Source: Caldifarciminota bacterium
Lineage (GTDB): Bacteria; Hydrothermota; UBA3073
DNA length: 64,000 bases
NCBI GenBank assembly: GCA_030606335.1
Contig: JAUWGP010000002.1
Span: 1 to 64,000, forward strand
Reading direction: 5' to 3'
Part shown: positions 1-64,000 of the stretch, one piece after another
Numbering within the stretch: position 1 is the stretch's first letter
Layout of the letters: each line of letters opens with the position of its first letter
Made by a program: the position numbers and the translations under genes
Notes under the pieces: model-generated
The model's input: the letters and a program-made list of their open reading frames with translations, nothing else
What the model was told of the DNA's origin: nothing
Database searches by the model: none

Positions 1-40
1 TCATATCCTCCCTGATAATTTTTTCGTATTGTCAAAAATC

Positions 41-230
41 TAACCACAGATTCACCCTGTTAAATAGTTCTAATATTAAGTACAAGTAATCATCTCTGGT
101 ATTTTATTTAACAGGGGAACCACAGAGAATTAAATTTACTCCCTGCCCCGTTAGATGTTCTTGTCCCGTGAGATGCTCGCTATCTAATGGGATACTATCT
201 AACGGGGTGAATGACCTCTGTGGTTTGTCA
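41..230 (-). repeat. Composite dispersed repeat (families A+B), inverted copy
   Basis: This block joins two repeat units seen elsewhere in the window. Unit B (about 41-130) carries CCCTGTTAAAT and ATTTAACAGGGG arms between 'accacaga' borders. Unit A (about 120-229) carries CCCCGTTAGAT and ATCTAACGGGG arms. The same composite lies in the opposite orientation at 28244-28419, and parts recur at 6430-6513, 6740-6824, 28649-28893 and 36498-36652. Internal inverted repeats mean each unit can fold. The rest of 1-587 holds no gene that I can support. Confidence 0.85.
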
Positions 231-460
231 TATTCTTTCATATTCTATTTGACAGTACCAATTTTTTAGTTAATTATAAAAAGATGGTTCTTCTCCAATT
301 TAGTTGATTCACCTGCCTGCCGATAGGCAAGGAATACTGATTAAATACTGTACAATCTTGAAAATACGACATTTTGCCTGCCTGCCGGTAGGCAGTTATT
401 TAAGGGATAATTCATTTTTCGTTTCATAAGCGTGGGATTTTTAGAAATGGATTTCAAAAA

Positions 461-510
461 TGTAGGCACGATTTCAAATCGTGCCAGCACAAATTGAATT
501 TGTGCCTACA
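461..510. repeat. REP-like double hairpin
   Basis: Two adjacent perfect palindromes (466-484 and 487-505) sit inside outer arms TGTAGGC / GCCTACA. A related hairpin with the same 'gcctaca' edge occurs at 56328-56351. This is typical of REP/REPIN repeats mobilised in trans by RAYT transposases, remnants of which are present in this window. Confidence 0.7.
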
Positions 511-587
511 AATGTTCTATGTTAATAGTTTTATATACGAATACGCAAAGAGCACAATCAAGGGAATTTCACGATGTTCCTTCTGTT

Positions 588-1565
588 TTACGGCTTAAAC
601 TCAGGGGATAACTCTTTCAAAAGATTCCCGGCAACAACAAGCGAATCTTCCATCAGATCAAAGAACAATCCTCTAATTCCATCAAGTGTATGTAGAAGAG
701 AATCTCCCCTCTTTGTACCCATGACCATAATTCCAGTTGAAAGTCCATCTGCGAACATGGCGTCTTTCGCCACTATGGTAACTGATATACAACCATCCGT
801 AGGATATCCCGTAGATGGGTCTATCACGTGATGGTATCTCCTCCCCTCACTCTCAAAGTAACTTTCATAGTCTCCAGATGTCACGATGCTCTCATCTGTT
901 ACTCCCAGAGTATACACTATTCCCTCCTCTCTTGGATGTTTTATTCCTATATTAAACATCCTGTCACCAAAAGTTTTTATATCCCCTCCACAGTTTACAA
1001 ATCCTGCTCTCAAACCACTCTGTTTCAATGTCTCCACAGCAAGGTCACATGCATAACCCTTGGCTAATCCAGAGAGGTCAATCTTCATATCCTTTCCTAT
1101 CCTTATCATTCCTTCTGTTGTATCTATCATCCTGAAGTCAACAAGTTGTCTTACCCTCTTTATAAGCTCCTTGTCAGGATGTACCTCTTCTTTGAAATCC
1201 TTCCATACCTCCATTAGAGGACCACAGGTAATATCAAATGCACCACCGGTAATATCACCAATTCTTATCGCCTCTTTAACGATCCTCAATGTATGAATGC
1301 TCGGGGTAAAGTCCTCGTATCTATTTATCCTTGAAACATCACTTTCAGGCAAGAAGCGACTTTCAAGCGAATCTATAGTATGAATCACATTGAATGCTCT
1401 CTCAATTGTATCACGTGGGAGTTTGCCCCTGTAATGGACTGACATCTCGCACACAGTTCCCATAATTATACGAAATTCTCTGTATGTTTTAGTGCGAAAT
1501 ATCCCTGTCAGTATAAGTCCGCCCCCGACAATTATTGCCAAACAAATTCTGATTCTATGAGACAT
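588..1565 (-). CDS. apbE: FAD:protein FMN transferase (ApbE family)
   Basis: ApbE-family enzymes covalently attach FMN from FAD to threonine residues of flavoproteins such as NqrB/NqrC and RnfD/RnfG, working outside the cytoplasmic membrane. The 325-residue protein has an N-terminal hydrophobic segment (about residues 7-23) that could be a membrane anchor or signal; no lipobox Cys is evident. Family motifs are visible: DLSGLAKGYACD, FVNCGGDIKTFG, HHVIDPSTGYPTDG and DAMFADGLSTGIMVMG (the metal-binding Asp/Thr region). Length is normal for the family. The gene lies 46 nt downstream of the M20 peptidase gene on the same strand and may be co-transcribed with it. No Rnf or Nqr genes are in the window, so the acceptor protein is unknown. 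Confidence 0.93.
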   Translation of the reverse strand: MSHRIRICLAIIVGGGLILTGIFRTKTYREFRIIMGTVCEMSVHYRGKLPRDTIERAFNVIHTIDSLESRFLPESDVSRINRYEDFTPSIHTLRIVKEAIRIGDITGGAFDITCGPLMEVWKDFKEEVHPDKELIKRVRQLVDFRMIDTTEGMIRIGKDMKIDLSGLAKGYACDLAVETLKQSGLRAGFVNCGGDIKTFGDRMFNIGIKHPREEGIVYTLGVTDESIVTSGDYESYFESEGRRYHHVIDPSTGYPTDGCISVTIVAKDAMFADGLSTGIMVMGTKRGDSLLHTLDGIRGLFFDLMEDSLVVAGNLLKELSPEFKP

Positions 1566-1611
1566 CTTAGGTAGGAAAATGGTGAGTCATAAATTGCAAA
1601 AAACCAATCCA

Positions 1612-2748
1612 TTATCTCCAGGAAGAAATAACTCCTATTAGTAGCTGTACACACGCAACCATGTCTTCTAAATTTATATATTCACTCTTCGTATGTATGT
1701 TCTTCATACCTGCTCCCATTATAACAGTCCTAATTCCCTTTTCATTAAATATATTCGCATCACTACCTCCTCCGCCCAGACGTGTCAATATCTTCATATT
1801 TAGTGAAGAGGCAACATCAAAAACCCTTTTTACCAACTCATCTCTCTTATCTATTTTGAAGGCATTATATTCCCTTTCGACTTCATATCTCACTGTTGGT
1901 GCAAATATATTTCCATCTATCTCAATCTGAAACAGTTTACAACTACCCTCAAATTTCCCCTCAATTTCCCTTGTCTTCCTCTCAAGTTTTTTCTCATCAT
2001 ATGACCTTACCTCTCCCTTGACTTCCACATAACCAGGAATGATGTTTGTAGCGGTCCCTCCCTTTATTACTCCAATGTTCGCTGTAGTCTCCCTGTCAAT
2101 CTGACCTGTAGTTATCTTGGCTATAGCATTAGATGCCACTTTTATGGCATTTATACCCTTAGAGGGCTCACAACCAGCATGAGACTCTTTACCTCTTACT
2201 TCAACAGTGATACTATTCTGGTATGGTGCACCTACTATTACCTCAAAGGGGGAGCAGGCATCCAATGTATATCCCACTTTTGCCTTAATCATTGAGTAGT
2301 CCATATTCTTTGCACCCAACAGCCCAATTTCCTCACTTACAGTAAAAACAACATCTACTGGTGGGTGTGGAAGGTTATTCTCAATTATAACTCTTAATAT
2401 TTCTAATATACAGGCAATACCTGACTTATCATCTGCTCCAAGTATACTGTTGCCGTCAGTTCTTATAATATCTCCCTCAATATCCAATACTATATTCTTT
2501 GTTGGTTCAACTGTATCAAGGTGCGCATTCAACATTATAGGAGACAGGCCTTCATCGCCAGAAAGATTGGCAATGAGATTACCTGTATCACCCCCGGTTT
2601 TTCTATTTGCAGAGTCTACCAATATTGAAAGACCCATGTCCTTGAGAATAGATGAAACGTAACTGGCAAGAGCAGCTTCTCCTCTCACAGGACTGTTAAT
2701 CCTCAATAATTCCATAAATGTAGATTTTAATCTATCTTTACGCACCAT
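1612..2748 (-). CDS. M20 family metallopeptidase (PepT-like)
   Basis: A 378-residue di-zinc exopeptidase of the M20 family, closest in motif content to the tripeptidase T / YqjE group. Expected metal ligands are visible: the His of NAHLDTVE (about residue 75), the Asp of ILGADDKSGIA (about 103), the catalytic Glu pair of TVSEEIGLLGA (about 138), an Asp in TLDACSPF and a His in NIHTKSEY near the C-terminus. The central dimerisation domain contains GKESHAGCEPSKG. No signal peptide is seen, so it is probably cytoplasmic peptide turnover. GGGAGG lies 5 nt before the ATG, supporting this start. Substrate (tripeptide versus other N-blocked peptide) cannot be read from sequence. Confidence 0.9.
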   Translation of the reverse strand: MVRKDRLKSTFMELLRINSPVRGEAALASYVSSILKDMGLSILVDSANRKTGGDTGNLIANLSGDEGLSPIMLNAHLDTVEPTKNIVLDIEGDIIRTDGNSILGADDKSGIACILEILRVIIENNLPHPPVDVVFTVSEEIGLLGAKNMDYSMIKAKVGYTLDACSPFEVIVGAPYQNSITVEVRGKESHAGCEPSKGINAIKVASNAIAKITTGQIDRETTANIGVIKGGTATNIIPGYVEVKGEVRSYDEKKLERKTREIEGKFEGSCKLFQIEIDGNIFAPTVRYEVEREYNAFKIDKRDELVKRVFDVASSLNMKILTRLGGGGSDANIFNEKGIRTVIMGAGMKNIHTKSEYINLEDMVACVQLLIGVISSWR

Positions 2749-2837
2749 AAATCCTCCCAGGGAAATGCAGAGTTTCGTTAGCTAACGAACAACCCACAAT
2801 TTTAAAAGCAGTTATCTACTTTTTGCTTACCTTCCAC

Positions 2838-3591
2838 TAATTCTTGTAGGGGTCGGATTCCCGTCTGCTGTCGGGCGGGTATCTGACCCGTTTCTTTTAT
2901 GGGTTCGATAAATCAAACCCCTACATTTTCGCTTTCATATTATTTTTCACAGTACCAAAATCTCTGTATAGATCCTTTTCCTAAAGATCTATATCGCTCC
3001 ATAATGTGTAATAAGCGTGTTTATCCTGTAGAGGAATACTCTACGGGGTCATTGCGAGCGTCAGCGAAGCAATCCCATCCCGGAGTCTGTCATTGCGAGT
3101 GAATGTAATGAACGTGGCAATCTCATCTTCAACATTTCACATTTAACATAAAACATTTAACATGTAACATGTAACATTTCACGTTTCTTTTATCGTCCGT
3201 CAAACGACGGACTCCTACTTTTAATTGTCGATTTACAATTGCTTTCCAATATCATTTAACCTAATCAACCAATTAACTTTTCAACTAATCAACTCTTATC
3301 TCATTTAACATTAAACATTCAACATCTAACATTAAACATGTAACATTAAACATCTAACATTAAACATGTAACATTAAACATGTAACATTCCACCAACTTA
3401 TCGTCCGTCAAACGACGGACTCCTACTTTTAATTGTCGATTTACAATTGCTTTCTAATATCATTTAACCTAATCAACCAATTAACTTTTCAACTAATCAA
3501 CTCTTATCTCATTAAACATTAAACATTCAACATCTAACATTAAACATCTAACATTCAACATCTAACATTAAACATGTAACATTCCACCAAC
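2838..3591. repeat. Repeat block with tandem 115-bp copies and AACAT-type array
   Basis: This 0.75-kb non-coding stretch ends at the stop codon of the tyrosine-kinase gene. Positions 3191-3305 and 3399-3513 are near-identical 115-bp copies starting with the palindrome GTCCGTCAAACGACGGAC. Between and after them runs a degenerate short-period array of the type AACATTAAACATCTAACAT. Positions about 2838-3330 recur in inverted orientation at about 15596-16108. 'gtcattgcgag' motifs (3048-3120) belong to another family dispersed in the window. No gene is supported here. Confidence 0.9.
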
Positions 3592-5655
3592 TTACCGATA
3601 CCCATAGTAGTAGTGATAAAGACCATAATAGTCTTCTTTTGAGCCCTTATTTAGAATAGTACCCAGTATTTTCGCCCCTACTCCTACGAGTGCTGACTGA
3701 GCTGATGCTATTAATTCTCTTCGGGGTCCTTTAATCTGCACCACTAAAATAACCCCGTCCAACATTGAACCAAGAATAAGTGCATCTGTACAGGGAAGAA
3801 CAGGAGGTGAATCAAAAAGTACAATATCAAAATCAGATGCCATCTTAATAACCAGCTCTCTCATTCTGTTAGAATCAAGAAGCTCAGGCGGTGATATTGG
3901 TGTAACACCTGCTGGTAGTATTGATAGATTCTCAATATTACTACCTCTTATAATCTCGTCACTTGCGGCGTCATCTACCAAGTACTCAACAAGACCAGGC
4001 TTTCTATCTACTTCAAACAACCTGTGAAGAGCGGGCTTCCTTAAATCACTCTCAACAAGCAGAACCCTTTTCTTTCCTCTCGCAAGTGCTACAGCAAGAT
4101 TCGCCACTACAGTAGTCTTACCCTCTCCCTGTGTAGAACTTGTAATCATCAATGTTCTGGGTGACTCATCGCCAGATCTCAAAAATTTAAGATTTGTCCT
4201 TATTCGCTTATAAACCTCTCCTATGGACTGCTCTTTTATATCATCATAAGTTATCCCACCACCATAAGTGGGAACAACTCCAATTACCGGCATTGAGAAC
4301 CACCTCTCTATATCTGAGGTCTCTTTTATTGAAGTATCAAGATACTCTACAAAAACTGCTGCTGCAACACCAAGTCCTAAACCAAAAATAAAAGCGAATA
4401 ATATGTTTCTCTTCATATCAGGGGATACAGGACCTTTAGGAAGTCTTGCCTTTTCTATAACCATCACAGAACCAACCTCACTCACCTCAGCAAGTTTCAC
4501 CTCTTCATATCTCTGTAGTATCATAGTGTATACACCTTCGTTAAACTGGTAAGATCGTTGGAGTGCAGCAAGTTCATACTCCTTCTCGGGATACTTTTCA
4601 AGCCTTTCTCTATACTCCTTGAGTAATTCATCAGTTGCTGATAGTTTTGCCCTGATGTCAAGGAGACCAAGTCGTGTATGAATTATTCTTTGTGATATAT
4701 CTTTTACCATATCGAGTGGGTCGAGCATAAGTAACTCATTACCCTCCCTATCTATTAATCTCTTCTCAATCTCCTCTCGCGTTCTTTCTATTCTATCTGT
4801 AATCTCTATAATGGTTGGATGATCTGTTGTAAGACCAGCTTGGATATACAGCATTCTCTCCTGATTGAGTTTTAAAAGTTCGTCTCGAAGAGTATTGATT
4901 GAGACATTCTGAATTGAGGTTAGTGAAGTGAAAAGTGCCTCATTCTGTCTCTCAAGCTCCTTCTCAAGGTTTGTTAGTGCCTCTTCTTTCATCCTTATTT
5001 CTATAATAATAGTATTTCTCTCATTTTCAAGCTCAGCAATTTGATTTTGAATTAATGCACCTCCAGTCTCTGATAAAAGATGGTGTTTGCGTTTAAACTT
5101 TTCAAGAGCCCTTTCACACTCTTCCAACCTTCCTCTTGAGAGCGGAAGTTGAGCCTCTATAAAACTCTTTTTCTCCTTTATTTTCGCCTTTGCAAGATTT
5201 GCAGACTGTTCAGAAAAACAGGATGAGATAGTATTTGATAGAATCATTGCTCCCTCGGGTGATAAATACTTAACCGTTATTATGATGATATTTGCTGCCC
5301 TTATAGTGTTTATAATTGTGCGGGAGCGTACATCTGATGCAGGGTCACTAACACTGAGTAGGGGAAGTTTCTCCTTGTTCTCATTTAATTTGGCCACAAC
5401 AAACTCCATCATGTCTCTTGATTTTATTATCTCAAGATACGTATCTATTGAAGTAATTTCCTCAATTATCCTTGTTCCCCGAACAACGGAAGGAGGCTGT
5501 TTTATTAAGACTTTGGACGAAGCCTGGTATATCTTTGGCATCCTTTGTGTGAGGAAAAATGTGACAGCCATAAGGCAGGCAAGTGACCCAAGGATTATCC
5601 ACTTCCTTCTCCAGAACAATCGTAAATATCTCCTTATATCAATCTCTCCATCCAT
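3592..5655 (-). CDS. Polysaccharide co-polymerase / BY-type tyrosine autokinase (Wzc-like)
   Basis: An inner-membrane protein controlling exopolysaccharide chain length and export. The 687 residues show an N-terminal Wzz domain with a first membrane helix (about 20-37), a long coiled-coil periplasmic part, a second membrane helix (about 405-425), then a cytoplasmic BY-kinase domain. That domain has Walker A TSSTQGEGKT (about 500), Walker A' LLVESDLRKPALH and Walker B DIVLFDSPPVLP (about 611). The C-terminus is a tyrosine cluster (YYGLYHYYYGYR) typical of autophosphorylation. The neighbouring SLBB protein at 5936-6385 is the expected export partner. Glycosyltransferases and a polymerase are absent nearby, so the polymer is unknown. 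No clear Shine-Dalgarno precedes the ATG. Confidence 0.92.
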   Translation of the reverse strand: MDGEIDIRRYLRLFWRRKWIILGSLACLMAVTFFLTQRMPKIYQASSKVLIKQPPSVVRGTRIIEEITSIDTYLEIIKSRDMMEFVVAKLNENKEKLPLLSVSDPASDVRSRTIINTIRAANIIIITVKYLSPEGAMILSNTISSCFSEQSANLAKAKIKEKKSFIEAQLPLSRGRLEECERALEKFKRKHHLLSETGGALIQNQIAELENERNTIIIEIRMKEEALTNLEKELERQNEALFTSLTSIQNVSINTLRDELLKLNQERMLYIQAGLTTDHPTIIEITDRIERTREEIEKRLIDREGNELLMLDPLDMVKDISQRIIHTRLGLLDIRAKLSATDELLKEYRERLEKYPEKEYELAALQRSYQFNEGVYTMILQRYEEVKLAEVSEVGSVMVIEKARLPKGPVSPDMKRNILFAFIFGLGLGVAAAVFVEYLDTSIKETSDIERWFSMPVIGVVPTYGGGITYDDIKEQSIGEVYKRIRTNLKFLRSGDESPRTLMITSSTQGEGKTTVVANLAVALARGKKRVLLVESDLRKPALHRLFEVDRKPGLVEYLVDDAASDEIIRGSNIENLSILPAGVTPISPPELLDSNRMRELVIKMASDFDIVLFDSPPVLPCTDALILGSMLDGVILVVQIKGPRRELIASAQSALVGVGAKILGTILNKGSKEDYYGLYHYYYGYR

Positions 5656-5935
5656 ATATAAAATTTATATAAAAGAATAAAAAACTACAGTCGCCCCGAA
5701 GCCTGCTGTTACCATTTTCAAATTATGGAGTGCTGTGACCACGTTTACCCTGTAGAGGAATACTCTATGGGGTCACAGTGGTGCATTAACACGGTTAATG
5801 CACTCCATAGAACACTCTATGGGGTCATTGTATACCCCACCTTGACGATGTACTCCAAAAGGTTGTCATTGCGAGACTGAACGAAGTGAGCGTGACAATC
5901 CCATATTCAATATTGCCGTATGCATAGAACAATAA
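5656..5935. repeat. Short inverted and dispersed repeats between the EPS genes
   Basis: The gap between the autokinase and SLBB genes contains two copies of 'actctatggggtca', a palindromic segment around 5786-5808 (gcattaacacggttaatgc) and a 'gtcattgcgag' motif. The 'gtagaggaatactct' piece also occurs at 3030-3045 and 15818-15832. No coding sequence is supported. Confidence 0.65.
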
Positions 5936-6385
5936 TTAGTCAACCAACCTGTAAACCATATAAGAGAAACTTATCACAAAAGATATATCCCTGAGGACCT
6001 CCAAAACACTCTTGAATTTCCTATACCCAGTCTCTCCGACAAAAACCATATCACCGGGAAAGAGTTCAGGTATACCGTCCCTTATGCCTGTTTTGAAAAA
6101 ATTCTTTAGATCAACTTTTACAACTTCTGGCTCAGGAAATGAACGTACGACCTTAACCTTTGAAAAATCAGCATATTTTGTAGGACCACCGGCAATGGTG
6201 ATAAGGAAAAGAAGGTCAGATCCTTCTGGTATCGAATACATACCTGGAGACCCTATTTCTCCCCATATAGATACCTTCATCTGGAGCTCTCTTCCGCTGC
6301 CAAGAAATGTGTAATACTTTACAGATGAGGTCTCAGATAGCCCACTCTGAGATAGAATTATAATTACTAATAATAGATATGCCAT
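5936..6385 (-). CDS. SLBB-domain polysaccharide export protein
   Basis: A small (149-residue) export protein of the Wza/SLBB type. It has an N-terminal signal-like hydrophobic segment (MAYLLLVIIILSQ) and then one SLBB domain (about 36-100) containing VSIWGEIGSPGMYSIPEG and LLFLITIAGGPTKYAD, followed by FPGDMVFVGE and a C-terminal hydrophobic stretch. It lacks the separate Poly_export domain of full-length Wza, so it is a minimal version. It lies upstream of the tyrosine autokinase on the same strand, giving a two-gene exopolysaccharide export module. AGAGGG precedes the ATG at suitable spacing. Confidence 0.85.
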   Translation of the reverse strand: MAYLLLVIIILSQSGLSETSSVKYYTFLGSGRELQMKVSIWGEIGSPGMYSIPEGSDLLFLITIAGGPTKYADFSKVKVVRSFPEPEVVKVDLKNFFKTGIRDGIPELFPGDMVFVGETGYRKFKSVLEVLRDISFVISFSYMVYRLVD

Positions 6386-6429
6386 AATACCCTCTAATTT
6401 TTTCCCTTGACCGCATAGGAAAGTATAAA

Positions 6430-6513
6430 ACCACAGAGCTCATTCACCCCGTTAGATAGTATCCCATTAGATAGCGAGCATCTCACGGGACAAGAACATC
6501 TAACGGGGCAGGG
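6430..6513 (+). repeat. Dispersed repeat family A
   Basis: CCCCGTTAGAT and ATCTAACGGGG arms enclose a spacer with a second inner inverted pair (ATTAGATAGCGAGCATCTC). It is near-identical to 28244-28334 and the reverse complement of about 120-229. Confidence 0.85.
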
Positions 6514-6739
6514 AGAAAGACATTTTTATTTTATTCTCTTTATTCTCTGTGTACTCAAATTTTATCTCCTTAAAGTGTCTTTAAGAGAAATCTCTTCAAG
6601 CAATTTTATGTAGTTCTTTATTCTAAGATTCTTGTGCTTATTTCAATGGTTTCTTGACAAGGACTCTGGATAATCGTGTATATATCAGGTAGTTTGAATA
6701 TGGAGGACACAGAGGTTTTGCTATTTTTAAACAAAAATA

Positions 6740-6824
6740 CTCTGTGGTTCCCCCGTTAAATAAAGTACCAGATATAATTACTTGTACTTAATTTTGTAAA
6801 TATTTGACAGGGTGAATCTGTGGT
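6740..6824 (+). repeat. Dispersed repeat family B
   Basis: Runs from 'tctgtggttccccc' to 'tatttgacagggtgaatctg', with arms GTTAAATA / TATTTGAC. Homologous to 28343-28419, 28741-28893, 36498-36652 and, inverted, 41-130. It lies just upstream of the tRNA promoter. Confidence 0.8.
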
Positions 6825-6837
6825 TTAAAAAATTCGC

Positions 6838-6866
6838 TTGACAAAATTTGTATTTTATGTTATAAT
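6838..6866 (+). promoter_or_regulatory. Sigma-70-type promoter of tRNA-Leu
   Basis: TTGACA at 6838-6843, a 17-nt spacer and TATAAT at 6861-6866, both hexamers perfect, end 13 nt before the tRNA 5' end. Confidence 0.9.
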
Positions 6867-6879
6867 GTATATTCATTAC

Positions 6880-6964
6880 GCCGGGGTGGCGGAATTGGTA
6901 GACGCACTAGCTTGAGGGGCTAGCGCCCTTTATGGGTGTAGGAGTTCGAATCTCCTCCCCGGCA
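6880..6964 (+). tRNA. tRNA-Leu(GAG)
   Basis: An 85-nt class II tRNA. The acceptor stem GCCGGGG pairs with CCCCGGC, with discriminator A as expected for leucine. The anticodon loop TTGAGGG between CTAGC and GCTAG gives anticodon GAG (reads CUC/CUU). A long variable arm and the T-arm GGAGTTCGAATCTCC are present. The 3' CCA is not encoded (the sequence continues 'tacata'). Confidence 0.97.
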
Positions 6965-7049
6965 TACATATATAATATTTTTAACTTTAAGCTTTGTTCT
7001 AAATCCTCACTGGAACCTCTAACCTCTATGGAAATAATTGAATGTGATT

Positions 7050-7165
7050 ATACCATAAAATCCAATAAATGTCAAGACTTTTATAATGAGATTTCTGAAA
7101 AAGGCCAGAAATCTCTGAACCCAAGAGAGCTCAAAGGTAGTTTCTCAGAAGGTCAATAAATTACT
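7050..7165. repeat. Hairpin repeat, two copies in the window
   Basis: A perfect stem AGATTTCTG (7089-7097) / CAGAAATCT (7106-7114) is followed by 'aagagagctcaa' and 'gtagttt'. The same arrangement occurs at about 24630-24780 upstream of the sensor kinase. It lies downstream of both the tRNA and the convergent nth gene, so transcription termination is possible, but there is no clear U-tract. Confidence 0.6.
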
Positions 7166-7177
7166 TATAGAATAACT

Positions 7178-7822
7178 CTATCTATCTCTGCTAATTTTTT
7201 GTCTTTCAAAATAATCACAGGCATCCCTGACACCACAATCATAACAGCGTGGTCCGATTGGCTTGCATATTTCTCTTCCAAACTTGACCATAAAGGTGTT
7301 AAGGAAATAAAGTTCCTCAATGGGAGCTATCTTTGTTAGTTCGATCTCTGTTTTGTATGGTTCCTTTGTCTTAACCAGTCCCAATCTATTGGATATTCTA
7401 TGTACATGGGTGTCAACTGGAAGGGCAGGAATGTCAAATCCAAAAACGAGAACACAATTTGCAGTCTTTCTACCTACACCAGGAAGGGTAAGAAGTTCCT
7501 CGATATTATCAGGTACTATACCATTAAATCTATCAATAAGAATCGATGAAATCTGCTTAATTCTCTTAGCCTTCACATGGTAAAAACCAACAGGTTTAAT
7601 CAAATTTTCTAATTCTTCCAGTGTTGCATCTGAAAATTCTTTTGGAGTATTGTATACAGAAAAAATTCTTTCAGTTGCAGCATCTGTAGTCTCGTCTCTT
7701 GTCCTCTGGGAAAGCAGTGTTGATATAAGCACAAGAAAAGGATTATTTTTTTTCTTATTACTATAACCGTATAATTTGTGTAAAAATTTCAATATAAATT
7801 TTACTTTCTCTTTCTCTCTCAT
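7178..7822 (-). CDS. nth: Endonuclease III (DNA glycosylase/AP lyase)
   Basis: A base-excision-repair enzyme removing oxidised pyrimidines. The 214 residues show the helix-hairpin-helix LLTLPGVGRKTANCVL with the catalytic Lys, then the catalytic Asp in LPVDTHVHRISNRLGLV. The C-terminal [4Fe-4S] motif has spacing C-x6-C-x2-C-x5-C (CKPIGPRCYDCGVRDAC). Length is typical. The gene is convergent with the tRNA and divergent from dnaA, a 394-nt gap that contains the candidate origin. The start is the first in-frame ATG; no strong ribosome-binding site is seen. Confidence 0.95.
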   Translation of the reverse strand: MREKEKVKFILKFLHKLYGYSNKKKNNPFLVLISTLLSQRTRDETTDAATERIFSVYNTPKEFSDATLEELENLIKPVGFYHVKAKRIKQISSILIDRFNGIVPDNIEELLTLPGVGRKTANCVLVFGFDIPALPVDTHVHRISNRLGLVKTKEPYKTEIELTKIAPIEELYFLNTFMVKFGREICKPIGPRCYDCGVRDACDYFERQKISRDR

Positions 7823-7899
7823 AGCTTTAATATACTCTTGTATTACTTAATTCTGGCATAGTGCAATAAATCAGTATTTTTTCAACTATTTAAAAGTTC

Positions 7900-8216
7900 T
7901 TGTATTTTATTTCCATAATTTTTTAATATCTGATTGCTTATATCTGAATTGAGTATAACATATATTCAACTAAAAGTCAAGTAGATTTGGGAATTTTTTT
8001 CTTGACAAATCAGATTTTTTATATTATATTATTATATATGAAAGTGATTATATTTTGGATGTTTAAAGAACTGTTTATAAACCTTCGTTTCTCATAAGGA
8101 GTTATTTATAACATCTTACAAAGCAAGATGTTATTAACAATTCAAATTGTTGAAAATTTTGTGGATAACTTTGTGGGTTTCTCAGGCATCTTACTATTTT
8201 AATTGGAGTTATTACT
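7900..8216. other. Candidate replication origin region upstream of dnaA
   Basis: A very AT-rich gap between nth and dnaA. It holds the dnaA promoter, a perfect 9-bp inverted repeat TAACATCTT / AAGATGTTA (8109-8133), a second one AACAATT / AATTGTT (8136-8151), and one perfect DnaA box on the minus strand (TGTGGATAA, 8160-8168). Near matches TGTTGATAA (9546-9554) and ATATCCACA (about 9641-9649) lie in the AT-rich gap after dnaA. Few perfect boxes are visible, so origin function is inferred from position. Confidence 0.45.
8002..8030 (+). promoter_or_regulatory. dnaA promoter
   Basis: TTGACA at 8002-8007, a 17-nt spacer and TATATT at 8025-8030. The transcript would start about 180 nt before the GTG start, so the hairpins and DnaA box lie in the leader, compatible with autoregulation (inference). 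Confidence 0.7.
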
Positions 8217-9551
8217 GTGGAAAACATAAACCCCTTTTCAGCAGAGGATACCTGGAAAGAAGTTTTATCAAACATAAGTGGTAAGATACCACCACAATCG
8301 TTCAAAACATGGTTAGAACCTGCAAAAGGTGCGTCTATAAAGGGAAATATCCTTACTGTAGATGTCCCAAATATGTTCTTTGTAGATTGGATTGAGGAAC
8401 ATTACCGTAAAATAATAGAGATTGCCTTGTTAAACATAGTTGGAAGTGAAATATCCATCAAATTTAATCCAATAGAAAGAGGAATTAAGCCAAAAAAGGA
8501 AAAGGAAAGGCTTTATAGGATAGATTCACATAATCTACAAAAAAGGTATACTTTTAAAACATTTGTAGTTGGCTCTGGAAATAGGTTCGCACATGCTGCA
8601 GCACTCGCAGTTTCAAAGTCTCCTGGTCAGGCATATAATCCACTATTTATATATGGAGCTGTAGGTCTTGGTAAAACGCACTTGATTCAGGCTATTGGGA
8701 ATTATGTAACCGAGAATACTCCTGGGTCGAAGGTATACTATACATCCTGTGAAAAATTCTTAAATGAGATGGTGGATGCTATACAGAATAGCACAATGAT
8801 ACAGTTTAAAAAGAGATATAGAGGCAAGGATATTCTCCTTATCGACGATCTACAATTTATAGAAAATAAAGAGGGTTTACAGGAAGAGATATTCCATACA
8901 TTCAATTCTCTTCATGATACTGGTAGACAGATTATTATGACATCTGATAGACCTCCAATTGAGATTAACGGTATAGAAGAGAGACTCCTTTCAAGATTCC
9001 AGTGGGGTCTGGTTTGTGATCTCAAACCACCTGATTTTGAAACAAGAATCGCAATTCTAAAAACCAAGGCAGAGCTTGCTGGTGCCAGTGTATCAAATGA
9101 TATATTGATCTATATTGCCCAGAGAATTAAATCAAATATACGAGAATTAGAGGGTGCACTTGTTACACTTTTGGCTCTCACATCGCTTACTGATACAAAA
9201 TTAACACTTGACTCATCAAGGCAGATGCTCGATGATATTCTTGGAAGGGAGAAGATTACCAAAATTTCTATAGAGAGAATACAGGAGGTTGTTTCTAATC
9301 ATTACGCAATAACTCCTCAGGCATTACGCGGTAAAAGGCGGACAAGATCTATAAGCTTCCCAAGACAGGTAGCAATATATCTTTCTCGTGAACAAACAGA
9401 TTTATCTTTAAAGGCTATTGGTAAAGCATTCGGTGGAAGAGATCACTCAACTATTCTGCATGACTATGATAAGATAAAATCTTTAATTGCTAAAGACGAT
9501 GAGTTAAAGATTGATATAGAGCAGTTAAGTAAAAAAATAAAAGAATGTTGA
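8217..9551 (+). CDS. dnaA: Chromosomal replication initiator DnaA
   Basis: The AAA+ initiator that binds DnaA boxes and opens the origin. The 444 residues contain domain I (about 1-85), the AAA+ core with Walker A GAVGLGKTHL (about 148) and Walker B ILLIDDLQFI, the initiator-specific GIEERLLSRFQWGL sensor/arginine-finger region, and domain IV with the helix-turn-helix signature GGRDHSTILHDYDKI near the C-terminus. Start is GTG, preceded by GGAG at 9-nt distance. dnaN and recF do not follow; the next gene encodes an outer-membrane protein, so the ancestral dnaA cluster has been broken up. Confidence 0.97.
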   Translation: MENINPFSAEDTWKEVLSNISGKIPPQSFKTWLEPAKGASIKGNILTVDVPNMFFVDWIEEHYRKIIEIALLNIVGSEISIKFNPIERGIKPKKEKERLYRIDSHNLQKRYTFKTFVVGSGNRFAHAAALAVSKSPGQAYNPLFIYGAVGLGKTHLIQAIGNYVTENTPGSKVYYTSCEKFLNEMVDAIQNSTMIQFKKRYRGKDILLIDDLQFIENKEGLQEEIFHTFNSLHDTGRQIIMTSDRPPIEINGIEERLLSRFQWGLVCDLKPPDFETRIAILKTKAELAGASVSNDILIYIAQRIKSNIRELEGALVTLLALTSLTDTKLTLDSSRQMLDDILGREKITKISIERIQEVVSNHYAITPQALRGKRRTRSISFPRQVAIYLSREQTDLSLKAIGKAFGGRDHSTILHDYDKIKSLIAKDDELKIDIEQLSKKIKEC

Positions 9552-9704
9552 TAACTCCATCACTTTAAACATTATATTCACATATAGCAAATTCATATTA
9601 ACTATTGAAAATCTATATAGATACAGATTATTATCCCTATATCCACATTCCCTATTATATATACTAATTTTTTTATTAATAACTATTAGAAGTAGAGGAC
9701 TATT

Positions 9705-10775
9705 ATGAGTAGAAATATTATTTTATTCATATGCTTAGTTTTAATTATCTCTTTCTCTTCTGCAGAGGTAAGAACGTCTTCTTTTCTATATGATACACCT
9801 ACGGCATATATAGAAAAGGGAGTTTTTTATGAGGGTACAATTGTTACTACATTTACTGGTACTGATGACCCCTATCCAATAGACACAGATGTTCACCTTA
9901 TGGCATCACTATTTGGTAAACTTGAACTAACAATATCTCTCCTGACATTTAGAGATCCAACTATAACTCCATCTATAAAGTATAATTTAATAGGTGAGTC
10001 AAGGATATTACCTGCGATTTCTATAGGTATAATCAATTTATTAGCCTCTAAATATATATCATCTGTAGGAGTTGGAGAAAGTACGGTTTGGAAGGATGAT
10101 TCTTCATATATTCCTGAATATATAAGGAGTCCGGAGCAAAATTCATTTTACCTTGTTTTTACTAAAGATTTTGGTGCATGGGGGAAATATAATATTGGTT
10201 TTGGTAGAGGAAGTTTTGTAGGATATGGACCAAGGTCTCGACAGTTTAATACCGATAGATTTGACAACTGGAGTAATATCCATACCGATGCGATTGGTAT
10301 GTTTTGGGGTGTTGATATCGAACTTGGTTATGGCATAAGAGGAGGATTTGAGTTTGATGGAAGAGATTTTAATGTGGGTCTTAAATTTAAAAAAGTAGGA
10401 TTTGAGACAACTCTTATGGCATCGAAACTCGAGCACAAATTAGGTGGCTCCCCCAATTTTGCTCCAAGGATAGACCTTTCTACGACATTTAACTCTCATT
10501 TTATTCGAAGGATGCCATCTCCACCAAAGATTGGAGCAATTGCTGGTACAGTAATTGATAGAGATACAAAAGAGCCTATAGTAGTAACAATTACTATAGA
10601 AGGAACTGATCTACCGAGTATTACCACTGATGTTGATGGGAGATATTCCATAACACTTTCTCCAGGAACTTATACGGTAAAAGCAGAGACAGAAGGATTT
10701 TACTGGATGGAAAAGAAGGTATACGTGAGAGAGAGAATGAGTACTATTTGTAATTTTGATATAGAAAGAAAGTAG
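9705..10775 (+). CDS. Outer-membrane beta-barrel protein with C-terminal carboxypeptidase-regulatory-like domain
   Basis: The 356-residue protein has a signal peptide (MSRNIILFICLVLIISFSSA). Its body (about 25-270) is rich in alternating aromatic/hydrophobic strands and Gly, like YjbH-type or porin-like barrels. The C-terminal domain (about 277-356) matches the CarboxypepD_reg fold: GAIAGTVIDRDTKEPI, TTDVDGRYSITLSPGTYTV. Such domains act as extracellular or periplasmic stalks. The gene ends 2 nt before leuS and is likely co-transcribed with it. Function is unknown. An AT-rich, 150-nt gap with weak DnaA boxes separates it from dnaA. Confidence 0.7.
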   Translation: MSRNIILFICLVLIISFSSAEVRTSSFLYDTPTAYIEKGVFYEGTIVTTFTGTDDPYPIDTDVHLMASLFGKLELTISLLTFRDPTITPSIKYNLIGESRILPAISIGIINLLASKYISSVGVGESTVWKDDSSYIPEYIRSPEQNSFYLVFTKDFGAWGKYNIGFGRGSFVGYGPRSRQFNTDRFDNWSNIHTDAIGMFWGVDIELGYGIRGGFEFDGRDFNVGLKFKKVGFETTLMASKLEHKLGGSPNFAPRIDLSTTFNSHFIRRMPSPPKIGAIAGTVIDRDTKEPIVVTITIEGTDLPSITTDVDGRYSITLSPGTYTVKAETEGFYWMEKKVYVRERMSTICNFDIERK

Positions 10776-10777
10776 TC

Positions 10778-13204
10778 ATGGATGATTATAATCCAAGAGA
10801 GGTAGAAAAGAGATGGCAGAAAGAATGGGAGAACGATAATATATACAGAACACCTACAAACAAGAATAACCGCAAATTCTATTGTCTCGACTTCTTCCCA
10901 TATCCCTCAGGAGATGGTCTTTCTGTAGGGCATCTTCGAAATTACATACCAACCGATGTTATTTCAAGGTATAAAAAAATGAGGAAGTTCAATGTACTTC
11001 ACCCGATGGGATGGGATGCATTTGGACTTCCAGCAGAAAATGAGGCAATAAATAAAGGTCTTCACCCAAGAGAGACTGTTCCAAGGTATATAGGAAATTA
11101 TAAACATCAACTTAAACTTGTAGGTTTGTCCTACGACTGGGATAAGGAGCTAAACTCATCTACTCCTGAGTACTATAAATGGACACAGTGGTATTTTCTC
11201 CTCCTTTATGATAGAGGACTTGCATATAGGATGAAGTCGGCAGTAAATTTCTGTCCTAAATGTGGAACAGTGCTTGCAAGAGAAGAGGTTGAAAATGGGA
11301 TGTGCTGGAGATGTCATACAGATGTTATAAAAATAGAAAGAGAGCAGTGGTATTTTAAAATAACCTCATATGCAGACAGGCTATTAGAAGACCTTGATTT
11401 ACTCGATTGGCCCGAAAACATTATAGAGATGCAGAAGAACTGGATAGGACGTAGTGAGGGTTTAGAATTTGATATACCAATCGTAGACTCTAATAGAAAG
11501 CTACGTGTTTTTACAACCAGACCAGATACGATATTTGGAATGACATATGTAGTAGTTTCACCAGAACATCCGATTGCCAAAGAGCTGGTGACCTCTAATA
11601 GAAAAAAGGAGGTAGAAGAATTCACTCATGAGGTAGAAAAAGAGACAGAGATAGAGAGATTATCAAAAGAAAAGGAACCATTTGGGGTATTTACTGGAAC
11701 TAATGCCATTAATCCCCTGAATAACGATAAGATACCTATCTACCTTGCAGATTATGTCCTATCAACATATGCAACAGGTGCAATAATGGCTGTTCCAGCA
11801 CATGATGATAGAGATTTTTTGTTTGCAAGGAGATATAATCTATCTATTAAAGAAGTAATTAAAGAACAAGGGCGTAAGATGCGGGATAAACAGATAGATG
11901 TTGCCTACACAGGAGAAGGTATTATGGTAGATTCGGCTGAGTTTAGCGGTCTTTCTTCTGAAGAAGGTAGGCAGAGGATTATAAGGCGATTGGAGGAGCT
12001 AAATATAGGTAAGCGCGCTGTCCATTATAAACTTAGAGACTGGTTAATATCCCGTCAGAGGTACTGGGGAGCACCCATACCTATGGTCTATTGTGATAGG
12101 TGCGGAGAGAGACCTGTAAGAGATATTCCAGTTCTACTACCTGACGTAGATGAATACAAGCCTTCTGGCACAGGTGAATCACCACTGGTGAATATTCCAG
12201 AATTTGTGGACACCGTCTGCCCTGAATGTGGGGGTAAGGCAAAGAGAGAAACTGACACGATGGGTGGGTTTGCCTGTTCCTCATGGTATTTCTTACGATT
12301 CGCATCCCCAAAGTTTGAGAAGGGTCCCTTTGATGAAAGGGAGATAAAATACTGGCTTCCTGTCGACCTTTATGTTGGAGGAGCCGAACATGCTGTAATG
12401 CATCTTCTATATGCCAGATTCTGGACAAAGGTGATGTATGATGTTGGACTTGTCGATTTTATCGAGCCCTTTGTTATGCTGAGAAACCAGGGGGTAGTAC
12501 ATGCACCAACTGGAAAAAGGATGTCAAAATCAAGGGGGAATGTAATAACCCCTGATGAAGTTGTTGAGGAACATGGGGCAGATGCACTTAGATTATACGA
12601 ACTATTTATGGCACCTTTTGACCAGCCTGTTATCTGGGATACAAATGGAATAATAGGACAGGAGAGGTTTTTAAAGAAAGTTTGGAGAATCGTTGTGGAG
12701 AGAGGGCAAGATGTAGACGAGGATAGAAGACCTGCGAAAGGAAGAATTCTTACCACTCTGCACAGGACTATAAAAAAGGTGACAGAGGATATTGAGGCCT
12801 TCAAATTTAATACCGCAATCGCATCCATTATGGAATTTACCAATGAGGTTTATGGGACCAGAATGGATGAACCTACCCATAAACAGGTTGTAGAGAACCT
12901 GATTATAATTCTATCTCCATTTGCTCCCCACATATGTGAGGAATTATGGCACAGAATAGGAAAGAAAGGAAGCATAACAGAGATGTCATGGCCTGAGTAT
13001 GATAGGGATCTTATAAAGGATAAGACATTAACAATACCAATTCAGGTTAATGGTAAACTGAGGGCAACATTTGAGGTAAGAAGGGGAACCGAAAAAGAGG
13101 AGATAGAGAGACTTGCAAAAAAGGGAGTGGATAAGTGGATTAAAGAAGGAGTAAAGAGAATAATATATGTAAAAGATAAACTCGTTAATATTGTTACAGA
13201 GTAG
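10778..13204 (+). CDS. leuS: Leucyl-tRNA synthetase
   Basis: A class Ia aminoacyl-tRNA synthetase charging tRNA-Leu. The 808 residues show the HIGH-type signature in PYPSGDGLSVGHLRNY (about residue 50), a zinc-like Cys cluster CPKCGTV / CWRCHTDV, the CP1 editing domain with TTRPDTIFGMTYVVVSPEH, a second Cys pair group (CDRCGERPV, CPECGGKA), WYFLRFASP, and the KMSKS loop GKRMSKSRGNVI (about 580). The C-terminal anticodon-binding domain ends with IPIQVNGKLRATFEV. It is slightly shorter than the E. coli enzyme but complete. It follows the upstream stop codon by 2 nt. Confidence 0.97.
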   Translation: MDDYNPREVEKRWQKEWENDNIYRTPTNKNNRKFYCLDFFPYPSGDGLSVGHLRNYIPTDVISRYKKMRKFNVLHPMGWDAFGLPAENEAINKGLHPRETVPRYIGNYKHQLKLVGLSYDWDKELNSSTPEYYKWTQWYFLLLYDRGLAYRMKSAVNFCPKCGTVLAREEVENGMCWRCHTDVIKIEREQWYFKITSYADRLLEDLDLLDWPENIIEMQKNWIGRSEGLEFDIPIVDSNRKLRVFTTRPDTIFGMTYVVVSPEHPIAKELVTSNRKKEVEEFTHEVEKETEIERLSKEKEPFGVFTGTNAINPLNNDKIPIYLADYVLSTYATGAIMAVPAHDDRDFLFARRYNLSIKEVIKEQGRKMRDKQIDVAYTGEGIMVDSAEFSGLSSEEGRQRIIRRLEELNIGKRAVHYKLRDWLISRQRYWGAPIPMVYCDRCGERPVRDIPVLLPDVDEYKPSGTGESPLVNIPEFVDTVCPECGGKAKRETDTMGGFACSSWYFLRFASPKFEKGPFDEREIKYWLPVDLYVGGAEHAVMHLLYARFWTKVMYDVGLVDFIEPFVMLRNQGVVHAPTGKRMSKSRGNVITPDEVVEEHGADALRLYELFMAPFDQPVIWDTNGIIGQERFLKKVWRIVVERGQDVDEDRRPAKGRILTTLHRTIKKVTEDIEAFKFNTAIASIMEFTNEVYGTRMDEPTHKQVVENLIIILSPFAPHICEELWHRIGKKGSITEMSWPEYDRDLIKDKTLTIPIQVNGKLRATFEVRRGTEKEEIERLAKKGVDKWIKEGVKRIIYVKDKLVNIVTE

Positions 13205-13290
13205 TACATTCCACTCTTAACCTAAAATTTCCCGGTTATCAGCGACAAGTTTTTGTAGTTAATGTTCATAACTTATGCCTGTAAAAAACC

Positions 13291-13319
13291 TTGACTTTTT
13301 ATCAGATTGGTAGTATAAT
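13291..13319 (+). promoter_or_regulatory. Promoter of the beta-helix protein gene
   Basis: TTGACT at 13291-13296, a 17-nt spacer and TATAAT at 13314-13319, about 100 nt before the ATG at 13421. Confidence 0.75.
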
Positions 13320-13420
13320 TTAGATAAGAGAAGTTGTGTGTGGATGGAGTAAAGATAAAATTGTTTTATAAAGAATAAAATTTTGTTAAATCGAGAGATC
13401 CTGATATATGAAGAGGTATT

Positions 13421-15559
13421 ATGAAAGAGAAGAGTGCATTATCCAATATTCTGGCACCAGTCATAGCTGTTGCCTTTATTGCTTTTGCCATAACTGTTAG
13501 CACTGCAGAGCTTCATGTTGGACCAGGACAGACCTATTCCACTATTACGGATGCAGTTACAGCTGCGAGTGAGCATGACACGATAATCGTGCATGATGCC
13601 GGCGCAGACCCCGATTATGAGGAGAATGTGGATGTAAATGTAGAGTATCTGACTATAAAAGAAGCTGACGGTGAAGATGTAACGGTCAAGGCGGCGAGTT
13701 CGGACGACCATGTCCTTGATGTAACCGCCGACCATGTAACCATAAGGGGTCTTGACATCTACGGGGCCGGGGGACTAAAGGCCGGTATATACATTTCTAG
13801 TGGTATCCAGCACTGTACCATCGAGAACAACCGTTGTGGCTGGGATCCAAGCCACTTTAACAGCCAGTACGGCATCCAACTGGACTCTTCAAGCAGCAAT
13901 ACGCTTTCGGGGAACACCTGCAATAACAACAGCTACGGCATCTACCTGAATTCTTCGACCAACAACACCCTCTCGGACAACTTGTGCTCGAACATCAATT
14001 TCAACATCTACCTAGATTCTTCAACCAACAACACCCTCTCGGGCAACATATCCACCTCGATCCCCTACGGCATCTACCTGAATTTTTCGAACAACAACAC
14101 CCTTTCGGGAAACATATGCACATCGAGTGGTATCTACATGTGGTCTTCGAGCAACAACAGACTTCTGAGCAACATATGCAACAATAATGACGGCATCACG
14201 CTGTCTGATCATTGTGACAACAACACCATCTGGGGAAACATATGTAATTCGAACGGCTGCGGCATTCGCCTTGATTATGGTCTTTATTATGCGCCCACCT
14301 GCAATACCCTTTCAGACAACATATGTGACTCCAACAGCCTTTACGGTATCCACCTGTGGAGTTCGACCAATAACAATCTTTCGAGCAACAGATGTAATAA
14401 CAATGGGAATACCGGCATACACCTGGAATACTACAGCAACGGCAACACCCTTTCAGGCAACACCTGTGAATCGAACACCAATTACGGCATCTACTTCAAC
14501 GCTGGATACAACAGAACCTATCTCAACACGCTGAGTGACAATGGCAATGCCAACGTCTCTGTTTTGGCAGGATGGTCGGGCAACACCTGGTGCTCTTCCA
14601 CAACGATATACTACTCCTATGAACCCATGTACAAAAACTACCTGGGCAATTATTATAGCGACTATGATACAACAGGACAGGACCCTGATGGGGATGGCAT
14701 CGGGAATACCCCCTATGACTTACCCGGCGACGAGCTCGCTGATAGCTTCCCGCTGATGGCAACATCTGATAACTATCACCTGCAGTCATGGTGGCTCCAC
14801 AGCAACGGTATGATGTACATAGATAATATGACCAAACCGGGAGGAAGCATTCCCATAAGTGGCGGTTTTATGAAGTTGGGACAGGTAGTCTGGATTGCCG
14901 ATCAGGTGACACCTATGGATATTGACTTTACGGGAGGTACCGAGCAGACCTGGACGGGTCAGGTAGTCTTTACTTCGGCGCCGGCTTCGGGACACACATT
15001 CATAATTGAGATAGGTTCCTGGGATGGTAGTAGTTTTTCCGCGGGTGGTCCCGATGCAACCCTGACCGGAGATGGAACCAAGACGACATTTATCTATGAG
15101 ACCGACAACCAACCCTTCACCGTTACCACGGGAGACTATCTGGCACTCAAAATAATAAACAACAGTGATTCGAGTTACTCTGTAAGAACTGGTGGTTCCT
15201 GGAGCTATATCTCCTCCCCTGAGGGGAGCATGGGCTATCCGACGGGTGTGGAAGAGGAATTCTATCCACAGGAGGAAGAACTGTATTGCCTATCACAGAA
15301 TTACCCGAATCCATTTGTCTCACAGACTGCGATTTATTACCAGATATCAGAAGAGAATTTTGTATCACTGAACATCTACAATGTGGCGGGAAGACTAATC
15401 ATAACCCTTGTCAACGAACACAAGTTGGCTGGTTCATACAGAATATATTGGAATGGTAAAGATGAGGGGGGCAGACCTGTATCAACTGGTCTGTATTTCT
15501 ATCAGTTAAATGCTGGTAATTTATCTACCTTGATAAGGAAGATGGTATTGCTCAGGTAA
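13421..15559 (+). CDS. Secreted right-handed beta-helix (NosD/PbH1-type) protein with C-terminal sorting domain
   Basis: The 712-residue extracellular protein has a signal segment (about 10-29) and a DUF1565-like start (GPGQTYSTITDAVTAA). It then has roughly ten parallel beta-helix repeats (about 120-400) of the form GIYLxSSTNNTLSDNxC, as in NosD and CASH-domain proteins. These are followed by a beta-sandwich region (about 450-610) and a C-terminal domain with YCLSQNYPNPF and STGLYFYQL, the FlgD-like/Por secretion sorting module. The repeat region is visibly more GC-rich than its neighbours. Its substrate is unknown; carbohydrate binding or a surface structure is plausible. Its 3' end abuts the inverted repeat at 15596. 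Confidence 0.8.
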   Translation: MKEKSALSNILAPVIAVAFIAFAITVSTAELHVGPGQTYSTITDAVTAASEHDTIIVHDAGADPDYEENVDVNVEYLTIKEADGEDVTVKAASSDDHVLDVTADHVTIRGLDIYGAGGLKAGIYISSGIQHCTIENNRCGWDPSHFNSQYGIQLDSSSSNTLSGNTCNNNSYGIYLNSSTNNTLSDNLCSNINFNIYLDSSTNNTLSGNISTSIPYGIYLNFSNNNTLSGNICTSSGIYMWSSSNNRLLSNICNNNDGITLSDHCDNNTIWGNICNSNGCGIRLDYGLYYAPTCNTLSDNICDSNSLYGIHLWSSTNNNLSSNRCNNNGNTGIHLEYYSNGNTLSGNTCESNTNYGIYFNAGYNRTYLNTLSDNGNANVSVLAGWSGNTWCSSTTIYYSYEPMYKNYLGNYYSDYDTTGQDPDGDGIGNTPYDLPGDELADSFPLMATSDNYHLQSWWLHSNGMMYIDNMTKPGGSIPISGGFMKLGQVVWIADQVTPMDIDFTGGTEQTWTGQVVFTSAPASGHTFIIEIGSWDGSSFSAGGPDATLTGDGTKTTFIYETDNQPFTVTTGDYLALKIINNSDSSYSVRTGGSWSYISSPEGSMGYPTGVEEEFYPQEEELYCLSQNYPNPFVSQTAIYYQISEENFVSLNIYNVAGRLIITLVNEHKLAGSYRIYWNGKDEGGRPVSTGLYFYQLNAGNLSTLIRKMVLLR

Positions 15560-15595
15560 ATGGATAAAGGAGATGAGAATTTAAACGTTGGATGT

Positions 15596-16108
15596 TGAAT
15601 GAGATGTTTAATGTTGGATGTTTAATGTTAAATGAGATAAGAGTTGATTAGTTAAAAAGTTAATTGGTTGATTAGGTTAAATGATATTGGAAAGCAATTG
15701 TAAATCGACAATTAAAAGTAGGAGTCCGTCGTTTGACGGACGATAAGAGAAACGTGAAATGTTACATGTTAAATGTTAAATGTTTTATGTTGAGAAAATA
15801 CTCGCAATGACCCCGTAGAGTATTCCTCTACAGGATAAACACGCTTATTACACATTATGGAGCGATATAGATAATTAGGAAAATGATCTATACAGAGGTT
15901 TTGGTACTGTGAAAAATAACATGAAAGCAAAAATGTAGGGGTTCGAGTTATCGAACCCGTAAATCAGGAACGAGAAAGCCTTACATAATATTCGTAAGTA
16001 TATAGAGGACAATCCGTTAGTAGAGAGAATAAGATTTGAAGAATTCTAAAGAAACGGGTCGGATACCCGCCCGACGGCAGACGGGAATCCAACCCTTACA
16101 ATAATCGG
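15596..16108. repeat. Inverted copy of the 2.84-3.33 kb repeat, carrying a transposase remnant
   Basis: It contains, reversed, the 115-bp unit (about 15645-15755, including GTCCGTCGTTTGACGGAC), the AACAT-type array, 'gtagagtattcctctac', and a hairpin GGGTTCGA / TCGAACCC (about 15941-15960). Relative to the left copy it has about 85 extra bases (15966-16050) encoding the C-terminus of a RAYT-type transposase, so the two copies differ by that piece. No intact gene lies in 15560-16229. Confidence 0.88.
15969..16049 (+). pseudogene. C-terminal remnant of a REP-associated tyrosine transposase (RAYT)
   Basis: An open reading of 26 codons plus stop encodes NEKALHNIRKYIEDNPL and then VERIRFEEF. The pattern 'Y-I-x-x-N-P' after a short helix is the characteristic C-terminus of IS200-like RAYT proteins. 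The rest of the transposase, including the catalytic Tyr and HUH motif, is missing. The fragment lies between REP-like hairpins, which suggests this repeat derives from a RAYT-REP unit. The matching N-terminal remnant of a RAYT is at 48262-48327. Confidence 0.7.
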
Positions 16109-16229
16109 GGGGAGCCAAGTTAAAAGTTGATAACTATATAAAAAACAGTGGATTATTCCTTAGTTAACGAAACAAGAGAAAATCCACAAAAGATTTTGCA
16201 CACTACCAAGGGTAGAAGGAGAGAATTAT

Positions 16230-17186
16230 ATGGCGACAAGAAGGGTGTCGATAAAGGGAATTGACCAGAGACTTCTTTTTGGAGAGAGAGGAGCTTTCAT
16301 AAAACAGATGGAGAAGGTATTTGGATGCAGATTATTTTCAAGAGGAAACTGGGTTATCCTTAAAGGTAATAAGGACTTAGTTGATACTGCCAGAAACAGG
16401 GTTGTCAAGTTAGTTGACAAGACAAGGGTAGGCAGTCTGATTAGTGAGGATGATATTATCGGGAGCGGGATATGGGAGATGAAAGGAAAGAAAGAGAAAA
16501 ACTCAGCACAAGACAGAGAGGAAATAACCCACCTTTTTGGAAGAAAGGGTGAAATACTGCCGCGAACCAAAGGTCAGGAGATTTATATTCGTGATATGAA
16601 TAAATATGATATAGTAGTTTGTATAGGACCAGCCGGGACAGGTAAGACATTCCTTGCTGTTGCAAAGGCTGTTCAGGCATTAAAAAGTGGAGATGTTGAG
16701 AGAATAATTCTCACACGCCCTGCAGTTGAAGCAGGAGAAAGACTTGGATTTCTTCCAGGGGATTTTAAAGAGAAAGTAGATCCTTACCTTCGTCCTCTTT
16801 ATGATGCACTCTATTCCATGCTCGAGGGAGAAAGGATAAGAAGACTTATTGAAAATATGGTTATTGAGGTGGCTCCGCTTGCATATATGCGAGGTCGGAA
16901 TCTTGAGAGCGCATATGTCATCCTCGATGAAGCTCAGAATACAACAAAGGGTCAGATGAAAATGTTTCTTACCAGGCTTGCCCCTGATTCCAGGGCTATC
17001 ATCACAGGCGATATTACACAGGTCGATTTACCAGAGGATTCAGTCTCGGGACTTATACATATTACGAGTATACTTAAAGGTGTCAAGGGTATTGCTTTCT
17101 GCTTGATGACAGAGAAAGATATAGTCAGACATAAACTTGTTAAAGACATAGTGAGGGCTTATGAAAAAAACGATAAGAAAAGATAG
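16230..17186 (+). CDS. phoH: PhoH-like ATPase
   Basis: A cytoplasmic RNA-associated P-loop NTPase of the PhoH/PhoL group. The 318 residues comprise an N-terminal KH-like region (about 1-75), Walker A IGPAGTGKTFLAVA (about 133) and Walker B AYVILDEAQNTT (about 228), followed by SRAIITGDITQVDLP. AGGAG lies 9 nt before the ATG. The gene overlaps pgpH by 26 nt, the arrangement commonly seen in the phoH-pgpH-ybeY cluster; ybeY does not follow here. A role in RNA metabolism or ribosome maturation is inferred from that context. Confidence 0.92.
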   Translation: MATRRVSIKGIDQRLLFGERGAFIKQMEKVFGCRLFSRGNWVILKGNKDLVDTARNRVVKLVDKTRVGSLISEDDIIGSGIWEMKGKKEKNSAQDREEITHLFGRKGEILPRTKGQEIYIRDMNKYDIVVCIGPAGTGKTFLAVAKAVQALKSGDVERIILTRPAVEAGERLGFLPGDFKEKVDPYLRPLYDALYSMLEGERIRRLIENMVIEVAPLAYMRGRNLESAYVILDEAQNTTKGQMKMFLTRLAPDSRAIITGDITQVDLPEDSVSGLIHITSILKGVKGIAFCLMTEKDIVRHKLVKDIVRAYEKNDKKR

Positions 17187-19263
17187 GATAGTAAAATTCT
17201 TTAAGAATTCGCTGATGCATAAGATCACCATCTTAATAGTATTTCTTGTAATACTGAATTTACTATTCCCCACTCAACATCTTGGAGTTCCTGTATTAAA
17301 AGAGGGCAACATCGCTGACAAGGACTATATAGCTCCCTATACCTTTGCTATAAGAAAAAGTAATGAGGAGCTTGAGGAGGAAAGAAGACAGGCGATGGAG
17401 TCAGTTACTCCCATTTTCCGTTTAGATGAAGGTGTAAGGAACGAATCCATGCAGAGACTATCAACCTTTTTCCAGAGATACGAGAGAATAGACTCTCTTA
17501 TGACAGAGACTCCGGAAGAAAATAAGGAAGATTTGAGGAAGCTTGCAGAGGATATAATAATTCAGATTTTGGATAGGGGGTTGGTGGAAGATTTAAGCAT
17601 CGTTTATTTTGGTTCAAAGAGAGAGGCTATTGTGCTAAAGAAAACCGGTGAGGAGAAGCGAGTGGAAATTCTTGATGTTAAATCTGCTATAATGTTTACA
17701 AAAGAAAGAGGTATGGAGCTATTAGAGGGGAATGAGGAAAAGGTTATGGCTCTGGTCGAGATTGTTAATAAAACTATAATACCCAATCTGATTTATATGA
17801 AAGAAGAGACAGATGAGAAGAGAAGGCTAGCTGCTGATAATGTAAAGACGACAAAAGGTGTTGTTTTAAAGGGAGAAATGATAGCGAGGGCACACGATCC
17901 TATAACCAAAGAGGCGATTGAAAAGCTATCTTCACTTGCTATCGAGACGGGAGGGGAAAGAGTAAATACGGAAATATTCGGCAGGAATATTATCTTTATA
18001 CTATCTATTTTAGTCCTTCTTGTGCTTCTATACTTCTTGAATAAGTATATACTTTTCGACACCAAGAGATTACTGCTTATTGCAATTATTTATCTACTAC
18101 TGCTATCTTCTGCAAGTCTCGTGGTTCGAAGTGGCATTTCTGTATATGTCATACCTATTGCTATGGCGAGTGTCTTTTTTGCAATATTAATAGGAGAGAA
18201 AGCAGCTATGGCATCTTGTGTGCCTCTCTCCTTTCTTCTGGCAATGTTTATAGGGTTTGGACGTACGGAGGCACTGTTCTGTTTTCCTGTAGCAATTACC
18301 ACGGTATTTGTCGCAAGCAGGATAAGGAAGTTTTCTGATTTTTCAAAGGTGATTCCTTTTGTAACGGTTATATCTGTAGTTGTAGCTTGCGGGTTCGAGA
18401 TATACAAGGGCGGTGGTTATAAAGTAGTGCTTAACTCCCTTGGTTTTGCTGCAATAGGTGGTATAAGTAGTGGTGTGTTAGCAGTTGGTTTACTACCCCT
18501 TTTTGAGAGGGGATTTCGTATAACTACAGACCTTACTTTGGTTGAGCTTACAGACCTGAATCGTCCACTCCTTAAGGCATTATCTATTCAGACTCCAGGA
18601 ACATACAATCACTCCATATTGATAGCATCTATGGTTGAGAGCATTGCATCAAGTATATCTGCAAATTCTTTACTTGCAAGGGCTGGGGCATATTATCATG
18701 ATATAGGGAAGTTAAAAAATCCACTGTATTTTATAGAAAATCAGAAAGAACGGGGCAACCCACATGACACCCTAAGACCAAAAGTAAGTTCAACCATACT
18801 TCGCATGCATGTAAAGGATGGAATAGAAAGGGCAAAAAGGGAGGGATTGCCTGAAGAGATTATAGACATAATAAGGGAACATCATGGTAGAACGCTCATG
18901 GAATCTCTCTATTATAAGGCAAAAGAAGAGGATCCCAATGTTAGCGAGGATGATTTTAGATATGGGGGTCCCTCTCCCAATACTAAAGAGGCGGCACTGG
19001 TTATGCTGGCGGATGCAGTTGAGGCATCTATTAGAAGTCTTAAAAATCCAACTGCAGTTAGGATTAAGGAACAGATAGACAGAATAATAGATAAAAGAGT
19101 TGAAGATGGCGAGCTGGATAACTGCGATATAACACAAAAGGATTTGAAAAAGATTAGAGATTCATTTTATCCAATACTCTTAGGAGTCTTTCACCCAAGG
19201 GTATCATATCCTAAGGAGAGTAATCAGGGGAATAATAAATTGAAGGGCAAAAATTACAGCTAA
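17161..19263 (+). CDS. 7TM-HD family phosphohydrolase (PgpH-like, putative cyclic-di-AMP phosphodiesterase)
   Basis: The 700-residue membrane protein has one N-terminal helix (about 18-37), an extracytoplasmic 7TMR-HDED domain (about 40-270), a seven-helix membrane block (about 278-460), and a cytoplasmic HD domain. Metal-binding residues are in GTYNHSILIASM (about 480), AYYHDIGKLKNP (about 511) and IIREHHGRTLME, with LADAVEAS further on. In Listeria PgpH, this architecture hydrolyses cyclic-di-AMP; whether this organism makes that nucleotide is not shown by the window. The start overlaps the phoH 3' end, indicating translational coupling. Confidence 0.9.
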   Translation: MKKTIRKDRIVKFFKNSLMHKITILIVFLVILNLLFPTQHLGVPVLKEGNIADKDYIAPYTFAIRKSNEELEEERRQAMESVTPIFRLDEGVRNESMQRLSTFFQRYERIDSLMTETPEENKEDLRKLAEDIIIQILDRGLVEDLSIVYFGSKREAIVLKKTGEEKRVEILDVKSAIMFTKERGMELLEGNEEKVMALVEIVNKTIIPNLIYMKEETDEKRRLAADNVKTTKGVVLKGEMIARAHDPITKEAIEKLSSLAIETGGERVNTEIFGRNIIFILSILVLLVLLYFLNKYILFDTKRLLLIAIIYLLLLSSASLVVRSGISVYVIPIAMASVFFAILIGEKAAMASCVPLSFLLAMFIGFGRTEALFCFPVAITTVFVASRIRKFSDFSKVIPFVTVISVVVACGFEIYKGGGYKVVLNSLGFAAIGGISSGVLAVGLLPLFERGFRITTDLTLVELTDLNRPLLKALSIQTPGTYNHSILIASMVESIASSISANSLLARAGAYYHDIGKLKNPLYFIENQKERGNPHDTLRPKVSSTILRMHVKDGIERAKREGLPEEIIDIIREHHGRTLMESLYYKAKEEDPNVSEDDFRYGGPSPNTKEAALVMLADAVEASIRSLKNPTAVRIKEQIDRIIDKRVEDGELDNCDITQKDLKKIRDSFYPILLGVFHPRVSYPKESNQGNNKLKGKNYS

Positions 19264-19342
19264 AAAAGCTTTTAGTAACTTAATAACTTTGTTGACTTTG
19301 TTGGTATTGTCAAAGTGTCTTAAATAACAATTGGAGGAGCTA

Positions 19343-20008
19343 ATGAGATATAATTTATCGAAAATTATCTTCATATCTTTACTGTTTTGTGCACCTGCCC
19401 TTGCGCAATTTTTCATAGATTCACCATATCCAAGCGAATTATTACAGGGTGATTATAATATTAGTTTGAGGATAGGACCAGAGGGAACTTTGCTCGCAAG
19501 ACTCTCAAGCGTTCCTTTTAGAGGAATCTCTATAGGGATTTCCTATGGTGGTGAAAAGGTACTCGGCTACAATGAATCGCTATTCTATCCTAATATAGGT
19601 GTTGAGATAAGGTTACTTGTATTAGAGGAGTCAGGACTTTTTCCACGAATTATTCTGGGGTTTGATTCTCAGGGATATGATTGGGATGGTGAAGAATATA
19701 GAGTTGGTTCAAAAGGGATATATTCTCTTCTTGGTAAAGAGATCGGACTGTTTAAGTGTGGTTTAGGCTTAAACTACAGCACAGATAGGGAAAAGATAGG
19801 TGGGTTTTGTGGCGTAATTTTGGATTTGTCACAAACATTCGGTATTGCTGGTGATTACTCATATTACCCGGATGCAGAGGAAAAACAGTTCCTTGCAGCA
19901 GGAGTTAGAACTTATTTTGAAAATGTACTCATTCAGTTCTCATTTAGAGATATAACAGGCGAAAGAGTTGGTAGAGCCATTGATCTGGGTTATACTGGAT
20001 ATTTTTAG
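19343..20008 (+). CDS. Predicted outer-membrane beta-barrel protein
   Basis: A 221-residue protein with a signal peptide (MRYNLSKIIFISLLFCAPALA) and a body of alternating strand-like segments rich in Gly and aromatics, ending in an aromatic residue (DLGYTGYF), as many barrel proteins do. Similar in style to YjbH/TorF-like small barrels in related phyla; function not recognised. The ATG at 19343 is chosen because GGAGG lies 6 nt upstream; an in-frame TTG at 19331 would put the SD inside the gene. It follows pgpH by 79 nt. Confidence 0.6.
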   Translation: MRYNLSKIIFISLLFCAPALAQFFIDSPYPSELLQGDYNISLRIGPEGTLLARLSSVPFRGISIGISYGGEKVLGYNESLFYPNIGVEIRLLVLEESGLFPRIILGFDSQGYDWDGEEYRVGSKGIYSLLGKEIGLFKCGLGLNYSTDREKIGGFCGVILDLSQTFGIAGDYSYYPDAEEKQFLAAGVRTYFENVLIQFSFRDITGERVGRAIDLGYTGYF

Positions 20009-20046
20009 ACCATATTTTATAGATATATGGGTTATATAAAAACTCT

Positions 20047-20688
20047 ATGGAGATAAGACTCATAGTGTTCGACCTTGACGGAACCTTAGTAAAGTATGAA
20101 AACTCGTTGTGGTATGGTTCATGGGATGCCGTAGGATATGCAGCCGGTATTAAAAGAGAGTTTGATAAACTTACATCATACTATCTTCAAAGGTTAGAAT
20201 TATACGAGGATTGGGCTAGTGCCAATGCGAAATTGCTTCAGGGTATATCTGTTGATTGCATTACAAAGAAAATTTTTCCACCACCTTACAGCAAAGGAGT
20301 TAAAGAGGTCTTACCAGAACTTACTAAGAAGTACAGAACCATGATACTCTCGAGTGGAGTAGACCTTGTTGCAAAGAGAGTAAAGGAGGAACTTGGCATA
20401 GAGGTCTCTCTGTCAAATAGACTTTTGAGGAGCAACGGGCTTTTTACAGGAGAAGTGGTCTGTGATGTCCCACTCTTTAAAAAACTTGATATACTTAAAG
20501 ATGAAATAGATAAACTCGGCATATCCTTGGATGAGGTCTGCTCAGTGGGTGATAACGAAAACGATATTCCTGTTTTGAGATCAGTCGGGCTTGGTATCGC
20601 ATTTGAACCAAGGACAGAGAAAGTCAGAGACGCTGCAAGGTATCATATAGATGACTTCCGACAACTTCCTGGGAAATTATGCATTTAA
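20047..20688 (+). CDS. HAD-superfamily phosphatase (SerB-like)
   Basis: A 213-residue phosphohydrolase with HAD motif I VFDLDGTLV (nucleophile and acid Asp), motif II ILSSG, the conserved Lys in LFKKLD, and motif III/IV SVGDNENDIPVLRSVG. The all-helical cap after motif I matches the phosphoserine-phosphatase-like subgroup. Substrate cannot be assigned; phosphoserine or another small phosphoester are the candidates. It is convergent with the transketolase gene. No obvious Shine-Dalgarno precedes the ATG. Confidence 0.85.
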   Translation: MEIRLIVFDLDGTLVKYENSLWYGSWDAVGYAAGIKREFDKLTSYYLQRLELYEDWASANAKLLQGISVDCITKKIFPPPYSKGVKEVLPELTKKYRTMILSSGVDLVAKRVKEELGIEVSLSNRLLRSNGLFTGEVVCDVPLFKKLDILKDEIDKLGISLDEVCSVGDNENDIPVLRSVGLGIAFEPRTEKVRDAARYHIDDFRQLPGKLCI

Positions 20689-20716
20689 AAAGATTGACAA
20701 CTACATATTATGTTTT

Positions 20717-21655
20717 TTATCGAACTTTTATTAATAAATTCTTCATCTCTTTATATATCCTCTCTTCGGTGAGACCATATTTTTCCTTTAACTTATTCCA
20801 GGAACCTGACTCAGCGAAACAATCACTTAGACCCACCTTTGATATATAGCAGGGATGCTCTGAGAGAATTACATCTCCAACTGCGTCTCCCAAACCACCT
20901 ATTGTTGAGTGATCCTCACAGGTCACAACATGACCAGTTTTTGCAGCTTCAACCACAGCCTTCCTGTCAACAGGTTTGATACAGCTCATATCAAATACCT
21001 TTATACCTATACCCTCCTTTTGTAGCTTTTCTGCAGCCTTTAGTGATGGGAAAACCATTATACCACAGGCAATGATTGCCCCATCTTCTCCATCTTTAAG
21101 CTTATTTGCATTCAAGGGATTGAAATTATAACTATCTTCATATATAACAGGAAGGGCAGGTCTTGTAAGTCTTATATAGAAAGGTCCTGGGGTTTTGTAT
21201 GCTTCATGTATAAAAAATCTTGTCTGTGTGGCATCCGATGGAACGATAATCCTAATATTAGGAACGACCCTCATTATTGCTATATCCTCAGCAGCCTGAT
21301 GTGATACACCATCCGGTCCGACAGAGATACCTCCGTGGGTAGCAACTATCTTTACAGAGAGTTTTGGATAACAGATAGCGCTCCGTACCTGTTCCCATGC
21401 CCTTCCTGATGCGAAGAGAGCAAAGGTAGAGGCAAATACAATCTTTCCTGATGAGGCAAGACCTGCTGCTGTACCCATCATATCAGCCTCAGATATCCCC
21501 ATATCGAAGAAACGTTCAGGGAATGTATTCTTAAATAATACTGTCTTGGTTGACATTGCCAGGTCTGCATCAAGGACTATTAAATTCTCGTGTTTTTTTC
21601 CCAATTCAATAAGGGTTTCAGCATAGGCACTACGTAATGACGAAACCTTATTCAT
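20717..21655 (-). CDS. Transketolase, C-terminal subunit
   Basis: The pyrimidine-binding and C-terminal half of a split transketolase (pentose phosphate / DXS-type ThDP enzyme). The protein starts MNKVSSLRSAYAETLIEL and shows ERFFDMGISEADMMGTAAGLA with the ThDP-activating Glu, ATHGGISVGPDGVSHQ, and a transketolase C domain with CEDHSTIGGLGDAV. About 312 residues from this ATG; an upstream in-frame ATG would add ten residues. The partner N-terminal half is at 23530-24360 on the same strand. In most genomes the halves are adjacent; here three other genes separate them. Confidence 0.93.
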   Translation of the reverse strand: MNKVSSLRSAYAETLIELGKKHENLIVLDADLAMSTKTVLFKNTFPERFFDMGISEADMMGTAAGLASSGKIVFASTFALFASGRAWEQVRSAICYPKLSVKIVATHGGISVGPDGVSHQAAEDIAIMRVVPNIRIIVPSDATQTRFFIHEAYKTPGPFYIRLTRPALPVIYEDSYNFNPLNANKLKDGEDGAIIACGIMVFPSLKAAEKLQKEGIGIKVFDMSCIKPVDRKAVVEAAKTGHVVTCEDHSTIGGLGDAVGDVILSEHPCYISKVGLSDCFAESGSWNKLKEKYGLTEERIYKEMKNLLIKVR

Positions 21656-21754
21656 AGTTTTGCAGATTTGAAATAAAAAAAACAAACCATCAATAGAGTA
21701 GACACAACATGTAATGGAAATTCATTAACTTAGACATCTATATTGCCGTATAAA

Positions 21755-22303
21755 TTACTCTAAAACATCTTGGAAACTTTTTAGAAAATCTTTATCTTTA
21801 GTAGCAGCATTAAATGCCTTCAGCCAGCTAATTATGTAAGCTGAATTAAATTTAGGGTTTTTTAGAATTATGGACTTAACATCTTCTATATCTCTCGGTC
21901 TCCCCGCAAAAATTTTGTGTATTATGACATCCTCTATTGATGCAAAGTTTATGGATGTTTCTTTAATTTTTATTTTATTTGCTCTTTTTATTGCCTGTCT
22001 CTCATAAGGGGTTGATGAAAAAATAAAGCCTATTCTTATATCGCTTATGGTATCTCTTGCCGGCAACACATAGGTCTCTCTGACAAAGGTTTCAATATCT
22101 TCAGGTATTGGAGTAGCACTAATATATTCAATAACATCCAAAAGCTCTGGCAATTTGTCGATATTTATACCAAGTGTTATATCAATATCCCTTGTTAGTC
22201 TTGGCTCACCATATAAAAGCACTGCCTGCCCCCCAATTATAATATATGGAATAGAGGCTTTATCCAATGAATTTCCAATCTTTACTATGAGTTGTTCAAA
22301 CAT
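21755..22303 (-). CDS. Nucleotidyltransferase of the AbiEii/DUF6036 type
   Basis: A 182-residue polymerase-beta-fold nucleotidyltransferase. The motif IIIGGQAVLLYGEPRLTRDIDI carries the G[GS]xA and DxD catalytic signature; later IEDVIIHKIFAGRPRDIEDV is the conserved Lys/Asp segment of AbiEii-like proteins. Members often act as toxins or tRNA-modifying transferases paired with a small partner. The 69-residue gene upstream overlaps it by 19 nt, indicating a coupled two-gene unit. Whether it is a toxin-antitoxin system or a housekeeping MNT pair cannot be read from sequence. Confidence 0.82.
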   Translation of the reverse strand: MFEQLIVKIGNSLDKASIPYIIIGGQAVLLYGEPRLTRDIDITLGINIDKLPELLDVIEYISATPIPEDIETFVRETYVLPARDTISDIRIGFIFSSTPYERQAIKRANKIKIKETSINFASIEDVIIHKIFAGRPRDIEDVKSIILKNPKFNSAYIISWLKAFNAATKDKDFLKSFQDVLE

Positions 22304-22494
22304 GAGTTTAGTATTTTTGCTACTTTAATATCTACTTCAACATCCTCCATAAAATCCTTAAGTGGTAAAGCCCCGAGTGTAAGTGCTTCTCTCCACATAG
22401 CCTCGAAAATCTCAAGGGCGCGGAAGTATGTTAATCTCTGGGTTTTAATCTCGTTATGCTTGAGTTCATCTAAGATTTTAAAGTTTTTAACCAT
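22285..22494 (-). CDS. Small partner protein of the nucleotidyltransferase
   Basis: A 69-residue, mostly helical, charged protein (MVKNFKILDELKHNEIKTQR ...) containing YFRALEIFEAMWREALTLG. Its stop overlaps the start of the nucleotidyltransferase gene, the usual order for a small antitoxin or regulatory partner followed by the transferase. No DNA-binding motif is clear. The 18-nt gap to the upstream MBL-fold gene suggests one transcript. Function is inferred only from the coupling. Confidence 0.6.
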   Translation of the reverse strand: MVKNFKILDELKHNEIKTQRLTYFRALEIFEAMWREALTLGALPLKDFMEDVEVDIKVAKILNSCLNNS

Positions 22495-22512
22495 ACGAGA
22501 ACTGTATAAGTG

Positions 22513-23271
22513 TTAAAGTTTATTACCCCTTTTTTTCTCCCAATCATAGTAATCGCCAGTTCTCCTGTAACTGAAAACCTTGGTTCCCTTTGGTAATGTT
22601 TTTTTAAATTCATATATTAGGGAATATTGTTGACGAAGATGTACTGGGATTGTTAGAGCTGGTGTTAAACTTCTTACAGCATCTACAGCACCACCCCAAC
22701 CAAATTCCCGCAGGTTTGGTTCTACTACCACAAAGAGTATATCGATTCCTCTTTGCTTTATATCCATTATGGTGTTATTAAAGGTCTCTTCTATTTCTTT
22801 TTTGGTTTCTCTGTCCAGGTCCTCCCAGATCCATAAAGCAAGGTCTCCAGGGAAGAAGATATGAGCACCTTTGTGTTCTATAAAGAAAGAGATGCCAATA
22901 TCGGTCGAAGCCATTGCAGAAATGTGTGTGGTTCCTATATCTACAGAATCACCAGGTTTTAACGTATTACATCTGTTTTCCATTCCAGAGGTGTAATCAG
23001 GAAATATGTTAAGTGCTTCATTCGAGAATATGAACCTTGAATCAGGTATATTCCTCATCATATCTATGATTTTGGGGTTAAAATGATCAGGATGTGAATG
23101 TGAAGAGAAGAACAGAACGCGCCTTGTTGGGTCTATATAAGGTTCTATGTCGATTTTTTGTGCAAAAAGTCCGACATAGGCGAGGGCATCAAAATCTGGA
23201 TAATCAAATACCATCTGGACTTCGTCGTATGTTATAATAAAGCAGCTATGGAATATATAGGTTATACGCAC
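22513..23271 (-). CDS. MBL-fold metallo-hydrolase
   Basis: A 252-residue metallo-beta-lactamase-fold protein. Zinc ligands appear in FFSSHSHPDHFNP (HxHxDH), with further ligands likely in IFFPGDLALW and IPVHLRQQYSL. It resembles the UlaG/YhfI-like L-ascorbate-lactonase side of the family. Translation starts at GTG with AAGGAG 5 nt upstream. It sits between the two transketolase halves in the same direction, together with the nucleotidyltransferase pair; the substrate is unknown. Confidence 0.85.
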   Translation of the reverse strand: MRITYIFHSCFIITYDEVQMVFDYPDFDALAYVGLFAQKIDIEPYIDPTRRVLFFSSHSHPDHFNPKIIDMMRNIPDSRFIFSNEALNIFPDYTSGMENRCNTLKPGDSVDIGTTHISAMASTDIGISFFIEHKGAHIFFPGDLALWIWEDLDRETKKEIEETFNNTIMDIKQRGIDILFVVVEPNLREFGWGGAVDAVRSLTPALTIPVHLRQQYSLIYEFKKTLPKGTKVFSYRRTGDYYDWEKKRGNKL

Positions 23272-23290
23272 GTAACTCCTTGATATATGG

Positions 23291-23376
23291 AACGCAGATT
23301 CACCCTGTTAAATAATTACAAGTATATACGTTATAAATCACTAATAGCCAACTATTTAACGGGGTAAACGCAGATT
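23291..23376 (-). repeat. Degenerate family B repeat
   Basis: CACCCTGTTAAATA and TATTTAACGGGGTAAA arms flank a spacer containing 'acaagtatata', with 'cgcagatt' at both ends. It is a divergent relative of the 6740 and 28343 repeats. Confidence 0.65.
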
Positions 23377-23529
23377 ATCATGATTATTTGTATATCTATT
23401 TATTCCCAAGAAACAAAGTTAAGAAAAAAGGAGTTGGATTTCCCGTATAGATGATTTACATACCTGACGGCAGGCAGGTATGATTTTGCCGTAAATTCTT
23501 TATCCTGTTTTTCTGCGTTAATCTGCGGC

Positions 23530-24360
23530 CTATAAAGTAACACCATCAACGAATCCAAGTTCTCTGAGTGCTATATCTGCTTCCTCTCTTGTTGGGGGTG
23601 TTCCATGCCATTCAGGTTTTCCCTCCATAAACGATACACCCTTGCCCTTAACTGTATGGGCAATTATAATACTTGGTCTTCCCTTTATTTCTTTTGCTTG
23701 TTCAAGGGCTTCCTTAAGTTCCTCAAATGAATGTCCATCTACCTCAAACACGTTCCATCCAAATGCCTCCCATTTTTCTCTGAATGGCAGAGGATTTTTA
23801 ATATCCTGTATCCTTCCATCTATTTGTAATTCATTAAAGTCAAGAACAGTACAAAGGTTATCAAGCCTATATCTTGCAGATGTCATAGCAGCTTCCCATA
23901 TCTGACCTTCGTTAGTTTCTCCGTCACCAATTACGCAGTATACCCTATAAACCTTTTTATCAAGCTTAGCCCTTAAGGCACAGCCATTTGCAAAGGAGAG
24001 TCCCTGGCCAAGAGAACCAGTGGATGCATCAATACCTGGTGTGTCTAAGGTGTAAGGATGACCCTGGAGCAAGGAACCGCACTTTCTTAAGCTCCAGAGA
24101 TGTATTCTATCAAAATAACCAAGTCTTGACAGTATGGAATAGAGGGTTGGGGCGGCATGGCCTTTTGAAAGGATAAATCTGTCTCTGTTGTCATCATGTG
24201 GATTGTGGGGGTTATGATGCATTACCTTATAATAAAGGGTGACTATAATCTCCACTACAGAAAGCGAACCTCCCGGATGACCGGAACCAGCTCTTGCAAG
24301 CATCTCGATTACATCCCCCCTGACCAATCTTGCTGTTTCCTTTAGTTCGTCGTTATACAT
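23530..24360 (-). CDS. Transketolase, N-terminal (ThDP-binding) subunit
   Basis: The diphosphate-binding half of a split transketolase. The 276 residues carry GHPGGSLSVVEI, DRFILSKGHAAPTLYSIL, the GDGETNEGQIWEAAMTSARY ThDP/Mg motif (GDG...N), and IIAHTVKGKGVSFMEG. It works with the C-terminal subunit at 20717-21655 to transfer two-carbon ketol units in the non-oxidative pentose phosphate pathway. About 830 nt of unrelated genes intervene downstream before the nucleotidyltransferase, and the two subunit genes remain co-directional. No clear ribosome-binding site precedes the ATG. Confidence 0.94.
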   Translation of the reverse strand: MYNDELKETARLVRGDVIEMLARAGSGHPGGSLSVVEIIVTLYYKVMHHNPHNPHDDNRDRFILSKGHAAPTLYSILSRLGYFDRIHLWSLRKCGSLLQGHPYTLDTPGIDASTGSLGQGLSFANGCALRAKLDKKVYRVYCVIGDGETNEGQIWEAAMTSARYRLDNLCTVLDFNELQIDGRIQDIKNPLPFREKWEAFGWNVFEVDGHSFEELKEALEQAKEIKGRPSIIIAHTVKGKGVSFMEGKPEWHGTPPTREEADIALRELGFVDGVTL

Positions 24361-24569
24361 TCTTTTTTGGACGCAGATTTACGCAGGTTGCCGCTGATTA
24401 TTTTTATTTCAAAAACATTTATCTATCTGTGAATTCACTTCATATGTGGTTTAATATTTCTTAATGCAGATTTCTTATTTCAAAGATTTTTCATCCGTGT
24501 TATTCAGCGTTTATCTGCGTCCAATTCTTTTTTGTGTCCAATTTTTAATAACGCAGATAGCATGCAAGA

Positions 24570-24585
24570 TGTTTCACGTGAAACA
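24570..24585. promoter_or_regulatory. parS centromere site
   Basis: The 16-bp perfect palindrome TGTTTCACGTGAAACA matches the widely conserved ParB-binding parS consensus. It lies in the non-coding gap before the sensor-kinase gene, about 16 kb from dnaA, the usual origin-proximal location. parA and parB are not in the window. Confidence 0.88.
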
Positions 24586-24629
24586 TGTGTGTTAATTAGC
24601 TAGACGAGTTTGGATATAGAGACGACGAA

Positions 24630-24780
24630 TTATACCATATAAAGTGGAAAAAGTCAAGAATTTTATTGATAAAATCATTGGGAATATAAAGAAACATCCT
24701 AAAAAAAGATTTCTGAAAAATTCCAGAAATCTGTGTAATCAAGAGAGCTCAAGTGTAGTTTTTAAAGCGCTCTCAAAATT
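24630..24780. repeat. Hairpin repeat, second copy
   Basis: Related to 7050-7165. The stem AGATTTCTG (24707-24715) / CAGAAATCT (24724-24732) is followed by 'aagagagctcaa' and 'gtagttt'. The gap 24361-24882 otherwise holds the parS site, 'cgcagat' fragments of dispersed repeats and the kinase promoter. Confidence 0.6.
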
Positions 24781-24783
24781 TGC

Positions 24784-24812
24784 TTGACTTTTCAGGAAAG
24801 ATGTGGTATCAT
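24784..24812 (+). promoter_or_regulatory. Promoter of the two-component operon
   Basis: TTGACT at 24784-24789, a 17-nt spacer and TATCAT at 24807-24812, about 80 nt before the kinase start. Confidence 0.6.
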
Positions 24813-24891
24813 AATTAATGTTGAGCTAAATATACAAGTTCTTTATAGTATTTTCTAAGGAACCTTATAGTTTTTAAGGAAGATGGTACTT

Positions 24892-26652
24892 ATGAAGAGA
24901 AAAAGTTCAAAACACAGTGACCTTCCATCACTTGACCGCAAGTTGTCTAAGAACTTTAGTGAATTATCACGCAGGATATTGCATTATGCAAATCGAGGCA
25001 CTCCCAGAATAGAATTTTTGCGTGGAATCACTAAGATGTTGATGGAATTTTCAGGATGTGATTCTATAGAATTGCGCTTGAAACATAACGAGTTATACTA
25101 TCATTGGATAGCTACATGTTGTCCTGAGGATTCCTTCCATTACGAGACGATGTCCTTTGCTCAAGATGAGAAAGGTAGAATTATACCTTGTGCTAAAGAT
25201 AATTCAAACCTTGAACAACTTTGCAAAGATATATATTGTGGACTTGCAAATCTATCCTTACCCTGCTTTACATCTAATGGAAGCTTCTGGACAGGTGACA
25301 CCTTAAATCCTCTTGCTACTTTTCCTGTGAAGGATGGTCAAGTAAATATAAAAAATCTACGTGATGATGTAGGATACATGTCTCTCGCACTGATACCTTT
25401 TGTAATTGGGGATGAGGATTTGGGTCTTATTCTATTGAAAAGTAGTCTTAGAAACTTCTTCACAAAGAGAGAGATTGAGTTCTATGAAGGTGTTGCTCAA
25501 ACGCTCGGTGTTGCTATTGCAGATAGGCGAGCTCAGGCAGCATTAAGGGAACGCATTAAGGAATTGACATGCTTGTATAGTATTGCACAGGTTGTCCAGC
25601 GCCCTAACATATCACAAGAGGAAATTCTTAATTATGTTGTTAAACTTCTCCCACCCGCATTTCAATATCCGGATATAGCTCAAGCCAGGCTCATTCTTGA
25701 TGGGCAGGTATATCACACAACTAACTTTTCTGAGGATGAGAGGAAGATAATATCGAATATCGTTGTAGAAGAAAGAAATCGAGGTATTATCGAAGTGGTT
25801 TATACTGAGAAGATATATGAAATTGAAGAAAGCTCTTTTCTCAAAGAAGAGCAGGATTTGCTTGATACTGTTGCTCGTCAGGTGGCAATAATAATTGAGA
25901 GGAGACACACAGAAGAGGAGAAATTAAAGCTACAGGAGCAGCTCAGACACGCTGACAGGTTAGCAACAATCGGTCAACTTGCTGCAGGTGTGGCTCATGA
26001 ATTGAATGAGCCCCTTGGAAACATCCTTGGATTTGCCCAACTCGCCAAAAAGTGTTATAAGCTGCCCACGCAGGCAGGATATGATATTGAAAAGATTATT
26101 AATGCCTCTTTACATGCACGGGAAGTTGTAAAAAAACTTCTAATATTTGCCAGACAAATGCCAACACGTATGATAAGTGTTAATCTGAATCAAATAATTA
26201 AGGAAGGACTATACTTCCTCGAGTCGAGGTGTACCACACAGGGGGTAAAACTTAAGCGTTTTCTTTCATCAGACCTACCGGAAATTATTGCAGATCCTGC
26301 ACAGTTAAACCAGGTCCTTGTTAATCTTGTTGTTAATTCCGTGCAGGCAATGCCGGAAGGGGGCGATCTTACTATTACCACAAAGGCTATCGATGATAAG
26401 GTTTTACTAATAGTTGAAGATATGGGAGTTGGTATGAGCGATGAAGTTATCAAGCAAATATTTATACCGTTCTTTACTACAAAGGAGATTGGTCAGGGGA
26501 CAGGTCTGGGTCTACCTGTGGTTCATGGAATCGTAACCTCCCATGGGGGTTCTATTAAGGTTGAGAGTAAGGTTGGGAAGGGCACTCGCTTCGAGATTAG
26601 ACTTCCGGTAAATGTACCTCAAGAAAAGAGGGAGAATAAAGATGGCAGCTAA
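24892..26652 (+). CDS. GAF-domain sensor histidine kinase (NtrB-like)
   Basis: A cytoplasmic-looking sensor kinase of about 586 residues with no membrane helices. The order is an N-terminal GAF-like region (about 30-205), a second GAF-like region (about 225-335), a HisKA domain with the phospho-acceptor His in AAGVAHELNEPLGN (about 367), and a HATPase domain with NLVVNSVQAMPEGG (N box), VEDMGVGMSDE (G1) and GQGTGLGLPVVHGI (G2). ATG 24892 is preferred because AAGGA lies about 10 nt upstream; ATG 24883 would abut it. Its 3' end overlaps the response-regulator gene by 11 nt, so the two form a cognate pair. The signal is unknown. Confidence 0.9.
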   Translation: MKRKSSKHSDLPSLDRKLSKNFSELSRRILHYANRGTPRIEFLRGITKMLMEFSGCDSIELRLKHNELYYHWIATCCPEDSFHYETMSFAQDEKGRIIPCAKDNSNLEQLCKDIYCGLANLSLPCFTSNGSFWTGDTLNPLATFPVKDGQVNIKNLRDDVGYMSLALIPFVIGDEDLGLILLKSSLRNFFTKREIEFYEGVAQTLGVAIADRRAQAALRERIKELTCLYSIAQVVQRPNISQEEILNYVVKLLPPAFQYPDIAQARLILDGQVYHTTNFSEDERKIISNIVVEERNRGIIEVVYTEKIYEIEESSFLKEEQDLLDTVARQVAIIIERRHTEEEKLKLQEQLRHADRLATIGQLAAGVAHELNEPLGNILGFAQLAKKCYKLPTQAGYDIEKIINASLHAREVVKKLLIFARQMPTRMISVNLNQIIKEGLYFLESRCTTQGVKLKRFLSSDLPEIIADPAQLNQVLVNLVVNSVQAMPEGGDLTITTKAIDDKVLLIVEDMGVGMSDEVIKQIFIPFFTTKEIGQGTGLGLPVVHGIVTSHGGSIKVESKVGKGTRFEIRLPVNVPQEKRENKDGS

Positions 26653-27985
26653 GAATAAAAAAGAAAATATCCTTATTGTAGATGACGCCCAGGATACACT
26701 TGAAATGCTTCGCAGAAACCTGACATCCCAGGGGTATCGAGTTTTCACTACTCCCGGGGTTGTTGAGGCATTAAAGATTCTTGAAGTAACACCAATCGAA
26801 TTGGTCATAACTGACCTTAAAATGCCCGGGGTTACAGGGTTGGATTTAATAAGACATATTCGGGAAAATTTCAAAGATACAGAAGTAATGATGATAACGG
26901 GATATGCCTCGATCGAGGGCGCTGTTGAGGCAGTTAAGGTCGGAGCTGAGGAATATTTACCTAAACCCTTTACAGACGAAGAACTCTTTTCTTCAGTTCA
27001 TAGAGCACTAAGCAAACTATATCTGAGAAGAGCAGGGGAGGTACAAGATATTAAGGGTCCAAAATCCCGTTACGGTCTTATTGGAAACTCAGAAGTGATA
27101 CATAGTATCTTTAGGGCAATAGATAAGACTGCAGCAACTGATGCTACTGTAATTATTACAGGAGAGAGTGGTACAGGCAAAGAGCTTGTTGCAAGGGCTA
27201 TCCATTACAGCAGTTCACGTGCTTCGGCTGCATTTGTTCCAGTAAACTGTGGAGCTATACCTGAGGAACTACTTGAAAGCGAACTATTTGGATATGTTAA
27301 AGGTGCTTTTACTGGAGCTACAGCAAGCAGAGCTGGATTTTTCCAAACCGCTGACGGAGGAACGATATTTCTTGATGAAATAAGCGAGACCAGTTACCGC
27401 ATGCAGGTAAAGCTACTTCGTGTACTCCAGGATAAGGAAGTCTTTATGGTTGGTGCAAGACGCTCACAAAAGGTAGATGTTAGGATTCAGGCTGCGACAA
27501 ATAAGGATTTGTTCAATCTGGTGAAGAAAGATGAATTTCGTGAGGACCTTTACTACCGTTTAAACGTCATTACTATTGACCTCCCTCCTTTACGGAAAAG
27601 GGGAGAAGATACTTTAATTTTGGCTAAATATTTTGCTAATAAATTCGCCAGGGAAATGGATAAACCTATACCTCGCTTTTCTGATAAAGCCCTGAAGGTT
27701 TTAAAGAATTACTATTGGCCTGGGAATGTCCGAGAATTAGAGAATGTAATCCAGAGGCTTGTAGTTATGACCGATGATATACTAATCGATGTTCCTGATC
27801 TACCCTCTCTTATGCGATTTTCAGCATTAAGGGAAACTGGACATAATAGGACTCTGGTCGAGGTTGAGGCAGAATACATACGAAATATATTAGATAGCGT
27901 AGAGGGTAATAAGACGAAGGCTGCTAAGATACTTGGTATTGACCGTAAGACATTGAGAGAAAAGTTAAAGAAAATACAGAAGTAA
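26642..27985 (+). CDS. Sigma-54-dependent response regulator (NtrC family)
   Basis: A 447-residue transcription activator. The receiver domain has DD near the N-terminus, the phospho-acceptor Asp in VITDLKMPG (about 57), a Thr/Lys switch in MMITGYAS and LPKPF. The AAA+ domain has Walker A GESGTGKELVARAIH (about 173), the sigma-54-contacting GAFTGA loop (about 221) and Walker B DGGTIFLDEI. A C-terminal Fis-type helix-turn-helix (NKTAAKILGIDRKTLREKLK) follows. The ATG at 26642 has AGGGAG upstream. rpoN itself is at 32103, and two glutamate dehydrogenase genes lie between, suggesting nitrogen-related control (inference). Confidence 0.95.
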   Translation: MAAKNKKENILIVDDAQDTLEMLRRNLTSQGYRVFTTPGVVEALKILEVTPIELVITDLKMPGVTGLDLIRHIRENFKDTEVMMITGYASIEGAVEAVKVGAEEYLPKPFTDEELFSSVHRALSKLYLRRAGEVQDIKGPKSRYGLIGNSEVIHSIFRAIDKTAATDATVIITGESGTGKELVARAIHYSSSRASAAFVPVNCGAIPEELLESELFGYVKGAFTGATASRAGFFQTADGGTIFLDEISETSYRMQVKLLRVLQDKEVFMVGARRSQKVDVRIQAATNKDLFNLVKKDEFREDLYYRLNVITIDLPPLRKRGEDTLILAKYFANKFAREMDKPIPRFSDKALKVLKNYYWPGNVRELENVIQRLVVMTDDILIDVPDLPSLMRFSALRETGHNRTLVEVEAEYIRNILDSVEGNKTKAAKILGIDRKTLREKLKKIQK

Positions 27986-28243
27986 CAATAACTATGTGTA
28001 AATTGAGGTATATCTCCCCGATGGTTCAAAACTCCCCGATATTCTTCTCTATTTTATACCCCTCTTATAACATAATTCTACATAGATAAATTAATACAAA
28101 TTGAATACAAGACTGTTAACCTCTATAATAATAAGGGCTTGTAAAATATTACTAACAACTAATAGTATTAACTGACACGGAATTTGCTCTTTAAATAGAT
28201 GATAGTAAAAAACAATTGAGGATACTGTGAAAAAGAATATGAC

Positions 28244-28419
28244 AAACCACAGAGGTCATTCACCCCGTTAGATAGTATCCCATTAGATAGCGAGTATCTC
28301 ACGGGACAAGAACATCTAACAGGGCAGGGAGTAAATTTAATTCTCTGTGGCTCCCCTGTTAAATAAAGAACCAGGAGTGATGACTTGTAATTAATTTTGT
28401 AAATATTTAACAGGGTGAA
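28244..28419 (+). repeat. Composite dispersed repeat A+B
   Basis: The reverse complement of the 41-230 block. It has CCCCGTTAGAT / ATCTAACAGGG arms (28264-28324) and then CTCCCCTGTTAAATA / ATATTTAACAGGG arms (28350-28414). The 27986-28933 gap is nearly all such repeats plus 'cagcgtta' type fragments; no gene is supported there. Confidence 0.85.
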
Positions 28420-28648
28420 TAAAAAAACAAGGATTAAAATTAACCACAGATGTTCAAAGATAAATAATAACTTTGAAGTAAGAAACAATCAGTGTAAATC
28501 AGCGCTAATCTGCGTCAGAGAAAATAGAAGTCATCCGTGTTAATCAGCGTTAAAAAAATAAAGAAATATAAGGTAAAGCGATTAGTCTTGTCCGTGAGAT
28601 TCCGTATCCTTTCCATACATATCCTGTGGAATGGATCTTGAAATTAAT

Positions 28649-28893
28649 AAGAGGTCATTCACCCCGTTAGATAGTAAACATCTAACAGGGCAGGGAGGAA
28701 AGGAATAAAAATCTTTTATAATCCCTTAATACTTAACATTCTCTGTGGTTCCCCTGTTAAATAAAGTACCAAGAGTGATGACTTGTACTTAATTTTGTAA
28801 CTATTTAACAGGGTTCACCCCGTTTAATAGAAGCGTTCACTGTAGCCTTCTGACATTCATTGTTAAGATATTTAACAGGGTGAATCTGTGGTT
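28649..28893 (+). repeat. Second composite repeat with extended B unit
   Basis: A short A unit (28649-28700) is followed by an extended B unit (28741-28893) with the extra segment 'tagaagcgttcactgtagcc'. Positions 28741-28893 are almost identical to 36498-36652, giving two copies of the extended form about 7.8 kb apart. Confidence 0.85.
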
Positions 28894-28933
28894 AGATTTT
28901 TAACAATACGCAGTAAATAACAAGGAGGTTTGT

Positions 28934-29263
28934 ATGCAGACATTAATTGCAAAAAAGAAAAAGGGGGCAGTAAAGGAGCGTATCAAAACCAGGTATCGTG
29001 GTCTTTGTGTGACCTGTGAAAAGGCTCCTACTTGTACTTTTCCAAGAGATCCCGATAGACCTGTATTCCAATGTGATGAATTTGAAGGTCGTTTAAATTA
29101 TTCCAAGGTTGTTGTGCCTGCGGCTCGTTCTAAAAAAGATTCCACCACCAAAGGGAAAGTGTCGGAAAAGTTCAAGGGACTATGTAAAATCTGTGAGAAA
29201 CGTGATACCTGTACATATCCGAAGCCTGAAGGGGGTGTCTGGCATTGTGAAGAGTATGAATAG
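28934..29263 (+). CDS. Cys-rich tandem-motif mini-protein upstream of gdh
   Basis: A 109-residue protein made of two copies of one module: GLCVTCEKAPTCTFPRDP ... FQCDEFEG (about 28-55) and GLCKICEKRDTCTYPKPE ... WHCEEYE (about 83-109). Each has a C-x2-C-x5-C-x(n)-C pattern ending in acidic/aromatic residues, which suggests zinc or Fe-S binding. The linker is basic and Lys-rich. AAGGAGG lies 6 nt before the ATG. The gene ends 9 nt before the glutamate dehydrogenase gene, whose SD overlaps its stop, so the two are translationally linked. Function is unknown; a small regulator or redox partner for the dehydrogenase is possible. Confidence 0.75.
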   Translation: MQTLIAKKKKGAVKERIKTRYRGLCVTCEKAPTCTFPRDPDRPVFQCDEFEGRLNYSKVVVPAARSKKDSTTKGKVSEKFKGLCKICEKRDTCTYPKPEGGVWHCEEYE

Positions 29264-29272
29264 GAGGTGAAG

Positions 29273-30562
29273 ATGGCTGTGATAGCTCAAAAGAAAAAAA
29301 AGGCTAAGAGGGTTAGTGTTTATGCTAATGTGACTGCACAATTCAATAAGGCAGCAGATATAATGGAACTTGATGCAGATATTCGTAAAATCCTTTCAAA
29401 ACCCAACAATGAGATCATTGTCAATTTTCCAGTTAAAATGGATGATGGTAGAATAGAGATGTTTTCAGGTTACCGGGTACAACACAACAATGCACTCGGT
29501 CCTTACAAGGGAGGACTCCGCTTCCATCCCGCAGTTGACATTGATGAGGTTCGTGCACTCGCAACCTGGATGACATGGAAATCTGCTATAGCTTATATAC
29601 CCTACGGTGGTGCTAAAGGGGGTATACAAATGGAGCCATCCAAGTACTCGTCAGAAGAATTGGAGAAAATAACAAGGCGATTTACTTATGCTCTTGGTAA
29701 TAATATAGGACCAGAGTATGACATCCCTGCTCCTGATGTGAATACAAACTCTCAGATAATGGCATGGATTCTCGACACATTCTTATCAACCATGCCTCCT
29801 CATGAACGACAACGTTGCATCCACGTAGTTACAGGGAAACCCATTGAGTCAGGAGGAAGCCTGGGGCGTGATAAGGCAACAGGACAGGGCGTAGTATTTA
29901 CTATTGAAGAATGGACTAAAGATAATAATTTTGGTTTAAAGGGAGCAACTTACATAGTTCAGGGATTTGGGAATGTTGGTTCATGGGCAGCTCGTCTCTT
30001 AAAGCCCCATGGTTCTATACTCACTGCTGCCGAAGATATAACCGGGGCAATCTTAAATTCGAAAGGTATCGACCCAGAGAAACTCACTGAGCATGTTTGG
30101 GAGAGTGGGGGTGTAGCTAATTACTCTGATGCAGAACCAGTTAGTCATGAAACTTTTATGAGGACAAAAGCAGATATCTTTATTCCTGCAGCATTGGAAA
30201 ATCAAATTACGAAGGAGACTGCACCTTTTTTAGATATAAGGCTTGTTGCAGAAGGTGCTAATGGTCCAACAGACCCTAATGGCGATAGCATTTTACAAAG
30301 TATGGGAATAGATGTTATCCCTGATATTCTTTGCAATGCAGGGGGAGTGATAGTTAGCTATTTTGAATGGCTTCAGAATAAACGAAGTGACTTCTGGGAG
30401 CTGGAAGAGGTTGATAACAAGATGTATAAGAAGATAGTAACTGCATATAAAAGGGTACGAGATACAGCCAAGAAATATAACACAGACTGGCGAACAGCTG
30501 CCTATATTGCAGCATTATCACATCTTGAGACGGTTTATAAAGAGCGAGGAATCTTTCCATAA
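29273..30562 (+). CDS. Glutamate dehydrogenase (Glu/Leu/Phe/Val family)
   Basis: Catalyses reversible oxidative deamination of glutamate to 2-oxoglutarate and ammonium. The roughly 429-residue protein carries the substrate-binding Lys of PYKGGLRFHP, the Lys of MTWKSA, the catalytic Lys in PYGGAKGGI (about 113), the catalytic Asp in APDVNTNS, the Rossmann motif QGFGNVGSWAA and the conserved VAEGANGPT and CNAGGVIVSYFEW. All key residues are present. It starts at ATG 29273 with AGGAGG 5 nt upstream. It is followed after 31 nt by a close paralog that lacks the catalytic Lys. Confidence 0.95.
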   Translation: MAVIAQKKKKAKRVSVYANVTAQFNKAADIMELDADIRKILSKPNNEIIVNFPVKMDDGRIEMFSGYRVQHNNALGPYKGGLRFHPAVDIDEVRALATWMTWKSAIAYIPYGGAKGGIQMEPSKYSSEELEKITRRFTYALGNNIGPEYDIPAPDVNTNSQIMAWILDTFLSTMPPHERQRCIHVVTGKPIESGGSLGRDKATGQGVVFTIEEWTKDNNFGLKGATYIVQGFGNVGSWAARLLKPHGSILTAAEDITGAILNSKGIDPEKLTEHVWESGGVANYSDAEPVSHETFMRTKADIFIPAALENQITKETAPFLDIRLVAEGANGPTDPNGDSILQSMGIDVIPDILCNAGGVIVSYFEWLQNKRSDFWELEEVDNKMYKKIVTAYKRVRDTAKKYNTDWRTAAYIAALSHLETVYKERGIFP

Positions 30563-30593
30563 TGGGATAAACTGGAGACTACAAGGGGTTATT

Positions 30594-31856
30594 ATGTATA
30601 CAGAAGGAATTCTTTATAATTCTGTAATTAAGAAACTTGAAGAAGTGGCTGATATAATGGATCTCGATCAGGATATTCGAAAGATGATTTCGAAACCTAA
30701 TAACGAAATTACCGTGAACTTCCCCGTGAAAATGGAAGATGGACGAGTCGAAATTTTTACAGGTTACCGTGTACAACACAATAATATTCTTGGGCCTTAT
30801 AAAGGAGGAGTCCGTTTTCATTCCTTGGTTACCCTTGATGAAATTAGAACAATTGCATTTTCGATGACATTAAAGACATCTTTAACTAATATTCCATTCG
30901 GTGGTGCCAATGGGGGGATTAGGATAGAACCTTCCAGATATACATTGGACGAGTTAGAACATATTACACGTCGTTTCACGTTTGCTCTTGGTACTAATAT
31001 AGGTGCTGAGTATGACATATCTGAGCCAGATGTGAATACAAATTCTCAGATAATGGCATGGATTATGGATACCTATCTATATACGATACCACCAGTTGAG
31101 CGGAATGCCCATACACATGTAGTTACAGGAAAGCCCATTAAATTAGGGGGTAGTTTGGGTCGAGATAAAGCATCGGGACAGGGTTTGGTCTATCTTATCC
31201 AAAAGTGGTCAGAGGATAATGGGTTTTCATTAGAAGATGCTACATACATGATACAGGGTTTTGGAAACGTTGGTTCATGGACGGCTCGTCTAATGAAATC
31301 ATACGGTTCGAGGCTTGTTGCTGTAGAGGATTCTACGGGGCCTATTTTGAACATGGATGGTATAGAGCCTAAAGAACTCTGTAGATATGTTAGTGATAAT
31401 GGAACTATATCTGGTTACCCAAAGGCAAAATCTATAGACCACGAGACATTCTTTCGTACAAAGGCTGACATCTTCGTACCAGCTGCATTAGGAAGCCAGA
31501 TTACAGCAGATACTACACCTCTTTTAAAAGTAAAACTTGTTGCAGAAGGTACGGATAACCCAACTACTATGGAAGGTGATAAGATATTACAGAAGAAGGG
31601 GATTGATGTGCTCCCTGATATTCTTTGCAACTCTGGTGGTGTGATTGTTAGCTACTTTGAGTGGTTGCAGAATAAACGGAGTGAGTTCTGGGAAATTGAG
31701 GAGGTTGATAGTAAATTGTACATGAATATAATAAATGCATATGAAAGGGTTAGTAAGGCAGCAAAGAGTTATGAAAAGGACTGGAGAACTGCTGCATATA
31801 TTGTAGCCATTTCACATCTCGAAATGATATATAAAAGACGCGGAATATTCCCATAG
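30594..31856 (+). CDS. Glutamate-dehydrogenase paralog lacking the catalytic lysine
   Basis: A roughly 420-residue tandem paralog of the upstream enzyme, co-linear over its whole length. PYKGGVRFH, MTLKTS, EPDVNTNS and the Rossmann motif QGFGNVGSWTA are kept. The GGAKGG catalytic motif reads GGANGG (codon AAT at about 30907), and the conserved EGANGPT reads EGTDNPT. In the glutamate dehydrogenase family that Lys polarises the substrate carbonyl or water, so the protein is probably not a normal dehydrogenase. It could be a regulatory subunit of a hetero-oligomer (inference). The start at 30594 is chosen by alignment with the paralog; the SD is weak. A strong terminator follows. Confidence 0.85.
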   Translation: MYTEGILYNSVIKKLEEVADIMDLDQDIRKMISKPNNEITVNFPVKMEDGRVEIFTGYRVQHNNILGPYKGGVRFHSLVTLDEIRTIAFSMTLKTSLTNIPFGGANGGIRIEPSRYTLDELEHITRRFTFALGTNIGAEYDISEPDVNTNSQIMAWIMDTYLYTIPPVERNAHTHVVTGKPIKLGGSLGRDKASGQGLVYLIQKWSEDNGFSLEDATYMIQGFGNVGSWTARLMKSYGSRLVAVEDSTGPILNMDGIEPKELCRYVSDNGTISGYPKAKSIDHETFFRTKADIFVPAALGSQITADTTPLLKVKLVAEGTDNPTTMEGDKILQKKGIDVLPDILCNSGGVIVSYFEWLQNKRSEFWEIEEVDSKLYMNIINAYERVSKAAKSYEKDWRTAAYIVAISHLEMIYKRRGIFP

Positions 31857-31919
31857 CAGTATGGATATATATTCATAATAACAGCTATAGGATTAGAATA
31901 GTAAAGTGTTTAAGCAGCA

Positions 31920-31948
31920 AGGGAGAACATAATGTTCTCCCTTTTTTT
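31920..31948 (+). terminator. Rho-independent terminator after the gdh pair
   Basis: Perfect stem AGGGAGAACA / TGTTCTCCCT with a 3-nt loop, followed by a run of seven T residues. Confidence 0.93.
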
Positions 31949-31968
31949 AAAAAAAATTAATTTTTTAC

Positions 31969-31997
31969 TTGACAGAATACCTTTTTTTAATTATAAT
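31969..31997 (+). promoter_or_regulatory. rpoN promoter
   Basis: TTGACA at 31969-31974, a 17-nt spacer and TATAAT at 31992-31997, immediately after the upstream terminator and about 105 nt before the rpoN start. Confidence 0.85.
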
Positions 31998-32102
31998 AAT
32001 AGTAGGATAGTTTAAATATAAATAAAAAATTAGTATAATAACTACCAGCATTATTGTTATTAGATGGTGTATAACTAAATTAATATGAAAAGAGGAAGTC
32101 AA

Positions 32103-33437
32103 ATGCAAAGGCAAGTGTTGAAGTTGCGTCCAGTTCTTACAGGGAAACTTGTACATTCCCTGGACATTCTTACATTGCATGTACTATCACTTCTTGAATA
32201 TGTAGAGAAAGAGGCTGAGGATAATCCATTTATTGAGTTTGATGAACAGGAGGGGGAGGTTAGAAGGGAGAAGAAAAGGGACTTTGTTGCTGAAGAAATT
32301 GAAAGCTGGCTTGATATGGGTTCTGTGGATATTGGTAAATATTCAACGAAAGGCTATCGTGAGCCACCTGATATAAGAGAAACGCTACAGGAACATCTCC
32401 TAACTGATATTAGCGTGGTACTAAATGATGAATTTCAATTGGGTATAGCAAAGCAGATTATATACTCACTCGATGAAAAGGGCTGGCTCAAGGAAGAGCC
32501 GGAGGAGATATCAAAAAGAATAGGTGTTGATAGAAAAAGCATATATGAGGTTCTAAATAAGATTAGGGGACTTGAACCCTCAGGTATAGCTGCCTCTAAT
32601 TTACAAGAGTGTCTTCTCATTCAATTAGAGAGAAGGGGAGAGAAGGACACGCTTGCATACAGGATATTGAAATATGCCTATGAATATTTATTATCGTTGG
32701 ACAAGGTTAAACTCGCAGATAAATTTGTGGTTTCCGAGAAAGATATAGAGGATGCATTAAAAGAGATACATAAGCTTGACCCGCAGCCAGGCAGACCCTA
32801 TGTAGGAAGACCACAATATATATCTCCTGATGCCATTATAGAGCGAACTTTTCACAAGGATAGAGCCGATTATATAGTATACTTACCAGAATTGAACCTG
32901 CCGCGTATACATCTCTCTCCGACCTATAGACAACTATTAGAAAAGCCAGATACATTTAAACCAGAAGAAAAGGATTATTTGATGGGGAAACTTCAAAAGG
33001 CAAAGAATCTTCTGACTGCCATTGAACAGAGGAAGGATACGATTCGAAGGATTGCAGAATATATCAGAGATAGAGAAATCAGTTTCCTGTCAGGTGAAGG
33101 ACCGCCTGATTTAATTACCGAGAAGGATGTGGCACAGAATATAGGGGTAAATGTATCTACAGTTTCAAGAGCGATTAAAGATAAATGGATTGAAACCCCA
33201 AGAGGTATGTTTAGTTTTTCGTATTTCTTTTCACATGGAAGAACCGCTGAGTATCACTGGGTGTTATTATTAATAGAAGAGATGATTAAAAATGAGGATA
33301 AGAAACACCCTATTTCGGATTTATCTATAAGCCAGCGTCTTAAGAAAAGTGGATTTAATGTTGCAAGGACGACTGTGGTGAAATACAGAAAGACACTTGG
33401 TATCCCCTCATCCTCAAAAAGGAGAGTAGTTACTTAA
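32103..33437 (+). CDS. rpoN: RNA polymerase sigma-54 factor
   Basis: The sigma factor for -24/-12 promoters, needing activators such as the NtrC-like regulator at 26642. The 444 residues show an N-terminal activator-interaction region, shorter and less Gln-rich than in proteobacteria (LRPVLTGKLVHSLDILTLHV), an acidic linker, the core-binding domain (about 85-250, with LDPQPGRPY), the helix-turn-helix (DVAQNIGVNVSTVSRAIKDK) and the C-terminal RpoN box ARTTVVKYRKTLGIPSS. ATG 32103 has AGAGGAAG upstream; an earlier in-frame ATG at 32085 is less well placed. Confidence 0.95.
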   Translation: MQRQVLKLRPVLTGKLVHSLDILTLHVLSLLEYVEKEAEDNPFIEFDEQEGEVRREKKRDFVAEEIESWLDMGSVDIGKYSTKGYREPPDIRETLQEHLLTDISVVLNDEFQLGIAKQIIYSLDEKGWLKEEPEEISKRIGVDRKSIYEVLNKIRGLEPSGIAASNLQECLLIQLERRGEKDTLAYRILKYAYEYLLSLDKVKLADKFVVSEKDIEDALKEIHKLDPQPGRPYVGRPQYISPDAIIERTFHKDRADYIVYLPELNLPRIHLSPTYRQLLEKPDTFKPEEKDYLMGKLQKAKNLLTAIEQRKDTIRRIAEYIRDREISFLSGEGPPDLITEKDVAQNIGVNVSTVSRAIKDKWIETPRGMFSFSYFFSHGRTAEYHWVLLLIEEMIKNEDKKHPISDLSISQRLKKSGFNVARTTVVKYRKTLGIPSSSKRRVVT

Positions 33438-33439
33438 TG

Positions 33440-33662
33440 GGGTCAGGCTTAATGGGGTCAGGCTGGAATCTGGACTTTACCATTGGTTAAAAAGGATAAA
33501 GAGTTATCATTTTGACCACGATAGGGTTTTAATAGAGGTATAATAAAAAATAAATCAGTTAGTGAATTAGCTAATTAATTTAGAGACAATTCTTATAAAA
33601 AAGCTATGTAAGAATTCGAGCAAATAGAAAGATTAGATTCCAGATTCCAGCCTGACCCCGAT
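33440..33662. repeat. Long-armed inverted repeat with 'ggggtcaggct' ends
   Basis: GGGGTCAGGCTGGAATCTGG (about 33456-33475) is repeated inverted as CCAGATTCCAGCCTGACCCC (about 33641-33660), with an extra direct 'aatggggtcaggct' at 33438. About 165 bp of AT-rich sequence without a gene lie between. Such ends resemble those flanking RAYT/REP-type elements, so this is a candidate non-autonomous element. Confidence 0.75.
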
Positions 33663-33717
33663 TTTATTTTTACTAACCACTTTGGATTATTAATAAAAAT
33701 ATCCGTGTTTATATATA

Positions 33718-34563
33718 TTAATTGGCGCTAAATAATATTGGTAACACATCACCCGCCATTCCAGTAATTACATAATCTGCAAGTGATGAAAGGGACGTTG
33801 GTTCAGGTGAGATCTCAATTATAGTCACTCCACTCTCCTTTGCAGTATAAGGCAGGGAAGCGGCTGGATAGATAACACCAGAAGTGCCAATCAAAAGTAG
33901 GGTCTTGCATTTTTTTACTTCGATATGTGCATTCTCAAACTCACTCTGTGGTAGTGACTCTCCAAACATGACCACATCGGGTCTCCTTCTGCCTCCACAT
34001 TCACATCTTGGTAGTATGAGATTCATCATCTCATGTCGTCTTGTAGATTTTAGATTTTCAAGCATAGATTTTAGTTCTTCTTTGCTTTTTTTCTGTCTTT
34101 TCCCGCATTTCATACATCTCATAACGAATAGATTTCCATGAAGCTCGTATACCCTCTTGTTACCTGCCTCCTGATGTAGGTTGTCTATATTCTGGGTTAT
34201 AACACACGAAAGGATACCCTCATCCTCTAATTTTGCAAGAGAGATGTGTGCTGGATTAGGTTTCGCAGAAATTATACCTCCATAAACGTCGGAAATAAAA
34301 TCCTTTATCCTCTGAGGCTTAAAGAAAAGAAGGCTGGAGAGACCAACCATGTTGCCATATATTGAGATGTCATACTTATCCCATATTCCTCCGGTCTCTC
34401 TGAAGGTCGGTATTCCACTTTCCTTTGATATACCCGCTCCAGTAAGGGCAATCACACTACCACGGTATATAATTTCCCTGACTAAAGAATATTCATCGGG
34501 ATTAACTATATGATTTTCACTTTCTCTAATCACTTTGGACATAATTTTACTCAATCTCCTCAC
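33718..34563 (-). CDS. Sir2-family NAD-dependent protein deacylase
   Basis: The 281-residue sirtuin has the NAD motif LTGAGISKESGIPTFR, the catalytic TQNIDNLHQEAG with the general-base His, a zinc site (CMKCGK and RCECGG), and LIGTSGVIYPAASLPY plus a C-terminal EISPEPT-type segment. The class appears to be the CobB/class III or U-like group. It starts either at GTG 34563 or at ATG 34542 (MSKVIRES); a GGAG lies inside the longer form. Deacylation targets are unknown. It faces away from the barrel gene at 34901. Confidence 0.92.
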   Translation of the reverse strand: MRRLSKIMSKVIRESENHIVNPDEYSLVREIIYRGSVIALTGAGISKESGIPTFRETGGIWDKYDISIYGNMVGLSSLLFFKPQRIKDFISDVYGGIISAKPNPAHISLAKLEDEGILSCVITQNIDNLHQEAGNKRVYELHGNLFVMRCMKCGKRQKKSKEELKSMLENLKSTRRHEMMNLILPRCECGGRRRPDVVMFGESLPQSEFENAHIEVKKCKTLLLIGTSGVIYPAASLPYTAKESGVTIIEISPEPTSLSSLADYVITGMAGDVLPILFSAN

Positions 34564-34632
34564 CTATTCTCTTTAATATACTATAATACTATAAAAAAAT
34601 TGATTTGTCAAAGATTTTGTTAAAAATTTTTC

Positions 34633-34661
34633 TTGACAAAATCTCTTTTTAGTGATATAAT
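34633..34661 (+). promoter_or_regulatory. Promoter of the 34901 barrel gene
   Basis: TTGACA at 34633-34638, a 17-nt spacer and TATAAT at 34656-34661. The leader to the ATG at 34901 is about 230 nt and contains a five-codon reading frame (ATG 34782) preceded by no clear SD. I see no recognised riboswitch in it. Confidence 0.85.
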
Positions 34662-34900
34662 GTATGGCAGTTTATAGTCTAATATATTCACCCAAGGGTT
34701 CTTTTAAAGCTTCGAGCATCGACACCCACAAACAATAAATTTAAAGGACAATAATTTCATAAACGAAGGGATAACACAAAAATGAAAGGGGGTGATTGAA
34801 AGAGGTAATTATATATTCTTCTGTTAAGTGGAAGAACAGGAGTATTAATGTGGTACATCTTCCACGAAACCTGTTATTGAAAGTAATGAGGAGGTGTGTA

Positions 34901-35443
34901 ATGAGAAGGTTAATTCCAGTAATGGCAGTTGTAATGATAGCTGCTCCTGTATTTGCCGGTATGGGTATTGGTGGTTTTGGTAATATTTCTATACCTATGG
35001 GTGATTTTGGTGATGCTGCTGGTATGGGTTTTGGTGGTGGTGTAAAATTCTGCTATGACTTTTCGCCAACGCTTGGCCTGGGAGTCGAGGCAGGTTATGT
35101 AATGTTCGGCGAGAAAGAAGAAGGTTTTGAGTTTACCTGGAATATGATTCCCGTAATCGCTGGCATTAACTACTATTTTTTACCTGCACCAGCAAAATTG
35201 TATGCGACAGCCGGAGGTGGACTCTATATAGTCGGCTGCAAGATAACAATTGGTGATGTGAGCGAAAGTGATTCTGAGAGCAAGTTCGGGTTTTTCGGTG
35301 GGCTTGGGATGGAATATCCTTTTGGAGAATCAATGACATTTGATGCCAATGTTAAGTTTAACCATGTTCCCTCTGATGGAAGTTCCTTTCAGTATATCGC
35401 AATCAATGCCGGTGTCAACTACTACTTCCCTGTAGGACTCTGA
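34901..35443 (+). CDS. Small outer-membrane beta-barrel protein
   Basis: A 180-residue protein with a signal peptide (MRRLIPVMAVVMIAAPVFA) and Gly-rich amphipathic strands ending in VNYYFPVGL, which fits an 8-stranded OmpW/PorT-like barrel. AGGAGG lies 8 nt before ATG 34901, which sets the start; the frame is open upstream but without signal-peptide logic. It has its own promoter and a strong terminator, so it is monocistronic. Function unknown. Confidence 0.75.
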   Translation: MRRLIPVMAVVMIAAPVFAGMGIGGFGNISIPMGDFGDAAGMGFGGGVKFCYDFSPTLGLGVEAGYVMFGEKEEGFEFTWNMIPVIAGINYYFLPAPAKLYATAGGGLYIVGCKITIGDVSESDSESKFGFFGGLGMEYPFGESMTFDANVKFNHVPSDGSSFQYIAINAGVNYYFPVGL

Positions 35444-35460
35444 AAGTAAGGTATAAAATA

Positions 35461-35490
35461 AAAGGGGGGATAATTTATCCCCCCTTTTTT
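35461..35490 (+). terminator. Rho-independent terminator
   Basis: Stem AAGGGGGGATAA / TTATCCCCCCTT followed by TTTT, directly after the barrel gene. Confidence 0.92.
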
Positions 35491-35515
35491 ATTTGGTTCC
35501 ATTCTGAAGAAATAA

Positions 35516-36313
35516 ATGAAATCTATGAAAGCTGTTTTAATTCATGAGAAAGAAACCATAAATACCTGTTTGCAAAGAAATGTAGCTTTAAACGTTTACA
35601 GTGTAGGAGATTTGGATAATTTCTTCTGGCCTTATACAATCTGGTATGGTTTAGAAGATGCAGGCGAAATCAAGGCTTTAATACTCTGTTATACAGGGAT
35701 AATCCCTGCAAATATACTTGCACTTACAGAAATCGAAGATATAAGTTACTACAAAAAACTGCTTAATTCTATTATGGAACTCCTGCCTAAAAAGTTCTAT
35801 TCACATCTAACTTATGGTCTTGAAGATGTATTATCTCAAAAATATAAACTATCCTCACATGGCAAACATTTTAAAATGTTACTAAACAAAGTTGACCTAT
35901 TAGAAAGATTTGATACTTCAGAGGTTATCGCTTTGTCAGAACAACACGGTAAGGAATTATTCAATTTCTTTAAGGAAAGCTATCCCGGGCATTGGTTTGA
36001 TTCCAGAATGTTACAAAGTGGTATGTACTTTGGCATAAAAAGAGATAACAAGATTGTAAGTGCAGCAGGTATTCACGTATATTCTCGCAAATATAGAGTT
36101 GCAGCTTTAGGCAATATAGCAACTCATCCAGATTATAGATGTCAAGGACTGGCAAAATCAGTGACTTCCAAATTATGTAAAACATTAAAAACTTCAGTTG
36201 AAACGATATGCCTGAATGTACATTCAGAGAACATAAGTGCAATCAAATGTTATAAAGCCCTTGGTTTCGACATATTTACAGAATATTATGAATTTATGGC
36301 AGAAGCAAAATAG
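35516..36313 (+). CDS. GNAT-family N-acetyltransferase
   Basis: A 265-residue acetyltransferase. The C-terminal GNAT half shows LGNIATHPDYRCQGLAKSVT (the acetyl-CoA-binding V/A-T-x-P...R-x-x-G-x-A signature), then LNVHSENISAIKCYKALGFDIF. The N-terminal half (about 1-130) resembles the FR47/GNAT-like double-domain group. It has no own visible promoter after the preceding terminator and a weak SD. It is the last gene before the cassette array; the first array-type promoter lies 50 nt after its stop. Substrate unknown. Confidence 0.82.
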   Translation: MKSMKAVLIHEKETINTCLQRNVALNVYSVGDLDNFFWPYTIWYGLEDAGEIKALILCYTGIIPANILALTEIEDISYYKKLLNSIMELLPKKFYSHLTYGLEDVLSQKYKLSSHGKHFKMLLNKVDLLERFDTSEVIALSEQHGKELFNFFKESYPGHWFDSRMLQSGMYFGIKRDNKIVSAAGIHVYSRKYRVAALGNIATHPDYRCQGLAKSVTSKLCKTLKTSVETICLNVHSENISAIKCYKALGFDIFTEYYEFMAEAK

Positions 36314-36362
36314 TGACTTCTTTAAACAAGCATCTGCATTACTTCCTTTTAAATTTTTTTGC

Positions 36363-36391
36363 TTGACAAAACTGGTAAAGTATTATATAAT
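36363..36391 (+). promoter_or_regulatory. Array promoter P1
   Basis: TTGACA (36363-36368), 17-nt spacer, TATAAT (36386-36391). Downstream 'tatatcagaaagatctgcatggca' matches the P9 leader (52634 on) rather than the GTTA-ended leader. The rest of the 36314-36691 gap is a family B repeat. Confidence 0.85.
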
Positions 36392-36497
36392 TATATCAGA
36401 AAGATCTGCATGGCAAAGAAATAACAAAAGAAACAAGCTCTTTCCCCGCCAAGGCGGGGCAGGCAATCCCTGTTCATAATTAATAAATTAAATCTTA

Positions 36498-36652
36498 TCT
36501 CTGTGGTTCCCCTGTTAAATAAAGTACCAGGAGTGATTAATTGTCCTTAATTTTGTAAATATTTAACAGTGTTCACCCTGTTTAATAGAAGCGTTAACTG
36601 TAGCCTTCTGACATTCATTGTTAAGATATTTAACAGGGTGAATCTGTGGTTA
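36498..36652 (+). repeat. Extended family B repeat
   Basis: Nearly identical to 28741-28893, including 'tagaagcgttaactgtagcc'. It is inserted between promoter P1 and the gene at 36692. Confidence 0.85.
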
Positions 36653-36691
36653 ATTTTTCATATTTCATATTATCTCAAAAGGAGAACAATC

Positions 36692-37204
36692 ATGGATAAC
36701 GAAGTGAAGTTCTATGAACAGGGACTGGAAGAATATCCTAAAGCAGGCGTGGTTTTTGGTAATTTTATGATGTTACTATGGATTGGCCTGGGAACAATTG
36801 CCTGTTGGTTTTTACATCCGGTTACCGCTTTTATTTATCTTGCTTTTGCCATTATAATAGTCTTTGTTGTCTTGCGAAAGTTGGTTTGCATAAATTGTTA
36901 CTATTATGATAAAAGATGTAGTATGGGTTGGGGAAAACTCTCTGCTCTATTTTTTAAGAAGGGTCATATTGAAGAGTTCTCCGCAAGTAGTGGTGTAAAA
37001 CTTGCTCCTATTACATATGGATTGTTAAGTCTGGCACCACTTATTTTAATAATTATTTCGCTTATTCAACAATTTTCAATACCTAAACTGATTATACTAT
37101 TACTCCTGCTTTTGGTTTCTTTTTATAGTGCATCAGTGGGTAGAAAGAAAAGTTGTGCAGAATGTAAAATGAAAACAATCTGTCCCGGGAACGCAGCAAA
37201 ATGA
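36692..37204 (+). CDS. Membrane protein with two cysteine clusters
   Basis: A 170-residue protein with about four membrane helices (about 27-45, 48-68, 110-128, 132-150). A conserved-looking cytoplasmic loop after the second helix reads LVCINCYYYDKRCSMGWGKL, and the tail has CAECKMKTICPG. These C-x2-C/C-x4-C sets suggest metal or Fe-S binding. AAAGGAG lies 7 nt before the ATG. I do not recognise a named family. No attC follows directly; the next element is promoter P2. Confidence 0.65.
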   Translation: MDNEVKFYEQGLEEYPKAGVVFGNFMMLLWIGLGTIACWFLHPVTAFIYLAFAIIIVFVVLRKLVCINCYYYDKRCSMGWGKLSALFFKKGHIEEFSASSGVKLAPITYGLLSLAPLILIIISLIQQFSIPKLIILLLLLLVSFYSASVGRKKSCAECKMKTICPGNAAK

Positions 37205-37250
37205 AAAATAAAACAACAGGACTTAATAAGTTTAATTTTAACAGGTCAAT

Positions 37251-37363
37251 TCCCCTTTGTTTTTTCCCTTGACAAAATCGTGATTTTGTTATATAATAAA
37301 GTATATTATATGGTCAAGATTAGACGTGATTGTAAATTGATTAGTACAGATAAACCTATGTTA
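37251..37363 (+). promoter_or_regulatory. Array promoter module P2
   Basis: TTGACA (37269-37274), 17-nt spacer, TATAAT (37292-37297). The conserved leader 'ttagtacagataaacctatg' follows, ending at GTTAGAC (37360-37366). The upstream boundary has diverged from the TTATACCCCACC form. Confidence 0.88.
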
Positions 37364-37441
37364 GACGCTGTTTCGAAATTGACAATAAGGCTAAGAAAGA
37401 AGCTGCGGTCCTATCCTTTGTAATGAAAGGAGGTGAAATAT

Positions 37442-37972
37442 ATGCGAATACTTACATCCAAGCGATTAATGGTACCGTTTATTAGTCTCGCTTTAATCTT
37501 TGGTCTTTGTGTGTCTTCTTTAATGGCACAACAGAAATTCAAGATTGCGGGAAAAATCACAGCTGCTTACACTGTACGTGAGGTAGTCGAGGTTGGTGAC
37601 ACTGAAGGACACTCACTTTATTTATTAAAAAATGAAGGATTCAATGAAAGCACAGGTGAGCATAAATTCATGGACGGAGCTGAAGTTGTTTGGTTTGGTA
37701 TTGCTGATTATATACAGGGCAATGGACCTCACACGGTTTATACGAAAATGTCCTTGAATGATAATGTGGTCTATGCTAAAGCTGAAGGGAAGACTACAAC
37801 AATTCTTTCTCCAGAAGGCAAACCTGTCACCACATTTGAAGGAACAATGTCTTTTACAAAAGGGATAGGCAAGTACAAAAACATCCAGGGAAGTAGTACT
37901 TATAAGGGAAAGCTTGTTTCAAGCGTTATCATAGTAATGAAATGGGAAGGAGAATATTTCATTAAACAGTGA
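37442..37972 (+). CDS. Secreted AOC/DUF3224-like beta-barrel protein (cassette gene)
   Basis: A 176-residue protein with a signal peptide (about 1-26, ending SSLMAQQ). The C-terminal half has FEGTMSFTKGIGKYKNIQGS, the pattern of allene-oxide-cyclase-like small barrels (DUF3224/AOC group). AGGAGG sits 9 nt before ATG 37442; a GTG at 37433 lies too near it. It is followed by the clear attC at 38070-38203. Function unknown. Confidence 0.7.
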   Translation: MRILTSKRLMVPFISLALIFGLCVSSLMAQQKFKIAGKITAAYTVREVVEVGDTEGHSLYLLKNEGFNESTGEHKFMDGAEVVWFGIADYIQGNGPHTVYTKMSLNDNVVYAKAEGKTTTILSPEGKPVTTFEGTMSFTKGIGKYKNIQGSSTYKGKLVSSVIIVMKWEGEYFIKQ

Positions 37973-38069
37973 GGCAAGAGCCTCGTTGTTTGATCCTTCT
38001 ATAGGAAAAGTCTTTGCAGGACCGCAGCTTCTTTACACATACTGTAGGAAATTCACCAAGCAAAATAGC

Positions 38070-38203
38070 GCCTAACAAGGCAATTAAGTTGACCCGAAGG
38101 GCTCTGTGCAAATTAAGACGTTCAGAGCTCCGCATCAGTTGTTTTTAAATTCAGAACGTTCGGGGCGCCGCAACCTTCGGGCAACTTATAGCCAGCGTTA
38201 TAC
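38070..38203 (+). other. attC-like site 1
   Basis: GCCTAAC (38070-38076) to GTTATAC (38197-38203). Arms TAACAAGGCAATTAAGTTGA and, in reverse complement of the 3' side, TAACGCTGGCTATAAGTTGC pair imperfectly, followed by CCGAAGG / CCTTCGG. About 60 bp of loop separates them. This is the layout of integron attC sites. Confidence 0.9.
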
Positions 38204-38323
38204 CCCACCCCACTCCCCTTTTATTTTTCCCTTGACAAAATAGCTATTGTGTTATATAATACAAGATGTCATATGGTTATTAAAGGCAGTGATTGTAAAT
38301 TTATTAGTACAGATAAACCTATG
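38198..38323 (+). promoter_or_regulatory. Array promoter module P3 (126 bp, GTTA-bounded)
   Basis: The module begins at TTATACCCCACC right after the G of attC 1 and ends at the G of 'cctatG|TTAGCC'. It has TTGACA (38232-38237), 17-nt spacer, TATAAT (38255-38260) and the conserved leader 'ttagtacagataaacctatg'. Same length and both borders as P8 (50871-50996). Confidence 0.9.
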
Positions 38324-38390
38324 TTAGCCCGCTTCGTCCGAACTGCCAGCTGCTTTCAACTGGCATATTACTGCAACAGGAGGTCAGTCA

Positions 38391-39182
38391 ATGGCTACAC
38401 CTAAAGGATATGTTGATCCTGATTATCTTCGGGTCGTTGGAGAGTTTCTTAACCAACTCAAGCGACGCACGTATACCAGCATGCAAATTGAAACGGGCCA
38501 TAAAGTGCTCGATGTTGGCTGTGGGCCCGGCACCGATACGATACCCCTGGCGCAACTTGTCGGCTCAACTGGACAAGTGAACGGCGTAGATTACGATGAA
38601 GCAATGGTCGCGGAAGCCGAGCAGTGCGCCGAGAAAGCGGGCGTAAGCGCCTGGGTCAAACACAAACAGGCCGATGCCACCTCGCTGCCATTTGAGTCTG
38701 GGTATTTTGACTCATGCCGTAGTGAGCGGTTGTTTCAACATTTACTCAATCCAGCGGCGGCTTTGGCCGAAATGACTCGTGTGACCAAAATAGATGGCTG
38801 GGTCGTTGTGCTGGATACCGATTGGGGTTCAGGTGGTATTGATACCAGTGAAATTGACGTTGAGCGGCGATTGAGTCGCTTTAATGCGGAGCGGATGTTT
38901 CACAATGGTTATTCTGGCCGCCAATTGTATCGGTTGTTCAAGAAGCAAGGTTTGACCGATGTCTCTTTTGAAGTGTTTCCCGTCGCGGTGACGAGTTATG
39001 CTCTTGGGCGCCAGATGTGGACACTGGATAGATTGGAGAGAGAAGCCCTTGCCGAAAACATAATCACGGAAGATGAACTTCACCGCCTGCAAACAAGCTG
39101 TGAGCAAGCCGATGCCGAGGGTGTGTTCTTTGGCTATGGTTGCGTGACGCTGGTCGCAGGTCGCAAAGGCGGCCATCTTTAG
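38391..39182 (+). CDS. Class I SAM-dependent methyltransferase (cassette gene)
   Basis: A 263-residue methyltransferase with motif I VLDVGCGPGTDTIPLA, motif II-like NGVDYDEAMVAEA, ADATSLPFESGYFDSCRSE and motif IV-like LAEMTRVTKIDGWVVVLD, characteristic of the Methyltransf_11/25 group. It is clearly more GC-rich than the flanking genes and has different codon use, consistent with acquisition as a cassette. AGGAGG precedes the ATG. It lies between module P3 and the compact attC 2. Substrate unknown. Confidence 0.88.
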   Translation: MATPKGYVDPDYLRVVGEFLNQLKRRTYTSMQIETGHKVLDVGCGPGTDTIPLAQLVGSTGQVNGVDYDEAMVAEAEQCAEKAGVSAWVKHKQADATSLPFESGYFDSCRSERLFQHLLNPAAALAEMTRVTKIDGWVVVLDTDWGSGGIDTSEIDVERRLSRFNAERMFHNGYSGRQLYRLFKKQGLTDVSFEVFPVAVTSYALGRQMWTLDRLEREALAENIITEDELHRLQTSCEQADAEGVFFGYGCVTLVAGRKGGHL

Positions 39183-39191
39183 CATAAGAGC

Positions 39192-39259
39192 GGCTAACCC
39201 CGCCATGCAGCCGACACACTCAGCTGCGATTCGCGTGCGGTTGATAGCAACCGTTAGGC
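39192..39259 (+). other. attC-like site 2 (68 bp)
   Basis: GGCTAAC (39192-39198) to GTTAGGC (39253-39259), with imperfectly pairing arms (CCATGCAGCCGAC on the left, GTGCGGTTGATAGCAACC on the right). It is a compact site 7 nt after the methyltransferase stop. No promoter module follows, so the next cassette depends on upstream transcription. Confidence 0.85.
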
Positions 39260-39315
39260 GGATGATTGTACTTGTTCATAAGGATTGAAAAGCTGATTGT
39301 GTTGGGGGTGCGACG

Positions 39316-39972
39316 ATGATGAATGTATGCTTCAATTGTGGTGAATACCGCGCTGACAAGATCATCGATCCAAGCGGACCATACGCTATTTGCCCTGTAT
39401 GTGAGTACAAACATCCCTTCCTGCAGCTTCCTCTCCTCGTCGTCGGAGGAGCAAGTGGAACGGGGAAATCAATGGTGTGTCATGCTCTGCTGGGGAGGAT
39501 GAATGGAGTGGTGCTGCTTGAAGGCGATCTTTTGTGGCAACCGGAGTTCAATAAGCCGGAAGATAAGTACATTGAATTCTTTGAGACGTGGCTGCGGATA
39601 TGCAAGAGTATATCACAGTCGGGCAGACCGGTTGTGATATTCAACGCGGGGATGGGGGTGCCGGAGAATGTGGAAGGATGCGTGGAGCGGCGGTACTTCT
39701 CGGATGTACATTACTTGGCATTGATATGTGACGATGAGGTGTTGGCGGAGCGACTGCGTAGTCGTCCGGTGTGGCAGAAGAGCAGTGGTCCGGCGAACGT
39801 CGAGGAGCAAGTAGGGTTTAATCGCTGGTTCAGGGAGCAAGGGGCACAAACAGAAACAGTGATTGAGTTAATAGACACAACAGGGGTTTCAGTGGAAGAG
39901 ACAGCAGAGCAGGTAGCTTTGTGGGTTTGCAGGAAGATTGGGGGTACTCGCTCTGGGGACGCATCCGCCTAA
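39316..39972 (+). CDS. Zinc-ribbon P-loop kinase-like protein (cassette gene)
   Basis: A 218-residue protein. The N-terminus has a CxxC...CxxC zinc ribbon (CFNCGEY ... CPVCEYKHP, about 5-35). A P-loop nucleoside/adenylate-kinase-like domain follows with Walker A VGGASGTGKSMV (about 43-54), LLEGDLLWQPEF and a lid-like ERLRSRPVWQ. The last codons (TRSGDASA) and the TAA stop run into the following attC, a typical cassette feature. GC-rich relative to the host. The phosphorylation target is unknown. Confidence 0.78.
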   Translation: MMNVCFNCGEYRADKIIDPSGPYAICPVCEYKHPFLQLPLLVVGGASGTGKSMVCHALLGRMNGVVLLEGDLLWQPEFNKPEDKYIEFFETWLRICKSISQSGRPVVIFNAGMGVPENVEGCVERRYFSDVHYLALICDDEVLAERLRSRPVWQKSSGPANVEEQVGFNRWFREQGAQTETVIELIDTTGVSVEETAEQVALWVCRKIGGTRSGDASA

Positions 39973-40098
39973 CCAGCATATGAAGCTGACCGCCTAATCG
40001 AGCATCCTTCAGTTGTTTGTTTTCGTTCTTGCAGCGCTTCATATCGCGGGTAATGTCACTGCGAAACCCGCAGGCAGCTTATGCGCCATCCGTTATCT
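39967..40098 (+). other. attC-like site 3
   Basis: GCCTAAC (39967-39973, containing the upstream gene's TAA stop) to GTTATCT (40092-40098). AGCATATGAAGCTGAC pairs imperfectly with GGCAGCTTATGCGCC. About 80 bp of loop. Confidence 0.88.
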
Positions 40099-40216
40099 GA
40101 CTATGGATTTATACAAAGCATGAATGGAAAAGGTAACAGTTGAATACATATGTTTAGTATGCTTAGAGATGTTTTTGTATCTTTTTTGCGGATAATAATT
40201 AGGAAAAGAGGAATAT

Positions 40217-41845
40217 ATGGCAAACAAAAAGACATTTAATGACCTTGGGCTTTCAGCAAAAGTACTGGAGGCAATTGATAAAAAGGGGTTTGAAGAGCCA
40301 ACCGCAATTCAGGCTATGACTATCCCTGTAATGCTAAGAGATGATACTAATATCATCGCTCAAGCCCAAAATGGTACAGGCAAAACAGCTGCATTTGGAT
40401 TATCTCTGATAGAAATGGTTAACACAGATTCCAAAACAGTTCAGGCACTAATTCTAGTTCCTACACGAGAGTTAGCCATTCAGGTATCAGAAGAAATCAA
40501 TTCACTCAAAGGAGACAAGGATATCAAAATAGTACCAATATATGGTGGTCAATCTATTGATCAACAGTTACGCAGATTAAAAAAAGGTGTCCATATTGTA
40601 GTTGGGACTCCGGGTAGGGTAATTGATCATCTTAACAGAAAGACACTAAAGCTTGGAAAAATTGAGCATCTGATACTTGATGAAGCAGATGAAATGCTAA
40701 ATATGGGATTCATCGAAGATATGGAAGAAATAATGAAGCATACAAATCTTGATAAAAGAACGTTATTGTTTTCAGCAACAATGCCAGGAAAGATAAAGGA
40801 CCTTGCACATAAATACATGGACGGTTATGAGTTTCTTAAAGTTAAGACGGAGCAACTGACAACTGATCTGACGGAGCAAATATACTTTGAGGTAAAAGCC
40901 TATGACAAATTTGAGGCACTATGCAGGATAATAGATATTGAAGATGATTTTTATGGTTTGGTTTTCTGCAGAACAAAGAGTGATGTTGATTCTCTTGTAG
41001 CTCATTTAATGGATAGAGGATATGACGCAGAAGCTATTCATGGAGATTTATCACAGGCGCAAAGAGAAAGAACTCTTAAAAAATTTAGGGAACAAAGAGT
41101 CAATATTCTTATAGCAACAGATGTTGCAGCACGTGGAATTGATGTTTATAATCTCACCCATGTTATAAACTATTCACTACCTCAAGATCCAGAGTCGTAT
41201 GTTCATCGAATAGGCCGTACAGGAAGGGCCGGGAATGAGGGCACCGCTATTACGTTTATTACTCCTAGTGAGTATAAGCGGCTGATGTTCATACAGAGGA
41301 TCGCCAGGACTGATATTAAGAAATCAAAAATACCGAAGGTAAAAGATATTATCGAAGCCAAAAAGAAAAAAATATCCGATGATCTGACTACTATTCTTGA
41401 AGATGAGATTGATACTAAATATCATAACTGGGCTAAGGAATTGCTTGAGGATAATAATCCGACAGAAATATTAGCTGCTGTACTTAACTATTCTTTCGAA
41501 GAAGAACTCAATCCTGATGCCTATGGTGAAATAAAAGAGGTCGGTGCAAAGGGGAAGCAACTTGACCAACAGGGTAAAGCAAGACTTTTTGTCGCACTTG
41601 GTAAGAAAGACAAGATTAATGCCAAAAAACTTGTTGAGCTTATTATGAGTAGAGTCTCAGTTAAACCCAAACATATCAGAGACATACAGATAATGGACAA
41701 ATTTTCTTTTATAACTGTTCCTTTTGAAAAAGCAGAGAAAATTGTTGTCAGTTTTAAAGAAAAGGGTCAGAAACCGCTGATCGCTCATGCCAAGAAAAGA
41801 ACAGATAAAAATGGCATGCAACGGACGCGCGGGGCGCACCGCTGA
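40217..41845 (+). CDS. DEAD-box RNA helicase (cassette gene)
   Basis: A 542-residue ATP-dependent RNA helicase of the DeaD/CshA type. Visible motifs are Q motif (GFEEPTAIQ), I AQNGTGKTAA, Ia PTRELAIQ, Ib GTPGRVIDH, II LDEADEML, III FSATMPG, IV VFCRTKSD, V ATDVAARGIDVYN and VI HRIGRTGRAG, plus a C-terminal RNA-binding DbpA-like region (about 460-525). The last codons (MQRTRGAHR) fall in attC-like sequence. Base composition is host-like. A helicase this size is unusual as a cassette cargo. GAGGAATAT precedes the ATG. Confidence 0.95.
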   Translation: MANKKTFNDLGLSAKVLEAIDKKGFEEPTAIQAMTIPVMLRDDTNIIAQAQNGTGKTAAFGLSLIEMVNTDSKTVQALILVPTRELAIQVSEEINSLKGDKDIKIVPIYGGQSIDQQLRRLKKGVHIVVGTPGRVIDHLNRKTLKLGKIEHLILDEADEMLNMGFIEDMEEIMKHTNLDKRTLLFSATMPGKIKDLAHKYMDGYEFLKVKTEQLTTDLTEQIYFEVKAYDKFEALCRIIDIEDDFYGLVFCRTKSDVDSLVAHLMDRGYDAEAIHGDLSQAQRERTLKKFREQRVNILIATDVAARGIDVYNLTHVINYSLPQDPESYVHRIGRTGRAGNEGTAITFITPSEYKRLMFIQRIARTDIKKSKIPKVKDIIEAKKKKISDDLTTILEDEIDTKYHNWAKELLEDNNPTEILAAVLNYSFEEELNPDAYGEIKEVGAKGKQLDQQGKARLFVALGKKDKINAKKLVELIMSRVSVKPKHIRDIQIMDKFSFITVPFEKAEKIVVSFKEKGQKPLIAHAKKRTDKNGMQRTRGAHR

Positions 41846-41860
41846 TGCCCGCCGTTAGAC
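41803..41860 (+). other. attC-like site 4 overlapping the helicase 3' end
   Basis: Ends with a good GTTAGAC box (41854-41860) preceded by GCTGATGCCCGCC. The left arm GGCATGCAACGGACGCGC lies within the helicase coding sequence and pairs imperfectly, and the RYYYAAC box is degraded (GATAAAA). A compact site of the kind common in environmental cassettes. Confidence 0.65.
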
Positions 41861-41947
41861 AAACCAGGCATGATATGAAACGTGACGACGCGACGGCACC
41901 ACTAGCGGCGAAAAGATAACGGACAACGGGAAAAAAGGAGGCACACA

Positions 41948-42058
41948 ATGGGAGACAAAGGCAAAAAGGATAAGGAAAAGGGTCGGAAACAGAAGAAAAC
42001 AAAACGGGAACAAAAGGCAAAAAGGAAGCTGGATAAACAACAGAGAAAAATCCCGTAA
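41948..42058 (+). CDS. 36-residue lysine-rich peptide (cassette gene)
   Basis: A very basic small protein beginning MGDKGKKDKEKGRKQKKTKR, almost entirely Lys/Arg/Gln/Glu. AAGGAGG lies 8 nt before the ATG, a strong start signal. It follows attC 4 and begins a new cassette. Peptides starting MGDK-K-KDK are seen in several environmental genomes, though I cannot assign a role; nucleic-acid binding is a guess from charge. No clear attC follows; the 245-nt gap to the next gene contains an inverted repeat CTCTTGAT / ATCAAGAG (about 42229-42255). Confidence 0.62.
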   Translation: MGDKGKKDKEKGRKQKKTKREQKAKRKLDKQQRKIP

Positions 42059-42303
42059 CAAAAAGTATCGTGAGATGTCCGCCTCACCAGTACGACCAAA
42101 ATGGTCGTGTCCCTTGATGGACCTGCAATGGTGCCCTGTTCTTGGCTCCATGGCGGGCGGTCCCGCCCTGATGGGGTCTTTCAGGGAGACAGAGGTTCAA
42201 ACGGAAAAGGGGGTGGGTCAAATCTTTACTCTTGATGCATTGTGGCTATCAAGAGCCATAATAAAAGTGTGTCAAGAGCATTAATTATTAACAGGAGGGT
42301 ATC

Positions 42304-42936
42304 ATGAAGAACATGGTTATATTTTTGGTGGTATTTTTAACAGTTTTTACGGTTTTGCCTGCCAGTGCTCAGGTAAATCTTGGTGTTTTGGGCGGACTAA
42401 ATCTGGCAAGCTGTGACGTAGATCCATTAGAAGAAATGGAAATATCTAACCTTACAGCATTTGGATTCGGCTGTGTTTTAGATTATAGTCTGAATGAATT
42501 TATTACGCTCCACCTTGAGCCGATGTATTTACAAAAGGGGACTAAGGGAGATTGGGAAATGTTCGAACTCGAATTTAAATTAGCCTATATCGAAATTCCA
42601 GTGATGCTCAAATATGCTTTTGGTACCAGTGAGATCAAACCCTATGTAATAGCTGGGCCAACTATCGGTTACCTCCTGAGTGGTACAATGAAGATGAGCG
42701 GGGACGGCTATTCAGAGGAAGAAGATATTGAAGATGAAACCAAAAGTCTTGATTTCGGCCTTTGTTTTGGTGCTGGTGTGAGTGTACCGATGAGTAATAA
42801 TTCCATTTTCTTGGAAGCTCGCTATGCCCTTGGTCTAACAAACATAAATGACGATCCAGATGACCCAGATACAGATGTTAAAACCAAAGGAATTCAGATT
42901 TTTGCTGGAATTACTTTTCCGATAGGCATCAAGTAA
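42304..42936 (+). CDS. PorT-family outer-membrane beta-barrel protein
   Basis: A 210-residue protein with a signal peptide (MKNMVIFLVVFLTVFTVLPASAQ) and PorT/OMP_b-brl pattern: VNLGVLGGLNLAS, LHLEPMYLQKG, YIEIPVMLKYAF, KPYVIAGPTIGYLLSG, LDFGLCFGAGV and IFLEARYALGLTNI. Such barrels are common in FCB-group bacteria, so this may be a host-type gene recruited to the array. AGGAGGG precedes the ATG at 6 nt. It is followed by the strong attC at 43008. Confidence 0.85.
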   Translation: MKNMVIFLVVFLTVFTVLPASAQVNLGVLGGLNLASCDVDPLEEMEISNLTAFGFGCVLDYSLNEFITLHLEPMYLQKGTKGDWEMFELEFKLAYIEIPVMLKYAFGTSEIKPYVIAGPTIGYLLSGTMKMSGDGYSEEEDIEDETKSLDFGLCFGAGVSVPMSNNSIFLEARYALGLTNINDDPDDPDTDVKTKGIQIFAGITFPIGIK

Positions 42937-43007
42937 GGTTTCCTATCGTTATACTCAGCCTTAACTATTAAAGGTAATTATCATTAAAGTATGCTGTTTA
43001 TATTTTA

Positions 43008-43141
43008 GCCTAACAAAGCAATTAAGCCGACACAAGGGCTGTGTTTATAAAGAGTTACGTTTGGTGCGTAGCATAAAATTATTAACATATTTAATGTTCA
43101 GTGTGCCGTAGCCCTTGTGCAGCTTATCGCAATCGTTATAC
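43008..43141 (+). other. attC-like site 5
   Basis: GCCTAAC (43008-43014) to GTTATAC (43135-43141). AAGCCGACACAAGGGCT pairs with AGCCCTTGTGCAGCTT, with bulges next to the terminal boxes. One of the clearest sites in the array. Confidence 0.92.
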
Positions 43142-43380
43142 CCCACCACGGTCCCCTTTTATTTTTCCCTTGACAAAATTATGAAAATGCTATATAATAA
43201 AGGCGTTTTACATTTTAGAGGTAGCCGCAACCTTCAGGTTGCGTTGTAATTCGCGGGCTGAAGCCTGCGCTTACCATATTCATAAAAAAGCGAAATTACC
43301 TTTGCTAATACAGTACTAGAAAAGTTTATACGGTTAAAATAAGATGTGATTTTACATTTATTAGTACAGATAAACCAAGG
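43136..43380 (+). promoter_or_regulatory. Array promoter module P4, interrupted by a REP-like insertion
   Basis: Begins TTATACCCCACC after attC 5. TTGACA (43170-43175), 17-nt spacer, TATAAT (43193-43198). About 119 extra bases then separate it from the leader 'ttagtacagataaacc', which ends at 43380 (GTTCGAT). The extra sequence includes CGCAACCTTCAGGTTGCG and 'gcgggctgaagcctgcg', typical REP hairpins. Confidence 0.85.
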
Positions 43381-43398
43381 TTCGATTGCAGTATAAAT

Positions 43399-43860
43399 AT
43401 GAATGATTGCATTTTCTGTGACATCGTCAGCAGCCAAGCGGAGACCACGCTTGTCTGGCAGGACGATCTTGTGTCCGCTTTCATGGACATTCAGCCCATC
43501 AACGCCGGCCACATTGTCATCGTGCCCAACGTACATGCATCGCGCCTTTCCGACCTGCCCGAAGACACCGGCGCCCACATGTTCCGGATCGCCCAGCGCA
43601 TCGCCCACGCGCTCCGCCAATCGGGCCTCCCATGTGAAGGAGTGAACATGTTCCTTGCAGACGGCAAAGCCGCAATGCAGGAGATCTTTCATGTTCACTT
43701 GCATGTGTTCCCGCGTATCCCAGGAGATGGATTTGGCCTAAAGTTCGGAGAAGACTACTTCACCAAGCCAACACGAGCAGAATTGGAGGAAGTGGGAGAG
43801 AAGATAAGAAGAGCAATCGAACAAGGAGCTGAAGGCGACGCGGTAAACCGCACGCCTTAG
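43399..43860 (+). CDS. HIT-family hydrolase (cassette gene)
   Basis: A 153-residue histidine-triad protein, probably a nucleotidyl hydrolase of the Hint/Ap4A type. It begins MNDCIFCDIVSSQAE and has the structural GHIVIVPN and the catalytic triad HVHLHVFPR (about 97-105). It is strongly GC-rich compared with the host. The C-terminal residues (GAEGDAVNRTP) are encoded inside the 59-bp attC that follows. There is no strong SD; a leader/attI-like junction lies 20 nt upstream. Confidence 0.93.
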   Translation: MNDCIFCDIVSSQAETTLVWQDDLVSAFMDIQPINAGHIVIVPNVHASRLSDLPEDTGAHMFRIAQRIAHALRQSGLPCEGVNMFLADGKAAMQEIFHVHLHVFPRIPGDGFGLKFGEDYFTKPTRAELEEVGEKIRRAIEQGAEGDAVNRTP

Positions 43861-43874
43861 CTAATACGTTATGA
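43816..43874 (+). other. attC-like site 6 (59 bp) bridging two genes
   Basis: Left box ATCGAAC (43816-43822), right box GTTATGA (43868-43874). AGCTGAAGGCGACGCGG pairs with CCGCACGCCTTAGCT. The HIT stop codon lies within it, and the next gene's ATG is formed by the right box itself. Confidence 0.82.
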
Positions 43875-44683
43875 ATTTATCAAAATTATCAATAACTGTT
43901 ATATTATTATTCTTATCGACCGTATTTTTATCAGGCTGTTCGGTAATACGATCTTCAATTGCAATGATGCGTTCTACTGAACATTTTATAGCACACAACA
44001 AAGATCCAAGGGTTTTATATGAGCCTGGGGCAAAAATATTTGCTGATAGTATTGTGGCAAGCTTACCTCAATCCATACAGCAGATCGAAAATAGGCAGTA
44101 TCGGCATTTTGTTGAACCTGTAAAGGTTTATGTTTGTGCATCGGAAGAAAGCTTTTACAAACTATATGGTGCCAGAGTAAAAGCTGGTGTTAGCAATAAG
44201 CTGTTGCTATCTCCGCGTTTAATGAATGAACCAGAAAACATCCATCTATATTTAACTCATGAATTATCTCATCTTCATTTATACCAGCAGTTGGGTTTGT
44301 TAAGATTTAGGGATTTACCTTCTTGGTTCAAAGAAGGTCTTGCTACTTTCGTTTCAGATGGTGGTGGAGCACAAACTGTATCAGAAAATGAGGCAATCAA
44401 ATCGATCGTTAATGGCAAACATTTTATACCTGTAAGTGGTGGCTTTTTTGGATGTTTCAATCAAAAATCGTCAGCGGACAAGGCTCTCAGCCATCACATG
44501 AGATATCGCCAAAATATGATATTTGTCTCATTTATAAAGAATAAAGATGAAAAGAAATTCAAAAGTTTTTTATTGAGTATTCAAGATGGTATTAATTTTT
44601 CAGAATCAATTCAGAAATCGTATGACACAGCTTTAGAGCAGTTATGGCAAGATTTTATAAAAGATATACATTCAAAAGGCTAA
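43871..44683 (+). CDS. Lipoprotein zinc metallopeptidase, gluzincin type (cassette gene)
   Basis: A 270-residue predicted lipoprotein (signal with lipobox LSGC at about 20-23). The zinc motif HELSHLHLY (HExxH) is followed after about 20 residues by WFKEGLATFVSD, the Glu-containing gluzincin helix, as in peptidase MA-like proteins. The start codon is inside the attC right box and no SD is visible, so translation may depend on a leaderless or coupled start. The TAA stop is inside the next attC. AT-rich, unlike the preceding HIT gene. Confidence 0.78.
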   Translation: MNLSKLSITVILLFLSTVFLSGCSVIRSSIAMMRSTEHFIAHNKDPRVLYEPGAKIFADSIVASLPQSIQQIENRQYRHFVEPVKVYVCASEESFYKLYGARVKAGVSNKLLLSPRLMNEPENIHLYLTHELSHLHLYQQLGLLRFRDLPSWFKEGLATFVSDGGGAQTVSENEAIKSIVNGKHFIPVSGGFFGCFNQKSSADKALSHHMRYRQNMIFVSFIKNKDEKKFKSFLLSIQDGINFSESIQKSYDTALEQLWQDFIKDIHSKG

Positions 44684-44821
44684 CAAGGCGCTGCACCTAA
44701 CCCTGTGAAATAGCAGTGTAATATTATGACTCTATTCATTCAATTTGCTTTATTAGACAATTTATTGTTATTTGTAATTATTTGAAATGTTTCACAGGGC
44801 AGGTGAGCTTGTCCGTTATAC
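44678..44821 (+). other. attC-like site 7
   Basis: GGCTAAC (44678-44684, containing the stop codon) to GTTATAC (44815-44821). CACCTAACCCTGTGAAA pairs with TTTCACAGGGCAGGTG. Long AT-rich loop of about 80 bp. Confidence 0.92.
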
Positions 44822-45025
44822 CCCACCACACTCCCCTTTTATTTTTCCCTTGACAAAATCAGAATCTTATTATATAATTATATCCGAAGGATCCGTCCAC
44901 AGGAACCAATGGTTATGGACAACACAAGTTGAGAGATTGATTAGATAAAAAGTAATAAGTAAGAGATTATGTCATATGGTAAAGATTATCCACGGTTGTA
45001 AATTTATTAGTACAGATAAACCTAT
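44816..45025 (+). promoter_or_regulatory. Array promoter module P5
   Basis: TTATACCCCACC start after attC 7; TTGACA (44850-44855), 17-nt spacer, TATAAT (44873-44878). About 84 bp longer than P3/P8, with extra sequence around 44890-44970. The leader 'ttagtacagataaacctat' ends at a mutated junction (ATTGGAC). Confidence 0.85.
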
Positions 45026-45171
45026 ATTGGACAGCCAAACATCACTCCAACCCAGCTGGAGTCACTGACAAATTAATAAGTCCAACTACTCATACATAGT
45101 ATTGGAACGCAAAATAGAGCTAGCAGATATTCTTTCTGCCAGCTAATGTTTCTCGGTTGAAAGGAGGTTTT

Positions 45172-46440
45172 ATGACTTTTTCAGAATTTGAACAGAACCT
45201 GGACAAATACACCGAGGTGATTGTTAGAGTAGGTCTTAATCTTCAACCCGGTCAACGTCTGATGATCGGAATGCCCCTGATGGGCGTATGGGGTACGCCT
45301 CTTGAATTAGCCCCACTGGTTCGGCTGATTGTGACGAAGGCTTATCAAGTCGGAGCCAGATTGGTTGATGTGATGTGGAACGATGACCAGCTACAGTTGA
45401 TTCGACTTCAGCACGCTCCAAGTGATTCGTTCGAAGAGTTTCCAGCGTGGCGTGCTGATGCGGGGTTTGAAGCTGTTAAAGATGGCGATGCGGTGCTCAT
45501 TATCTATGCTGAGAATCCCGATTTGCTCGTTAAGCAAAATCCCGATCTGGTCACCAACGTTCTCATGACAAATATGAAACACACCAAGCCAACCTGGGAT
45601 CTGCTAACGAAGAGTGCGACGAATTGGTCAGTGATTACCGCACCTGTAGACGGTTGGCGGGAGAAAATCTTCCCCGATCTCCCACCAGGTAGTCGAGATG
45701 CCAAATTCTGGGACACAATCTTTGATATTTGCCGTTTGAAGCAAGACGACCCGGTTGGGAATTGGCGGGACCACGTCAACCAGCTCGTTGCCAGGAGCAA
45801 CTACCTTAACCATAAGCGATACACAACCTTGAAACTGGTCGCTCCCGGAACAGATCTGTCGGTCGGTTTACCCGGGGGACATGTCTGGCGAGGTGGTCGT
45901 GTGACTACCCAAAATGGTATCGACTTCACCCCCAATATACCGACTGAGGAAGTCTTCACGATGCCTCATAAAGACAAGACAGAGGGCATTGTTACCTCTA
46001 CAAAACCACTCAGTTATGGTGGTATTCTGATTGAAGACTTTACCCTGACTTTCTCCAAAGGGCGTGTTGTAAAAGCGACTGCCAAAAAAGGCGAAGAAAG
46101 CCTGCACAAGCTACTTGAAACGGATGAAGGAGCAAGCCGACTGGGCGAAGTAGCACTTGTTCCACACAGTTCGCCCATCTCGCAGTCGGGATTGCTTTTC
46201 TACAATGGTCTCATCGACGAAAATGCATCCAATCATATTGCCCTGGGCAAGGCTCTTAATTTCAGCATGGAGCGTGGTGAGGTTATGTCCAATGATGAGT
46301 TTGCAGCAGTTGGTGGTAATAATAGCCTTATCCACATCGATTTTATGATCGGCTCAGGCGAAATGGATGTCGATGGTTTTATGGAAGATGGTACAGTCGA
46401 ACCGATCATGCGCTGCGGGGAGTGGATGTTCGAGGTATGA
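45172..46440 (+). CDS. M29-family aminopeptidase (AmpS/PepS-like, cassette gene)
   Basis: A 422-residue metallo-aminopeptidase. Family elements are VIVRVGLNLQPGQRLMIGMP at the N-terminus, EVFTMPHKDKTEG, GASRLGEVALVPHSSPI (Glu and His ligands), NGLIDENASNHIALGKA (His) and SLIHIDFMIGSGEMD (His/Asp), matching the dinuclear site of thermophilic M29 enzymes. ATG 45172 is chosen because AAGGAGG lies 6 nt before it; a TTG at 45157 would overlap the SD. No attC was found before the next gene. Confidence 0.92.
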   Translation: MTFSEFEQNLDKYTEVIVRVGLNLQPGQRLMIGMPLMGVWGTPLELAPLVRLIVTKAYQVGARLVDVMWNDDQLQLIRLQHAPSDSFEEFPAWRADAGFEAVKDGDAVLIIYAENPDLLVKQNPDLVTNVLMTNMKHTKPTWDLLTKSATNWSVITAPVDGWREKIFPDLPPGSRDAKFWDTIFDICRLKQDDPVGNWRDHVNQLVARSNYLNHKRYTTLKLVAPGTDLSVGLPGGHVWRGGRVTTQNGIDFTPNIPTEEVFTMPHKDKTEGIVTSTKPLSYGGILIEDFTLTFSKGRVVKATAKKGEESLHKLLETDEGASRLGEVALVPHSSPISQSGLLFYNGLIDENASNHIALGKALNFSMERGEVMSNDEFAAVGGNNSLIHIDFMIGSGEMDVDGFMEDGTVEPIMRCGEWMFEV

Positions 46441-46600
46441 GGAAATATAAACTAAATCACATTCGGTGTTAAAATTCGCATAACCTCCACTACGCCCAAT
46501 CAGGTTTGACCTTGATCAAATCGTATAGTGTGGGGTAGTGTAGGTAGTCTTGATGAGATTGAGTTCAGAGAAGTTGGTAGAATGAAGTCTATGTAAAATC

Positions 46601-47158
46601 ATGAGCCAGCGTCCAACAGTAGAAACGAAATGGCTGATTCTCAGACCCTTTTACCTGTCTGATGCAGCAGAAGTCCAACGTCTTGCTGGTGATAGTGCCA
46701 TAGCAAACACAACGCTCAACATTCCCCATCCGTATGAAGATGGCTTGGCAGAGGATTGGATTTCAAAACATCAGGAGATATATGAACAGGGCAAAGGTGT
46801 TCATTTTGCCATAACGCTCAAACCTGCTGGTACTCTCGTAGGTGCAATCGGTCTTATGAATATGACCAGGGGACACCAGGCAGAGCTTGGTTACTGGATA
46901 GGCAAACCGTATTGGAACAAAGGATTCTGTACGGAAGCCGGACATGCGGTAATCCAGTTTGGGTTCCAGGAACTTAATTTAATCCGAATCAACTCCCGTC
47001 ATCTCAGTCGTAACCCTGCTTCCGGTCGTGTTATGTAGAAACTGGGAATGTCACACGAAGGTCGCCAAAGGAAGTACGTAAAAAAGTGGGACAAGTTTGA
47101 GGATTTCGAACTCTATGGTATTCTCAAACAGGACTGGGAAAAAGCGGTTAATAGTTAA
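46601..47158 (+). pseudogene. RimJ/RimL-type GNAT acetyltransferase broken by an in-frame amber codon
   Basis: The reading frame encodes a GNAT acetyltransferase of 185 codons with RPFYLSDAAEVQRLAGD, HFAITLKPAGTLVGAIGL, ELGYWIGKPYWNKGFCTEA and NSRHLSRNPASGRVM. Codon 146 is TAG (47036-47038). The same frame then continues without interruption as KLGMSHEGRQRKYVKKWDKF and further to a TAA at 47156-47158, matching the expected C-terminus. In homologs the position is usually Gln or Glu, so a CAG-to-TAG change is likely. Either the gene is dead, a 145-residue product is made, or the codon is read through. Confidence 0.85.
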
Positions 47159-47214
47159 TAGATTTATGTATAAACCTGGCTCGTTTTGAAATTTTAACCC
47201 TAGAAGAAAATCAT

Positions 47215-47817
47215 ATGCGCGAACCTAAAAATAAATCACTTATTATATTTTTTCTTTCATTCTTGCTCTTATTAATATCCACCTGCACCCCAAAACTGGA
47301 GGAGCGACTTAAAGCACTACAAGAAGCTCACAACAGTCACGATGTAGAGAAAAACCTTTCTTTTTACGCAGACGATGCAAAATTTGTTATGGTTGAACAT
47401 TGGGTAAAAGAAGGTAAAGAAGGACTGCGAAATCTTTTTACATCAGATGCTGCACTAAATAGCCATCTAACTTTTACAGATATTAAAGTTAATGGAGATA
47501 CAGTGACTTGCAAGGTTAAAGAAGAAAATGACTTACTTAAACTTGTTGGAATCGACGCAATCTATTATGAATATTCTCATTTTATATTTAGAGACGGGTT
47601 AATTATAGAAACAAGAGCAGTAAAAACGCAGGAAAGCATAGAGGCTAAAGAAAAGGTCAATAAAGAGGTTTTTTTACCTTTTAAGGAATGGATACGAAGT
47701 CAAGAATTTTCTGAACTGTCGTTAGATGGTGAATATATTATAAATAAAGAAAATGTAAGTATGTGGTTGAAACTCTTGCAGGAATGGCTTGAAAAAAACG
47801 ATGAAGAAGATAAGTAG
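47215..47817 (+). CDS. Lipoprotein with SnoaL/NTF2-like fold
   Basis: A 200-residue predicted lipoprotein (hydrophobic segment about 9-24, then STC). The following part, LKALQEAHNSHDVEKNLSFY and DDAKFVMVEHWVKEGKEGL, is the characteristic start of SnoaL-like/NTF2-like cone-shaped domains, and YYEYSHFIFRDGLIIETRAV the C-terminal strands. The C-terminal 60 residues are helical and charged. SD is weak. No attC follows; promoter P6 begins about 50 nt downstream. Function unknown. Confidence 0.7.
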   Translation: MREPKNKSLIIFFLSFLLLLISTCTPKLEERLKALQEAHNSHDVEKNLSFYADDAKFVMVEHWVKEGKEGLRNLFTSDAALNSHLTFTDIKVNGDTVTCKVKEENDLLKLVGIDAIYYEYSHFIFRDGLIIETRAVKTQESIEAKEKVNKEVFLPFKEWIRSQEFSELSLDGEYIINKENVSMWLKLLQEWLEKNDEEDK

Positions 47818-47869
47818 AGTGTTGATGTAGTCAAACTGGGCTTCACAATATTTCCACTCTGTTTTTTCC

Positions 47870-47940
47870 TTAACAAAACAGTGATTATACTATATAATAC
47901 AAGATGTTATACAGTTTCTAATAGTTGTGATTGTAAATTT
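47870..47940 (+). promoter_or_regulatory. Array promoter P6
   Basis: TTAACA (47870-47875), 17-nt spacer, TATAAT (47893-47898), followed by 'gtgattgtaaattta', after which the conserved leader breaks off. It is the only copy with a non-consensus -35. Confidence 0.8.
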
Positions 47941-48014
47941 ACGTTGATTGGAATAGTATTATATCGAAAGAGAAGAAAAATGACCCAAAACATGAGGAGT
48001 AAAGCAAGATCAAG

Positions 48015-48203
48015 ATGAATACTATGATATTAACGGGAAAGGGGTACGTTGTAACTACCTGTTACTGCTCTTTGGGCTGGGTTAATGCAGTTTTTGAGAC
48101 TATTTTAGGCAAACCAGTGAAGGTGAAGCTTGAACAAGCGATTGGTCGTGGTGATAAAGTATGCAAATTCACTATTTTGCTTGGACATAAATTCTATGAT
48201 TAA
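48015..48203 (+). CDS. Short C-terminal V4R-like fragment
   Basis: Sixty-two residues with VVTTCYCSLGWVNAVFETIL and GKPVKVKLEQAIGRGDKVCK, which resembles the C-terminal end of V4R / hydrocarbon-binding or ATC-hydrolase-like domains (x-GDxxCxFxI). The upstream part of such a domain is absent, so this may be a truncated gene whose promoter leader is also truncated. Expression as a mini-protein is possible; confidence in function is low. Confidence 0.4.
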   Translation: MNTMILTGKGYVVTTCYCSLGWVNAVFETILGKPVKVKLEQAIGRGDKVCKFTILLGHKFYD

Positions 48204-48261
48204 GCAATCCTCAAAATTGGTGCTTTTAAACAGTATAGAGTTATTTTGATATAATCGGTAT

Positions 48262-48327
48262 ATGGCAAGAAAACCTCATATTGAATATCCTGATTCGTTT
48301 TGTCATATTATAGCAAGGAGTAACCTT
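48262..48327 (+). pseudogene. N-terminal remnant of a RAYT transposase
   Basis: Encodes MARKPHIEYPDSFCHIIARS, the highly characteristic N-terminus of REP-associated tyrosine transposases (usual form MARPxRIEFPGAxYHVxxRGN). The frame then runs directly into an unrelated membrane protein. Only the first 22 codons remain. Confidence 0.8.
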
Positions 48328-48552
48328 ATGAAACCCTGGATTAGTATCCTATTCATTATTCTTGGAATAGTTCTTTTTATATTTGGTGGGATGTTGGTTT
48401 TAACTTTCTATTCTTTTCCAATAATCTCCAAAATAATGGTAGTTGCTTTATGGAGTGCTGTTATTACATTTTCAATAGTAGCAATAATTGGATTGGCTAT
48501 TCTAACATTAGGAATAATAAATTTAATCCGTTTTAAACGTCAGTCATCCTGA
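48328..48552 (+). CDS. Small two-helix membrane protein downstream of the RAYT remnant
   Basis: A 74-residue protein with two long hydrophobic helices (about 4-27 and 39-65) and a basic tail (RFKRQSS). The frame is open back to 48262, but AAGGAG (48315-48320) sits 7 nt before ATG 48328, so this internal ATG is the likely start and the transposase-derived codons are leader. If the upstream ATG is used instead, the product is a 96-residue fusion with a transposase-derived N-terminus. Function unknown. Confidence 0.6.
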   Translation: MKPWISILFIILGIVLFIFGGMLVLTFYSFPIISKIMVVALWSAVITFSIVAIIGLAILTLGIINLIRFKRQSS

Positions 48553-48626
48553 CCCTGCTCATGGCGGGGAAACCGAGCAATAAATGTTAGCCATACATAA
48601 AATTCATAAAATAAAAAGGGGGTTTT

Positions 48627-49370
48627 ATGAAGCGTGTAGCAAAACTGATGTTGGTTATGACGATTGTTTTATCCTTCTTTTGCTTAGCTTTCGCAGCAGA
48701 TCAATCAGAGCCACGTTTGATTACAGTCACTGGAGATGCGGAAGTAAGAGTTGTGCCGGATGAGGTTATTCTTACTCTTGGTGTAGAGACTTGGAATAAT
48801 GATTTAAGTATTGCAAAGACTGAGAACGATCAGCGAATACAGAAAATTGTTGATGTAGGTAAAAAATACAAGATAAAAGAAAAACATATCCAAACCGATT
48901 ATATTAGTATTGAACCACGATATAAAGATCAATGGGAACACCGAAAATTTATTGGTTACTTTGTTCGTAAGACTATTGTCTTTACATTAAGAGATACTGA
49001 TATATTTGAGGGACTTCTCAGTAGTGTTCTTGAGGCTGGTGCAAACTACGTCCATGGAATACAGTTTCGTACTACTGAACTTCGAAAGTATAGAGATCAA
49101 GCACGTGCTTTGGCAATTAAGGCTGCTCAGGAAAAAGCAAATGATTTAGCTAAAGAACTTGGTCAAAAAGTTGGCAAACCTTATAGAATTCAGGAAAATC
49201 AATCCGGATGGAGGTCCTGGTACAATACATGGTGGGGATCAGGTAGGGCAGGTGGAATGGCTCAAAATGTCATTCAAAATGTCGCAGATCCATCTCAATC
49301 CGAAAGCAGTATTGCTCTGGGTCAGATTAAAGTGAATGCAAGAGTTACAGTAAGCTTTGAACTTGAATAG
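48627..49370 (+). CDS. SIMPL-domain (DUF541) periplasmic protein
   Basis: A 247-residue secreted protein with a signal peptide (about 1-23, ending CLAFAAD) and the SIMPL/DUF541 fold: ITVTGDAEVRVVPDEVILTL at its start, the middle QTDYISIEPRY and GYFVRKTIVFTLRD, and AIKAAQEKANDLAKELGQKV typical of the family helix. Family members (for example E. coli YggE) are linked to oxidative-stress or envelope functions but have no defined activity. AAAGGGGG precedes the ATG. Confidence 0.9.
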   Translation: MKRVAKLMLVMTIVLSFFCLAFAADQSEPRLITVTGDAEVRVVPDEVILTLGVETWNNDLSIAKTENDQRIQKIVDVGKKYKIKEKHIQTDYISIEPRYKDQWEHRKFIGYFVRKTIVFTLRDTDIFEGLLSSVLEAGANYVHGIQFRTTELRKYRDQARALAIKAAQEKANDLAKELGQKVGKPYRIQENQSGWRSWYNTWWGSGRAGGMAQNVIQNVADPSQSESSIALGQIKVNARVTVSFELE

Positions 49371-49738
49371 GGTCAACCTCAAAAATTTACAACTATTTGA
49401 TTTTTACTTGGGGGGAAAGTTAGCGTTATGTTTTAGACAGGATATAACTGTCTGCCGACAGGTAGACAAGATTGTAAATTATTTTTTATCCAGTATACCC
49501 TGTTCATCCCTGCCTGCAGCAGGCAGGCTGTCAAAAGAAAAAGTATTAGGGTGGAATCAACCCCGATTTCTAAATCCCTTCACAATTCCCCTTCTTTTTT
49601 CCCTTGACAAAATAGCTATTGTGTTATATAATAAAGGATACCACACGGTTAGTAAAGGTCGTGATTGTAAATTTATTAGTACAGATAAACCTATGTTATG
49701 CCGAAGCAAGGCGGATTAGGTTAAAGGGGCGTGTTTAC
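49371..49738. other. Gap with promoter module P7
   Basis: After the SIMPL gene come REP-like inverted pieces (CTGCCGACAGGTAG, CCTGCCTGCAGCAGGCAGG) and then the promoter P7. A 'gttagcgttatg' string at about 49420-49431 looks like a stray right-hand recombination box, but no matching left arm was found. No gene is supported. Confidence 0.6.
49571..49695 (+). promoter_or_regulatory. Array promoter module P7
   Basis: TTGACA (49604-49609), 17-nt spacer, TATAAT (49627-49632), leader 'ttagtacagataaacctatg' ending at GTTATGC (49695-49701). Core identical to P3 over 'cccttgacaaaatagctatt'. The left border differs from TTATACCCCACC. Confidence 0.9.
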
Positions 49739-49939
49739 CTATATCAACCGGTCTATTTCAGGCTGTTGTCTATAGTGAGCTAGCAATCGCTCGAGCTCAA
49801 GCGCCTGGACCGTTTCTTGCTCGGGATCATTGATGAAACCGGTGACATTTAGCAGACTAGAGAGCACATTGGCAACGTACACTCTGGCTACTCCGACACC
49901 TGGTGTTGGAATGCTTGAAATTGAGGCTTGTTGACCCAT
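49739..49939 (-). CDS. Possible small cassette gene in reverse orientation
   Basis: A minus-strand frame of 66 codons starting MGQQASISSIPTPGVGVARV, with GCAGAGG just upstream, and containing NDPEQETVQALELERLLAHY. It is GC-rich, unlike the host, and no plus-strand gene covers it. It would read against the array promoter. It lies between module P7 and a hairpin (49957-49989). I do not recognise the family, and it could be spurious. Confidence 0.4.
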   Translation of the reverse strand: MGQQASISSIPTPGVGVARVYVANVLSSLLNVTGFINDPEQETVQALELERLLAHYRQQPEIDRLI

Positions 49940-49956
49940 CCTCTGCATTAATTGTA

Positions 49957-49989
49957 GAGTCCTGCCCCCATGACGAGGGCAGGAGACTC
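49957..49989. repeat. Inverted repeat upstream of the 50082 methyltransferase
   Basis: GAGTCCTGCCC pairs with GGGCAGGAGACTC around a 9-nt loop. No T-run follows on either strand, so terminator function is doubtful. It lacks attC end boxes. Confidence 0.6.
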
Positions 49990-50081
49990 TCTGATCACTC
50001 AGAATGTTGTTCCGGAACTCATCTTATTCGCTCGGAGTTGTCCGACCATATGCAAATCAGAACTTAAGGGAGGTCAACGAA

Positions 50082-50651
50082 ATGGCCGCAAGCGGAGCTA
50101 AGAGAGACAAGCATTTCCCACTCTTTGCACATGATAATCTACTTAGAAGGCTGTTTAGCAGCCCTCGAAAGTACTGTCCCTATGTCAAACAGGATCAGAT
50201 CGTTGCTGACCTTGGTTGTGGTCCAGGCTATTATGCTCTCGCTTTGGCTGAAAGCGTTGGTGCCAAAGGACGGGTCTATGCCGTTGATTCAGATGAAAAG
50301 GCCATTCGAACGGTTGAAAGGAAGGCGGCCAAACGTGGATACCACAATATCGAAGCCCACGCTTCATCTGCCGCCAACCTCAGCTTCATTGAAGACGAGT
50401 CGGTTGACTTCGTTCTTGCCGACGGGCTATTGTGTTCCATGGCACCACAAGACCACCAGTCAGCCGTCAATGAAATAAAGCGCATTCTGAAACCAAACGG
50501 AAAGGCATTCCTCATGGCCGCCAAAGGCTCTATGAGCTACGTGGATAAAGCAGAGTGGGAGGAAATACTTGAGGGATTTAAAGTGGAGCGGAGGAATTAC
50601 GAGTCCTTCTTAGAGGATAGATGGGCGCTTGTGTCCAAAAAGCATCAATAA
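50082..50651 (+). CDS. Class I SAM-dependent methyltransferase (cassette gene)
   Basis: A 189-residue methyltransferase with motif I VADLGCGPGYYALALAESVG, AVDSDEKAIRTVERKA, a DFVLADGLLCSM motif IV region and EIKRILKPNGKAFLMAAKG. GGGAGG lies 8 nt before ATG 50082. GC-rich relative to host. Unrelated in detail to the 38391 methyltransferase. It is followed by a strong attC. Substrate unknown. Confidence 0.88.
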   Translation: MAASGAKRDKHFPLFAHDNLLRRLFSSPRKYCPYVKQDQIVADLGCGPGYYALALAESVGAKGRVYAVDSDEKAIRTVERKAAKRGYHNIEAHASSAANLSFIEDESVDFVLADGLLCSMAPQDHQSAVNEIKRILKPNGKAFLMAAKGSMSYVDKAEWEEILEGFKVERRNYESFLEDRWALVSKKHQ

Positions 50652-50752
50652 GAACACGCTAGTCGCGATTGTGCAGCGTACTTTCTGCGAATGGACAAAG
50701 CGCCTTTCGGAATTCCACTCACTTGGTCATCTTCGAATCATAGTAGGCTTCG

Positions 50753-50876
50753 GCATAACAACTTGCTGGAGCGGACGCCGCGCGCTGGGCGATTTGCATG
50801 CTTTGAAGCTTTTTAACCATGTGCGAAAATGAAGAGACGGTAAGAAGCGGCGCCGCTCAGCTCGCGACCGTTATAC
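50753..50876 (+). other. attC-like site 8
   Basis: GCATAAC (50753-50759) to GTTATAC (50870-50876). CTTGCTGGAGCGGACGCCGC pairs with GCGGCGCCGCTCAGCTCGCG, with mismatches near the ends. The 3' G is followed directly by promoter module P8. Confidence 0.92.
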
Positions 50877-50996
50877 CCCACCACACTCTCCTTTTATTTT
50901 TCCCTTGACAAAATAGCTATTGTGTTATATAATAAAGGATATTATACGGTTAAAATTAGCCGTAATTGTAAATTTATTAGCACAGATAAATCTGGG
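50871..50996 (+). promoter_or_regulatory. Array promoter module P8 (126 bp, GTTA-bounded)
   Basis: Starts TTATACCCCACC after the attC G and ends 'ctggG|TTAGGT'. TTGACA (50905-50910), 17-nt spacer, TATAAT (50928-50933), conserved leader with 'ttagcacagataaatctggg'. Exactly the length of P3. Confidence 0.9.
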
Positions 50997-51010
50997 TTAG
51001 GTGAAAATAT

Positions 51011-51580
51011 ATGAAAAAGAAGTATAAGATTAACTCGGAATCAAACATAAATACACACGCAGAGGTATTTCATTGCGCACATGTTTTGTATCGGACTATG
51101 CAAAAAAAACAAAGCGGCTGGCTTTACTTAAGCCTTCCTATAGTAACCATATGTGCGTTCTCAATTGAAGGTTTATGCAATCATATCGGAAATAAAAAAA
51201 TAGATTTTTGGAAGGAGATTGAAAGATCTACATCAATAAAATCAAAGATAAATATATTAATGAAGACGAAAAAAGATTTTTGGGGTCGTGAACTTTGGCA
51301 AACTGTGTCTGACATAATTCGGATTAGAGATATGCTTGCACACCCTAAAAGTGAAATTATCGAAAAAATGGAAACTTTAGAATTATCAGATGAAGAATTA
51401 GAAAATCACCCCTATCCTCAAACAAAATGGCAAACAACAATGGACATGGAAAAAATTCAGAATATCATGGTAAAAACAAAAAACGCTATGGAAGAACTTT
51501 GTGAAGCAAATAACATTGATACATATGATATATATGACACCGGATCATGGAGTCAAGAATCAACAACAATTAACACCTAA
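51011..51580 (+). CDS. HEPN-like domain protein (cassette gene)
   Basis: A 189-residue helical protein without membrane or signal segments. The centre holds ELWQTVSDIIRIRDMLAHPK, containing R-x4-H (RDMLAH), the hallmark catalytic pattern of HEPN ribonucleases found in toxins and defence proteins. The TAA stop overlaps the left attC box ACCTAAC. No antitoxin candidate is adjacent, so a role as RNase, defence effector or simply an RNA-binding helical protein is open. The ATG begins 14 nt after the leader junction and has no SD, suggesting leader-assisted translation. Confidence 0.6.
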   Translation: MKKKYKINSESNINTHAEVFHCAHVLYRTMQKKQSGWLYLSLPIVTICAFSIEGLCNHIGNKKIDFWKEIERSTSIKSKINILMKTKKDFWGRELWQTVSDIIRIRDMLAHPKSEIIEKMETLELSDEELENHPYPQTKWQTTMDMEKIQNIMVKTKNAMEELCEANNIDTYDIYDTGSWSQESTTINT

Positions 51581-51940
51581 CAACGCGATATTTAATCCAA
51601 AAAAGTTTACAAATTCTTCGTATTGTGAAAGTCAGCTAAACTTTTTGATGACAGAGCTTTCCTATCGGACATATCCTACTGGGAAAGGAGGGAAAGTGAC
51701 AGCTCCAGATCAGATGGAAGAGGATTCCTGGGAGTTCCATATGTTGATACCAGCAAGCGATGAGATAATATTCAAAGAAAATTGTGATGGTAATTAGTTG
51801 TTTTTCAGTTTTCAGCCTGATTCCTCTATAACTCGCTACAGCGGACGCCGCCAAGTGTACGAAAATCAAAATAAGGTACCTTGCGGCGACGCTCAAATCG
51901 CAGCCATAAGCCGGTCATTGGGTGAGGAGGTGAATTAACT
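51575..51940. other. Decayed cassette junctions and fragment
   Basis: A good left box ACCTAACAACGCG (51575-51587) has no right-hand partner within 200 bp. An unassigned fragment follows, open in one frame to a TAA near 51797 but without its own start (it includes GKGGKVTAPDQMEEDSWEFH). A degraded attC (51826-51913) then follows. Confidence 0.55.
51826..51913 (+). other. Degraded attC-like site 9
   Basis: Left box CTATAAC (51826-51832) and arms CTACAGCGGACGCCGC / GCGGCGACGCTCAAATCGC are present, but the right box reads CATAAGC instead of GTTRRRY. The stem is still clear; the loss of the G-TT point suggests the site is inactive. Confidence 0.65.
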
Positions 51941-52312
51941 ATGTCGCTTAAGTACTTATGTTTAGTTCTCATGCTCATTGCCATGTCTTGCGACTTGTTT
52001 GACTCAGGTAGCAATTTCCAATCAAACGCAAATCTTAAGGCACTTTCGATTCCGGACGCACAGTTTTATCCATCTTTTTCGTCGGACATCACGGAGTATT
52101 CAGTCACCTTTGATATATATCCACGCAGTTTTTTCCTAACAGCCACCGCGGAGAACAGTTCTGCAGCCATTAAAGTGAACGATACTGTTGTGGAATCCGG
52201 TCAGGAGATTCATGTCCAAACATCGCCACCTAATTTCGTTGTGAACATTGTTGTAACCTCGGTCGACGGCAAGAACGTGAAAACGTATGTACTAAACATA
52301 GTAGACAATTAG
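51941..52312 (+). CDS. Lipoprotein with cadherin-like beta-sandwich domain (cassette gene)
   Basis: A 123-residue predicted lipoprotein (LIAMSC lipobox at about 12-17) carrying one cadherin-like beta-sandwich module: ANLKALSIPDAQFYPSFSSD, ITEYSVTFDIYP, AAIKVNDTVVESGQEI and the ending VTSVDGKNVKTYVLNIV. Such modules usually occur as repeats in large surface proteins; here one domain stands alone on a lipid anchor. AGGAGG lies 8 nt before the ATG. A clear attC follows. Confidence 0.8.
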   Translation: MSLKYLCLVLMLIAMSCDLFDSGSNFQSNANLKALSIPDAQFYPSFSSDITEYSVTFDIYPRSFFLTATAENSSAAIKVNDTVVESGQEIHVQTSPPNFVVNIVVTSVDGKNVKTYVLNIVDN

Positions 52313-52320
52313 CAATTGAC

Positions 52321-52445
52321 ACCTAACCATTCACTAAACCTAACTGTAATCGCGATGGTGGTTTTCACACTGGGGTTGCAAGAACCACATTCGGATGCTT
52401 ATTTAAAAGGCGGATTTTCCAACAGGTTAGACCAAGTTGTTAGTT
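52321..52445 (+). other. attC-like site 10
   Basis: ACCTAAC (52321-52327) to GTTAGTT (52439-52445). CACTAAACCTAACTG pairs imperfectly with CAACAGGTTAGACCAAG, and an inner GGTTTTCAC / CCTTTTAAATAAG-type loop follows. Sited 8 nt after the lipoprotein stop. Confidence 0.8.
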
Positions 52446-52604
52446 GCTATAAAAACATTTAAAATCCGTTTGAAAATAATTAAAATATTGCTGTACTGTT
52501 TAGATACAGAGTATTCAAGTAAAGTTTTTTCTAAAAATCCGTATTTATTTGTACAAGTTACATACTGACTTTCTAAAATTCACCACACTTCCCCTTTTTT
52601 TCCC

Positions 52605-52633
52605 TTGACAAAATCGTGATTGTATTATATAAT
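52605..52633 (+). promoter_or_regulatory. Array promoter P9
   Basis: TTGACA (52605-52610), 17-nt spacer, TATAAT (52628-52633), preceded by 'caccacacttcccc'. Its downstream leader 'tatatccgaaagatctgcatgg' matches P1 rather than the GTTA-ended leader. The rest of 52446-52802 holds no gene. Confidence 0.88.
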
Positions 52634-52802
52634 TATATCCGAAAGATCTGCATGGCAGAGAAATAACAAAAACAATAGAGATATAAAAAAATAATCTCTT
52701 TTAATCTCTTTAAATCCCTGTTGAAAAAAGAAACAACCTCTTTTCTGTTTATCGGCAGGCAGGAAATCTCTGTTTTAACTTATAACATTCAATGTACAAC
52801 GG

Positions 52803-53741
52803 ATGAGTGAATATTTAACTGTTGTGAACCGGTTAGAATTTATTGTTACATATCTATGTAACGGAGGATGCAAACACTGCTATTCTGTTCAGGGTAAAGA
52901 ATCATTCCCTGAACATATTGACAAGTCATTTGCTGTAGAGATTGTTAGAAAGGTGGGCAATAAATATAGTCCTGAATCGATTATGACCTTTGGTGGTGAA
53001 CCATTGCTATTTCCTGAAATTGTATATGCTATCCACAAAGAAGCTATGAATGTAGGTATCCCCTGCAGGCAGATAATCACAAATGGTTACTGGTCAAAGA
53101 ATTTCAAAAGGATTAAAAAGATAGCAGAAAGTTTGGCGAAATCCGGGGTAAATGATGTTATTATATCTGTTGATGCATTTCATCAGGAAAATATTCCCCT
53201 TAATATCGTTAGAAAGACAGCCGAGTCATGCCTACAGGTAGGTATAAAAAATATATCGTGGAATCCCTGTTGGGTAACCTCAGAAGATGATAATAACCAG
53301 TATAACAAAAAGACTAAATCTATTTTGAAAGAACTTATAGACATACCAGTAAGAAACTCAGAAGGAAATGTAATGGAGCCAGATGGATTGGCTATTATCA
53401 ATTTGAAAGAATTTTTACCTCCAAAAGAAAGAATACCTACTGGCAAATGTGGTGATATGCCTTATACTGGAATGCTTGATTCTGTTAAAAGTATATGTCT
53501 TGAGCCAGATGGCAGAATTGCTGTTTGTAATGATTTTCATATTGGGAATGCTTCTGATGGGGATATTATTAATATTTTAGAGAATTATGAACCATATAAG
53601 ATACCAGAAATGAAAGCAATACTTGAAAATGGCATGAAAGGTTTAATAAGTTGGGCAAGGACAAAAGGTGTTGAACCTGAGCCAGAGGGATATTATTCAA
53701 TCTGTCATATGTGTACTGATATTAGAAAAAGGGTTGGATGA
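52803..53741 (+). CDS. Radical SAM protein
   Basis: A 312-residue radical SAM enzyme. The [4Fe-4S] motif is CNGGCKHC (CxxxCxxC, about 19-26), with the GGEP motif in TFGGEPLLFP and SAM-binding VIISVDAFHQE. The C-terminal part has cysteines in TGKCGDM, SICLEPDGRIAVCND and YSICHMCTDI, which could hold an auxiliary SPASM/Twitch-like cluster. It is probably a peptide- or small-molecule-modifying or anaerobic-type enzyme; no substrate peptide gene is recognisable nearby. It is the last gene of the array and uses promoter P9. SD is weak. Confidence 0.85.
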   Translation: MSEYLTVVNRLEFIVTYLCNGGCKHCYSVQGKESFPEHIDKSFAVEIVRKVGNKYSPESIMTFGGEPLLFPEIVYAIHKEAMNVGIPCRQIITNGYWSKNFKRIKKIAESLAKSGVNDVIISVDAFHQENIPLNIVRKTAESCLQVGIKNISWNPCWVTSEDDNNQYNKKTKSILKELIDIPVRNSEGNVMEPDGLAIINLKEFLPPKERIPTGKCGDMPYTGMLDSVKSICLEPDGRIAVCNDFHIGNASDGDIINILENYEPYKIPEMKAILENGMKGLISWARTKGVEPEPEGYYSICHMCTDIRKRVG

Positions 53742-53754
53742 GACTGCCACAACG

Positions 53755-53898
53755 ACAAAGACATTTATATAACAGGGATTTGCCTGCTTGACGCAGTCAA
53801 ATAAGAGAATTTTGAGAGAAAAAATTATTTATTCTTTATCTACAATCTCATACAAGTCTCGTCTAAGTTCCTGTTAAATAGAGATGAGATTGCTTCGT
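53755..53898 (+). repeat. Direct repeat flanking the YCF48 gene (left copy)
   Basis: About 145 bp containing 'aacagggatttgcctgcttg', 'acgcagtcaaataagagaat' and 'caagtctcgtctaag'. The same sequence in the same orientation is at 56448-56592, with a partial third copy at 56391-56447. Confidence 0.85.
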
Positions 53899-53964
53899 TA
53901 TAAAAAATTGACCCCATATCTATTTTAATCTACTCACATCTCTATTGTAAATCAAAATTTCTTC

Positions 53965-53993
53965 TTGACTTTTAATCCATTTTGTATTATATT
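53965..53993 (+). promoter_or_regulatory. Promoter of the YCF48-like gene
   Basis: TTGACT (53965-53970), 17-nt spacer, TATATT (53988-53993), about 35 nt before the ATG. Confidence 0.75.
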
Positions 53994-54026
53994 ACTATAG
54001 TAGCTTTATTATAATAAGTGGTGGTT

Positions 54027-56285
54027 ATGTTTAAAAAAATCTTCATAATTACAGGAGTTATGCTTGTAATAACTACAAGTTATGCACAAAGGGGGTGGAA
54101 TTTACAAAACCCTAATTTTTTTAAACTCCAATGTACGCATTTTATTGATACCAATAATGGATGGATAGTAGGAGAGCGTGGAACAATCCTACACACATCA
54201 GATGGTGGCAAAAGATGGTTTGAGCAAACTTCAGGAACAACAAATTTTCTTAAAAGTGTCAGCTTCGCAGATTCAAATAATGGCTGGATAGTAGGTGGGC
54301 ATAATGGAGGTTGGAGTATAATACTACACACCACAGATGGTGGAAATATCTGGAACAATCAGATACCGGGAATATTTTATGAACTTTGTAGTGTTCGTTT
54401 TATAGACTCTTGTACTGGTTGGGCAGTGGGATATAATGGTACAATCCTACACACTACAGATGGAGGAGACAACTGGAATATTCAGACTTCTGGAACTAAT
54501 GCTACTTTTAAAGATGTATGTTTTATTGATTCTTGTACTGGTTGGGCAGTAGGCTATGTTGGCTCTAACATACGAACTGCAAGTCCAAAGATATTACACA
54601 CCACAGATGGAGGAAGCAACTGGTATGCTCAACCTTATGGAGGTAATAAAAGCCTCTGGGGTGTTCACTTTATAGATTCTACTACTGGCTGGGCAGTGGG
54701 ATTCAGGGGGATAATTATAAATACCTCAGATGGTGGAGATAATTGGCAGCTTCAGGATTCTGTGGGTACATATTGCCTTTGGGATGTCTTTTTTGCCGAT
54801 TCAACAATGGGATGGGCAGCAGCAAACTCTGGGATATTCCATACTTCTGATGGAGGGAATAATTGGGATTTTCAAGATACAGGAGGTCACCTATGCCTTT
54901 ACAGTGTTTATTTTACCGATCAAGATAAAGGATGGGCTGTGGGACGTGATAGAAAAATTATCCACACCACTGATGGCGGAGACTACTGGAATAAACAGGT
55001 TTTTGGAATTATGTATGACTTGAATAGTGTTTATTTTACAAACTATGATACTGGATGGGCAGTTGGTGAAAGCGGTGTAATATCGTATACAGAAAATGGA
55101 GGGTGCAGTTGGGATACGATGAGTTACATAACTACAAATAATCTCTATTGCATAAATTTTACGGATGCCAATAAAGGCTGGTCAGTAGGAGATACAGGTA
55201 CAATTATTCACACCACAGATGCTGGTATCAACTGGAATGCACAAAATTCTGGAACTATTTTTGACCTTAAAAGTGTTTGTTTCGTAGATTCAAATATTGG
55301 TTGGTCAGTTGGAGATTATGGAACAATTATACATACTTCAGATGGTGGATACAACTGGGGTCCCCAAACATCTGGAGTTTACAATCTCCTTTCAAGTGTA
55401 TTCTTTACCGATAAAGATACAGGCTGGGCTGTAGGAGATAGTGGTATAATACTATACACAAAAGATGGCGGAATACACTGGGGACAGACCTCTGGTATTG
55501 AAGAACCATTTTATAAAGATGTTTATACTAACTGGGAAGTAGAGAGTGATAATGAACACTTATACACTTTATATAATAAAACCCACTTTCCAAATACTCA
55601 CAGAAGTGACGATGATCTTAATAGTATATATTTTATTGATGCAAATACTGGCTGGGCAACTGGGGATAGTGGAAGAATTATTCACACTACAGATGCTGGT
55701 AGTACATGGATTGATCAAAATTCTGGGACCAATTACAATCTTGAAAGCGTTTATTTTGCAAATACGAGTTTCGGATGGGTAGTTGGAGAAAAAAGTATTA
55801 TATTATATACAGATGACGGTGGGATAAATTGGTATCTACAGTTTTATGCTCATAACTGGCACTTTAGGAGTGTCTTTTTCGTTGATACTTTAATCGGATG
55901 GGTAGTTGGAGATGATGGAGTAATCTTATATACATCAGATGGTGGTATTTATTCTGTAGAAGAAGATGAGAATAACCAATATACTAGTATACATAGAAGC
56001 TTCAGTTTGTCCCAAAACTCACCTAATCCATTCAGCGGTCAAACTTCGATTAGGTATACATTAAACAAAGAAAGTAAGATTACGCTGAAAGTTTATAACC
56101 TATTGGGGCAAGAAATTATGGTTCTTGTTAATAAGCTTCATAATTCAGGTAATTATAACGTGTTTTGGGATGGAAGGGTACAATCTGGAGAGAACGCAGC
56201 AAGTGGCATATACTTCTATAAGCTTACAGTCGAGCGAGATGATCATAGATTTGATGAAACAAAAGTAATGTTACTGATGAAATAA
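54027..56285 (+). CDS. Secreted YCF48/BNR-repeat beta-propeller protein with C-terminal sorting domain
   Basis: A 752-residue secreted protein: signal peptide (about 1-21), then about fourteen repeats of roughly 40 residues with the pattern GWAVGxxGTIxHTTDGGxxW, the photosystem-II-assembly-factor-like (YCF48) beta-propeller repeat. The C-terminus has FSLSQNSPNPFSGQTSIRY, NLLGQEIMVLV and ASGIYFYKL, the same FlgD-like sorting module as in the 13421 protein. It is likely exported across both membranes and surface-attached. The ATG at 54027 is used; GTGs lie just upstream. Repeats flank the gene on both sides. Confidence 0.88.
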   Translation: MFKKIFIITGVMLVITTSYAQRGWNLQNPNFFKLQCTHFIDTNNGWIVGERGTILHTSDGGKRWFEQTSGTTNFLKSVSFADSNNGWIVGGHNGGWSIILHTTDGGNIWNNQIPGIFYELCSVRFIDSCTGWAVGYNGTILHTTDGGDNWNIQTSGTNATFKDVCFIDSCTGWAVGYVGSNIRTASPKILHTTDGGSNWYAQPYGGNKSLWGVHFIDSTTGWAVGFRGIIINTSDGGDNWQLQDSVGTYCLWDVFFADSTMGWAAANSGIFHTSDGGNNWDFQDTGGHLCLYSVYFTDQDKGWAVGRDRKIIHTTDGGDYWNKQVFGIMYDLNSVYFTNYDTGWAVGESGVISYTENGGCSWDTMSYITTNNLYCINFTDANKGWSVGDTGTIIHTTDAGINWNAQNSGTIFDLKSVCFVDSNIGWSVGDYGTIIHTSDGGYNWGPQTSGVYNLLSSVFFTDKDTGWAVGDSGIILYTKDGGIHWGQTSGIEEPFYKDVYTNWEVESDNEHLYTLYNKTHFPNTHRSDDDLNSIYFIDANTGWATGDSGRIIHTTDAGSTWIDQNSGTNYNLESVYFANTSFGWVVGEKSIILYTDDGGINWYLQFYAHNWHFRSVFFVDTLIGWVVGDDGVILYTSDGGIYSVEEDENNQYTSIHRSFSLSQNSPNPFSGQTSIRYTLNKESKITLKVYNLLGQEIMVLVNKLHNSGNYNVFWDGRVQSGENAASGIYFYKLTVERDDHRFDETKVMLLMK

Positions 56286-56618
56286 GTTTTATGAGTGTTA
56301 TATGGGGGTTAATTTCAACTTATTTTGCACGAATTGAATTCGTGCCTACATGTCTTAAGGAACGAAGAATTTTATGTTTTTTATTTTTTTGTCTCATTCA
56401 AGTCTCGTCTAAGTCCCTGTTAAAAAGAGATGGGATTGCTTCGCAATGACAAAGACATTTATAGAACAGGGATTTGCCTGCTTGACGCAGTCAAATAAGA
56501 GAATTTTAAGAGAAAAATTTTTTATTCTTTATCTACAATCTCATTCAAGTCTCGTCTAAGTCCCTGTTAAAAAGAGATGAGATTGCTTCGCAATGACAGA
56601 TTAAACTTTATATTACAA
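56286..56618 (+). repeat. Repeat-filled gap: REP-like hairpin and right direct repeat
   Basis: Palindrome GCACGAATTGAATTCGTGC (56328-56346) with the 'ctaca' edge of the 461-510 hairpin, then a partial (56391-56447) and a full (56448-56592) copy of the direct repeat seen at 53755-53898. No gene is supported here. Confidence 0.85.
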
Positions 56619-59600
56619 TTATTCAGAAGAAATCGTCTCAAGCAGTAATTCAACTGCCTTTATGAGCTGACTATCAGAATCCCCTGTATCTTCTTCGGGT
56701 GGGTTGTATACAATATAATCAGGAACAGCACCTCCACCCTCCAGATTTATCTCATCATAGGCTGTATACCATCCCCTTCCCGGAACTGTAAACTTAGTTC
56801 CATCTCTAAGAGTCCTCGTGTGTGTACTAATTACACTACCATTTGTGGTGTTCCCAACCAGCTTACCTAAACCGAGTGTCTTGTAGGCATGTGCAAATAT
56901 CTCACCATTACTAAATGTACGTTCGTTTATTAGCACTATAGAGGGTTTTGTCCAGACATAGTATGGAAGTCTCTCTGAAATAGGGTAACCTGGTTCATCT
57001 CCCCTTCTAACTGTATAGGCATGGACTCTTGTATCGAGCATTACGAGCAGATGATCGGCAATCCAACCACCTGAATTGTATCTCACATCAATAACCATTC
57101 CATCCTTTCCAAGTCCCTGTTTATAGAGCTCCTGTTGAAAATTATCCACGGATTTCCATCCCATATGTGGTATGTGTATGTAACCAAATTTACCATCGGA
57201 GAGCTCATCAACCATATCTCTTCTGAAATCCACCCATTCCTCATAAAGATACCCATTAACCTCATTCATCTCCACAGGTCTTATATTTACTATTCTCTCC
57301 TTACCAATCTCATTTAAGACCCGCAGTCTCACGAGCTCATCGGTCTTACCCTCCATAATCTCGGATATATTTTTTTTACCAATGTCTATGCCATCGATAC
57401 TTAATATGATATCACCTTCGTATAGTCGGCTGTCTCTCCTGTATGCCGGGCTATCTTTAATCACCCTATTAATCCTAAGACCTTCACCCTTATACTCATA
57501 GTCCCATATCACACCAAGTATACCTGTAGAGGGGAGTTGTGAGTTTTCTCGTTTGTATATACTTAGATGAGATGAGTTGATTTCACCCAACATAAGTCTT
57601 ATAGCGCTTCTAAACTCGTATGGATGATTAACACTTAGAGCCATTTCTCTATACTTATTATACATACTATCCCAGTCAACACCATGAAAATTCTCATCGT
57701 AGAAATCATTTTTCAATGTCCTCCAAACTTCATGGAATATCTGTTCTCTTTCATGCTCAATATCTATTCTCTCCTTTATATTAAACCCAATTGACTTCTG
57801 TTCCCTACCACCCATATCAGTCATCCATATCTTACCCTTGCTGAGATAGTAAATTTTATCTTCATCCAGTACTACCTGAGAAGGGTTCATACCACCTGTA
57901 GTCAATGGCTTCAGATTCTCATTTTCTTTATCAATTATATATAGATCTTCCTTACCTGTATGGTCGCTCCTGAAAATAAACCTGTCACTTTCTGGAGCTA
58001 TGGCGAATATCATGGCATCTCCCGGAAGGTCTGTGCCTTCTTTTGCCCTCTTATCTATATCCTCAAAATCTATCTTTACATCGGGAATGCTGTCTTTCTC
58101 CTCAATCAATTTCTCTCTCTTCCAATCCTCTTCTGTCTTCTCATCATCCTCCTTACGGAGATATGACCACCATATATCATAATCATCATCCTTTCTCTCT
58201 GATGAGAATGCAATTATCCTGCCATCATCCGACCAGAAAGGTAAAATGTCAGGTCTTGGATGTTTTGATATATTAAAAGATTCCCCTGTCTTTACATTTA
58301 CTATGTATATGTCGTTAATATACTCCCTGCTTCTGTATGCTATCCATCTACTATCAGGAGACCAGTTATATTCACTTATCGACCACTGCTCTGCTAACAA
58401 CCTCTCCTTTTTGGTCTTTAAGTTATAAACCATCAATTTCCCTTTTTTCATTATGAATGCCAGCTTCTCCCCATCAGGTGAGACGGTTGGAGCATACTCA
58501 TCAAAGGGTGAAAATATTACATTCTCCTCTTTTAAATCCAGGGAAAGATAGAGTCTCTCCTCATCAGGGTTTGAGCTTTGTAATCTATATATATCATAAT
58601 CCCCATCTTTATCTGATGCGAAGAATAATGCCTCACCATCTTCTACAAAATTTATATTCCTCACCCTGCCCTGACTTTCTGTAACCCTCCTTGCCTTACC
58701 TCCTGATGTATCTGCGATATACAAATCCCCCCGAAGGACAAATGCAATTGCCCCATTCGATACATCAAATTCTGTTATTCCACTACAATCGGTAAGCCAT
58801 ACATCTTCTAACTTCTCCTCTAAGACATTCACTTTTACAGGAGTTATTTCAAGGGTCTGGGTGTCAAGAAGATTTATATCAAACCCTCTTTCAAAAGAAA
58901 TTTTATCCCCCATAAAATTTACGGATGGGAATCTTACACCATCATTCTCAAAATATGTAAGTTGCTGAAGATCTCCTGTAATGATAGAATATCTGAAGAT
59001 GTTCGAGGTTCCATCCCTGTCGGATAGAAGGTACATGGTTCCAGTATCCGCCCACATTAGATAGCCATCATTATAGTCCGTATGCTCTCCAAATATTAAA
59101 TATATACTATCTCCATCTGAAATCCAAATATCACCAGAAAAAGGTCCACGGTATCCCTTTCTCCACCAGGAGTAATGACCTCTTGTGAATGCAATTAATC
59201 CTTCATTTGATATACTAATACCTGAGACAACGAATTCTATAACCGGCTCTGGATTACCTCCTGATAATTTTATTCTATAAGGTATTGGACCAAGGTGAGT
59301 TTGTTCTCTAACTGAGGTGAATAGAATATCACCTGTTCGTGGGTCCCATCCCTGAAGTACATCGTCACCAGTATAAAAGGTAAGCTGCTCAAGAGAACCA
59401 TCATCAATTGACAGTACGTATATATCAGAGTTCCCGTTTCTGTCCGAGTTAAAGGCAATATATTTGCCATCAGGTGACCATCTTGGTCTGTAATTATATC
59501 CCTTTTTCGTCAGTCTTACTGCCTGACCACCACTATCTGGCACAAGCCAGATATCACCACTATAAGAGAAAGTTATTCTCTTACCATCAGGTGAAAGTGT

Positions 59601-59681
59601 TGGCGTCCTTGGAAATGATGCCTCAACTGCAAACAGTTTAGTAAAAAAGAAAATTATAAGTGCGGGAATTATTATACGCAT
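56619..59681 (-). CDS. Tricorn-like S41 protease
   Basis: A 1020-residue secreted peptidase. After a signal peptide (MRIIIPALIIFFFTKLFAVE) come TolB/WD40-type propellers (about 25-620) with repeated LSPDGKRITF-like and WSPDGKYIAFNSD units, a helical C1 region (about 645-700, HEVWRTLKNDFYD), a PDZ domain (about 730-805, with YEGDIILSIDGIDIG) and an S41 tail-specific-protease core. The core has GKFGYIHIPHMG, DVRYNSGGW and the nucleophile Ser in NERTFSNGE. It degrades peptides in the periplasm or outside. The start at 59681 has GGAGGG 4 nt upstream; the earlier ATG lies before that SD. Confidence 0.93.
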   Translation of the reverse strand: MRIIIPALIIFFFTKLFAVEASFPRTPTLSPDGKRITFSYSGDIWLVPDSGGQAVRLTKKGYNYRPRWSPDGKYIAFNSDRNGNSDIYVLSIDDGSLEQLTFYTGDDVLQGWDPRTGDILFTSVREQTHLGPIPYRIKLSGGNPEPVIEFVVSGISISNEGLIAFTRGHYSWWRKGYRGPFSGDIWISDGDSIYLIFGEHTDYNDGYLMWADTGTMYLLSDRDGTSNIFRYSIITGDLQQLTYFENDGVRFPSVNFMGDKISFERGFDINLLDTQTLEITPVKVNVLEEKLEDVWLTDCSGITEFDVSNGAIAFVLRGDLYIADTSGGKARRVTESQGRVRNINFVEDGEALFFASDKDGDYDIYRLQSSNPDEERLYLSLDLKEENVIFSPFDEYAPTVSPDGEKLAFIMKKGKLMVYNLKTKKERLLAEQWSISEYNWSPDSRWIAYRSREYINDIYIVNVKTGESFNISKHPRPDILPFWSDDGRIIAFSSERKDDDYDIWWSYLRKEDDEKTEEDWKREKLIEEKDSIPDVKIDFEDIDKRAKEGTDLPGDAMIFAIAPESDRFIFRSDHTGKEDLYIIDKENENLKPLTTGGMNPSQVVLDEDKIYYLSKGKIWMTDMGGREQKSIGFNIKERIDIEHEREQIFHEVWRTLKNDFYDENFHGVDWDSMYNKYREMALSVNHPYEFRSAIRLMLGEINSSHLSIYKRENSQLPSTGILGVIWDYEYKGEGLRINRVIKDSPAYRRDSRLYEGDIILSIDGIDIGKKNISEIMEGKTDELVRLRVLNEIGKERIVNIRPVEMNEVNGYLYEEWVDFRRDMVDELSDGKFGYIHIPHMGWKSVDNFQQELYKQGLGKDGMVIDVRYNSGGWIADHLLVMLDTRVHAYTVRRGDEPGYPISERLPYYVWTKPSIVLINERTFSNGEIFAHAYKTLGLGKLVGNTTNGSVISTHTRTLRDGTKFTVPGRGWYTAYDEINLEGGGAVPDYIVYNPPEEDTGDSDSQLIKAVELLLETISSE

Positions 59682-59693
59682 AGTTCCCTCCAT

Positions 59694-60068
59694 TGATTAA
59701 TTGATTTAATGCAAAATACTTAACCACAGATATAAGATTTTATTTTTATGAGTCTCTTAAAGCCTCTTTTTAAAACATAAAAGAATCTCTTTTATAATGT
59801 TAATATAACCCTTGAAAAATTCTGAATCTGCAATACAGTATTTTATCACACATTACATTATTTGTCAAGATAAATATGACATAACAATCATACAATAACT
59901 CCCAGAAACAATGAATTTTAACAACTTTTAACTTGACATTTTTAAAATTTACTATTATAATACACGGTTAATGTTATCGAAGTAATTTTTCCTATTTCCA
60001 GATGTCTATCTAATGCCAGTCTCGTTTGATTTTCTGATTGAATAAATTCCAACAAAGAGGTGCTTTAT
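59694..60068. other. AT-rich intergenic region with the aldolase promoter
   Basis: Divergent gap between the Tricorn gene (minus) and the aldolase gene (plus). It is very AT-rich with a single 'accacagat' repeat fragment near 59722. The only clear signal is the promoter at 59933-59961. Confidence 0.6.
59933..59961 (+). promoter_or_regulatory. Promoter of the aldolase-PFK operon
   Basis: TTGACA (59933-59938), 17-nt spacer, TATAAT (59956-59961); about 105 nt before the ATG. Confidence 0.85.
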
Positions 60069-61463
60069 ATGTTTAAGGATATCAGGGATCTTATAAACTT
60101 CTCCAAAAGTTCGGTCAGACTTACAGGAGATGGATTTCAAATAATTAATGCTGAAGACTTTCGAGAGAGGGTCATTGATCGGCTCGTTTATACATCTGTC
60201 TTCCATTCTGACAGGGAATTAGTTGAAATCTGTAGATACTTCATTTTCGAGACAGCTAAAAAACTTGGCGCCATCCCTTCCTCTATATATAATCTGTATC
60301 AATGTAGAGCATTAAACGAGTTTGGTGGTTTCAGTGTTCCTGCTATTAATATTCGAGGATTGACATATGATGTGGGGAAGACACTTTTCCGTACTATCAA
60401 AGAGCTAAATGTAGGTGCCTTTATATTCGAAATTGCAAGATCAGAAATCGACTATACTAACCAGCAACCAGCAGAATATACAACAGTTCTACTGGGAGCA
60501 GCCATAAAAGAAAATTTCCAGGGTCCGGTATTCTTTCAAGGTGATCACTTCCAGATAAACGCTAAAAAATATAAAGAGAACAAAAAAGAGGAGAGTATCA
60601 CACTTAAGAAACTAATAAATGAGGCTATAGCTGCAGAGTTCTATAATATAGACATTGACAGCTCTACCATGGTTGACATCAATAAAGACTCAATTATAGA
60701 ACAACAAAGACCAAATTTTGAGATAACTGCTGAGTTTATTAAGCTAATAAGAAATCTCCAGCCCAGTGATATTATGATCACTATAGGTGGTGAAATAGGG
60801 GAGATAGGAGGTAAAAACAGTACTGTAGAAGAATTGAGAACATACATGGATGGTCTTAAAGCAGTTCTCACCAACAGAGTAGTAGGAATAAGTAAGATTA
60901 GTGTCCAAACTGGGGCTACCCACGGAGGTGTTGTGCTGCCTGACGGTTCTATTGCCAAAGTCAATATCGATTTCGATACCTTAGAGAAACTATCCCGAGT
61001 CGCAAGAGAGGAATATGGATTAGCTGGTGCAGTACAACATGGTGCCTCTACTCTACCGGATGATGCATTTCATCTCTTTCCTGGTGTTGAAACATGCGAG
61101 GTTCACCTTGCAACGGGTTTTCAGAACATCGTATATGATAACCCTTTTTTGCCTGATGATTTTCGAAATAATGTGTATAAGTATTTAAGAGAGGAATGCG
61201 GAAAAGAAAGAGATAAGTACAAAACTGATGAGCAGTTTATTTACAAAACACGTAAAAAAGGTTTCGGCCCCTTCAAAAAGGAGTGGTGGGATCTGCCTCA
61301 ATCAGTAAAAACTAACATTATGAGTCGGTTAAAACAACGTTTTAAACAGCTATTTAAGCTACTTAATGTATTAAATACAAAAGAGTTGGTTGATAGTAAA
61401 ATAGATTTAAAACCCACAGAACGAGATATACCACAAGGGTTAAAACGTTTTATTTCGGTTTAA
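60069..61463 (+). CDS. Class II fructose-bisphosphate aldolase-like protein
   Basis: A 464-residue zinc aldolase of the longer FbaA-like subgroup, interconverting fructose 1,6-bisphosphate with two triose phosphates. Candidate ligands are the His of FFQGDHFQIN (about 158), the Glu of GGEIGEIGGKNS, the His of GATHGGVVLP and the His of GAVQHGASTLPD. It differs from the short E. coli enzyme by extra N- and C-terminal helices. The next gene, 27 nt downstream, is phosphofructokinase, so the two consecutive glycolytic steps are co-expressed. ATG 60069 is preferred over GTG 60060, with AAAGAGG upstream. Another aldose-bisphosphate substrate is possible. Confidence 0.85.
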   Translation: MFKDIRDLINFSKSSVRLTGDGFQIINAEDFRERVIDRLVYTSVFHSDRELVEICRYFIFETAKKLGAIPSSIYNLYQCRALNEFGGFSVPAINIRGLTYDVGKTLFRTIKELNVGAFIFEIARSEIDYTNQQPAEYTTVLLGAAIKENFQGPVFFQGDHFQINAKKYKENKKEESITLKKLINEAIAAEFYNIDIDSSTMVDINKDSIIEQQRPNFEITAEFIKLIRNLQPSDIMITIGGEIGEIGGKNSTVEELRTYMDGLKAVLTNRVVGISKISVQTGATHGGVVLPDGSIAKVNIDFDTLEKLSRVAREEYGLAGAVQHGASTLPDDAFHLFPGVETCEVHLATGFQNIVYDNPFLPDDFRNNVYKYLREECGKERDKYKTDEQFIYKTRKKGFGPFKKEWWDLPQSVKTNIMSRLKQRFKQLFKLLNVLNTKELVDSKIDLKPTERDIPQGLKRFISV

Positions 61464-61490
61464 GTTATAACTTATTGGAGGCTTGTATAT

Positions 61491-62741
61491 ATGAAAAAGG
61501 AAACGCTGGCTATTATCGTTGGGGGTGGACCTGCACCTGGGATTAATGGGGTGATAAGCTCAGTAACCATTGAAGCAATCAATCTCAGGAAGAAGGTAAT
61601 TGGTATTATCGGTGGTTTTAGATATATCTCCCAGGGAAGGGAAGATAAAATAAATGAACTAACGGTTTCTGACGTATCCAGGATACATGACGATGGCGGA
61701 TCAATACTTGGGACATCTCGTGTTAATCCTACAAAGGATACTCAAAAGATGAAAAATGTGTTACAACTTCTCCGAAAATATGAAGTTAAATACCTGATAA
61801 CAATTGGGGGTGACGATACAGCAACGACTGCAAGTAAAATTGCAGATGCTGTAGATGGTAAGATAAAGATCGCACATGTACCTAAAACAATAGACAATGA
61901 TTTACCTCTCCCCGATAATATGCCTACCTTTGGTTTTGAAACAGCTCGTCATGCTGGTACCAAGGTCGTCTCCAATCTTATGGAAGATGCAAAAACTATA
62001 ACTCGCTGGTACTTTGTTATAACTATGGGTAGATATGCGGGACACCTGGCTCTTGGAATAGGAAAATCTGCTGGAGCAACGCTTACAATAATTCCCGAGG
62101 AATTCCAGCTATACGAACAAGTAAGTTTCTCCACTGTTGCTGATATCCTCGAGGCTAGCATAATAAAAAGGAGAGCAATGGGTAGAAATGACGGTGTTGC
62201 TGTAATTGCAGAAGGTGTGACTGGAAAAATCGAAGAAGAGAACCTTATTAGTGCTATATCAAAATTAGATAAAGATGAACATGGGCATGTCCGACTTTCA
62301 GAAATTGACATTGGCAAGATACTAAAAACTGAGGTGAGAAACAGACTTCTTCAGAGGGGAATTGACATTACTATTGTAAATACCGATGTTGGTTATGAAC
62401 TACGCTCTGCACCACCTATACCTTTTGACATTGAATACACAAGAAACCTTGGATATGGTGCAGTAAAATTTCTCTTCCAGGGTGGTACAAATTCTGTAAT
62501 CGCATATCGCTATGGCAAACTATTTCCTGTTCCCTTTTCTGAGATTATAGACTCTACGACAGGAAGAGCTAAAGTCAGGCTCGTTGATATATACTCTGAA
62601 TCATATGAAGTAGCCCAGGCATATATGATAAGACTGAAAAAGGAGGATTTTGAGGATAGAAAAAAGATTGAGAAACTTGCAAACGCCGGTAATCTAACCT
62701 CTAAAGAATTCGAGAAGCGTTTCCGTTACATCGCAATTTAA
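61491..62741 (+). CDS. 6-phosphofructokinase, probably pyrophosphate-dependent
   Basis: The 416-residue enzyme phosphorylates fructose 6-phosphate. It has GGGPAPGINGVISS at the N-terminus, TIGGDDTATTASKIAD, VPKTIDNDLPLP and MGRYAGHLALGIGKSAGAT. In the PFK family an Asp in GGDD together with a Lys in PKTIDND marks PPi-dependent enzymes, whereas ATP-dependent ones have GGDG and PGTIDND. Both PPi markers are present here. GGAGG lies before the ATG. Co-operonic with the aldolase. PPi use makes the step reversible and saves ATP, common in anaerobes. Confidence 0.92.
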   Translation: MKKETLAIIVGGGPAPGINGVISSVTIEAINLRKKVIGIIGGFRYISQGREDKINELTVSDVSRIHDDGGSILGTSRVNPTKDTQKMKNVLQLLRKYEVKYLITIGGDDTATTASKIADAVDGKIKIAHVPKTIDNDLPLPDNMPTFGFETARHAGTKVVSNLMEDAKTITRWYFVITMGRYAGHLALGIGKSAGATLTIIPEEFQLYEQVSFSTVADILEASIIKRRAMGRNDGVAVIAEGVTGKIEEENLISAISKLDKDEHGHVRLSEIDIGKILKTEVRNRLLQRGIDITIVNTDVGYELRSAPPIPFDIEYTRNLGYGAVKFLFQGGTNSVIAYRYGKLFPVPFSEIIDSTTGRAKVRLVDIYSESYEVAQAYMIRLKKEDFEDRKKIEKLANAGNLTSKEFEKRFRYIAI

Positions 62742-62772
62742 GGTTCCAGGTTCTTTAGTATATTTAGTTCAA

Positions 62773-63165
62773 TTAATTTTGTCCTCGCTCCTTTTCCTTT
62801 TTGATTGCAATACGATACCAGATAGCCAGTGATATTCCTATAAAAGTAAGCACTAATCCACCCCCCATAAACCATAAAGACCATCCATAAGCTCCAGTAA
62901 TGAGTGCAAAAATGATGAGTCCCACTCCACTCCCCAGGCATATACATCCTCTTCGCAGACTATCCAGAGGCGTATCTACTTTAATGGCGGGTATAACCTC
63001 CGAAGGAAACTCAACTCCCTTCTCAATCGCCAACATCCTTTCCTTGCTTCTCTGCACTCTCACACGATACCAGAAATAGAATGCCATTATCGGAATGAGC
63101 ATGGTCATAATAATAGCTATAATGGGTACGAGCAGTGCTTGAAACATATATGGAGCGAATGGCAT
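62773..63165 (-). CDS. DUF6249-like membrane protein
   Basis: A 130-residue protein with three membrane helices (about 9-33, 72-91, 94-115), a basic cytoplasmic loop with RVQRSKERMLAIEKGVEFPS, and a charged tail (IKKEKERGQN). The layout and the 'ERMLAIEKG' stretch match DUF6249 proteins, which often lie beside ECF sigma-factor genes, as here (divergent sigma gene at 63596). It may influence that sigma factor, but it has no anti-sigma zinc motif. AGGAGG lies 5 nt before the ATG. Confidence 0.78.
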   Translation of the reverse strand: MPFAPYMFQALLVPIIAIIMTMLIPIMAFYFWYRVRVQRSKERMLAIEKGVEFPSEVIPAIKVDTPLDSLRRGCICLGSGVGLIIFALITGAYGWSLWFMGGGLVLTFIGISLAIWYRIAIKKEKERGQN

Positions 63166-63595
63166 CTTTCCTCCTTTGTTGTCAAAATTTATTGTAAAAA
63201 AAACACTACCTTTTTCTTTGCCTGCATTTTTCTCATCTCATTATACTTTGACTCAATATTTTGGAAATTGTTTCAAAAATTAGCTTGTCGCATATGAAAG
63301 TATACATTGATAGGGATTTCCTATCCCGCCTTGGCAAGCAGGAAAGAGATCGAAAGATACTTTTAAAATCTCCTTTTTTCCTGATATTCCTATACAAGTA
63401 TAAATAAATTCCATATTTTATTTTTAAGTTTTTTGCTCTAAGATTTTCAATTTATATTTATCTATGTTCTTCTGCGTAAATCTGTCCCGCTTCTTTCGGG
63501 ATCCCGCCAAAGGCGGGACGTCCAACTTTTTCTTGACTTTTGTAAAAAAATTTGTTATACTTGAAACAAATAGGGAATTTGTTCGTCTTATTGTT
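63166..63595. other. Divergent gap with REP-like pieces and sigma-gene promoter
   Basis: Contains 'tcccgccttggcaagcagg' (about 63323-63346) and the inverted GTCCCGC...GCGGGAC around 63484-63521, both REP-like. The promoter of the sigma gene follows. No other gene is supported. Confidence 0.55.
63533..63561 (+). promoter_or_regulatory. Promoter of the ECF sigma gene
   Basis: TTGACT (63533-63538), 17-nt spacer, TATACT (63556-63561), about 28 nt before the ATG. It is a housekeeping-type promoter, not an obvious autoregulated ECF promoter. Confidence 0.7.
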
Positions 63596-64000
63596 ATGAA
63601 TAAAGATAGAAACAAGGACTTTATCAGACAACTGAAGGTCGGTGATAAATCGGCATTTGAGAAACTTTTTACCGAGTACAAGAATATGATTTATACAATT
63701 GTTAACAGGATGGTGTACAACAAAAATAAAGTTGATGATCTGGTAGCGGATATATTTGTCAAGATTTACAAGAATATTCGACAGTTTGATGGGAGGTCCA
63801 AGCTCTCGACCTGGATGTACAGGATCGCCTATAATCATTGTCTCGATTATATAAGAAAAGCCAAAAGGGATCCTCTCGAATCCTACGAGCCTTTGGATAG
63901 TAAGTTTCACCTCTCCAGCAACGCTTTCGATAACGAGAAAACGCTCTTGAAGGAAGAGAGAGAACAAGTTTTGTATGCCCTGGTTGATTCGATGCCTGAA
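63596..64000 (+). CDS. ECF-type RNA polymerase sigma factor (5' part, cut by window end)
   Basis: The first 135 codons of a sigma-70-family ECF factor, running off the end of the window. Region 2 is visible: SAFEKLFTEYKNMIYTIVNR, KVDDLVADIFVKIYKNIRQF, then DGRSKLSTWMYRIAYNHCLD and YIRKAKRDP (core binding and -10 recognition). The fragment ends REQVLYALVDSMPE, the start of region 4. It is divergent from the DUF6249-like gene. The ATG is chosen as first after the promoter; AGGGAA lies about 20 nt upstream, so initiation may be leader-assisted. Confidence 0.9.
   Translation, partial: MNKDRNKDFIRQLKVGDKSAFEKLFTEYKNMIYTIVNRMVYNKNKVDDLVADIFVKIYKNIRQFDGRSKLSTWMYRIAYNHCLDYIRKAKRDPLESYEPLDSKFHLSSNAFDNEKTLLKEEREQVLYALVDSMPE

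What the first reader, a model, noticed from the sequence alone, without database searches (positions are those of the whole stretch)
37251..52633. A repeated 126-bp promoter module bounded by the G|TTA crossover on both sides
Nine near-identical promoters (perfect or near-perfect TTGACA-N17-TATAAT) lie through the array. Two copies, 38198-38323 and 50871-50996, are both exactly 126 bp, start with TTATACCCCACC immediately after the G of an attC right box, and end at 'G' before TTAG. So they occupy exactly the space a cassette would. They contain no gene, only a promoter plus a conserved leader ('ttagtacagataaacctatg'). This looks like a mobile promoter cassette that re-supplies transcription inside the array, or a multiplied Pc-attI site. 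Ordinary integrons have one Pc, and later cassettes are silent. I know of no described system with a promoter module regularly interspersed like this.
Basis: partly seen in the sequence, partly recalled or inferred. Interest (0 to 1): 0.93.

Follow-up and report, generated by a model that had tools for sequence, protein, structure and literature searches.

The report
Portable promoter-attI units in integron arrays
In an uncultured bacterium related to candidate division WOR-3, a gene-capturing array (integron) holds several copies of a short gene-free unit, a predicted promoter joined to an integron docking site, two of them sitting exactly between captured genes; the units likely spread by integron recombination and would give one array many entry points instead of the usual one.

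Summary
Units 38198-38323 and 50871-50996 are 126 bp, start right after an attC crossover G and end at G|TTAG; two more copies (43136, 44816) share the left edge but carry insertions. So the module is a promoter-attI unit, not a cassette with its own attC. In the phylum, 17 of 147 genomes match this attI. I examined 75 copies on 44 stretches; 18 stretches hold two or more, always in one orientation. Three further types follow attC ends: promoter-attI in another family, attI alone (55 bp, three copies), and a third (three copies). Best reading: attI-ended, gene-less units were spread by integron recombination and serve as extra, promoter-equipped docking sites. Promoter cassettes and deltaattI-ended gene cassettes are published; repeated promoter-attI units inside arrays were not found in my searches. 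No integrase gene passed the integron cut-off; movement and promoter activity are inferred. New variant of a known kind.

The parts
37251..37360 (+). Copy 1: promoter-attI at the head of the array; junction G37360|T37361; left edge not an attC
   Evidence: Conserved in sister genome G001 (L079) while the following cassettes differ; promoter 37269; attI model E 4.5e-17
37361..38197 (+). Cassette A (ORF 37433-37972, no Pfam match) ending in attC about 38069-38197
   Evidence: 93% identical to G025:C41:10424-11137, match starting at query base 1 = 37362; no Pfam match; attC bottom strand folds, z -2.14
38198..38323 (+). Copy 2: 126-bp promoter-attI unit, between attC G and G|TTAGCC
   Evidence: promoter 38232; absent from the orthologous place in G001
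38324..39253 (+). Cassette B (methyltransferase, ORF 38391-39182); attC R'' complementary to its own start, 7 contiguous bases
39254..40092 (+). Cassette C (ORF 39316-39972, weak AAA match below Pfam cut-off); attC R'' complementary 9/9 to its own start
43007..43135 (+). attC that abuts copy 3
   Evidence: (z -2.45)
43136..43380 (+). Copy 3: promoter-attI with insertion; right junction changed to G|TTC
   Evidence: orthologue L078 1867 onward; the stretch adjoining the left edge (window 42236-43135, G001 1707-1866) shows no match between the two species, homology resuming further left
44677..44815 (+). attC that abuts copy 4 (also 94% identical in C49)
   Evidence: (z -2.02)
44816..45026 (+). 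Copy 4: promoter, a stretch like the intI-attI spacer of C49, then attI; right junction A|TTG
   Evidence: (44924-45028 78% to C49); the G001 orthologue lacks the TTATACCCC edge
47852..47941 (+). Copy 5: degenerate copy, attI end lost, promoter with one mismatch
49586..49695 (+). Copy 6: promoter-attI, junction G49695|T49696; left edge not an attC
   Evidence: next cassette's R'' complementary 9/9 to its start
49696..50870 (+). Cassette (methyltransferase ORF 50004-50651) with attC about 50751-50870, R'' CGGCATAAC complementary 9/9 to the cassette start
   Evidence: arm pairing p 0.0027; folding z only -0.25
50871..50996 (+). Copy 7: 126-bp promoter-attI unit between attC G and G|TTAGG
50997..51581 (+). 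Cassette after copy 7 (ORF 51011-51580, no Pfam match); R''-like ACACCTAAC complementary 8/9 to its start; 3' part of its attC not recognised, so its end is not known
52581..52633 (+). Promoter of the same type without attI, ahead of a radical-SAM gene (52803-53741); end of the array

Best explanation
The module is a promoter-attI unit, an integron docking site with a predicted promoter in front, whose edges are integron crossover points, and it was likely copied to several places in the array by integron-type recombination, where it would let new cassettes dock and be transcribed. Shown: the right half is an attI (homologues beside intI remnants, cassettes start at its G|TT, cassette turnover at copy 1); the left edge of four window copies is the crossover end of four different attCs; the two 126-bp copies lie between neighbouring cassettes; differently built units with the same edges recur in related genomes. 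Inferred: an integron integrase acting on the attC to the left and the attI on the right moved or copied the unit, alone or with a neighbouring cassette; the intI gene was lost from this type of unit, leaving its promoter directly in front of attI (copy 4 still holds a stretch like the intI-attI spacer); the promoter drives the cassettes that follow. Untested: promoter activity, excision, and which integrase does it.
For: attI identity: intI C-terminal remnants on the same strand about 110-140 bp upstream of attI in G000:C49 (twice), G132:C325 and G036:C273; the C49 fragment's only PDB match at E 0.001 is the integron integrase IntI4, 2a3v, E 1.3e-11. Use: of 70 attI copies followed by TT (75 examined, 5 dropped), 10 have a downstream attC whose R'' is complementary (7 or more contiguous bases) to the first bases after the junction, against mean 1.9 and maximum 6 in 200 shuffles. 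Turnover: copy 1 is conserved with G001 while the stretch between its G|TT and cassette D (|TTATCTGAC) is wholly replaced, A-copy 2-B-C here and one other cassette there. Left edges: 15 hand-picked edges; homology between copies of a type breaks at the edge (left 30 bp 5-21 identical, right 30 bp 25-29, apart from one doubtful G127 copy at 12-13); attC arm pairing p<0.05 in 9 of 15, Fisher 8e-10. Recurrence: same edges in a second promoter-attI type (G124, G132), attI-only units (G001:C7, three) and a third type (JAUXAI contig, three). Not an attC: bottom strand of the unit does not fold better than shuffles (z +0.89, -0.33; attI block +1.34) while three of four abutting attCs do (z -2.0 to -2.5). 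Promoter: site of at least 11/12 within 160 bp upstream of 19 of 75 attI copies against 77 of 6000 random places.
Against: No integrase passed the TIGR02249 cut-off in 100 relatives nor in 16 of the 17 attI-carrying genomes (the 17th, G012, was); the search scores pieces, but three of the best candidates rescored as whole proteins reached 166-223 bits against 265 and C9 212, nearer to XerA/XerC/D-type recombinases. So the enzyme is missing from what I could search. No case was found of the same two cassettes joined with and without a unit: copy 2 came or went together with three cassettes. Copies 1, 5 and 6 have no attC at the left edge, copy 4's orthologue in G001 lacks the edge, and for most of the 75 copies an attC-bounded left edge was not shown. 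Copies 2 and 7 are only 86% identical, so the spread is not recent. A 55-bp circle would be hard to form (general knowledge), so attI-only units may have moved with a neighbouring cassette. Six of 15 edges had p above 0.05 (two of them 0.49 and 0.78), two have A instead of G before TT, and the edges were chosen by eye. In the automatic scan, window copies 1, 2 and 7 scored only 5, 5 and 4; their agreement (8, 7, 8 of 9) rests on attCs that I located by eye (for B and 7; A by reading). I have no experiment.
Confidence: 0.6

Rival explanations
1. The unit itself never moved. Its attI takes cassettes on the right, and a second crossover-like triplet at its left edge (G|TTATA) took cassettes on the left, so attCs came to abut it; the several copies arose by ordinary duplication.
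For: The attI block begins with a conserved TTATAYGG, and one copy beside an intI remnant already reads GTGTTATACGG (C49), so a left GTT can pre-exist. The cassette adjoining copy 3 on the left differs between species, with the break at exactly that base.
Against: Needs several duplications and then an insertion at the identical base of each copy; left edges of the four types are different sequences (TTATACCCC, TTATAYGG, TTATCTNC, TTAGGGCTA) at different distances from attI; sequence left of the edges shows little sign of a shared duplicated flank.
Confidence: 0.22
2. Remains of several integron heads joined end to end: whole intI-attI heads were duplicated or fused into one array, and the intI genes decayed, leaving promoter and attI.
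For: C49 holds two heads with intI remnants about 5 kb apart in one array; copy 4 keeps a stretch like the intI-attI spacer.
Against: Decay does not explain why left edges fall at attC ends in four unit types (15 hand-picked edges, 9 with support of their own), nor attI-only units of 55 bp between cassettes. It may well explain where the unit came from.
Confidence: 0.12
3. Ordinary host promoters: the array simply contains many consensus promoters and cassettes with their own leaders, and the match of the edges is chance.
For: The promoter half is found elsewhere in this genome and perfect consensus promoters occur elsewhere in the window.
Against: The attI half is far from chance and recurs in arrays with attC; edges coincide with attC ends repeatedly; promoter count 8 against 0.06 expected.
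Confidence: 0.04

Closest known systems
Gene-less promoter cassettes of Vibrio superintegrons (PMC11014356; abstract, outline and passages seen) and ORF-less promoter cassettes of Treponema from the oral metagenome (PMC6557892; abstract and outline seen)
   Same: Gene-free units inside a cassette array that supply a promoter to the cassettes downstream
   Different: Those are cassettes with their own attC (491-666 bp in the Vibrio set); here the unit ends in attI, has no attC-like fold, is as short as 55-126 bp, and recurs with the same ends in one array. Their promoter activity was measured; here it is predicted
deltaattI-type gene cassettes of class 1 and 2 integrons (PMC12901181; abstract, passages and part 1 of 3 of the Results seen)
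   Same: Units inside arrays whose right end is an attI piece instead of attC, including attC-ORF-deltaattI; IntI1 was shown to excise and insert them
   Different: Those carry an ORF, in most cases with 14-18 nt of attI (one type 244 nt, one case a complete attI1); here there is no cassette-size ORF, the whole conserved attI block is present in six window copies, a promoter precedes it, and further cassettes have docked at it
Integron platform (intI, Pc, attI), as described in PMC11014356
   Same: Promoter followed by attI and cassettes with attC
   Different: One platform per integron is the textbook layout; here up to six attI copies lie in one array, no integrase passed the integron cut-off, and intI remnants point the same way as the cassettes

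Membership tests
Gene-less promoter cassette | No gene, lies between cassettes in an array | tested here: met
   126-bp units between neighbouring cassettes
Gene-less promoter cassette | Carries its own attC at the 3' end | tested here: not met
   Bottom strand does not fold as attC; 3' end is attI
Gene-less promoter cassette | Promoter activity | not testable with these tools
   Perfect consensus only
deltaattI-type gene cassette | Right end is attI sequence, left neighbour is attC or attI | tested here: met
   Copies 2, 3, 4, 7 of the window
deltaattI-type gene cassette | Contains an ORF whose attC was replaced | tested here: not met
   The unit is 126 bp and no ORF of 80 aa or more lies in it (shorter ORFs not listed); only an 18-codon leader reading is possible
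deltaattI-type gene cassette | Excised and inserted by an integron integrase | not testable with these tools
   Only sister-species replacement bounded by crossover points
Integron platform | attI at which cassettes are inserted | tested here: met
   copy 1 turnover
Integron platform | Intact intI gene | tested here: inconclusive
   0 of 100 and 0 of 16 genomes over the cut-off, remnants beside attI in 4 places; best whole-protein candidates 166-223 bits against 265. The MAG is about 90% complete, so absence is not proven
Integron cassette array | attC sites with R''/R' and L''/L' pairing ending at G|TT | tested here: met

The most novel reading that the evidence does not exclude
A distributed integron: in this phylum the capture platform itself (promoter plus attI) has become a mobile cassette-like part, copied through arrays by the integrase, so that each array has many promoter-equipped entry ports. 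This arose several times, from different promoter-attI sequences.
Probability: 0.4. Interest if true: 0.85.

Novelty: new variant of a known kind. Interest (0 to 1): 0.74.

Why it matters
Integrons are described as having one entry point and one main promoter, so cassettes far from it are held to be mostly silent unless promoter cassettes help. Arrays with several promoter-attI units would take in and express genes at many positions, and would show that the platform can travel as a cassette. It would also change how integron arrays are annotated in uncultured lineages, where an attI is expected beside intI.

Tried and rejected
Module as an ordinary cassette with attC: rejected. Full intI in C9: a recombinase below the integron cut-off (212 against 265 bits) and best matched by a XerA-type model, itself just below cut-off. 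Intact intI in relatives: none over cut-off; three of the best candidates (in G002, G005 and G001) rescored as whole proteins gave 223, 207 and 166 bits against 265, with the XerA-type model scoring higher; other candidates were not rescored. IMG/VR viral contigs: no match to the attI pattern. Empty site in the second family: G126 keeps the same attC region and the first 14 bases of the unit (one changed) and then diverges, so it is not an empty site. G001:C7 has no match at E 1e-20 in the 9 other genomes searched. attI as a translated leader: the frame is open in 39 of 42 full copies, but variation is not concentrated at third codon positions and the start codon is often not ATG, so it is left as a lead. 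My first attC scan missed several attCs that are clear by eye and gave 1, 1 and 4 matches in control stretches, so I relied on folds and the edge test. The left-edge attC score placed at the start of the attI block is not informative: random GTTATA places score about as high (10 of 84 at 8 or more). In one search the three L082 stretches were folded on the array's top strand, so I do not count them. In one search the row for cassette A used a start one base off and is void; read directly, its R'' GCGCCTAAC agrees with 8 of 9 bases expected from its start. The alignment A1 used for model R1 held one misplaced row (L144); the later HMM left it out.

Literature searches. Those for multiple, internal or tandem attI and for integrons with WOR-3 or Stahlbacteria listed nothing that, from titles and abstract starts, describes repeated attI inside arrays; I saw 25 of 394 papers and 15 of 28. 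Only open-licence PubMed Central papers are held.
Full report
What was checked. The window is G000:C11:1-64000 of a 2.43-Mb MAG, 90.4% complete. The exact string TTATACCCCACC occurs at 38198, 43136, 44816 and 50871 and nowhere else in the window. Each time the base before it is the G that ends an attC. Copies 2 and 7 are exactly 126 bp and end at G|TTAG. Eight promoters of the form TTGACA-N17-TATAAT (seven perfect, one with a mismatch) lie on + in 37.2-52.7 kb, against 0.06 expected; a ninth is at 36363. The same promoter type occurs elsewhere in this genome without the right half.

The right half is an attI. A search of the genome with copy 2 finds its right half, without the promoter, on contigs C49 (twice), C53, C26, C13 and C15. 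On C49 both copies lie about 140 bp downstream, on the same strand, of a remnant of an integron integrase gene; that remnant's only match among solved structures at E 0.001 is IntI4, 2a3v, E 1.3e-11. The same order is seen in G132:C325 (remnant 4012-4194, attI from 4321) and G036:C273 (remnant 511-672, attI 344-397, both minus). A sequence model of 58 positions built from 33 rows, one of them misplaced, matches 17 of 147 genomes of the phylum at E 1e-4 (strict filters and a capped first look, so a lower bound). In the stretches that I held I examined 75 copies on 44 stretches; 18 stretches hold two or more copies, always on one strand (one contig counts as two neighbouring stretches). The best conserved part is ATTAGTACAGATAAACCTATGTT.

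Cassettes dock at these sites. In an attC the first arm (R'') is complementary to the first bases of its own cassette, so a cassette's true start can be read from its attC (general knowledge of integrons). Of 70 attI copies followed by TT (5 of 75 dropped), 10 have a downstream attC whose R'' matches the bases right after the attI junction over at least 7 contiguous bases; 200 shuffles gave a mean of 1.9 and at most 6. Among them are copy 6 of the window, one unit of G001:C7, one of G127:C293 and two of the JAUXAI array, each 9/9. In the window the cassettes after copies 2, 6 and 7 match over 7, 9 and 8 bases, and cassette C 9/9; those after copies 1, 2 and 7 were not credited by the automatic scan (5, 5 and 4) and rest on attC arms located by eye. 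So copy 2 lies between cassettes A and B, and copy 7 follows a complete cassette and precedes one that starts at its junction, though the 3' part of that last attC was not recognised.

Sister species. The window array is orthologous to G001 contigs C36 and C28, with long matches of 92-98% identity. Copy 1 is conserved, but right after its G|TT the window has cassette A, copy 2, B and C, while G001 has one other cassette; both then run into the same helicase cassette at |TTATCTGAC. The replaced stretch, which includes copy 2, is thus bounded by crossover points on both sides. At copy 3 homology starts at |TTATAY; the adjoining stretch to the left (window 42236-43135, G001 1707-1866) shows no match, with a different attC before the edge in each species, and homology resumes beyond it. 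Copy 4 is conserved, but in G001 it lacks the TTATACCCC edge. Cassette A also occurs in G025, a genome of another family, with a match that begins at its first bases.

The same architecture elsewhere. Three other types of gene-less, attI-ended units follow attC ends. (a) G001:C7: three 55-bp attI units, no promoter. (b) G124:C39 (two), G124:C55 and G132:C478: units of about 159-189 bp in G124 with the left end TTAGGGCTATTATTAATTTTC (variants), a TTGACA-N16 promoter and attI; G132:C173 has one whose attI end is lost. The first G124:C39 unit and that of G132:C478 follow related attCs but are followed by different cassettes. (c) Contig JAUXAI010000002: three units of 129, 83 and 164 bp with the left end TTATCT. 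For 15 hand-picked edges, copies of a type agree right of the edge (25-29 of 30 bases; one doubtful G127 copy 12-13) and much less left of it (5-21 of 30). Pairing of attC arms left of the edge is better than at 95% of random places in 9 of 15, Fisher p 8e-10; six edges were above 0.05, two of them 0.49 and 0.78, two edges have A for G, and the choice of edges by eye inflates the figure.

It is not an attC cassette. As single-stranded DNA the bottom strand of three of the four abutting attCs folds better than shuffles (z -2.14, -2.45, -2.02; the fourth -0.25), while the unit does not (z +0.89 for copy 2, -0.33 for copy 7, +1.34 for the attI block of copy 2).

How it likely works. Inferred: an integron integrase can join the attC at the left with the attI at the right, so the stretch between is, or was, a mobile unit ended by attI; moved alone or with a neighbour, it leaves a promoter and a fresh attI inside the array. 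New cassettes then enter at that attI and are transcribed from the promoter. Recombination of attC-ORF-deltaattI units by IntI1 has been measured (PMC12901181: abstract, passages and part 1 of 3 of the Results seen). The promoter-attI fusion probably came from loss of intI between its promoter and attI: intI remnants and attI are co-directional, and copy 4 retains a stretch like the intI-attI spacer of C49.

What speaks against it. No integrase passed the integron cut-off: 0 of 100 genomes and 0 of 16, the 16 being all attI carriers but G012, which was. That search scores pieces; three of the best candidates rescored whole gave 166-223 bits against 265, C9 212. No place was found where one unit alone is present in one genome and absent in another. 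Copies 1, 5 and 6 in the window have no attC at the left, and for most of the 75 copies an attC-bounded left edge was not shown. Promoter function is predicted only; a site of at least 11/12 lies within 160 bp upstream of 19 of 75 attI copies (160 bp held for 72), against 77 of 6000 random places.

Compared with what is known. Gene-less cassettes with promoter activity are published (PMC11014356, PMC6557892), and a review already speaks of mobile promoter cassettes (PMC11676243, one passage seen). These carry attC. deltaattI-type cassettes carry ORFs and in most cases 14-18 nt of attI. A promoter with a full attI, without a cassette-size gene, repeated through one array and itself loaded with cassettes, was not found in my ten searches of open-licence papers (listed under Tried and rejected). 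I call it a new variant of a known kind.

Noticed in passing
L082 (G001:C7) 2930-2986, 5185-5242, 7733-7789, minus strand: Three attI blocks of 55 bp stand between an attC and the next cassette with no promoter at all; the attI alone appears to behave as a unit.
   Followed up: partly
attI core in the full-length copies, e.g. L087 6365-6421 minus: The attI block can be read as an 18-codon leader (MVKNSRDCNFISTDKLML in this copy) running through the crossover, with a GGAGG-like site in several copies; open in 39 of 42 but without a codon-position signal.
   Followed up: partly
L039 (G000:C49) 7500-13000, minus strand: Two array heads about 5 kb apart, each with an intI remnant cut at a similar point followed by a similar AT-rich spacer.
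   Followed up: partly
L116 6914-6970 and L117 2329-2372, minus strand: The same attI in MAGs titled Thermoplasmatota archaeon and Bacteroidetes bacterium: transfer or mis-binning.
   Followed up: no
window 46601-47162: A GNAT acetyltransferase frame of 145 aa here that is 184 aa in the sister genome G001.
   Followed up: no
window 40217-41845; L177 1201-2898: An ORF much like the DEAD-box helicase of the window also lies about 1.3 kb before an attI copy in G126, a genome of another family.
   Followed up: no
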